From positions 1 through 23,144 of the IMG/VR virus record IMGVR_UViG_3300031143_000035: a stretch of DNA of 23,144 nucleotides. One strand, given 5' to 3'. The translations under genes and the position numbers were made by a program. A model generated the notes under the pieces. It did not search any database and had not been told where the DNA came from. It worked only from the letters and a program-made list of their open reading frames with translations. Of the stretch, positions 1 through 23,144 are shown piece after piece (within the stretch, counting starts at the first letter, position 1; every line of letters starts with the position of its first letter). Origin of the DNA: a virus.

Positions 1-2718
1 TTTCGTTTAGAATTTAATAAACTCCAAAATGACGTTTTAATTCTTAAAGACAATCCTACTTTCTCTAACCAGTTAGTTTTTGAAGGCGTGACAGCTGATG
101 CGTTTGAAACAACATTCACGGTTACAGACCCTACTGCTGACCGTACTGTTACTCTTCCCGATGCAACTGGAACTCTACTCCTAACAGGACAGGCATCTAT
201 ATCGGTTGCTAATGATGGTACTATTGGTAGTCTAGGCACTGGTGATGCAATGACTATTGCTTCAAATGGTGTTATTACTTTTGCAGATAGACCAGTATTT
301 GGTGATGGGGGTATCACAATACCAAATGATGGTCAAGTAGGTTCAGTTGGTGCAACGGATGCAATTATCATTGCATCAACTGGTATCGTTACATTCAAAG
401 ATGATATTCTTATTAAAGATGGTGGTACTATAGGTTCTGCTTCTGCCACCACTGCTATAACTGTTGCATCTACAGGTATTGTAACATTCGTAGACGATAT
501 TCTTATAAAGAATGACGGTACTATAGGTAGTGCTGGTACTGCAGCTGCAATGACAATTTCTTCTGGAGGTATTGTCACCTTTGCTGATGATATTCTCATC
601 AAAGATGGTGGAACAATAGGTGTTGCATCTACGGCAGATGCAATGACTGTATCTTCTGCTGGTATCGTAACATTTATTGATGATATTAAAATTAAGGATG
701 GTGGCACTATCGGTGTTGCTTCTGCAGCTGATGCGATGACTGTATCTTCTGCTGGTATCGTTACATTCAAAGATGACATACTAATTAAAGATGGTGGTAC
801 AATAGGTGTTGCAAGTGATGCTGATGCAATCACAATTGCTTCTAATGGTCAATTAACACTTACACAAACATTAATAGGAACTGAATTAGACATCTCTGGT
901 AACATTGATGTTGATGGTACATCAAACCTTGACATAGTAGACATTGATGGTGCTGTTGATATGGCAACTACTCTTGCTGTTGCTGGTAATACTACAGTCG
1001 GTGGTACTCTTGGTGTTACAGGTATTGCAACTTTTACTGATGATATAATCATAGGTGATGGAAAGACTATTGGTTCTGCTTCTGCAGCTACTGCCATGAC
1101 AATTTCCTCTGGCGGTATTGTTTCATTCATAGATGATATAACAATCAAAGACGGTGGTACAATAGGAACTGCGACTGATGCAGACGCAATTACGATTGCA
1201 GCTGCTGGTGCGGTTACACTCAGTCAAAGAAGTGTTCACAGTGCTGGTATTACTCTTGCAGATGACGGACAGATTGGTTCTGCATCAGATACAGATGCGA
1301 TTGCAATTAGTTCTGCTGGTGTTGTTACTCTTAGTTCTACTACTGCTTCTTCAAGTAAGACTACTGGTGCATTGGTTGTCGCCGGCGGTATTGGTACAAG
1401 TGCAGACCTTTATGTTGGCGATCTTTTAAATGTAGAAGGTGGTATTAATATCGCTGGATCAAACCAAGAATTACGTTTCTACGAAGGTGCAAACTACGTT
1501 GGTTTTGAAGCTCCCGCCCTAAGTGCAGACCAGATTTGGGTATTACCAGCAGCTGATGCAGGTACTGACGGTGATGTTCTTATGTCAAATGCCAGTGGTA
1601 CTCTTAGTTTTAGTACTGCTGTTTCTGGTACTGCAACTGTGTTTACTGCTTCTGCAAACAACTCTGCCAACGAAACTGTTTTTCCAGTATTTGTTGACGG
1701 TGCAACTGGAGCTCAAGGTGCAGAAACAGATACAGGATTAACATACAATCCTTCTACTGGTCTAATGACAATGGCAAAACTTCTTCTTGCCGATGGTGGT
1801 ACGATAGGTTCTGCATCTGCTACTTCTGCAATGACTATCTCCTCTGGTGGTGTTGTTACCTTTATTGATGACATCATTATTAAAGATGGTGGTACTATCG
1901 GTTCCGCTTCTGATGTTGATGCGATAACAATCGATGCCAGTGGTAATGCTACTTTCTCTCAGAACTTGACAGTTACAGGTGTTACCACACTAAATGGAAA
2001 CTTAGTTCTGGGTGATGCGGCGGCGGACACATTAACCATTGGTGCAACATTACAGGGTGCAAATCCTCTAGTCTTTGAAGGTGCAAGTGCTAATGGACAT
2101 GAGACTACGTTTGCAATTACAGATCCCACAGGGGATCGTACTATCACTTTTCCAGATGCGACTGGCACAGTTTTAACTACTGGAACTAATATTGTAATAC
2201 CTGATGCTGGAACAATCGGTTCTGCCTCTGACACAAACGCAATCGGAATTTCTGCTGGTGGTGTTGTATCCATTACAGCAACTACCGTTTCTTCCAGTAA
2301 GACTACTGGTGCATTAACTGTCGCTGGTGGTGTGGGTATCGCTCTTGATGCGGCAATCGGTGATGATCTCTTTATGATTTCTGATGGTGCAGTTATCACC
2401 TTTGGTGCAAACTCAGAGATTGCATTAACACACGTTCATGATGTAGGTCTTCAGATGACATCTACAGTTTATGCTCCTCTATCTCGCAGAGGTGAGGATG
2501 TATTCATAGTAATGGATCAATCAGCTGCAGCGGGTACTGATGCTGGTGATAATATCATCATGGATCGATCTGCTGCCAGTACGGACGTTGGTGATGACAT
2601 AATAGGTGAAGATGAGGTCTTCCTACATAGTGGTATGCAAAGGAATGTTATAAATATTATTGGATCAAATGGTAAGATACTTAATTCGGTTGCAGGATTT
2701 GCGCCAGGAGCTATATAA
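1..2718 (+). CDS. Repetitive tail-fibre / adhesin-like virion protein, 5' end cut by the window
   Basis: The reading frame is open from base 1, so the gene starts upstream; the GTG at 88 is an internal codon. The visible 905 residues are rich in Gly, Ala, Thr, Ser and Asp and have almost no Cys. They consist of degenerate 31-residue units of the form DDI-I-DGGTIGSAS-A-AITI-S-GIVTF, with five in direct tandem (400-864) and pairs at 1039-1224 and 1774-1959. A second module (LVFEG...ETTF-ITDPT-DRT-TFPDATGT) occurs at the 5' edge and again near 2070-2175, and an SSSKTTGAL-VAGG module occurs near 1345 and 2290. This pattern suggests a trimeric beta-rich shaft. The C-terminus (about 2515-2620) has a doubled Asp/Gly motif ending DDIIGED. 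Position before the neck genes matches the fibre/whisker area of T4-like phages. Fibre assignment is from composition and context; no receptor-binding fold was identified. Confidence 0.75.
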   Translation, partial: FRLEFNKLQNDVLILKDNPTFSNQLVFEGVTADAFETTFTVTDPTADRTVTLPDATGTLLLTGQASISVANDGTIGSLGTGDAMTIASNGVITFADRPVFGDGGITIPNDGQVGSVGATDAIIIASTGIVTFKDDILIKDGGTIGSASATTAITVASTGIVTFVDDILIKNDGTIGSAGTAAAMTISSGGIVTFADDILIKDGGTIGVASTADAMTVSSAGIVTFIDDIKIKDGGTIGVASAADAMTVSSAGIVTFKDDILIKDGGTIGVASDADAITIASNGQLTLTQTLIGTELDISGNIDVDGTSNLDIVDIDGAVDMATTLAVAGNTTVGGTLGVTGIATFTDDIIIGDGKTIGSASAATAMTISSGGIVSFIDDITIKDGGTIGTATDADAITIAAAGAVTLSQRSVHSAGITLADDGQIGSASDTDAIAISSAGVVTLSSTTASSSKTTGALVVAGGIGTSADLYVGDLLNVEGGINIAGSNQELRFYEGANYVGFEAPALSADQIWVLPAADAGTDGDVLMSNASGTLSFSTAVSGTATVFTASANNSANETVFPVFVDGATGAQGAETDTGLTYNPSTGLMTMAKLLLADGGTIGSASATSAMTISSGGVVTFIDDIIIKDGGTIGSASDVDAITIDASGNATFSQNLTVTGVTTLNGNLVLGDAAADTLTIGATLQGANPLVFEGASANGHETTFAITDPTGDRTITFPDATGTVLTTGTNIVIPDAGTIGSASDTNAIGISAGGVVSITATTVSSSKTTGALTVAGGVGIALDAAIGDDLFMISDGAVITFGANSEIALTHVHDVGLQMTSTVYAPLSRRGEDVFIVMDQSAAAGTDAGDNIIMDRSAASTDVGDDIIGEDEVFLHSGMQRNVINIIGSNGKILNSVAGFAPGAI
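400..864 (+). repeat. Five tandem 93-bp coding repeats (31 aa each) in the fibre gene
   Basis: Units begin at 400, 493, 586, 679 and 772, each opening with Asp-Asp-Ile and holding the core KDGGTIG or KNDGTIG followed by a conserved SAGIVTF-like end. The length is exactly 31 codons per unit, so unit number can change without a frameshift. Units 3 to 5 are the most alike (GVAS-ADAMTVSSAGIVTF), which suggests recent duplication. Further pairs of the same unit lie at 1039-1224 and 1774-1959. Confidence 0.85.
2649..2656 (+). promoter_or_regulatory. Possible T4-type late promoter (TATAAATA) inside the 3' end of the fibre gene
   Basis: Exact TATAAATA, the -10-like element used by T4 late transcription (gp55/gp33/gp45). 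It lies 62 bases before the ATG at 2719, farther than the other late motifs here, and within coding sequence, so it could be chance. Confidence 0.35.
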
Positions 2719-3672
2719 ATGACTGCAAGATCCCCATTATATGTAGATGATAATAACGATCTAGTTGAAATGTCTGCTGGACAAATTGTAGAAGTTCAAC
2801 AACGAGCAATATATCATTATGGTACTTCTCCTTCTGCTGTTCTTACACAGGTGAGTGGTAGTGGTGCTGGTATGGCTGCAATGTCTGATACTCGTTTACA
2901 GGCTGGCGCAGTTTCTCAATCTGCTACTGCATTTGTCGCAGAAGGAACTACTGCTGAACCAGGCACAGTTACAGTATCATATGATAAAATTACTCTTGCA
3001 TATACTGCATCTGGTTCTGTAGGCGAAACTTCAGATACAGGAACATCATTTCCCGTATATTATGATAATAGTAGTGGTTCTATTCTAGCAATGAGTTTAA
3101 CAGATTTTCAAGATACTTTTTTACATCCTGCTATTGATCTAATGATATCAGGTACAGAAAGTGCAAATACTGCTGGAACCTACACTATTACAGACTCTGC
3201 GACAGCTGCTACTAATTATACTAATGTTTCTGATACGGCAGTTTTTATAAACACCATTGCAAATGCTTCTGCATATACGGCTGGTGGAATTCCAGAAACA
3301 TTAGATCAACCAACTACAGTTACAAGTTATTTTTTACATCGAAGGGATGCAGCTGCTAGCACACCTTCACAAATGCCTGTTGTTATTGACAGTGCTAATA
3401 ATTTACAAGAGATGTCTAACTCTACTATAGATACTTTAATTGGAAATTGGTTAAGAAAAACAGCTGCACATTCTGGAGATGGATATAAAGTAACGTATGC
3501 ATCTGCTACATCAGGTGGAAATACTAGAGGAACTGCTATGATAGATACTAAACTTAATGGTTCTGGTAGTTATCTAACTCGCCAGGTATCAGATGATTAT
3601 AGATCACAAGAAATGCCAAACGGATCAGCAGCCACAATTACTACGTATAATTTGCGTATAAATAAAGGATAG
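2719..3672 (+). CDS. Putative virion structural protein with three internal modules
   Basis: This 317-aa protein is rich in Ser, Thr, Ala and Gly, with no Cys and no signal peptide, consistent with a structural or fibre-associated role. The ATG at 2719 directly follows the TAA of the fibre gene and has a strong AGGAG ribosome site at 2706-2710. Three related modules of about 106-108 residues start near residues 6, 112 and 220. Each opens with a PLYVD / FPVYYD / MPVVID segment, then L-E/A-MS, and later a Thr/Ser-rich stretch. The family is not one I can name; similar proteins next to fibre genes are common in marine T4-like phages. It may be a fibre-tip, fibril or head-fibre component. The function is inferred from composition and position only. 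Confidence 0.6.
   Translation: MTARSPLYVDDNNDLVEMSAGQIVEVQQRAIYHYGTSPSAVLTQVSGSGAGMAAMSDTRLQAGAVSQSATAFVAEGTTAEPGTVTVSYDKITLAYTASGSVGETSDTGTSFPVYYDNSSGSILAMSLTDFQDTFLHPAIDLMISGTESANTAGTYTITDSATAATNYTNVSDTAVFINTIANASAYTAGGIPETLDQPTTVTSYFLHRRDAAASTPSQMPVVIDSANNLQEMSNSTIDTLIGNWLRKTAAHSGDGYKVTYASATSGGNTRGTAMIDTKLNGSGSYLTRQVSDDYRSQEMPNGSAATITTYNLRINKG
3657..3664 (+). promoter_or_regulatory. T4-type late promoter TATAAATA
   Basis: Exact TATAAATA, 19 bases before the ATG at 3684 and followed by AGGAG at 3671-3675. The same arrangement (late box, purine-rich ribosome site, ATG) recurs at 15454 and 18212. It overlaps the last codons of the upstream gene. Confidence 0.7.
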
Positions 3673-3683
3673 GAGTTAAAGTT

Positions 3684-4175
3684 ATGGCAGTTGGAGAACC
3701 ATTTGCATTTTCTGGTAGAATTGTTGAAGCGTATTATACTAATGCTGAACAGGATAGTGTAGCTATTATGTACAGTGATGGCGAAACGAATCGTGATTAT
3801 CATTTGCCAGTAGACGAAAATGATGATCAGTTTAAAGCATTGCTCTCTGAATATTCTTATGAGAGTTTAGACGAAGCTACACGAGCTAAGAATGAGAAAG
3901 ATCGACAATGGTGGAGAGATGCGTTTAATGATTACGCTGAACGAAATGGTATGTTGGGTGGAACTCCAGAAGAAGGACAAGCGGATTTAAATATTATTTT
4001 TGATTTTGATCCAGATGATGCAATAAAAAAGGAAGAACTATTTAAACTTAAATTGAAAATGTTTGAACAAGATATAGTTAAAAATAGTAAATCGAAAGCT
4101 AATAAAGCAGCAATCAGAAAGGCTGATACTCCGATAGAAGCAATCGTTGCTTATAAAAAATTCATAAAAAAATAA
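3684..4175 (+). CDS. Small late protein of unknown function
   Basis: A 163-aa protein I cannot assign to a named family. The N-terminal 50 residues look like a small beta-rich domain (GRIVEAYYTNAEQDSVAIMY), and the rest is charged and mostly helical, ending in a Lys-rich tail (about residues 110-163, probably coiled coil). There is no signal peptide or membrane segment. A TATAAATA late box at 3657 and AGGAG at 3671 precede it, so it is probably made late with virion proteins. It sits at the end of the fibre module, just before the sigma70-type promoter of the accessory operon. A virion or assembly role is plausible but inferred only from timing and position. Confidence 0.6.
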   Translation: MAVGEPFAFSGRIVEAYYTNAEQDSVAIMYSDGETNRDYHLPVDENDDQFKALLSEYSYESLDEATRAKNEKDRQWWRDAFNDYAERNGMLGGTPEEGQADLNIIFDFDPDDAIKKEELFKLKLKMFEQDIVKNSKSKANKAAIRKADTPIEAIVAYKKFIKK

Positions 4176-4180
4176 GTTCC

Positions 4181-4209
4181 TTGACATTATCTATATAATA
4201 CTATATAAT
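4181..4209 (+). promoter_or_regulatory. Consensus sigma70-type promoter of the tailoring operon
   Basis: TTGACA at 4181-4186 and TATAAT at 4204-4209 are both perfect consensus hexamers, separated by 17 bases, the optimal spacing. Transcription would start near 4216, leaving a short leader with the ribosome site GAGGTGAT (4222-4229) before the ATG at 4232. It lies in one of the very few intergenic gaps. A second TATAAT at 4194-4199 is too close to the -35 to serve it. Confidence 0.8.
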
Positions 4210-4231
4210 GATATTTTAAGTGAGGTGATAT

Positions 4232-5596
4232 ATGAATATATTAGGAATTTCCGAAGGATTTCATGATGCTGCAATGTGCGTTATTCGTGATAAAACAATA
4301 ATTCATGCTTCTCAGAGTGAAAGATATAGTGGAGTCAAAAACGACAAATGGGTACATCCTTCCCAATGGCCTGTTTCAGATCGCAATCAACCAGACATAG
4401 TTGCATACTATGAGAAACCTTTTCGTAAAAATTTAAGACGTTTATGGGCAGGACAATCTTGGGAAAATCCTAGATTAAAATATGATCGTAGTTTTAGTCA
4501 TCATGAATCTCATGCAGCTGCTGGGTATTATACTGCACCATTTGATAACTGTAATGTTTTAGTTATAGATGCTATAGGTGAGTGGGATACTATCTCTATT
4601 TGGGAGGGTAGTTCTACTAATGGGTTTATGGGTCATAAAGAACATAAACTTAAAAAAATAAGGTCATGGAAATATCCGTATTCTCTTGGCCTCCTCTATT
4701 CTGCAATCACCCAACGTATAGGATTAAAACCCAACGAAGATGAATATATCACGATGGGGATGTCTGCTTATGGTGAACCTAAGTATGATTTAGAAGATCA
4801 GTTATGGGAAAACAACCATAAGGGAGTTGGTAACATTTTCCCTAAAGCTAGTGCAGAAGACCTCGCAGCGTCCATACAAGACCTGTACGAGAGGGAACTA
4901 CTTAAACTTGTAGAGATGTGTCCAAGTGAAAACCTAGTAATCATGGGTGGGTGTGCATTAAACTGTGCAGCGAACTCTAAGATAAAAGGTAAGAATATTT
5001 GGATCATGCCTGCTCCTGGCGATGCTGGTTCTGCATTAGGAGCCGCAGCATTAGTCAACAAACAAAAGTTACTCTGGAAACACCCGTATCTTGGTTATCC
5101 TATTCTTCAAGGAATAAATGTTAAGAATGTTGTTAAGGAACTTTTGGATAATCATGTTGTAGGGGTTGCAAATGGTAAGGCAGAGTTTGGGCCACGTGCA
5201 TTAGGTAATCGTTCTCTTCTTGGTGATCCACGATATGATATAAAGGATACCGTGAATAAGATTAAACGTAGACAACTGTTCAGGCCTTTTGCTCCTGCAA
5301 TCCTAGAAGAGTATAAGGATGAATACTTTGAGGGCCCGATGAATGAATATATGCAGTTTGTTGCAAAGGCAAAACATGATATGAGCTCTGTTACTCACGT
5401 TGATGGAACTGCAAGAGTGCAAGTAGTAAAACCAGATTGTAGTTCTTCAATTAGACAGGTATTGGAGGAATGGTATGAACAAACAGGTTGTCCTATGTTG
5501 TTGAATACTTCTTTAAATATTAAGGGAAAACCTATGGTTAATACTTGGGAAGATGCTCAAGCTTGGAGTAAGATGTATAATGTCGCTGTTTTCTAA
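4232..5596 (+). CDS. NodU/CmcH-family carbamoyltransferase
   Basis: A 454-aa protein recognised as the NodU/TobZ/CmcH O-carbamoyltransferase family, which moves a carbamoyl group from carbamoyl phosphate, through carbamoyl-adenylate, to a hydroxyl. It has the N-terminal GISEGFHDAAMCV strand-turn, the HHESH metal motif (H90 and H94), MGMSAYGEPKY (175-185), GGCALNCAANS (239-249), an Asp of PAPGDAG (D264) as likely third metal ligand, GKAEFGPRALGNRSLLGDPR (315-334), RPFAPAIL and the C-terminal LNTSLNIKGKPMV. Both the Kae1-like and YrdC-like parts are present, but the protein is about 100 aa shorter than TobZ or NodU. It is the first gene of the operon, with a perfect sigma70 promoter and strong ribosome site. 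The acceptor is unknown: a sugar, a small molecule or, as reported for some phage relatives, 5-hydroxymethylcytosine in DNA. Confidence 0.9.
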   Translation: MNILGISEGFHDAAMCVIRDKTIIHASQSERYSGVKNDKWVHPSQWPVSDRNQPDIVAYYEKPFRKNLRRLWAGQSWENPRLKYDRSFSHHESHAAAGYYTAPFDNCNVLVIDAIGEWDTISIWEGSSTNGFMGHKEHKLKKIRSWKYPYSLGLLYSAITQRIGLKPNEDEYITMGMSAYGEPKYDLEDQLWENNHKGVGNIFPKASAEDLAASIQDLYERELLKLVEMCPSENLVIMGGCALNCAANSKIKGKNIWIMPAPGDAGSALGAAALVNKQKLLWKHPYLGYPILQGINVKNVVKELLDNHVVGVANGKAEFGPRALGNRSLLGDPRYDIKDTVNKIKRRQLFRPFAPAILEEYKDEYFEGPMNEYMQFVAKAKHDMSSVTHVDGTARVQVVKPDCSSSIRQVLEEWYEQTGCPMLLNTSLNIKGKPMVNTWEDAQAWSKMYNVAVF

Positions 5597-6395
5597 ACGC
5601 AAAAAGTTAATTATTAGTGGGTGTTCTTACACAGACAACTATGCAAAACAACAAAAGATGAAAGAGTTTCCTATATGGGGAGAGCTTCTTGCAGAAAAAC
5701 TAGATATGGAACTTATAAATTTAAGTGAGTGTGGATTTGGAAATAAGGCAATTTATCATACTCTTATAGAAGAAATTTTAAATAAAAAAGATATAGGTCT
5801 AGTAGTTGCAATGTGGAGTGAAGTACAACGAATTAGTTTCTTTATAGATGACAAAACACTTTATCGGCGAAATGGAGATGTTTATAAGAAGGATTGGGAT
5901 TGTTTTCATCCAGAGAGAGTAGTTCTTGATGCAGACTGGCACGATAAGTTTTTTATCCCCCCCACAAAAAATACTAAGAAATCGGGACTTAAATATGATA
6001 TTAGTGTTGCCCTAAGAAATAAGTTTTTGGATGATATAAAGAGCGGAGTAAAAGAAAGTCTAGGTTATATGTATGCACTTCAGACCATATGTGAATCAAA
6101 TAATATACCACATCTTCAGATACAAGGTTGTCAACCCCTAATGGGTAAAGGAGAACCTTTACAGGGCATTCAGTATAAGGAGCTTTGCAACCTTATTATA
6201 GAAAGTCCTTATACAAACAAAATAAATAAAAACTTCATTGGTTGGCCTATAGACCCACGTATTGGTGGTTATAGTATTGATTCTAAGTTAGAAGATAAGC
6301 ATAGGTTCAGTCCAGAAGATACTCACCCCAATGATATGGGACATAAATATATTAGTGAGGTTTTATACGATGAATATAAAAAGATTAGTTCTTAA
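5580..6395 (+). CDS. SGNH/GDSL-hydrolase-like protein (copy 1)
   Basis: A 271-aa protein with the layout of SGNH hydrolases: GCS at residues 14-16 with candidate nucleophile Ser16, a Gly/Asn segment (CGFGNKAIYH), and a C-terminal DTHPNDMGH (247-255) giving the Asp/His pair. Such enzymes are esterases, or acyl- or deacetylases acting on polysaccharides, but phage members of this type are uncharacterised. I chose the ATG at 5580 (GGAG at 5565-5568) rather than 5553, because it reduces the overlap with the upstream gene to 17 bases and removes a non-conserved leader. It is paralogous to the protein at 9731 over its whole length: both share the FIGWPI...IGG core and the HPN..GH end. There is no signal peptide, so it should act in the cytoplasm or on virion parts. 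Confidence 0.65.
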   Translation: MSLFSKRKKLIISGCSYTDNYAKQQKMKEFPIWGELLAEKLDMELINLSECGFGNKAIYHTLIEEILNKKDIGLVVAMWSEVQRISFFIDDKTLYRRNGDVYKKDWDCFHPERVVLDADWHDKFFIPPTKNTKKSGLKYDISVALRNKFLDDIKSGVKESLGYMYALQTICESNNIPHLQIQGCQPLMGKGEPLQGIQYKELCNLIIESPYTNKINKNFIGWPIDPRIGGYSIDSKLEDKHRFSPEDTHPNDMGHKYISEVLYDEYKKISS

Positions 6396-6552
6396 ATTTA
6401 GGTTGTTTATTTCTTCTGCTTTTCCCCAAAAAGAAAAGAAGGAGAGGGGGTTTATATATGAATTTGACGATGAACGATTTAAAAAACTTACTCCAGATGA
6501 ACAAGGTGTACAAGTTCAAAAAAATTGGAACAAGTATATGAAAGATAAATGA
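6370..6552 (+). CDS. 60-aa protein of unknown function
   Basis: A short ORF I do not recognise. The start at 6370 is preferred over 6331, because GAGG at 6357-6360 is well placed for it and the longer form would overlap the upstream gene much more. The N-terminal 16 residues are basic and hydrophobic (MNIKRLVLKFRLFISS); the rest is charged with the segment GFIYEFDDERFKKLTPDEQ. It overlaps the upstream SGNH gene by 26 bases and the downstream radical SAM gene by 4 (ATGA), so it is probably translated by coupling. Possible roles are an adaptor or precursor peptide for the adjacent radical SAM protein, but no recognisable core peptide is visible and this is only a thought from position. Confidence 0.5.
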   Translation: MNIKRLVLKFRLFISSAFPQKEKKERGFIYEFDDERFKKLTPDEQGVQVQKNWNKYMKDK

Positions 6553-7790
6553 CTAAAAACCTTGAAGAGTATGAATGGTTTTGCCCACAACCCTTTATGA
6601 ATATCGTAACAGATGTTTTTGGAAAAATAAAACCTTGTTGTGTAATTAAGGGTAATAACGATTGGGATAGAAATCAGACAATAGAAGAATATTCTAAGTC
6701 AGACAAACTCAAACAATTTCGTAAGGAGATGTTGTTAGGGGGCGGCCCGACAGTAGATTCTAATTGTGAAGTTTGCATCGAACAAGAGAAACATTCTCCA
6801 GAGAGTCATCGTAAAACTTACAATAGTTATCTTGATTATCAAAAACCAGAATTAAAAAAAGAACTTGAAGAGTATCTAGAAACAGATATGGATACTCCAT
6901 TCGTGCGAACTATGGAGTGGATTGCTCCTTCAAACTTCTGTAATCTTCGTTGTCATATGTGTGGGTCTGCAAACTCTTCTAGTATTGCCAAAGAGAACCA
7001 GCAGATTGGACACCCCAATATTCCTAGTCTTGGTAACAAAACCTTATACAAGGATGATGACAAGGCAGAGAGTTTTATTCAAGAATGTGATGATTTTATA
7101 ATAGATAACCTTGTTGAGTTAAAGTTAACAGGGGGCGAGACACTTGCCATCAAATACAATTATGACTTGATGAAACGTATTGTTGAACGTGATCTTGCAA
7201 AGAATATGGACTTGAGAATTACTACCAATGGAACACTAACCCCGAAATTTGATGGTAAGGATATCTTTGATTATATTCCAGAGTTTAAGAGTTGTTTGAT
7301 AAACATTTCTATTGAGGGCTGGGCAAAGCGTAATGAGTATATTCGATACCCATCTAAGTGGGATATTATATACCATAATGCTAAACGATTTGCATCTTTA
7401 GATAATACAAAAATATTATTCGTATCAACGATCAACTCTATAAATGTAGGATATTTGTGGGAGATTGCAAAGGGCATGGAACATTTGTTTGATCTATACC
7501 CAGACACTTTTCATCAGTTTTCAACAGGTAGTCTTGTATGGGGCTGGATGGAAAAATATGTTATCACAAATGTACCACTAGATATTCGAGAATATTATGC
7601 TCAGTTATATTTTGAAAACTGGAATAAAAGATATAACCAAGACTTCAAAAAAATACTTGACTATCTCGACACACTACCATATGATGAGGAGTTGATGCAC
7701 AAGATGATGAAAGACGTTAAATCTAGAGATATACATAGAGGGACATGTTTGCTTGACCTTGCTCCTGAATGGAAACCTTATTATGAATAA
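6549..7790 (+). CDS. Radical SAM protein with N-terminal twitch/SPASM-like cysteines
   Basis: A 413-aa protein with the canonical radical SAM CX3CX2C motif at residues 131-138 (CNLRCHMC), which binds the catalytic 4Fe-4S cluster, and a GGET motif at 195-198 for SAM binding. Unusually, a second cysteine set lies before the core: C12, C30, C31, C73 and C76. This resembles the twitch/SPASM auxiliary-cluster signature (PF-NIVTD-FGKIKPCC), usually found after the core. Auxiliary-cluster radical SAM enzymes modify peptides, proteins or sugars through radicals. It overlaps the 60-aa gene by 4 bases and the next glycosyltransferase by 8. The substrate is unknown; the neighbours (glycosyltransferase, methyltransferase, oxygenases) suggest a tailoring pathway. 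It is distinct from the second radical SAM protein at 11322. Confidence 0.85.
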   Translation: MTKNLEEYEWFCPQPFMNIVTDVFGKIKPCCVIKGNNDWDRNQTIEEYSKSDKLKQFRKEMLLGGGPTVDSNCEVCIEQEKHSPESHRKTYNSYLDYQKPELKKELEEYLETDMDTPFVRTMEWIAPSNFCNLRCHMCGSANSSSIAKENQQIGHPNIPSLGNKTLYKDDDKAESFIQECDDFIIDNLVELKLTGGETLAIKYNYDLMKRIVERDLAKNMDLRITTNGTLTPKFDGKDIFDYIPEFKSCLINISIEGWAKRNEYIRYPSKWDIIYHNAKRFASLDNTKILFVSTINSINVGYLWEIAKGMEHLFDLYPDTFHQFSTGSLVWGWMEKYVITNVPLDIREYYAQLYFENWNKRYNQDFKKILDYLDTLPYDEELMHKMMKDVKSRDIHRGTCLLDLAPEWKPYYE

Positions 7791-8499
7791 TACAATATTA
7801 TGTGTGAAGTGGGGTGACAAATATGATCACACCTATGTTGAGAAACTAAAAGAACAGTGCGAACAAAATTGTTCTGTGCCGTTTAACTTTTACTGTCTTA
7901 CAGACAATCCTACACAACCATATGATATACAACTTCCTACTACTTGGGATTCCTACTATCATGAAAAACGGGGGTTCTTTTGGGCATATCGAAAGATACA
8001 TATGTTCAGTGATTTAGTTGGGGGAGATCAATTCCTTTTTCTAGACCTTGATGTTATTATACACCAAGACCTAAAATATTTCTTCGAATTACCAATGGAC
8101 AAACCGTGGATTGTTCGTGGTTGGTGGAACGATCTAGCCACAGTTAAAACAAACTATTCAAAGAATAAGTCAACGCCACTTAACTCATCAGTTATTCGTT
8201 GGAATAGAGGACAAATGAAATCTGTTTATAATCAGGTGAAGGATAATGCAGAGGTTATATTTTTCACATATCCTAGTCTTGATAATTACATGGTTCATCA
8301 CTGGTATGATCCTTGGAAAGAAGATGAAGGATTCTTACAGGGGTTTCCAAAAGGAGATGTATATTCTTGGTACAAAGGTAATATACATCCTGATGATATG
8401 TCTAAGAAGGTGTTAAGGAAAGATCATAAAATTTGTTTATTTAATAATAGTACTCATACTGAGGGTGATTATGATGAGGAAATTAAAACCTTATGGTAG
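7783..8499 (+). CDS. GT-A-type glycosyltransferase (copy 1)
   Basis: A 238-aa protein with the hallmarks of a small GT-A/GT8-like glycosyltransferase: an N-terminal strand (ILCVKWGDKY), the metal/nucleotide-sugar binding DxD in FLFLDLDVII (D88, D90), and an acceptor-side segment LNSSVIRWNRG. It would transfer a sugar from a nucleotide-sugar donor to an unknown acceptor in the cytoplasm. I chose the ATG at 7783, which overlaps the stop of the radical SAM gene (ATGAATAA), over the upstream ATG at 7753, because it begins just at the conserved first strand. The glycosyltransferase at 13681 starts with the matching IICIRIGEKY and has the DxD in the same place, so the two are paralogues. Confidence 0.75.
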   Translation: MNNTILCVKWGDKYDHTYVEKLKEQCEQNCSVPFNFYCLTDNPTQPYDIQLPTTWDSYYHEKRGFFWAYRKIHMFSDLVGGDQFLFLDLDVIIHQDLKYFFELPMDKPWIVRGWWNDLATVKTNYSKNKSTPLNSSVIRWNRGQMKSVYNQVKDNAEVIFFTYPSLDNYMVHHWYDPWKEDEGFLQGFPKGDVYSWYKGNIHPDDMSKKVLRKDHKICLFNNSTHTEGDYDEEIKTLW

Positions 8500-9149
8500 A
8501 TCATATAAAATTCACACCAGCTGTTGCTAGAGATTGGAAGTCTGTACAGTCTGCTGTTAGGGGCGATACATATAAACATTGTGCAAGAAGAGTAGAAGAT
8601 GCCAGCACATCATCACAACTGAAAAGTAAGTTGTGGATAATAGAAGAAGTTTCTAATCTTGGGGTTAAAGTAGATAGGGTGGCTATTCTTGCTGGTTGGT
8701 ATGCTAATTTTATTGTTCCCTTGTTAATAGATGAACTTGGTGCTTCTTTCATTCATAATTTTGAAATTGATCAAGATGTAAAACAGTTAAGTTATAAGTT
8801 TAATAAGAGATATAAGGAAGAAGAAAAATATAAGTGCTATATTGTAGATGTTATGTTTGAACCTATATGGCAGTACATGAAACAGGGTGTATCGGGTTTT
8901 GATCTTGTTATTAATACATCATGCGAACATATGTTTCCCATGCAAAAATTCCTTAAAATGAATCGAGGATTCCTTGGTAATCCACTTTACGTTTTACAAT
9001 CAACAGATGATAGCTCTTTTGATGATCATATCAATTGCGTTAGTTCTCCTGATGAGTTAGCTGAACAGGCAAAGCTTGTTGATGTTTTATATAGTGGAAC
9101 AAAGGTATTAGATAACGGTATGAATCGTTTCATGGTAATAGGAAAATAA
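8493..9149 (+). CDS. SAM-dependent methyltransferase-like protein
   Basis: A 218-aa protein with a class I methyltransferase-like core: motif I region VAILAGWYANF (63-73), acidic end of strand 2 in NFEIDQD (89-95), and FDLVINTSCEHMF (136-148) at the motif IV position. The Gly-rich loop is atypical (AGW rather than GxGxG), as in several marine phage methyltransferases. Two short ends flank the core: IKFTPAVARDWKSVQ at the N-terminus and LDNGMNRFMVIG at the C-terminus. Exactly these ends survive in the mini-ORF at 10446. It overlaps the upstream glycosyltransferase by 7 bases and is followed after one base by the 2OG oxygenase. The substrate is unknown. Confidence 0.6.
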   Translation: MVDHIKFTPAVARDWKSVQSAVRGDTYKHCARRVEDASTSSQLKSKLWIIEEVSNLGVKVDRVAILAGWYANFIVPLLIDELGASFIHNFEIDQDVKQLSYKFNKRYKEEEKYKCYIVDVMFEPIWQYMKQGVSGFDLVINTSCEHMFPMQKFLKMNRGFLGNPLYVLQSTDDSSFDDHINCVSSPDELAEQAKLVDVLYSGTKVLDNGMNRFMVIGK

Positions 9150-9150
9150 G

Positions 9151-9729
9151 ATGGTAGGTTTAATGGATTATGTAAAATATTATCCAGATATTTTAGACTC
9201 TGATTGGTGTCAAAACTTAATTACTAGTATTGGTAAAAGTAAACAATTTATTAAACTAAAACATTGGGAGAGTCATGGTATAGATCGTGAAAATGATTTG
9301 AAACATTTATATGTACCTGTAATAGATTGCTTTATGGAAGCAAAAGATTTATACCTAAAAGATGTTGATATAAATCACCCCAATAAAGATTTCACATATT
9401 TTGTTGAGTGGGGTAATAAATGTAGAATACAACACTTTGAAACAGGGGGCCATATGCCAACCCATGTAGATAATACTGTTACACAAGTCCCAAAAAAGAA
9501 ATATCCTAATAATGGGTTACACTTTGGTTCTGAAAGTGCTGATTCGAAATTATCATTAGTTCTTCATTTGAATGATGATTATGAGGGAGGAAATTTTCAT
9601 ATAAATGATAAAGATTACTCAACAAAAAAAGGATCAGTAATAGTTTTTCCTTCTGCATTTATGTATCCACATGGAGTTAAGGAAGTTACTAAAGGAGAAA
9701 GATGGAGCATCTCTATCTTTATGAAATAA
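9151..9729 (+). CDS. 2-oxoglutarate/Fe(II) oxygenase, prolyl-4-hydroxylase-like
   Basis: A 192-aa protein with a clear 2OG-Fe(II) dioxygenase double-stranded beta-helix. HxD is at H105-V-D107 (MPTHVDN), followed by LSLVLHLNDDYEGGNFHI (135-151), the distal iron ligand H174 (FMYPHGV) and the 2-oxoglutarate-binding R184 (GERWSISIF). It would hydroxylate a substrate while converting 2-oxoglutarate to succinate. The length and the LNDDYEGG segment match the phage P4H-like family common in marine T4-like phages. Start 9151 lies one base after the upstream stop; an ATG at 9163 with AGG upstream is an alternative. It is one of three 2OG-type enzymes in the window and unlike the two AspH-type ones. 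The substrate could be a protein, a sugar or a nucleic acid base. Confidence 0.85.
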   Translation: MVGLMDYVKYYPDILDSDWCQNLITSIGKSKQFIKLKHWESHGIDRENDLKHLYVPVIDCFMEAKDLYLKDVDINHPNKDFTYFVEWGNKCRIQHFETGGHMPTHVDNTVTQVPKKKYPNNGLHFGSESADSKLSLVLHLNDDYEGGNFHINDKDYSTKKGSVIVFPSAFMYPHGVKEVTKGERWSISIFMK

Positions 9730-9730
9730 G

Positions 9731-10462
9731 ATGAAATTAATTGCAATAGGGTGTAGTTTTACTGAACATTATATGCTTAGTAGAACGTATTCTAGTTATG
9801 ATTTGGATTATAAAAGATGGCCTGCTCATTTAGCAGAAAGCCTTGATATGGAATGTATTAATTTAGGTTTAGCAGGAAGAGGTAATGAATATATGTTATC
9901 AAAAGCCTTTGATGCATCTTCTATAGGTGATATTGGATTAGTAGTAGTGATGTGGAGCGAATTTCAAAGAATGGATTATGAAAAAAAAGAAGAGAGGGGT
10001 GGTTGGCGCAGTTTTCATCCCCATTTACCTATTCAAGCAGCTGAAGAAGCAGGCCTTATGTCGGTCAATAAAAAGATGTTGGAATATAAGAACCCTACTG
10101 CTGCATCTTTACAATCGCTTAGGTTTTTTTCTTGGTTTCAATTTATGATGAAGAATATTCCGTATTTGCAAATTCAAGGAGTTAATCCATTACCTGTGGG
10201 GAATAGTCATAAAGGTTATCATCCACTAGTTTTGAGTGACAGAGAAGAAGCCATTAAAGCAATAATAGATTCTGATTATTATGATTTAATAGATGAAGAT
10301 AAATTTATAGGTTGGCCTATATTTAAAGAAATTGGTGGTCACACTGTAGAGGATGTACTCCCTGACAATTGTAGAATTGGAGAAAAAGATCGTCACCCTA
10401 ATGCGATAGGCCATGAAATAATAGCACAGAAGATATTTGAGAATTATGATAGAATATATTAA
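9731..10462 (+). CDS. SGNH/GDSL-hydrolase-like protein (copy 2)
   Basis: A 243-aa paralogue of the protein at 5580. The conserved points are GCSFT (7-11, candidate nucleophile Ser9), NLGLAGRGNEY (block II/III Gly-Asn region), GLVVVMWSEFQR, IQG..PL, FIGWPIFKEIGGH and the C-terminal DRHPNAIGHE with D220 and H222. It shares the overall length and motif order of copy 1 but is clearly diverged, so the pair is not a recent duplication. The ATG follows the oxygenase stop by one base with no clear ribosome site, so coupling is likely. The end overlaps the mini-methyltransferase ORF by 17 bases. A deacetylase or esterase on a glycan is the best guess. Confidence 0.65.
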   Translation: MKLIAIGCSFTEHYMLSRTYSSYDLDYKRWPAHLAESLDMECINLGLAGRGNEYMLSKAFDASSIGDIGLVVVMWSEFQRMDYEKKEERGGWRSFHPHLPIQAAEEAGLMSVNKKMLEYKNPTAASLQSLRFFSWFQFMMKNIPYLQIQGVNPLPVGNSHKGYHPLVLSDREEAIKAIIDSDYYDLIDEDKFIGWPIFKEIGGHTVEDVLPDNCRIGEKDRHPNAIGHEIIAQKIFENYDRIY

Positions 10463-10604
10463 ATATACGCCTGAAGTAGCGAGAGATTGGAAACAGGCTC
10501 AGGCTGATGTGCAGAAAGATTATCCAGAAGTTCTAGAAAGTATGACTCTAAATAATGGTATGGAAAGGTACATGGTGATAGGATATGATTCACGGAGCAG
10601 ATAG
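10446..10604 (+). pseudogene. 52-codon internally deleted copy of the methyltransferase gene at 8493
   Basis: An intact short ORF whose product begins IKYTPEVARDWKQAQADV and ends NNGMERYMVIGYDSRSR. The first 22 residues match the N-terminus of the 218-aa methyltransferase (13 identical positions, including TP-VARDWK), and residues about 29-46 match its C-terminal stretch (VLDNGMNRFMVIG). The roughly 180 residues of the catalytic domain in between are absent, so it cannot be a methyltransferase. The DNA has diverged from the intact gene, so it is an old deletion or derives from another phage's allele. It remains in frame without stops, overlaps the upstream SGNH gene by 17 bases and the downstream hydroxylase by 20. 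It may be a relic or a retained small protein. Confidence 0.7.
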
Positions 10605-11325
10605 TAACGTATACACAAAACCTTATAAGGCAGGGAACATTGTAGAGTGGTGTAGAGATCATGATGTATGGTATCTAAAGATTGACATAGAGATACCAGA
10701 GGTATGCATTAAAGAAGCGCAAGCAGTATACGATGAGGGTTTCTTTGTTGATCATCGTTATGGTGATGGAGATGGCTGGCGTTCTGCCGCTATTCATAGT
10801 TTTGTACATGAGGATGCAGATGATACAAGTATGGGATGGCATCATACTAAGAATCCAAATGGCCATGGCCTTAGTGAAGATAAAGTAAAGTGGGGTTGGA
10901 CTGAGATTGCCGAGGTTGCGCCAGAGACTAAGAGATGGTTAGAAGATTTCCCCCACAAGTCCTATAGACGTTTGCGGTTTATGTTATTGGAACCAGAGGG
11001 GCGTATAGAATCACATAATGATGCATCTGATCAAAGAATAAAAGAAGGTCGAGTACGAAACATTGCTGGTGCGATTAACCTTGCTTTTTATCAACCTGAT
11101 GGTTGTTATCTTAGGAGAGTAGACACAAAGGAAGAGTTGCCTTTTGAGAACTGTACAGGTTTCTGGTTTGATAATGGAGTAGAACATGAGGCATACAATG
11201 CATCAGCTGAAAATAGATTTCACTTTATCATGCATGGTGGGTTTAATAAAGAACGTAAAGAATTAATGAGAAAATCTCTTGCTAAACAGTTTGGTAAGGA
11301 TGTATTGAAAGAAATTTATAAATGA
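10585..11325 (+). CDS. Aspartyl/asparaginyl beta-hydroxylase-like 2OG/Fe(II) oxygenase
   Basis: A 246-aa protein. The C-terminal half has the AspH-type fold signature: RLRFMLLEPEGRIESHND with H144 and D146 as iron ligands, INLAFYQPDGCYLR (164-177), distal H201 in GVEHEAYNAS and R211 in ENRFHFIMHGG for 2-oxoglutarate. AspH-family enzymes hydroxylate Asp or Asn side chains or related substrates. The N-terminal ~120 residues (many Trp, His and Asp) are not recognised and may recognise the substrate. The start at 10585 lies inside the mini-ORF and the end overlaps the next radical SAM gene by 4 bases (ATGA). A related but more divergent AspH-like protein lies at 19059 inside the neck operon. Confidence 0.75.
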   Translation: MIHGADSNVYTKPYKAGNIVEWCRDHDVWYLKIDIEIPEVCIKEAQAVYDEGFFVDHRYGDGDGWRSAAIHSFVHEDADDTSMGWHHTKNPNGHGLSEDKVKWGWTEIAEVAPETKRWLEDFPHKSYRRLRFMLLEPEGRIESHNDASDQRIKEGRVRNIAGAINLAFYQPDGCYLRRVDTKEELPFENCTGFWFDNGVEHEAYNASAENRFHFIMHGGFNKERKELMRKSLAKQFGKDVLKEIYK

Positions 11326-12353
11326 TTGATCTAACTAAACCAGTTGATGCATCTTATGAGTTGAACAACATTTGTAATTTAATGTGTCCTCAATGCGCTC
11401 GTAATACGATTAAAGATGGTGTTCTACAAAAGAATCCTGATACTAGTGGAAACCCTTTACCTACACTTGATAGTCACGAAATATCCTTGGATGATTTTAA
11501 GACTTCCTTTGATAATATTGGTAATGTCGGTATGGTAAAGTTCTATGGAACTGTATCAGAGAATATTGCAAGCACTAATTTCTTTGAGATCAATGAATAT
11601 ATTTTTAGCAAAAATGCACGAATACTTACGAGTACAAATGGCTCTCTAAAAACTAAAGAATGGTGGTATGAGTTAGGTAAGTTGTATAAGAAACAAGAAA
11701 AAAGTAGAATGGTTTTTTGTCTGGATGGTTTATATGAGGAACTTAGCCTCTATCGTATTAATGCAAATTATGATAAGATTATTGAAAATGCTCTATCCTT
11801 TATGGAAGGTGGTGGTAAGGCTGAATGGAGAATGATTATTTTCAAACATAATCAGCATCAGATAGAAGATGCAAAGAAACTTGCAAAACAATATGGATTT
11901 GATAAATTCACTTATCAATATTCGAATAGAAAAGATATACCTGAACCATTCACTTTCAAAGGAAAACAGTATAATTTAGAACCTCAAGATAAATGGAAAG
12001 AGTGGGAAACTATTAAAAATAAAAGACTAGAACATACAGAAGTGGGTAACATTGTATGTAAATTTAAAGAGGTCAATTCAGTATATATAGATTACCTTTG
12101 CAGAGTTTGGCCATGTTGTTATCTGCCTTCTGCGAAACATCTTCTAGGTGAACAAAAGTTTTACGATGACTATTATTATGATATGAGTAATAATTTGATA
12201 GATAAATCATTAGAGGAAATAATGAATGATGTGTTCTATGACTCTCTACAAAAGTCTTGGGAAAAAGAAGAGACTTGTTTGAAACCATGTAGCAACACTT
12301 GTTCTTTTACTGATAGCGTTAGGACATCAAATTATAGGGTAGATGTGTGGTAG
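11322..12353 (+). CDS. Radical SAM protein with C-terminal SPASM-like cysteines
   Basis: A 343-aa protein with the radical SAM CX3CX2C at C18, C22 and C25 (NNICNLMCPQCARN), very close to the N-terminus as in SPASM/twitch enzymes. A C-terminal cysteine-rich region (C246, C260, C265, C266, C319, C323, C327) probably binds an auxiliary iron-sulfur cluster. The usual GGE motif is replaced by MVKFYGTVSEN (71-81), so SAM amino-group binding may differ. The domain order is opposite to that of the radical SAM protein at 6549, whose extra cysteines precede the core, so the two are different subfamilies. It overlaps the AspH-like gene by 4 bases and the unknown 453-aa gene by 7. Peptide or protein modification, or sugar epimerisation, is possible; the substrate is unknown. 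Confidence 0.85.
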   Translation: MIDLTKPVDASYELNNICNLMCPQCARNTIKDGVLQKNPDTSGNPLPTLDSHEISLDDFKTSFDNIGNVGMVKFYGTVSENIASTNFFEINEYIFSKNARILTSTNGSLKTKEWWYELGKLYKKQEKSRMVFCLDGLYEELSLYRINANYDKIIENALSFMEGGGKAEWRMIIFKHNQHQIEDAKKLAKQYGFDKFTYQYSNRKDIPEPFTFKGKQYNLEPQDKWKEWETIKNKRLEHTEVGNIVCKFKEVNSVYIDYLCRVWPCCYLPSAKHLLGEQKFYDDYYYDMSNNLIDKSLEEIMNDVFYDSLQKSWEKEETCLKPCSNTCSFTDSVRTSNYRVDVW

Positions 12354-13708
12354 AAGGTTTTGAAAAATTTGTAAGTCTCTGGAAATCAGAAACTAAAGAT
12401 ATAAAAATTAAGAATCCTGATCTTTTGTTTCTGGTGGTGTATCCAGATAAACTAGAATGGGAATTCTCTATAGAGAAACAATGTCAGACAACTACTCTTA
12501 TGGTATCTGGTGGGGCCACAGGTGCAAGTACTGGCCAAGAGGTTCAGTTCTGTTACAGAAGTGAAGTAAATGACTTTCTTAAAGTATGTAAACACACTCA
12601 TGCAATGATTGTGTCTGTCGGCATGGTATTTGATATGACATGTGTTACGAATGATGTATCTGCAAAATGGAGAAATAATTTTGTAGAAGCTGAAAATAGA
12701 AAGGTACAACCAAATCAATTAACTCCTATAACAGATTTCTATGATTTTGTGGAGAGCGGAGAATATATTAAAGCTCACATTATAGCCAAGACAGAAAAAG
12801 ATGCGTTCCTTCATCATCAACATATAAACCTAAATGTGGATATGTGGAAAACTCTGGATTGTCCACCTCTAGATGAGAGATATGCATGGGGTAGTTACGA
12901 TAGATCAAAAGATAATTTTCATGATGATTATACTCCCTTTTGGCTAACTCCTAAAGGCGGTAAAAAGATACAGAATTTTACTCATGAAGAGAGAACAAGA
13001 AAATCATTCTCATATTATAGGGATTATGATGAAGTATGGAAAAACCTTGATATCGCAGACCTTGATGATTTTTATTTTTCCAGATATATGACAAGAATCC
13101 AAGAATCTTTTTATCTGTTTAATACGGAATCTCTTAAAAGAGTACCAGATAGTAAGTTTGATCTTATATTTTCACCCACAGCTGGTTATAGTGCAGAGGC
13201 TTGTGTTGACAAACTAGATTTTTCTGGTGAGGTTGTGTTATATGATTATGTACAACAGAACATAGATATCAAAAAAATGATAGTAGACTTTAATATGTCT
13301 TTAGAAGAACTTTATATTTTTAGAAAAACTATAGATGAAAATATAGTAGATAATGTAGGAAATTTTCCTGCTACACAAAGAACTGTTGGAATGGGTTCTC
13401 ATGAAGAATTAATGAAAATGCAAGAAAAAATGAGGGATGAACATGAAGTAAATTATTGGTTAATGAATATTATTGAACCAGATTATACTGCACTCTTAAA
13501 TAAAATTAGAGGTAAAGATGTGTTTTTTGATGCCAGTAATATATTCAGTTATCATATGTCCCATGCGTATCATACATTAGAAGAGCTTATTCTCTCGTAT
13601 GAAAGGCTGCATGAAATATTAGGTTATGCAAATAGTTGTTGGTTTCAAGGAACTAAACCTACGAAACAATGGGAGAGAAAATGGTTGACATCATCTGTAT
13701 TAGAATAG
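12347..13708 (+). CDS. 453-aa protein of unknown function, probably two domains
   Basis: I do not recognise this family. The start is a GTG at 12347 overlapping the upstream stop by 7 bases; no in-frame ATG lies nearby. The N-terminal ~165 residues contain hydrophobic strands (LLFLVVYPD, THAMIVSVGMVFD) and look like an alpha/beta domain acting on something held between HAHIIAKTEKD-like segments. A His/Asp/Trp-rich linker (about 180-250) follows. Residues 260-330 (FDLIFSPTAGYSAEACVDKL, then EVVLYDYVQQN) resemble a Rossmann-type nucleotide- or SAM-binding fold, and 385-425 (DVFFDASNIFSYHMSH) would suit its last strands. A methyltransferase-like or glycosyltransferase-like C-terminal domain is an inference only. 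It lies between a radical SAM gene and a glycosyltransferase, which it overlaps by 28 bases. Confidence 0.55.
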   Translation: MVEGFEKFVSLWKSETKDIKIKNPDLLFLVVYPDKLEWEFSIEKQCQTTTLMVSGGATGASTGQEVQFCYRSEVNDFLKVCKHTHAMIVSVGMVFDMTCVTNDVSAKWRNNFVEAENRKVQPNQLTPITDFYDFVESGEYIKAHIIAKTEKDAFLHHQHINLNVDMWKTLDCPPLDERYAWGSYDRSKDNFHDDYTPFWLTPKGGKKIQNFTHEERTRKSFSYYRDYDEVWKNLDIADLDDFYFSRYMTRIQESFYLFNTESLKRVPDSKFDLIFSPTAGYSAEACVDKLDFSGEVVLYDYVQQNIDIKKMIVDFNMSLEELYIFRKTIDENIVDNVGNFPATQRTVGMGSHEELMKMQEKMRDEHEVNYWLMNIIEPDYTALLNKIRGKDVFFDASNIFSYHMSHAYHTLEELILSYERLHEILGYANSCWFQGTKPTKQWERKWLTSSVLE

Positions 13709-14379
13709 GTGAAAAATATGGCCCAGAGTATGAAGACTATTTAAATAAAAAACTCTCTAAGTATAATATACACTGGATACATGAACCATACAATGAACGA
13801 GTAACCCTACAGTGGAATAAAATGTGGGGTATGCAGTTAGATCAAGAAGAACCTATTTGTGTCATGGACATAGACGTTCTTCTTATGGGAGACTACGAAA
13901 AGATATTTGACTACCCTATTATGCGTGGACAGTTCCTTGCAATGCCTGGGTGGTGGAGAGACACAAAGAAAGAGGGATACTCTATCAACGGTGGGTTCTT
14001 TAAGTATTATCCAAAAGATTGTAAATACATCTACGATAAGTTTATGAAAGACATACACGGATGGCAGAGACATTACATTGATAATGGAGTTACTAGAGGC
14101 CCTGTAAATGGAGAACAGTACTTTGTTGAGGATAGTGTAAAAGAACAATTAGAGCTTATCACACTACCTAAAGAATGGTTTACACGATGGGTTGTAGACT
14201 CTGATATTGTTGGAAGAAGTATGACTACGTGGCAAGTACAGATCACACGTAAGTATCAAAAGATAACTGGTAACGACTATATATTCTTAGGGGGAGAGTT
14301 TCACCCAGATATCAAGTTTGTACACTTTACACACAGAAACAATAAGCCTCATGAATGGGAATATTATGAAAACAAATAA
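13681..14379 (+). CDS. GT-A-type glycosyltransferase (copy 2)
   Basis: A 232-aa protein with IICIRIGEKYGPEY at the N-terminus, the DxD motif in CVMDIDVLLMGD (D63, D65), a GGFFKYY acceptor segment and an EQYFVEDS motif near residues 145-155. This is the usual order of small GT8-like enzymes. I chose the ATG at 13681 over 13669, because GGAGAG at 13672-13677 is then an ideally placed ribosome site. The gene overlaps the unknown 453-aa gene by 28 bases and the following synthase gene by 14. It is a diverged paralogue of the glycosyltransferase at 7783; both carry WW after the DxD (PGWWRD and RGWWND). The donor and acceptor are unknown. Confidence 0.75.
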   Translation: MVDIICIRIGEKYGPEYEDYLNKKLSKYNIHWIHEPYNERVTLQWNKMWGMQLDQEEPICVMDIDVLLMGDYEKIFDYPIMRGQFLAMPGWWRDTKKEGYSINGGFFKYYPKDCKYIYDKFMKDIHGWQRHYIDNGVTRGPVNGEQYFVEDSVKEQLELITLPKEWFTRWVVDSDIVGRSMTTWQVQITRKYQKITGNDYIFLGGEFHPDIKFVHFTHRNNKPHEWEYYENK

Positions 14380-15451
14380 ATTAGTATATTGGAATATGGG
14401 GTTTCTAGAAACCGTTGAACAATGGATAAAAACAGAACACCCACTTTTTTTACAAGAATGGGAACTATTACTAAAAGCAGACTTATCCCTCAGTCATCGA
14501 GCTGGGTATGTTACATCAAGTCAATCAACACTGGATAGAGCTGGAGAATTTGAAACTGTTTTTCATACACAACCTTTGATTCCTTGGATACCTTTTAAAG
14601 AATATCCTAGAAAAGACTTTGCTGACTGTATGTTTGAATCGGCGCAGTTACTGGCTGATAAGGGAAAAACAATAGATTTTTTCTGGTCAGGGGGGCTAGA
14701 TAGTACATCAGCACTCCTTGCATTTAATGAATTGGGGTTACATAAACAACTACATGTTATTATGGGAGGTGTTCCTGAGTCTCCTGAGATTTTTGAAGAA
14801 CTGGTAAAAGGACGAATGGATTATACTTGGGAACAGACAAGCTCAGCTGAAGTATTTTATGGAATAGCGAAATTAGACGAACATATATTATGTACTTGTT
14901 CTGAATTTGATATAATGTTTGGCGGTAAGGGTAATTTTGCAGCCACGGGGACTGTAGTAAAAAATCCTGATAGTTGGGAAGTTAAACGTAGATATTATAC
15001 TGCAAGACATGGATGGGGGATGTCTCTAAATTTTAGTGGGGATTGGGTAGATATTAATAATTATATGCCATTTGGGATGCAACCTCCTCTTGAAAAATGG
15101 TTATGTAATTTTGTATTAGATGATAAAATGTTGTATCATGATGTTTCAGATGAAACTTGGGAAGATGGAACTGGATCATGGCGCACTACTGGCGATGCCC
15201 CAATATCAGCCGGCCAAGAATGGTATAAACAAGTCAAAATGCCGCTCAGAGATTTTTTATATAAGATTACAAAGGATGAATATCTATCTTATCATAAACC
15301 AAAACTGGCAAGTATGTTAAGATTGTCAGGACGAATTTCTGGCAAGGTGCCGATAAAGAAAAGAATTCTCGCAATAACTAATGATGGTAAGGTTGTAGAT
15401 GCTGATAATTTTAATAATTTTGATTGGCCGAGTTATATAGTAAATTTTTAG
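14366..15451 (+). CDS. Asparagine-synthase-like ATP-pyrophosphatase lacking the glutaminase domain (copy 1)
   Basis: A 361-aa protein with the PP-loop SGGLDST at 108-114, typical of the ATP-pyrophosphatase domain of asparagine synthetases and related amidotransferases (beta-lactam synthetase, lasso-peptide cyclases). These adenylate a carboxylate and attach an amine. There is no N-terminal Ntn glutaminase with its Cys2; the ~100 residues before the loop are a different, unrecognised domain. A late ILAITNDGKVV segment near the C-terminus is shared with the copy at 21499. The start at 14366 has GGGA at 14357-14360; 14351 and 14318 are in-frame alternatives. It is the last gene of the sigma70-driven operon. 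It could use free ammonia or another amine, or act in peptide, sugar or base modification. Confidence 0.75.
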   Translation: MKTNKLVYWNMGFLETVEQWIKTEHPLFLQEWELLLKADLSLSHRAGYVTSSQSTLDRAGEFETVFHTQPLIPWIPFKEYPRKDFADCMFESAQLLADKGKTIDFFWSGGLDSTSALLAFNELGLHKQLHVIMGGVPESPEIFEELVKGRMDYTWEQTSSAEVFYGIAKLDEHILCTCSEFDIMFGGKGNFAATGTVVKNPDSWEVKRRYYTARHGWGMSLNFSGDWVDINNYMPFGMQPPLEKWLCNFVLDDKMLYHDVSDETWEDGTGSWRTTGDAPISAGQEWYKQVKMPLRDFLYKITKDEYLSYHKPKLASMLRLSGRISGKVPIKKRILAITNDGKVVDADNFNNFDWPSYIVNF

Positions 15452-15453
15452 TT

Positions 15454-15461
15454 TATAAATA
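15454..15461 (+). promoter_or_regulatory. T4-type late promoter TATAAATA
   Basis: Exact TATAAATA in the 36-base gap after the synthase gene, 26 bases before the ATG at 15488, with AAAGGAGA at 15472-15479 in between. Intergenic position and ideal spacing make it one of the best late-promoter candidates here. Confidence 0.8.
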
Positions 15462-15487
15462 GATTTATAGAAAAGGAGATCCATATT

Positions 15488-15793
15488 ATGTCATGGACAT
15501 TAATAACAAAAGCTACAAGACCTGATACAGATACAGATTTTTATACTGGGCAAAGTCAATCTGATTTTGATTATATAAAAGAAACCTATAAAGATACAGG
15601 AAAAATAGTTAGTATTACTCAAGCTTTATCTGATAATGAATTAGAAATTTTAAAAACATTTGTTTTTAAAGATCAAGCTTCAGCGAATGAATGGCATGAT
15701 GATGACAAAATGGTGGCATGGGTATCGGCTTCAAAGACTTATAATACCAATAATGATATTGAATACGTAATTGTTTCAAAGGGAGCTACTTAA
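15488..15793 (+). CDS. 101-aa late protein of unknown function
   Basis: Unrecognised small acidic protein with its own late promoter (15454) and strong AAGGAG ribosome site, so probably well expressed late in infection, unlike the operon before it. There is no signal peptide, membrane segment or Cys. The alternation of short strands and helices (WTLITKATRP, then NELEILKTFVFKDQASANEWH, then IEYVIVSKG) would fit a small ferredoxin-like or dimeric alpha/beta barrel fold, but this is only an impression. It is a possible virion or regulatory protein. Its last 8 bases overlap the end of the convergent kinase-like gene, with no terminator hairpin between. Confidence 0.6.
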   Translation: MSWTLITKATRPDTDTDFYTGQSQSDFDYIKETYKDTGKIVSITQALSDNELEILKTFVFKDQASANEWHDDDKMVAWVSASKTYNTNNDIEYVIVSKGAT

Positions 15794-16388
15794 AATCTTC
15801 TTTTAATTTACTAAAAATTTCTAATGCATTAGGTTTATCGTGTCTAAGTAATCCTCTTTCTTGACGTATTTTTATAGAGTTACAGATAGATATTCTGTCT
15901 AATATATCAATGTATGCTTGCACACAATTCCATTCAACTTGTCTATTATATCTCCAAAGAAGTTCATTCAAACCTTCCCATCCTATCCAACGTCTTATCA
16001 TACGAAAGTCCCAATGTGGATCACCATATGATAACGATTCCCAATCTCGCAAACCGTTAAGATTCCCTTCTTCATCTACCAGTATATTTTGTCTCCACAA
16101 ATCTCCATGAAGATAAAATCTTTTATCTAAGTTATTTCTAATTGCATAGAAATCATATAAGGCATCTTCAGTAAAAGTATCCCTTTCTAACCAATTAACT
16201 AGATCATAAACAACATCTCTCATGTTAGATTCTGGTATGTCATCATATGTTGCAAAGTCAGGCCCATGAGGTAAAGAGTGCAACTCTGCTAGTAAGTCTG
16301 CTAGTTGTTCTATAAACTTTGGGCCTGGATTGTATAGTTCTGATCCATCAATCCACTCACCCTTTATCATATAGTCTAACGAAACCAT
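15786..16388 (-). CDS. Aminoglycoside-phosphotransferase/choline-kinase-like protein lacking the N-lobe
   Basis: A 200-aa protein with the catalytic half of an APH/choline-kinase fold: Brenner motif HGDLWRQN at 94-101 (catalytic D96, N101) and LRDWESLSYGDPHWD (113-127, metal-binding D115). The first residues (LDYMIKGEWI) match the hinge after the N-lobe, so the ATP-grasping N-lobe with its Lys is missing; full-length members have about 260-300 aa. The start overlaps the sulfotransferase gene by 13 bases, so no hidden N-lobe lies immediately upstream in another frame. It could phosphorylate a hydroxyl of a sugar or small molecule if the N-lobe is supplied in trans, or be an inactive or substrate-binding remnant. 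It belongs to a three-gene leftward operon with the sulfotransferases. Confidence 0.75.
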   Translation of the reverse strand: MVSLDYMIKGEWIDGSELYNPGPKFIEQLADLLAELHSLPHGPDFATYDDIPESNMRDVVYDLVNWLERDTFTEDALYDFYAIRNNLDKRFYLHGDLWRQNILVDEEGNLNGLRDWESLSYGDPHWDFRMIRRWIGWEGLNELLWRYNRQVEWNCVQAYIDILDRISICNSIKIRQERGLLRHDKPNALEIFSKLKEDFK

Positions 16389-17131
16389 GTTTCAATTTCC
16401 TTGTAGTTCTTAAATATTTTTGTATAGTCTGGGTTGTGTATAATATCTCTTTTGTTTTCTTCTTTAAACTCTGGAGTTAAACCATACCACTCTACAACTT
16501 CCATAATACATTCATCTTGATCCTCAACAAAATCTTCATATACTATTTGTGGTGCATCTAGATGTTTCATTAATTCATCTGTAAATTCTTCACGAAATAT
16601 ATACTTTTCAAAATCATATTCTGTAGCAACAAATGTGTTAGGTTTTGGTACTTTTCTTTTACCTTCATCATATGTAGAAAACTCTCTGTCTCTAGGATAG
16701 TCTGGTTGACTACAATACATTGCAGTTAATTCAAAACAGAAGTGTGATATCTTATCTAGACGCTGAAACCATATTGGATCAAAGTCTTTTAGAATTTCAA
16801 ATGCAAACTCTATTCTATCTTCTGTAGGAAGGTCTACTTGTTCCACAGTGTTTGTGAACTGTAAAGGCATTGCCTTTATACAAAAAGGTACAGGAAAGTT
16901 TTGTAGATGTTTCAATCTGTTTTGCAAATCTTCTGGTGTAAGTAGGTCTTCATTTACAGTCCAATCTATATCTACTCTGGTTTGTTTTAATTCAAAAGCT
17001 TTAGAGAGATCAACTGCTTTGTTTCTACCAAACCATTCATTACCTTCTGCAAGATTGAAAGTTTTGCACATATATTCCATAAGGTAATAAGAACCAGATC
17101 GTGGAGTACATATTATACAGTAATCACTCAC
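16376..17131 (-). CDS. Sulfotransferase-like protein (copy 1)
   Basis: A 251-aa protein with the sulfotransferase 5'-phosphosulfate-binding loop near the N-terminus (IICTPRSGSYYLMEY, loop at 9-16) and a 3'-phosphate-binding-like segment QRLDKISHFCFELT with R124 and S129. These bind PAPS, the sulfate donor. The ending is the KEIETWFR motif also seen in copy 2. It resembles bacterial Stf0-like and marine phage sulfotransferases, which sulfate hydroxyls of sugars or lipids. It begins with an ATGA overlap at the end of copy 2 and overlaps the kinase-like gene by 13 bases, so the three are cotranscribed leftward. The acceptor is unknown; PAPS must come from the host, as no PAPS-making gene is visible. 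Confidence 0.75.
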   Translation of the reverse strand: MSDYCIICTPRSGSYYLMEYMCKTFNLAEGNEWFGRNKAVDLSKAFELKQTRVDIDWTVNEDLLTPEDLQNRLKHLQNFPVPFCIKAMPLQFTNTVEQVDLPTEDRIEFAFEILKDFDPIWFQRLDKISHFCFELTAMYCSQPDYPRDREFSTYDEGKRKVPKPNTFVATEYDFEKYIFREEFTDELMKHLDAPQIVYEDFVEDQDECIMEVVEWYGLTPEFKEENKRDIIHNPDYTKIFKNYKEIETWFR

Positions 17132-17730
17132 TCAAACCACCCTTTGATTTCTTCAATATTTTCAAACTTTTCTTCATAATCAATCCCCAATTTAATAGTG
17201 AGTTGTGTTCTCACTCTATTGTCTGCTTTTAATCCGTATTGTTCTTGTAGGTCTGCAAGAGTACTTAAAGGATCATCAAGAAAATTTTCAAACGCAACCA
17301 GAGCTCCCTGATTGTGAGTGTAATAGATATCCCAAAACTGTTCTAACTTGGACATAAATCTATCGAACTCTTCTTTAGTAGCTCTAAGGCTATTATCTTT
17401 AATCTCTGGACGTTCAGATGCGTAATGAATGTGGTTGACTTTTGTTCGCAAACGTGTTATATGACTCAAAAATTGTGATAGTACGTCTTTTCTGTATAAC
17501 CAGATACAAGGAAACCCGTCAATCATTTCCCCAAAGTGTTGATCCTCTGGTATGTAATGAGGCAAGATTTTAAGGAGGTGTGGTTGTGTTGCCCAGTTTT
17601 CTTTTTCTATATCTTTATAATCATTCTTCTTTAACCATGAAGCAGGATCATAAAGACCGAAAGTATTGCAAAGAAACCTACGAAAATATGTACTTCCACT
17701 TCTAGACGATGCAATTAACCCTATTCTCAT
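17128..17730 (-). CDS. Sulfotransferase-like protein (copy 2)
   Basis: A 200-aa paralogue of the downstream protein. It has the loop IASSRSGSTYFRRFL (6-20), a 3'-phosphate segment WLYRKDVLSQFLSHITRLRT (77-96, R80 and S85) and the same IEEIKGWFE-type C-terminus. It is about 50 residues shorter than copy 1, mostly in the middle. It is the first gene of the leftward operon, starting 16 bases from the divergent GNAT gene. AGGTGT lies just before the ATG, a ribosome site that is too close and weak. No convincing promoter was seen on the minus strand. PAPS-dependent sulfation of a glycan or small molecule is likely by family. Confidence 0.7.
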   Translation of the reverse strand: MRIGLIASSRSGSTYFRRFLCNTFGLYDPASWLKKNDYKDIEKENWATQPHLLKILPHYIPEDQHFGEMIDGFPCIWLYRKDVLSQFLSHITRLRTKVNHIHYASERPEIKDNSLRATKEEFDRFMSKLEQFWDIYYTHNQGALVAFENFLDDPLSTLADLQEQYGLKADNRVRTQLTIKLGIDYEEKFENIEEIKGWFE

Positions 17731-17746
17731 ACACCTATATATAACT

Positions 17747-18220
17747 ATGGAAGTACTTGAATCTACATTTGAAGAAGTCTACCCTATTTGGAATGAACAA
17801 CTTTGGCCAGGAAGAATTAGTAAGATAGAGAATATGAGTAGTCTTTTTTGGTTACAACCAAAAGAAATTACAAAAAACCATTCTATATTTGAAAAGTATT
17901 CGCCTACATTCTTTGTTATCAAAGAAGATAATAAAATTGTGGGTGTTAACAGTGGATTTAGAACTGATGATAAGGTTTATCGTTCTAGAGGATTATGGGT
18001 CAAAGAAGATTATAGAAGTAAAGGATATGGTAAGGTTCTGTTGATGCAAGCAATAATTCAAGGCAAGTCTGAGGATTGTCATTGGATTTGGAGTATGCCT
18101 AGAAAATCTGCACTTAAAACATACGAAGGAGTAGGTTTTAAGAAAAGAGGAAAATGGTTAGATAAGGGTGTAGAATTCGGCCCTAATTGTCTCGCAACAA
18201 GACAGTTAATTTATAAATAG
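17747..18220 (+). CDS. GNAT-family N-acetyltransferase
   Basis: A 157-aa GNAT-fold protein with strand FFVIKEDNKIVGVNSGF (55-71), the acetyl-CoA pyrophosphate loop YRSKGYGKVLL (89-99, the R-x-x-G-x-G signature of motif A) and YEGVGFKKRGKW (126-137, motif B). It transfers an acetyl group from acetyl-CoA to an amine. I chose the ATG at 17747 rather than 17666, because the longer form would run antisense into the sulfotransferase start and adds a non-GNAT leader. It is divergent from the sulfotransferase operon with only 16 bases between starts. The late promoter for gp13 lies in its last codons. The acceptor could be an amino sugar of the same pathway or a protein. Confidence 0.8.
   Translation: MEVLESTFEEVYPIWNEQLWPGRISKIENMSSLFWLQPKEITKNHSIFEKYSPTFFVIKEDNKIVGVNSGFRTDDKVYRSRGLWVKEDYRSKGYGKVLLMQAIIQGKSEDCHWIWSMPRKSALKTYEGVGFKKRGKWLDKGVEFGPNCLATRQLIYK
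18212..18219 (+). promoter_or_regulatory. T4-type late promoter of the neck/packaging operon
   Basis: Exact TATAAATA at the 3' end of the GNAT gene, 17 bases before the gp13 ATG, with TAGGAGA at 18225-18231 as ribosome site. It is followed by a head-proximal run of core virion genes, which fits late expression. Confidence 0.8.
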
Positions 18221-18236
18221 AGGTAGGAGATTATAC

Positions 18237-19055
18237 ATGGCCATTCCAACTACTAAATCTACTTTTAAAGAATACTGCTTACGATCATTAGGTGATGGTG
18301 TTATTGATATTAATATATCAGATGCCCAAGCAGATGATCGTATTGATGAAGCTCTACAATATATTGCACAGTATCATTATGATGGTATTGAAAGAATGTA
18401 TCTTAAACATTTGGTTACTGAGGCAGAAGTTACTAGAGCAAGAGAAAATGAAACCACTACAGGAACAGATGTTGTAGATGCAACAATTACTGCGAGTTGG
18501 TTAGAAGGTACAAATTATATACCTTTACCTAGTGCTGTTGTTTCTGTAGTTCAAGTATTCCCCCTTACTGGAACTGGAACTGGTGCAAATATGTTTGATG
18601 CTCGTTATCAATTACATTTAAATGATTTATATGATTTAAGTTCTACATCTGTTGTTCAATATGAGATGATGATGAATAATTTAGATTTTCTACAACATAT
18701 TCTCGTTGGAGAGGCCCCCATAAGATTTAATCACAATCAAGGACGTTTGTATCTTGATGCAGATTGGTCTAATGATTTTATTGGTGGACAGGACTACATT
18801 GTTATTGAATGTTTTCGTAAATTAGACCCTGCAACATATACAAACTTGTTTGACGATCTTCTTCTTAAAAGATATGCAACAGCTCTCATTAAAAAACAGT
18901 GGGGCGCAAACTTATCTAAGTTTAGTGGGGTTGCTATGTTAGGTGGTGTTACTATGAATGGTGAACAAATCTACTCACAAGCCATAGATGAACAGCAAAA
19001 AATGGAAGAGACAATAAACCTTAATGAACCTCCAATGATGTTTGGTGTAGGATAA
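18237..19055 (+). CDS. 13: T4 gp13-like neck protein
   Basis: A 272-aa protein recognised as the T4 gp13 family (head completion/neck protein), which with gp14 seals the filled head and forms the site for tail joining. The N-terminus (FKEYCLRSLGDGVIDINISD) and the following DDRIDEALQYIAQYHYDG are typical of marine T4-like gp13. T4's protein is 309 aa, and the shorter form is usual in marine relatives. It begins the late operon (late box 18212, ribosome site TAGGAGA). An AspH-like oxygenase gene separates it by 3 bases from its own side and then gp14, whereas the two neck genes are adjacent in T4. Confidence 0.9.
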   Translation: MAIPTTKSTFKEYCLRSLGDGVIDINISDAQADDRIDEALQYIAQYHYDGIERMYLKHLVTEAEVTRARENETTTGTDVVDATITASWLEGTNYIPLPSAVVSVVQVFPLTGTGTGANMFDARYQLHLNDLYDLSSTSVVQYEMMMNNLDFLQHILVGEAPIRFNHNQGRLYLDADWSNDFIGGQDYIVIECFRKLDPATYTNLFDDLLLKRYATALIKKQWGANLSKFSGVAMLGGVTMNGEQIYSQAIDEQQKMEETINLNEPPMMFGVG

Positions 19056-19058
19056 GGT

Positions 19059-19658
19059 ATGTCGTATCATCTCAATAAAAAAATAGATAAAATAACAGAA
19101 GATTATTGGCATGATATTAATGATTGTTGGAAACTAGTTTTAAATTGTGAACAACACTTAGAAATTTTAGATGAATGTAAACGGTACAACGCATGGGATC
19201 AATATTCTATTCGTGGAGTTTCATCGTATATAAACTACGATACACATCTACTCTTCAGACCTGAAAATAGTTTGGGGACAGCTAGGACTAAAACAAAATC
19301 GATAGCATTTCCAACACACAAAACATTTCCTACATTCATGGAGTTTTTTGATACACATAAAGATAAGTATGGTTGGGACAAACCAGAGATTAGAAAACTT
19401 GATGCTGGTGGAATGATATCACCACATATACATAAGTGGTGGCCTGGAGTACCATCCCCATATTTATATAATATGTCAATCAATCATCCCGAAGGTTGTT
19501 TGTTTGGTATAAAGCCAGGTGGTAAAGTGCCATATAATTCTGGTGATGTTATGAAGATAAGAGTATGGAATGAACATTGCGTATGGAACAACTCAAAAGA
19601 AGATCGATACCATGCAATTTTAGGTATTGGAAGACAAGTTCCAAAAAATGAAGGATAG
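19059..19658 (+). CDS. AspH-like 2OG/Fe(II) oxygenase with HxH instead of HxD, inserted between gp13 and gp14
   Basis: A 199-aa protein whose C-terminal half follows the aspartyl/asparaginyl hydroxylase pattern: IRKLDAGGMISPHIHKWW, a strand NMSINHPEGCLFGI, GGKVPYNSGDVMKI, then WNEHCVWNNS and EDRYHAILGIG. The likely iron ligands are H123 and H173, with R183 as 2-oxoglutarate ligand. The position that is Asp in HxD enzymes is H125. AspH enzymes are known to work without the acidic ligand, so it may still be active. It shares the motif order with the protein at 10585 but little else. It is cotranscribed with neck genes, so it is probably made late, with virion proteins as possible substrates. 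Confidence 0.65.
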   Translation: MSYHLNKKIDKITEDYWHDINDCWKLVLNCEQHLEILDECKRYNAWDQYSIRGVSSYINYDTHLLFRPENSLGTARTKTKSIAFPTHKTFPTFMEFFDTHKDKYGWDKPEIRKLDAGGMISPHIHKWWPGVPSPYLYNMSINHPEGCLFGIKPGGKVPYNSGDVMKIRVWNEHCVWNNSKEDRYHAILGIGRQVPKNEG

Positions 19659-19661
19659 AAC

Positions 19662-20666
19662 ATGGCTGTTAATAAACATTTTCATACCAGTAATCTACAA
19701 GGTACTTCAGCTGAACAAGCACTTTATGCAAACTTAGTTTCAGAAGCGATACAGATACATGGCCACGATGTCTATTATCTTGATAGGACTTTAGTAGCAG
19801 AAGATAATGTATTTGGTACTGATGCTCTTTCGAAATTTGAGACACAAGTTCCTATTGAAATGTATATGGAAGATTCTGGTGGTGGTTATGCTGGTGAACG
19901 AGAGATCATGTCTCAGTTTGGTTTGCAAAATTTAAGTGAAGCAACATTTGTTGTAAGTAAAACAAGATTTCAAGATAAGGCAATGCAAATTCAGATAGAG
20001 TCAGGGACAGATTCTACTTCTTCTGGTTCTGTCTTATTAGAATCTGGTACTGTTGATGCAAATAAATTTGAAGGTAGTACATATTACATTATATCAGAAA
20101 CAGATGCAACTGATTCGGATCGTCCATTAGAAGGCGATGCAATTTATCATCCAACACTAAAGAAATTATTTCAAATTAATTTTGTCGATCATGATGATCC
20201 ATTTAATCAACTAGACAATAACCCAGTATATAAAATGCGCTGTCGTTTATTCGAATACAGTTCAGAATCATTGGATACTGGTATTGGTGCAATTGATGCC
20301 ATAGAAGATGCGTTGTCTACTAACACCCTTACTTATCAGTTTACACTTGAACAAACTACTGCTCAAAACGAACCATTTAGATTAGAATTATTTTCTGATA
20401 ATGGTTTAGTTATAGATGAAACTGACAGTGATAATATTATCGGTGAGGATGATTCCAGTTCTGTGGGCGAAAGTATTCTTATGGAACATAATGCTGATAC
20501 TGGTCATGGAGGTTGGTTAATTGCAGAAGACTATATAATAGGAAGTGGAGGTGCTAACACTAGTAGTGTTGACAAGTCTGCTCAAAATGAATTATTTGAC
20601 GAATTGGACGATTCAATCTTAGACTTTTCTGAGAGAAATCCATTCGGTGACGCTGGGAGCTCATAA
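19662..20666 (+). CDS. 14: T4 gp14-like neck protein
   Basis: A 334-aa protein with the gp14 family N-terminus (a SAEQALYANLVSEAIQIHGH stretch, then VYYLDRTLVAEDNVFGTD) and the MSQFGL motif, as in marine T4-like phages. gp14 joins gp13 at the head-tail neck. T4's version is 256 aa; the extra length here is in the C-terminal half, which holds a Ser/Asp-rich stretch (about residues 250-290) with DSDNIIGEDDSSSVGESILMEH cut into short acidic blocks. This resembles a motif in the fibre C-terminus. The stop TAA shares a base with the ATG of gp15 (TAATG), so translation is probably coupled. AAGGA before the ATG is the ribosome site. Confidence 0.9.
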   Translation: MAVNKHFHTSNLQGTSAEQALYANLVSEAIQIHGHDVYYLDRTLVAEDNVFGTDALSKFETQVPIEMYMEDSGGGYAGEREIMSQFGLQNLSEATFVVSKTRFQDKAMQIQIESGTDSTSSGSVLLESGTVDANKFEGSTYYIISETDATDSDRPLEGDAIYHPTLKKLFQINFVDHDDPFNQLDNNPVYKMRCRLFEYSSESLDTGIGAIDAIEDALSTNTLTYQFTLEQTTAQNEPFRLELFSDNGLVIDETDSDNIIGEDDSSSVGESILMEHNADTGHGGWLIAEDYIIGSGGANTSSVDKSAQNELFDELDDSILDFSERNPFGDAGSS

Positions 20667-21490
20667 TGTTAGGACAACAATTTTACCATGAAACAATTCG
20701 AAAAGTGGTTGTCGCTTTTGGAAGTATGTTTAACGACATTCACTTAGTTCGTAAGGATAATAGTGGTTCAATAACACAATCAATGAAAGTGCCTTTAGCA
20801 TATGGCCCCAGACAAAAATTTCTTGCACGTTTGCGTGAAGATGCAGACCTAACTAAACAGGTTGCAGTAACTCTTCCACGTATAGGTTTTGAAATTTCTG
20901 GAATGTCTTACGATCCTGGCAGAAAATTAAATCGTGTTCAACAGTTTAAAAAAGTAAAAGGTTCTAAATCAACACAACTAGATACTCAATATATGCCTGT
21001 ACCGTATAATATTGAATTTTCTTTGTACATTATGGCAAAACAATCAGATGATGCGTTGCAGATAGTAGAACAGATTCTTCCTTACTTTCAACCAGATTAT
21101 ACAGTGACACTTAATGATAATACAGATATGGGTATAAAAAGAGATGTTCCTATAGTATTAAATTCTGTTAATTATGAAGACACATATGAGGGAGATTTTA
21201 CCTCCAGAACAACTATTATTTACACTCTTGCATTTACTGCAAAATTTTATCTTTATGGCCCTGTTACTTCTAGTAAGGTTATTAAGACTGTCCAAGCAGA
21301 TCAATATGCAGATATGCCTGACAAGTCACCAAAAAGACAACAAAGATATACTGTTTCTCCAAACCCAGGCACAGCTGATGCAGATGATGATTTTGGTTTT
21401 AATGAATCTAGTTCATTTTTTGAAGATGCTAAAGAATACAATCCAGTAACAGGTAAAGACGAAACCCCAGATACTTCTGGTACAGATTAA
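20666..21490 (+). CDS. 15: T4 gp15-like tail sheath stabiliser / tail terminator
   Basis: A 274-aa protein, the same length as T4 gp15 (272 aa), the ring protein that caps the tail tube and sheath before head joining. The N-terminus QQFYHETIRKVVVAFGSMFN, then PLAYGPRQKFLARL and ISGMSYDPGRKLNR are typical of the family. The last ~50 residues are an acidic Ser/Asp-rich tail. It starts with a TAATG overlap with gp14 and is followed after 8 bases by an asparagine-synthase-like gene not present in T4 at this place. Confidence 0.9.
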   Translation: MLGQQFYHETIRKVVVAFGSMFNDIHLVRKDNSGSITQSMKVPLAYGPRQKFLARLREDADLTKQVAVTLPRIGFEISGMSYDPGRKLNRVQQFKKVKGSKSTQLDTQYMPVPYNIEFSLYIMAKQSDDALQIVEQILPYFQPDYTVTLNDNTDMGIKRDVPIVLNSVNYEDTYEGDFTSRTTIIYTLAFTAKFYLYGPVTSSKVIKTVQADQYADMPDKSPKRQQRYTVSPNPGTADADDDFGFNESSSFFEDAKEYNPVTGKDETPDTSGTD

Positions 21491-21498
21491 TAAATTTA

Positions 21499-22560
21499 AT
21501 GTCAAGTTTCGTTTACGTTAGTGGTGACTATAAAAATGCTTGGTTAGAGTATGTTTGGAACCTACAAAAATTTGAACATTGGGAAACCTTTGATGATGAT
21601 TTTAAATCTGAGTTTGATTTTAAGTTTCATGAACAAGTACACTCTTTAAATAAATTTACCCGGCCTCCTAGTTGGTATCTGAATGATAAATTAGGAAAAG
21701 ATCAGTTCTTATTTAAAACTAGTAGTGACTTCTACCCAGTAGTTGAGTATGAATATACCAACAATCTTCCCTCCTTTAGAGATATTATGTTGGATCGTGC
21801 AACAGAGATGCGTGACATGGGTAAAGTTATTGATATTTTTTACTCTGGTGGGATTGATAGCACTGCTATACTTTATGCTCTTTTAGAAGTTTGTCCAAAA
21901 GATCAACTAAGATTAATAATGGGTGATGAGTCATCAGTAAATATATATCCAAAAGCAGTAGAAAATTTGTCTTATGAATTTGCAGAGGGTAATATTTTTG
22001 GTATGGCAAATATAGACACTAATCTTTTTACTACTGGATGTGAAGCAGACAGGTTATTTGGAGGTACAGGTTATCCACACAGTAGAAATACTAACGAAGA
22101 AAAATTTATTCTTGAAACGGAGTATGAATATCATCATAGCCGTTGGTGGGATATAACAAGATATACATTAACTACACAATCATTTCGATTTTTGCAGAAT
22201 ATTGAAGTAAGTTCTTTTGATATAAAAAATTATCAACCATTCTTCCTATCTCCACAAATAGAAAAGTTTGCAATCAACCAACACTTTGATCGTGATGTAG
22301 TTTGGCATAAAAATCACTGGACTAAACCAGAAGATTTCTTGACTACTAAGATTGCTATTAGGGATTTCATTGCAGAATGGGATAAGGATTATGCATATAC
22401 TATGGTAAAGACTGATATGCCTTTTGATGTACAAAGAGAGATAATTCTACCTTTACCGACAAATTATAATGTGTTGGCTATAACATCAGATGGAATTATT
22501 GTTAATAGAAAAAATCTTATGGAGTACATGTCAAGAGATTTTTTGGATATAAATATATAA
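21499..22560 (+). CDS. Asparagine-synthase-like ATP-pyrophosphatase (copy 2), inserted between gp15 and gp16
   Basis: A 353-aa protein with the PP-loop SGGIDST at 116-122 (IDIFYSGGIDSTAILYALLE), an EADRLFGGTGY segment at about 176-186 as in asparagine-synthase-type enzymes, and a late VLAITSDGIIV strand also found in the protein at 14366. It too lacks the N-terminal glutaminase domain, so ammonia or another amine must be supplied otherwise. The N-terminal ~105 residues resemble copy 1 only loosely. It is placed between tail completion and terminase genes in the late operon with gaps of 8 and 1 bases. It would adenylate a carboxylate and form an amide; the substrate is unknown. Confidence 0.7.
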   Translation: MSSFVYVSGDYKNAWLEYVWNLQKFEHWETFDDDFKSEFDFKFHEQVHSLNKFTRPPSWYLNDKLGKDQFLFKTSSDFYPVVEYEYTNNLPSFRDIMLDRATEMRDMGKVIDIFYSGGIDSTAILYALLEVCPKDQLRLIMGDESSVNIYPKAVENLSYEFAEGNIFGMANIDTNLFTTGCEADRLFGGTGYPHSRNTNEEKFILETEYEYHHSRWWDITRYTLTTQSFRFLQNIEVSSFDIKNYQPFFLSPQIEKFAINQHFDRDVVWHKNHWTKPEDFLTTKIAIRDFIAEWDKDYAYTMVKTDMPFDVQREIILPLPTNYNVLAITSDGIIVNRKNLMEYMSRDFLDINI

Positions 22561-22561
22561 C

Positions 22562-22969
22562 ATGAATGATAAAATAGATAAAGCATTAGGTGTTATTGAG
22601 GTAGAATCAGAAACCGTTGGTGAGATTATTAATATGGGAAAAGAAATTGTTGTACCTCATGTAACTCCCGATATAGACATAGAGGCAGATTATGAATATC
22701 AAAGAAAACAATTTTACAATTTGGTTGAAAAAGGTTCAGTTGCAATTGATGGAATATTACATATTGCAAAGGAAGGCGAACATCCAAGAGGATATGAGGT
22801 TGCTGGAAATCTTATCAAACAAGTCGCAGAAGTTACCGAAAAACTAGGTGATCTTCAAGAGAAGATGAAGAGACTTAAAGATGTTCCTAACAACGCACCT
22901 AAAAATGTAACTAACGCATTATTTGTAGGAAGTACTGCTGAACTACAAAAGATGCTGAAAGGCAAGTAA
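22562..22969 (+). CDS. 16: T4 gp16-like small terminase subunit
   Basis: A 135-aa helical protein recognised as the gp16 (small terminase, DNA-packaging) family from YEYQRKQFYNLVEKGSVAID and GYEVAGNLIKQVAEVTEKLG, with the usual long central helices and Lys-rich C-terminus. It recognises DNA and stimulates the large terminase gp17. T4's version is 164 aa; the shorter length is normal for marine relatives. The start follows the synthase stop by one base and has no clear ribosome site, so coupling is likely. The stop overlaps the next ATG (TAATG). Confidence 0.85.
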   Translation: MNDKIDKALGVIEVESETVGEIINMGKEIVVPHVTPDIDIEADYEYQRKQFYNLVEKGSVAIDGILHIAKEGEHPRGYEVAGNLIKQVAEVTEKLGDLQEKMKRLKDVPNNAPKNVTNALFVGSTAELQKMLKGK

Positions 22970-23144
22970 TGTACGAATATAGATGTGTAATACTACGGGT
23001 AATTGATGGCGACACTTCTGATGTAGATATTGATATGGGATTCGGTGTGTGGCTTCGTAAACAACGTATTCGTTTTTATGGTATCGATACTCCTGAGAGT
23101 CGTACAAGAGACTTAGAAGAAAAAAAATATGGTCTTATGGCGAA
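22969..23144 (+). CDS. SNase-like thermonuclease, 3' end cut by the window
   Basis: 58 complete codons are visible. The start is the ATG of a TAATG overlap with gp16. The pattern VIDGDTSDVDID (11-22), RIRFYGIDTPES (33-44) is the staphylococcal-nuclease signature, with likely metal ligands in the DVDID stretch and D40, and with R35 and E43 as catalytic residues. Such genes are common in marine T4-like phages and may degrade or repair DNA. The Ser in GDTSDVD is unusual, as Val is more common there. In T4 the large terminase gene follows gp16, so this is another gene inserted into the packaging module unless gp17 follows just beyond. Confidence 0.85.
   Translation, partial: MYEYRCVILRVIDGDTSDVDIDMGFGVWLRKQRIRFYGIDTPESRTRDLEEKKYGLMA

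Follow-up and report, generated by a model that had tools for sequence, protein, structure and literature searches.

The interval between the tail-fiber and neck genes is a hypervariable region of marine T4-like phages, known in pelagimyophages and cyanomyophages as the 'host recognition cluster' (HRC) (Zaragoza-Solas et al. 2020, PMC7029224). The parts of that paper considered here place the HRC between VrlC and the neck genes and describe tail fibers, GT8-type glycosyltransferases and radical SAM cassettes within it. The isolate HTVC008M carries 2OG-Fe(II) oxygenases between its fiber genes and gp13, and the SAR11 phage Mosig EXVC030M has an island with radical SAM and Asp-hydroxylase genes. 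Viral glycosylation of virions is known from mycobacteriophage capsids and from the glycans of chlorovirus PBCV-1. To our knowledge, carbamoyl, sulfo and Asp/Asn beta-hydroxylase components are not part of either system.

The DNA analyzed here, called the window, is a 23,144-nucleotide stretch (IMG/VR record IMGVR_UViG_3300031143_000035); features are on the plus strand unless stated otherwise. The window is a fragment of a T4-like marine phage whose nearest isolates are HTVC008M and Melnitz (62% in gp15), and megablast against 50,697 phage records detected no DNA-level relative. The order gp13-gp14-gp15-gp16 with T4-type neck, sheath-stabilizer and terminase proteins (PHROG and Pfam matches) and the late promoters TATAAATA ahead of late genes identify a T4-like marine myovirus (Kyanoviridae-like). 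One such promoter (18212–18219) precedes the gp13 neck protein (18237–19055; PHROG_211 2.6e-39) and is present at 81 of 95 gp13 orthologues. The window begins inside fib1 (1–2718, 5' end cut off; PHROG_8215 E 9e-4), a repeat-rich tail-fiber protein resembling the 886-aa fiber that comes after VrlC in the relative G001. The gene order in G001 is VrlC, fiber, o317, o163, core, gp13, and its VrlC is 37–41% identical to that of Mosig, so the VrlC-to-gp14 island of the HRC is present in this relative. Genes for CsgG/curli, a pelagimyophage trait, and psbA, a cyanomyophage trait, were found in 0 of 13 relatives, all fragmentary records; for CsgG this may be a difference from the HRC phages.

Eighteen ORFs, mostly group-transfer or oxidative enzymes, lie between o163 (end 4175) and gp13 (start 18237), which bears out the gene content proposed in an earlier sequence-only reading. 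That reading also contrasted the island with T4, a comparison that overstates the surprise because the slot is a published hypervariable region (PMC7029224, as far as considered here). The location and general type are therefore those of the HRC; the fixed core, unk453 and the o317/o163 link described below do not appear in the literature examined, and the HRC passages considered are also without the carbamoyl, sulfo and kinase modules (PMC7029224).

Five of the genes form a core operon, GT1-MT-AspH-unk453-GT2, whose order and strand are constant in 46 of 47 distinct complete loci of uncultured viruses. The HRC is described as non-syntenic in the passages considered (PMC7029224), whereas in the window group the periphery alone varies. 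In loci with room for the neighbor, unk453 is accompanied by GT1 in 33/33, MT in 33/35, AspH in 38/38 and GT2 in 44/44 cases. The core genes mostly overlap by 4–13 nt, indicating coupled starts. This arrangement persists among core loci in which unk453 pairwise identity falls to 40%. Evolutionary distances within the core are correlated (r 0.60–0.76), and the core is inherited in parallel with gp13 (r 0.51–0.64, compared to a reference of 0.66 for gp13 versus gp14). Strong purifying selection is evident from a median dN/dS of 0.07 for AspH and GT2, the same as gp13 and gp15. The earlier reading had named random combinations of the genes in relatives as the outcome that would count against it; the relatives instead share this conserved subset.

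AspH (10585–11325) is an Asp/Asn beta-hydroxylase-family 2OG oxygenase (PF05118 2.1e-9) that is 79–83% identical in six relatives and occurs apart from the remaining core in two loci (L066 and L171). Its sole match in pattern scans of GTDB genomes, a candidate cellular homologue, was rejected: the 10.7-kb MAG contig is a phage contig because gp13-gp15 are also present on it. The other three assignments are putative, with weak family-search support. GT1 (7753–8499) is a GT-A/GT8-like glycosyltransferase (PHROG_1962 1e-6; PF01501 0.0057 in one member); with fib1 and this weakly assigned enzyme, the locus has the tail fibers and GT8-type glycosyltransferases of the HRC. MT (8493–9149) is a class-I methyltransferase-like protein (PF01564 0.0027 in one member; PF13649 2.7e-4 in homologue L336). 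GT2 (13669–14379; start at 13669 or 13684) is a GT-A-like glycosyltransferase with a DxD motif that aligns to GT1 in hhalign at 96.9%. The window methyltransferase, glycosyltransferase and ATP-pyrophosphatase proteins themselves have no significant Pfam match.

The fifth core protein, unk453 (12347–13708), has no relative by sequence in Pfam, PHROG, NCBIfam or PDB, and was not found in GTDB genomes (pattern scan) or INPHARED. Its AlphaFold model has a pLDDT of 91 using an alignment of 37 sequences, compared to 44 with just 9 sequences. The model contains an undefined N-terminal domain and a C-terminal half with a class-I methyltransferase fold that matches methyltransferases in Foldseek (prob 1.0), and this half is a predicted methyltransferase. 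A relationship of the N-terminal domain to GT1, GT2 or MT was considered and found no hhalign support. Weak Foldseek matches of this domain to LH3 and GlyE were not relied on.

The periphery consists largely of optional modules. A NodU/TobZ-type carbamoyltransferase (4232–5596; PF16861 4.9e-49, PF02543 6.5e-38, PHROG_1601 7e-87) is found in about half of the core loci. It is followed by the optional SGNH hydrolase 1 (5553–6395; GCSYT and DTHP motifs; PF19547 1.8e-6, PF00657 0.0026), the small ORF s73 (6331–6552; kept in L207 and L085) and an optional, mobile radical SAM protein with a twitch domain (rSAMtw, 6549–7790; PF04055 2.6e-11, NF033640 5e-77, above cut-off). An optional 2OG-Fe(II) oxygenase (9151–9729; PF13640 2e-13) and SGNH hydrolase 2 (9731–10462; PF19547 1.2e-5, below cut-off; optional) separate MT from AspH, and an optional radical SAM/SPASM protein (11322–12353; PF04055 1.1e-4, PF13186 9.8e-4, PHROG_21308 4e-25) separates AspH from unk453. 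The CxxxCxxC motif is intact in both radical SAM proteins; the positions of the rSAM and SGNH genes shift between loci. GT2 is followed by an optional ATP-pyrophosphatase-like gene (14318–15451), recognized by its SGGxDS motif (SGGLDS) only, and by s101 (15488–15793), preceded by a late promoter TATAAATA (15454–15461) found at 18 of 27 s101 orthologues. The small s101 protein is fast-evolving (median dN/dS 0.79); the high dN/dS of SGNH, rSAM2 and s101 may stem from mixed paralogues and is not read as positive selection. Three optional genes are on the minus strand: an APH-like kinase without its N-lobe (15786–16388; PF01636 1.3e-14, profile positions 76–227), the sulfotransferase-like ST1 (16376–17131; PRSGS motif; no significant Pfam match) and the Stf0-like sulfotransferase ST2 (17128–17730; PF13469 9e-5, PF09037 6e-4, both below cut-off). 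The sulfotransferase module is found in about 20–40% of loci, and ST1 has a similar position and strand in relatives. The APH protein is 182–206 aa in most relatives. At 302 aa, the G001 protein was considered as a kinase with an N-lobe, but its added length is a C-terminal, s101-like extension fused to APH. A GNAT acetyltransferase (17666–18220; PF00583 2.7e-13) completes the island. Related cargo occurs past 18220: AspH2 (19059–19658; Asp/Arg-hydroxylase-like; PF05118 0.0065, below cut-off) in the gp13/gp14 interval, and a second ATP-pyrophosphatase-like gene (21499–22560) in the gp15/gp16 interval, homologous to the 14318–15451 gene.

Pfam, NCBIfam and PHROG matches agree with the carbamoyltransferase, two radical SAM, 2OG oxygenase, Asp/Arg-hydroxylase, APH-like kinase and GNAT families called from the sequence alone. 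The methyltransferase call holds through homologues, GT1 through PHROG_1962/PF01501 and GT2 through homology to GT1; the sulfotransferase call is weak and below cut-off, and ATP-pyrophosphatase rests on the motif. The earlier gene list omitted the two SGNH hydrolases, unk453 and the second glycosyltransferase and sulfotransferase copies. Its description of continuous overlapping genes is correct in part, the exceptions being the minus-strand segment 15786–17730 and gaps at 10463–10584 and 15452–15487. With more than half of the 18 genes being optional modules, assignment of all of them to one pathway is not supported as stated.

The core is co-inherited with two genes upstream of it. The virion-like protein o317 (2719–3672) has no family match in Pfam or PHROG, and o163 (3684–4175) is its small protein partner. 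Among AspH-anchored loci with room, o317 is 5' of the core in 38/38 and o163 in 36/37. Core-family enzymes are present at 54 of 64 assessable o317 loci; among the other 10, L080 has an epimerase, and in Mosig MT/GT2 homologues lie in the neighborhood. In close relatives whose slot is empty, both o317/o163 and the core enzymes are missing from it. The o317-enzyme link is not obligatory because some loci read o317-o163-GNAT-gp13 without enzymes (L267, L269 and L271) and others have o317 without o163 or enzymes (L291, L299 and L307). Mosig is the only isolate with o317 (Mosig_00097; 52% identity) and the only one of 50,697 phage records with o317, MT or GT2 homologues; its o163 homologue, Mosig_00095, was identified by HMM comparison. 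HTVC008M gp065/gp066 were considered as o317/o163 homologues and rejected by HMM/homology comparison; HTVC008M differs from the window in having no o317 or o163 homologue and no glycosyltransferase or methyltransferase annotated in the slot.

Mosig belongs to a second architecture that combines o317, o163 and the same MT and GT families with genes for an NDP-sugar epimerase (8e-26) and a DegT sugar aminotransferase (1.8e-81). Its island shares the o317, o163, MT, GT2 and carbamoyltransferase homologues with the window. In contrast to the window, its enzymes are reversed in orientation, it has the epimerase and aminotransferase, and tblastn detected no window-type AspH or unk453 homologue. This combination indicates that the theme of the locus is glycan assembly, and it strengthens the glycan-decoration half of the earlier reading; nothing found here favors its other half, a diffusible natural product.

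The five-gene core most likely serves to build and decorate a sugar structure carried by the virus particle or by the host surface. Our preferred reading, held tentatively and at somewhat less than even confidence, is that the phage uses the island to assemble and decorate a glycan whose acceptor is putatively a virion protein. The two GT-A-type glycosyltransferases, the class-I methyltransferase, AspH and unk453 would draw on host nucleotide sugars to build and methylate a conserved glycan core. AspH may hydroxylate a residue that then becomes glycosylated, and o317 would be the leading candidate among possible virion-protein acceptors. The swappable modules (carbamoyltransferase, SGNH acyl-hydrolase/transferase, radical SAM, kinase/sulfotransferases, GNAT and ATP-pyrophosphatase) would add variable end groups. 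We infer both the single pathway and the virion-protein acceptor. The glycosyltransferases are encoded with virion genes, as expected of a virion glycosylation system. As in mycobacteriophage and PBCV-1 virion glycosylation, soluble viral glycosyltransferases and methyltransferases would act on a virion protein, and no lipid carrier would be needed.

A possible but less probable explanation is that the same enzymes act during infection on a glycan of the host surface (LPS core or O-chain), stopping superinfection by competitors or re-adsorption of progeny. GT8-type enzymes work on LPS core, the PF05118 family also includes the lipid A hydroxylase LpxO, and inheritance with fiber-region genes suits a receptor-linked role. 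Zaragoza-Solas et al. proposed a host-surface modification role for HRC glycosyltransferases in this same slot (PMC7029224, as far as considered here). Expression timing bears on the choice. T4-type late promoters TATAAATA precede o317 (2649–2656) and o163 (3657–3664), and 46 of 60 distinct loci have the late motif [ACT]ATAAATA close to the start of o317 or o163, compared to a 7% background. The core genes are almost without late promoters (1 GT2 of 80, otherwise 0). In most relatives the narrow o163-GT1 gap gives the core no promoter of its own, and it would depend on the o317/o163 late promoters, a point against a host target. The window has a perfect sigma-70 promoter, TTGACA-N17-TATAAT (4181–4209), at the head of the island; it is the sole site in the window scoring at least 11/12, and its first base is exactly where the sequence-only reading began the island. 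Sites scoring 12/12 also occur in L198, L202 and L309, and sigma-70-like sites are enriched ahead of GT1/Carbam in relatives. The promoter at 4181 led us to drop a late-only expression model; together with the enrichment it suggests early expression, and therefore perhaps a host target. However, no membrane, flippase or polymerase component is found among the island proteins. None has a strongly hydrophobic, membrane-helix-like segment, and the membrane flippase and polyprenyl glycosyltransferase of gtr-type O-antigen modification are missing. AspH and GT2 are also constrained like virion genes across diverse phages, whereas host surfaces vary.

The variability of the periphery raises the idea that optional auxiliary genes have collected loosely in a permissive slot and share no pathway outside the small core. 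Peripheral modules vary and change position, the slot can be empty or carry other cargo, and rSAMtw distances follow gp13 poorly (r 0.27). This account is made doubtful by the core, whose gene order is fixed, whose reading frames are coupled and which is under purifying selection. Less likely still, infected cells would use the island to produce a modified peptide or a diffusible natural product. Natural-product clusters commonly contain SPASM radical SAM, ATP-pyrophosphatase, carbamoyltransferase, sulfotransferase and hydroxylase types, all present in the island, which also has the small ORFs s73 and s101. Against this, the radical SAM genes are optional, s73 is seen in just two other viruses, the sister architecture has sugar-nucleotide genes, and no precursor peptide, carrier domain or transporter was obvious in the island. 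Hypermodification of phage DNA is very improbable: carbamoyl- and glycosyltransferases are known from phage DNA modification and the window has an early-type promoter, but the locus is within the virion gene block beside o317/o163, away from replication genes, and no DNA-specific enzyme was recognized.

The HRC, found in abundant T4-like phages of the sea, had been presented as a hypervariable region with guessed functions. A fixed core, two virion-like genes and an undescribed protein family turn it into a testable pathway in which five enzymes and a single candidate acceptor are specified. In its most specific and unlikely form, the glycan-decoration proposal is a virus-only five-gene pathway that would attach a methylated glycan of conserved structure to a hydroxylated residue of o317. 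The end groups of this glycan (carbamate, acyl, sulfate, phosphate) would differ between phages, and host interaction would be tuned by the resulting chemical coat instead of by fiber sequence. A virion-protein acceptor would mean that the particles of these phages are chemically decorated, whereas a host-surface acceptor would point to a superinfection-exclusion system.

The right end of the window carries gp13, gp14, gp15 and the terminase small subunit, all of T4 type. The nearest isolates of this 23,144-bp IMG/VR record by gp15 are Methylophilales phage Melnitz and Pelagibacter phage HTVC008M (62%), and no DNA-level match was found in the phage records searched. The island comprises 18 ORFs between gp13 and o163, one of two virion-like genes (o317, o163) upstream. 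Family searches recovered a carbamoyltransferase, an APH-like kinase, a GNAT acetyltransferase, and two members each of the SGNH hydrolases, radical SAM proteins and 2OG oxygenases (one of the last in the Asp/Asn-hydroxylase family, AspH). The sulfotransferases gave weak matches, and the two glycosyltransferases (GT1, GT2), the methyltransferase (MT) and the ATP-pyrophosphatase (ATP-PPase) were recognized through homologues or motifs only. In the relatives seen, the kinase (15786-16388) is mostly 182-206 aa long and has no N-lobe; that of the relative G001 has a C-terminal extension resembling s101, a small, fast-evolving protein (15488-15793) present in multiple copies in loci L017, L175 and L224. 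A second AspH (19059-19658) and a second ATP-PPase (21499-22560) are added cargo within the neck/terminase operon, occupying gaps that show plasticity among relatives. A tandem pair of full-length gp14 genes, a duplication of a neck/head-closure gene, was seen in 32 loci, not dereplicated (L098, L121, L021, L041, L112, L135 and others); the copies are 72-74% identical to one another in the loci checked.

IMG/VR searches were anchored separately on gp15, unk453 (a protein of the island), AspH, GT2 and o317, and gene order was read with profile HMMs. These searches reveal a conserved five-gene enzyme operon, GT1-MT-AspH-unk453-GT2, that has variable modules and is co-inherited with o317/o163. 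In distinct loci with enough flank, unk453 is accompanied by GT1 (33/33), MT (33/35), AspH (38/38) and GT2 (44/44), and the AspH- or GT2-anchored searches gave the same picture. The order is kept on a single strand in 46 of the 47 distinct loci with all five genes, even with unk453 identity down to 40%, and the junctions are mostly 4-13 nt overlaps. Within the core, protein distances are correlated (r 0.60-0.76), as they are between core and gp13 (0.51-0.64); for gp13 and gp14 the value is 0.66. AspH and GT2 have a median dN/dS of 0.07, similar to that of gp13 and gp15. The single pathway proposed from sequence would be undermined by random gene combinations in relatives; the fixed order, correlated distances and low dN/dS show that the core is no such assortment, whereas the rest of the island partly is. 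Among core-bearing phages, to which frequencies from core-gene anchors apply, about half of the loci carry the carbamoyltransferase, the ATP-PPase and kinase-sulfotransferase modules (APH-ST1-ST2) are each found in a minority, and radical SAM and SGNH genes shift position. In the gp15-anchored sample, drawn blind to the island and not dereplicated, 13 loci extend 4 kb or more ahead of gp13, and 9 of them have the core. In the remainder the slot is empty or holds other cargo: 2OG oxygenases (L063), SGNH, ATP-PPase and methyltransferase (L064), or an epimerase and two minus-strand genes without assignment (L080). One core-bearing phage contig with gp13-gp15 (L257) is binned as an uncultured Flavobacteriales MAG, possibly a host hint or mis-binning.

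The 453-residue unk453 belongs to no family. Its AlphaFold prediction (37 sequences) has a pLDDT of 91; the C-terminal half resembles class-I methyltransferases (Foldseek probability 1.0, E 5e-4), and the N-terminal half gave unreliable matches only. Over its full length the fold is matched by proteins of uncultured phages, and pattern scans of 84,980 bacterial and archaeal genomes found no unk453.

The core is almost always preceded by o317 and o163, which are absent from that place in close relatives with an empty slot. The o317-anchored search found core-family enzymes in 54 of 64 assessable loci. Among the other ten, L080 and SAR11 phage Mosig EXVC030M have sugar-type or homologous enzymes nearby, and L326 and L333 have o163 with mostly unassigned neighbours. 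The enzyme-free exceptions read o317-o163-GNAT-gp13 (L267, L269, L271) or have o317 without o163 (L291, L299, L307). Homologues of o317, MT and GT2 are confined to Mosig among 50,697 phage records. Mosig shares with about 15 contigs a second architecture that starts o317-NDP-sugar epimerase-o163 and continues with convergent GT2, MT, carbamoyltransferase, radical SAM and DegT aminotransferase genes. The location of o317 and o163 between fibre genes and gp13, their late promoters and the repeat-rich sequence of o317 make the two candidate virion proteins.

The late-promoter form TATAAATA precedes gp13 in 81 of 95 orthologues and s101 in 18 of 27; before core genes it was found at one GT2 of 80 and otherwise at none. 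In 46 of 60 distinct loci a relaxed form occurs close to the start of o317 or o163 (7% background); together with the ~11-nt gap from o163 to GT1, this suggests that late transcription would read through into the core in most members. The window also contains a perfect TTGACA-17-TATAAT, its sole site scoring at least 11/12, ending 22 nt ahead of the carbamoyltransferase start. An equally perfect site heads the core in L198, L202 and L309, and scores of at least 10 are enriched before GT1 (13/60 versus ~4.5% background). By analogy with T4 early promoters, the island in the window is likely expressed early, which weakens any model that relies on late expression and the virion alone.

Zaragoza-Solas et al. 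(2020; PMC7029224) describe in pelagimyophages a hypervariable 'host recognition cluster', from VrlC to gp14, with tail fibres, GT8 glycosyltransferases and radical SAM cassettes. The G001 order, VrlC-fibre-o317-o163-core-gp13, places the island in that cluster. Elsewhere in G001 (L259), outside the island, are a tryptophan-halogenase-like gene (PF04820, 5e-49) and, close to it, a further ATP-PPase-like gene (8616-10067, 10735-11799). In L026, an intein/Hint-like segment (3-533; CWVAGTQILMEDGSCKNIENLKIGDKVMSF) apparently splits a VrlC-like baseplate gene that is uninterrupted in L025. Sullivan et al. (2010; PMC3037559) report cyanophages with 2OG oxygenases, carbamoyltransferases and LPS gene clusters. 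In the portions of these two articles consulted there was no mention of the rigid core, of unk453 or of a link to o317/o163. The theme of the island is probably a glycan pathway, for which the sugar-nucleotide enzymes of the second architecture are the best evidence. Modification of the host surface is a weaker possibility for its target, and O-chain modification has been proposed for the host recognition cluster (PMC7029224). A virion protein is tentatively placed slightly ahead as the acceptor.

Follow-up and report, generated by a model that had tools for sequence, protein, structure and literature searches.

The window analysed here, a whole virus record of 23,144 bases, comes from a marine virus in which head-tail connector, tail-sheath-stabilizer and small-terminase genes flank a block of metabolic and modification genes. 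Within this block the order is rSAM, glycosyltransferase, methyltransferase (MTase, at 8493), 2OG oxygenase, GDSL, a short remnant ORF, hydroxylase and rSAM (Table 1). The window also encodes, at 88-2718, an 876-aa protein with many similar repeats (KDGGTIGSAS.. type) and without PHROG match.

The short ORF starts with the ATG at 10446, ends with the TAG at 10602-10604 and translates completely as MIEYIKYTPEVARDWKQAQADVQKDYPEVLESMTLNNGMERYMVIGYDSRSR. It is indeed the 52-codon open frame overlapping both neighbours that the first-pass annotation had described. It has no Pfam or PHROG match.

Table 1. Positions of the features discussed, in the window unless a contig is named
Feature	Position	Strand	Remarks
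Glycosyltransferase-like gene (phrog_1962)	7783..8499	+	Upstream block
Class I MTase-fold protein, full-length	8493..9149	+	Second copy, of different lineage
2OG-Fe(II) oxygenase gene	9151..9729	+	Between full MTase and GDSL gene
GDSL/SGNH-like gene	9731..10462	+	Stands where the remnant's MTase normally has a glycosyltransferase before it
MTase remnant ORF	10446..10604	+	52 codons, MIEYIKYTPEVARDWKQAQADVQKDYP then EVLESMTLNNGMERYMVIGYDSRSR; L003 and L004 have the full-length gene in this place
N-terminal 27 codons kept in remnant	10446..10526	+	89% aa identity to L003 MTase residues 1-27; DNA alignment
Overlap of GDSL-like gene 3' end and remnant	10446..10462	+	17 nt
Deletion junction	10526..10527	+	About 168 codons (about 504 bp) absent relative to L003/L004; CCA possibly shared, nothing more
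C-terminal ~25 codons and stop kept in remnant	10527..10604	+	LNNGMERYMVIGYDSRS, against LNNGMERFMAIGYDSRS in L003
GGTGAT, SD-like site for hydroxylase	10574..10579	+	Within remnant codons Met-Val-Ile; 5 nt before hydroxylase ATG
Overlap of remnant and hydroxylase	10585..10604	+	20 nt
Asp/Asn beta-hydroxylase-like (PF05118) gene	10585..11325	+	Downstream neighbour of remnant; 91-93% identical in L003/L004
In-frame ORF of glycosyltransferase start and MTase end	L051 791-835; L052 686-730; L053 3753-3797		14 codons; directly before hydroxylase

The parent of the short ORF

The window holds one complete MTase, the protein encoded at 8493. Its AlphaFold model (pLDDT 91.6) has mostly SAM methyltransferases as top PDB matches, and its sequence profile finds spermidine synthases as the best solved relatives (E = 0.0016). 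The model gives it a Rossmann-like class I SAM-dependent fold, and we predict it to be a methyltransferase. The family is common in viral contigs (at least 543 confirmed stretches), and the copy at 8493-9149 is itself without Pfam or PHROG match. A full-length homologue, 27% identical, is the putative methyltransferase Mosig_00090 of Pelagibacter phage Mosig EXVC030M (MT647606; PMC7892664); that gene adjoins a carbamoyltransferase gene and, unlike the arrangement in the window, is followed by no hydroxylase and accompanied by no remnant.

The short protein, used as a query against viral contigs, recovered in the remnant's own place a full-length MTase of 221 aa in two marine viral contigs with a glycosyltransferase-MTase-hydroxylase cassette (L003 6001-6666, L004 1437-2102). 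Position, start, tail and overlapping downstream gene are all shared with the remnant. The hydroxylase that follows is 91% and 93% identical to that of the window and starts within the MTase end, the full-length gene has a 17-nt overlap, and the tails, ...NNGMERFMAIGYDSRS or ...NNGMKRFMAVGYDSRS, have the ...YDSRS ending in common with the remnant. The window copy differs in being without about 168 internal codons, the whole SAM-binding core included.

The first-pass annotation had read the ORF as the two ends of an MTase gene joined together, had taken the 8493 protein as their source and had proposed to look for a longer gene at this exact spot in relatives. The longer gene exists, and both end similarities hold in proper alignments, where none of 5,000 shuffles attains the scores against the 8493 or L003 protein at either end. 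The source is another one: against the L003/L004 MTase the N part scores 132 and the C part 83-84, against the 8493 protein 83 and 51. Each end independently fits the L003/L004 lineage best, so the 8493 gene is out as parent and the remnant derives from a second, differently descended MTase. A tree points the same way, with the remnant grouped with L003/L004 (90/75; a position that depends on 21% of columns) and the 8493 protein placed apart, together with L007 and L022 in another starred group. Judged by its two ends, then, the remnant is an in-frame deletion derivative of a second class I MTase gene, of the L003/L004 lineage.

The pieces are also longer than the ~22 and ~18 residues first proposed, namely 27 and ~25 codons. 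In a DNA alignment the missing stretch lies between codon 27 (GATTATCCA) and the part preceding CTAAATAATGG; 17 of the ~25 C-part codons align gap-free, the first eight residues of that part align loosely, and the 3' edge of the deletion is accurate to within a few codons. As first stated, the catalytic domain is gone: the remnant lacks codons ~28-195 of the L003/L004 gene, and with them the GGW loop, the acidic strand end and the NTSCEHM motif of the SAM-binding core, without which the remnant does not qualify as a class I SAM-dependent methyltransferase. It has both marks of a deletion remnant, an intact counterpart in place in relatives and two pieces of one parental lineage.

The junction was seen in one contig only. 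Neither the same junction nor the same N terminus was found elsewhere among the matches listed by our pattern-based searches of the viral contig collection, from which the closest relatives of the window may be missing, and named phages gave no match to the short ORF. A near-identical contig (L006/L097) stops inside the GDSL gene, short of the remnant.

The cassette and its other versions

We compared the window with 80 hydroxylase loci, of which, the window included, 69 could be scored. A full MTase lies directly 5' of the hydroxylase in 57 of them and a partial one in three (the window, L055 and L057), and in nine tblastn shows none. The usual order in relatives is glycosyltransferase-MTase-hydroxylase. 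The hydroxylase itself has no relative that we found among named phages, and a search of genome contigs placed it in two MAG contigs only.

Setting aside the near-identical contig L006, the nearest relatives of the window differ from block to block: L004/L003 for the hydroxylase, L047 (82%) for the upstream rSAM and L007-type contigs (64%) for the full MTase. These differing affinities of the upstream and downstream blocks mark the window as a mosaic, in which two MTases have come to lie in one cassette. Since the upstream block brings its own MTase, the old copy would be redundant, and this redundancy would be why it decayed. The mosaicism is otherwise fairly ordinary for a phage. Recombination across related cassettes, which the first-pass annotation had suggested from the deletion points, thus fits the surroundings of the remnant; it does not fit the deletion, which involves one MTase lineage and at most a shared CCA at the junction. 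Recombination between the two MTase copies was considered as the cause of the deletion and is not supported.

In three other lineages the MTase is lost or split, yet between 6 and ~44 codons of its end remain ahead of the hydroxylase. In L057, MTase residues 1-127 are followed by a frame break; the last ~44 codons survive in a different frame, to which a GTGA overlap can give access. In L055 a complete MTase is followed by approximately the last 41 codons of another MTase and then by the hydroxylase. In L051-L053, three contigs from different metagenomes, the glycosyltransferase and the MTase are otherwise gone and a 14-codon ORF (MNKMMNNIFMVIGR) remains, made of MNKMMNNI from the glycosyltransferase start and FMVIGR from the MTase end; it overlaps the hydroxylase by ATGA. 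Like the remnant, this fusion joins an upstream start in frame to the MTase tail directly before the hydroxylase; unlike it, it removed two genes together, left only 6 MTase codons and is found in three contigs. No MTase tail precedes the hydroxylase in L050, L054, L021 and L089, so that the tail is replaceable, and dispensable over evolution.

Probable hydroxylase start signals in the methyltransferase tail

In most relatives the MTase ends in ATG GTN ATH GGN, one further codon and TGA, and the hydroxylase ATG overlaps this TGA (ATGA). When the valine of this MVIG is encoded by GTG, the sequence GGTGAT results, which is able to pair with the end of the 16S rRNA. GTG is in fact used in 33 of 58 genes that precede a hydroxylase, against 106 of the 719 other valines (15%) of the same genes (p about 3e-12, for sequences that are related and not independent), and this column has the top GTG share among 16 conserved valine columns (56%; the next has 32%). 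With one gene per 80% cluster, Shine-Dalgarno (SD) pairing exceeds that of synonymous shuffles, a modest effect (27 clusters, p = 0.01). GTG is also somewhat raised in MTase genes followed by a different gene (8 of 24); their difference from the hydroxylase set is not significant (p = 0.09), so the SD-like site may serve whichever gene comes next.

The L003/L004 genes themselves are without GGTGAT; GCG replaces GTG, and GGCGAT or GGCGGT stands at that place. No occluding RNA structure was found at the hydroxylase start, where the window and L003/L004 give weak folds only. At the other end of the remnant, the SD of the N-terminal start looks weaker by eye than in L003/L004.

Why the frame is still open

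We favour, as the probable history of the locus, that the remnant is the deletion scar of a redundant second MTase whose 3' end has been held as the translation-initiation region of the hydroxylase, and that ribosomes running through it may help the hydroxylase to start. The mosaic relationships suggest an ancestor with the glycosyltransferase-MTase-hydroxylase order of L003/L004, in which recombination would have swapped everything upstream of the MTase for a block that brought an MTase of its own along with a 2OG oxygenase and a GDSL gene. The downstream MTase would then have lost, in frame, the ~168 internal codons that the comparison shows to be missing, and with them the whole Rossmann core. 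The 3' end would have stayed because it is also the hydroxylase initiation region: GGTGAT lies in the remnant's Met-Val-Ile codons, and the final 20 nt of the remnant already code for the hydroxylase. The 5' end of the remnant overlaps the GDSL stop. More tentatively, the open frame would allow ribosomes that finish the GDSL gene to translate the mini-ORF, which may aid the hydroxylase start. The encoded peptide is probably a by-product. Against this history stands the fact that any deletion has a 1 in 3 chance of being in frame. The first-pass annotation had offered a scar kept for the sake of the next gene as one of two readings; the deletion scar has stood, and its retention is borne out in part by the SD-like site, the 20 nt of hydroxylase coding sequence and the tails kept in three lineages.

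The same 1 in 3 chance favours a plainer account, a random internal deletion that is in frame by luck and open because it is young, with selection only on the bases shared with the neighbours' coding sequences. The junction is known from one contig, and remnant codons 7-27 differ from L003/L004 with a pN of 0.04 and a pS of 0.37-0.52, as an intact gene would have before the deletion; the remnant is single and short, and most of this divergence may predate the loss. Values so like those of an intact gene would mean that the deletion is recent or that the frame is under selection, two possibilities that one remnant cannot separate. We consider this account rather unlikely: three other lineages still carry an MTase tail in front of the hydroxylase, one of them in frame and in three separate assemblies, and the SD-like codons are located in the tail. 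The single contig could also mean an assembly chimera or artefact at the junction, all the more since the near-identical L006/L097 ends before the remnant, and we hold this to be very improbable, as both ends belong to one lineage, are joined in frame and overlap their neighbours plausibly, and as the similar L051-L053 remnant recurs in three assemblies.

A stronger form of our preferred history is that the frame itself is selected, since translating it supplies the hydroxylase start with ribosomes, in the manner of a uORF leader. The first-pass annotation had proposed such coupling, and the remnant does have the layout of a leader ORF, with an SD-like site inside it and a stop near the downstream start. 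Short upstream ORFs whose sole role is to drive translation of a coupled downstream gene have been proposed (PMC12548453); they too end at the next gene's start with an SD within. The remnant differs from them in arising from gene decay, in that its coupling is putative and in its overlap of 20 nt where 4 nt is common. In work reported in that review, coupling falls as the overlap increases from 4 to 25 nt (PMC12548453), so the remnant is far from the -4 nt spacing, within the reported fall-off and suboptimal in this respect. The literature yielded this general review and no case of a coupling ORF derived from a remnant. Both the window and L051-L053 fuse an upstream start in frame to the MTase tail, and the L057 tail can be re-entered at its GTGA; the events are few, each with its 1 in 3 chance, and the weaker N-terminal SD also counts against this stronger form. 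Active coupling to the hydroxylase is plausible from this arrangement, and unproven because the 20-nt overlap is unfavourable; that the frame is maintained for it we regard as a possibility, and a doubtful one.

The other reading first offered, a microprotein with an end-to-end interaction surface, which would here consist of the MTase's N-terminal helix and C-terminal beta-hairpin, received no positive support, and we find it extremely unlikely. The kept parts do correspond to helix 9-23 and strands 198-205 and 211-217 of the MTase model, and the remnant folded alone gives a strand, a helix and two strands in its best model (pLDDT 75). This is a single-sequence prediction in which the other four of five models reach pLDDT 52-58 and pTM is 0.44, scores that are no evidence of a working protein. 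No relative in our searches has such a microprotein, the L051-L053 fusion holds 6 MTase codons only and L057 breaks the frame.

The locus would show in what sequence a phage cassette turns over, in that a block bearing a homologue arrives, the old homologue loses its core and its 3' end remains. It suggests why the ends of decaying genes persist in overlapping operons, where they carry the start signals of the next gene, and it is a caution for annotation, where a short ORF lying between genes that overlap can prove to be a fossil rather than a microprotein. If coupling is true, we envision a natural path from gene to leader ORF. A speculative extension, to which we give little weight, is that the cassette genes ahead of the hydroxylase have been cut down again and again to in-frame mini-ORFs surviving as translated start modules, so that decay yields leader ORFs.

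Some of the compared loci hold further genes. L054 has a Cys-rich ORF of 56 aa (2937-3107) between MTase and hydroxylase, and L050 has radical-SAM-like and DUF59-like genes, named by eye, in the same interval (2646-3998). In L053, a 359-aa ORF (1835-2914) runs from a GDSL-like N-terminal part into Sel1-like repeats, as judged by eye, and adjoins other GDSL copies.
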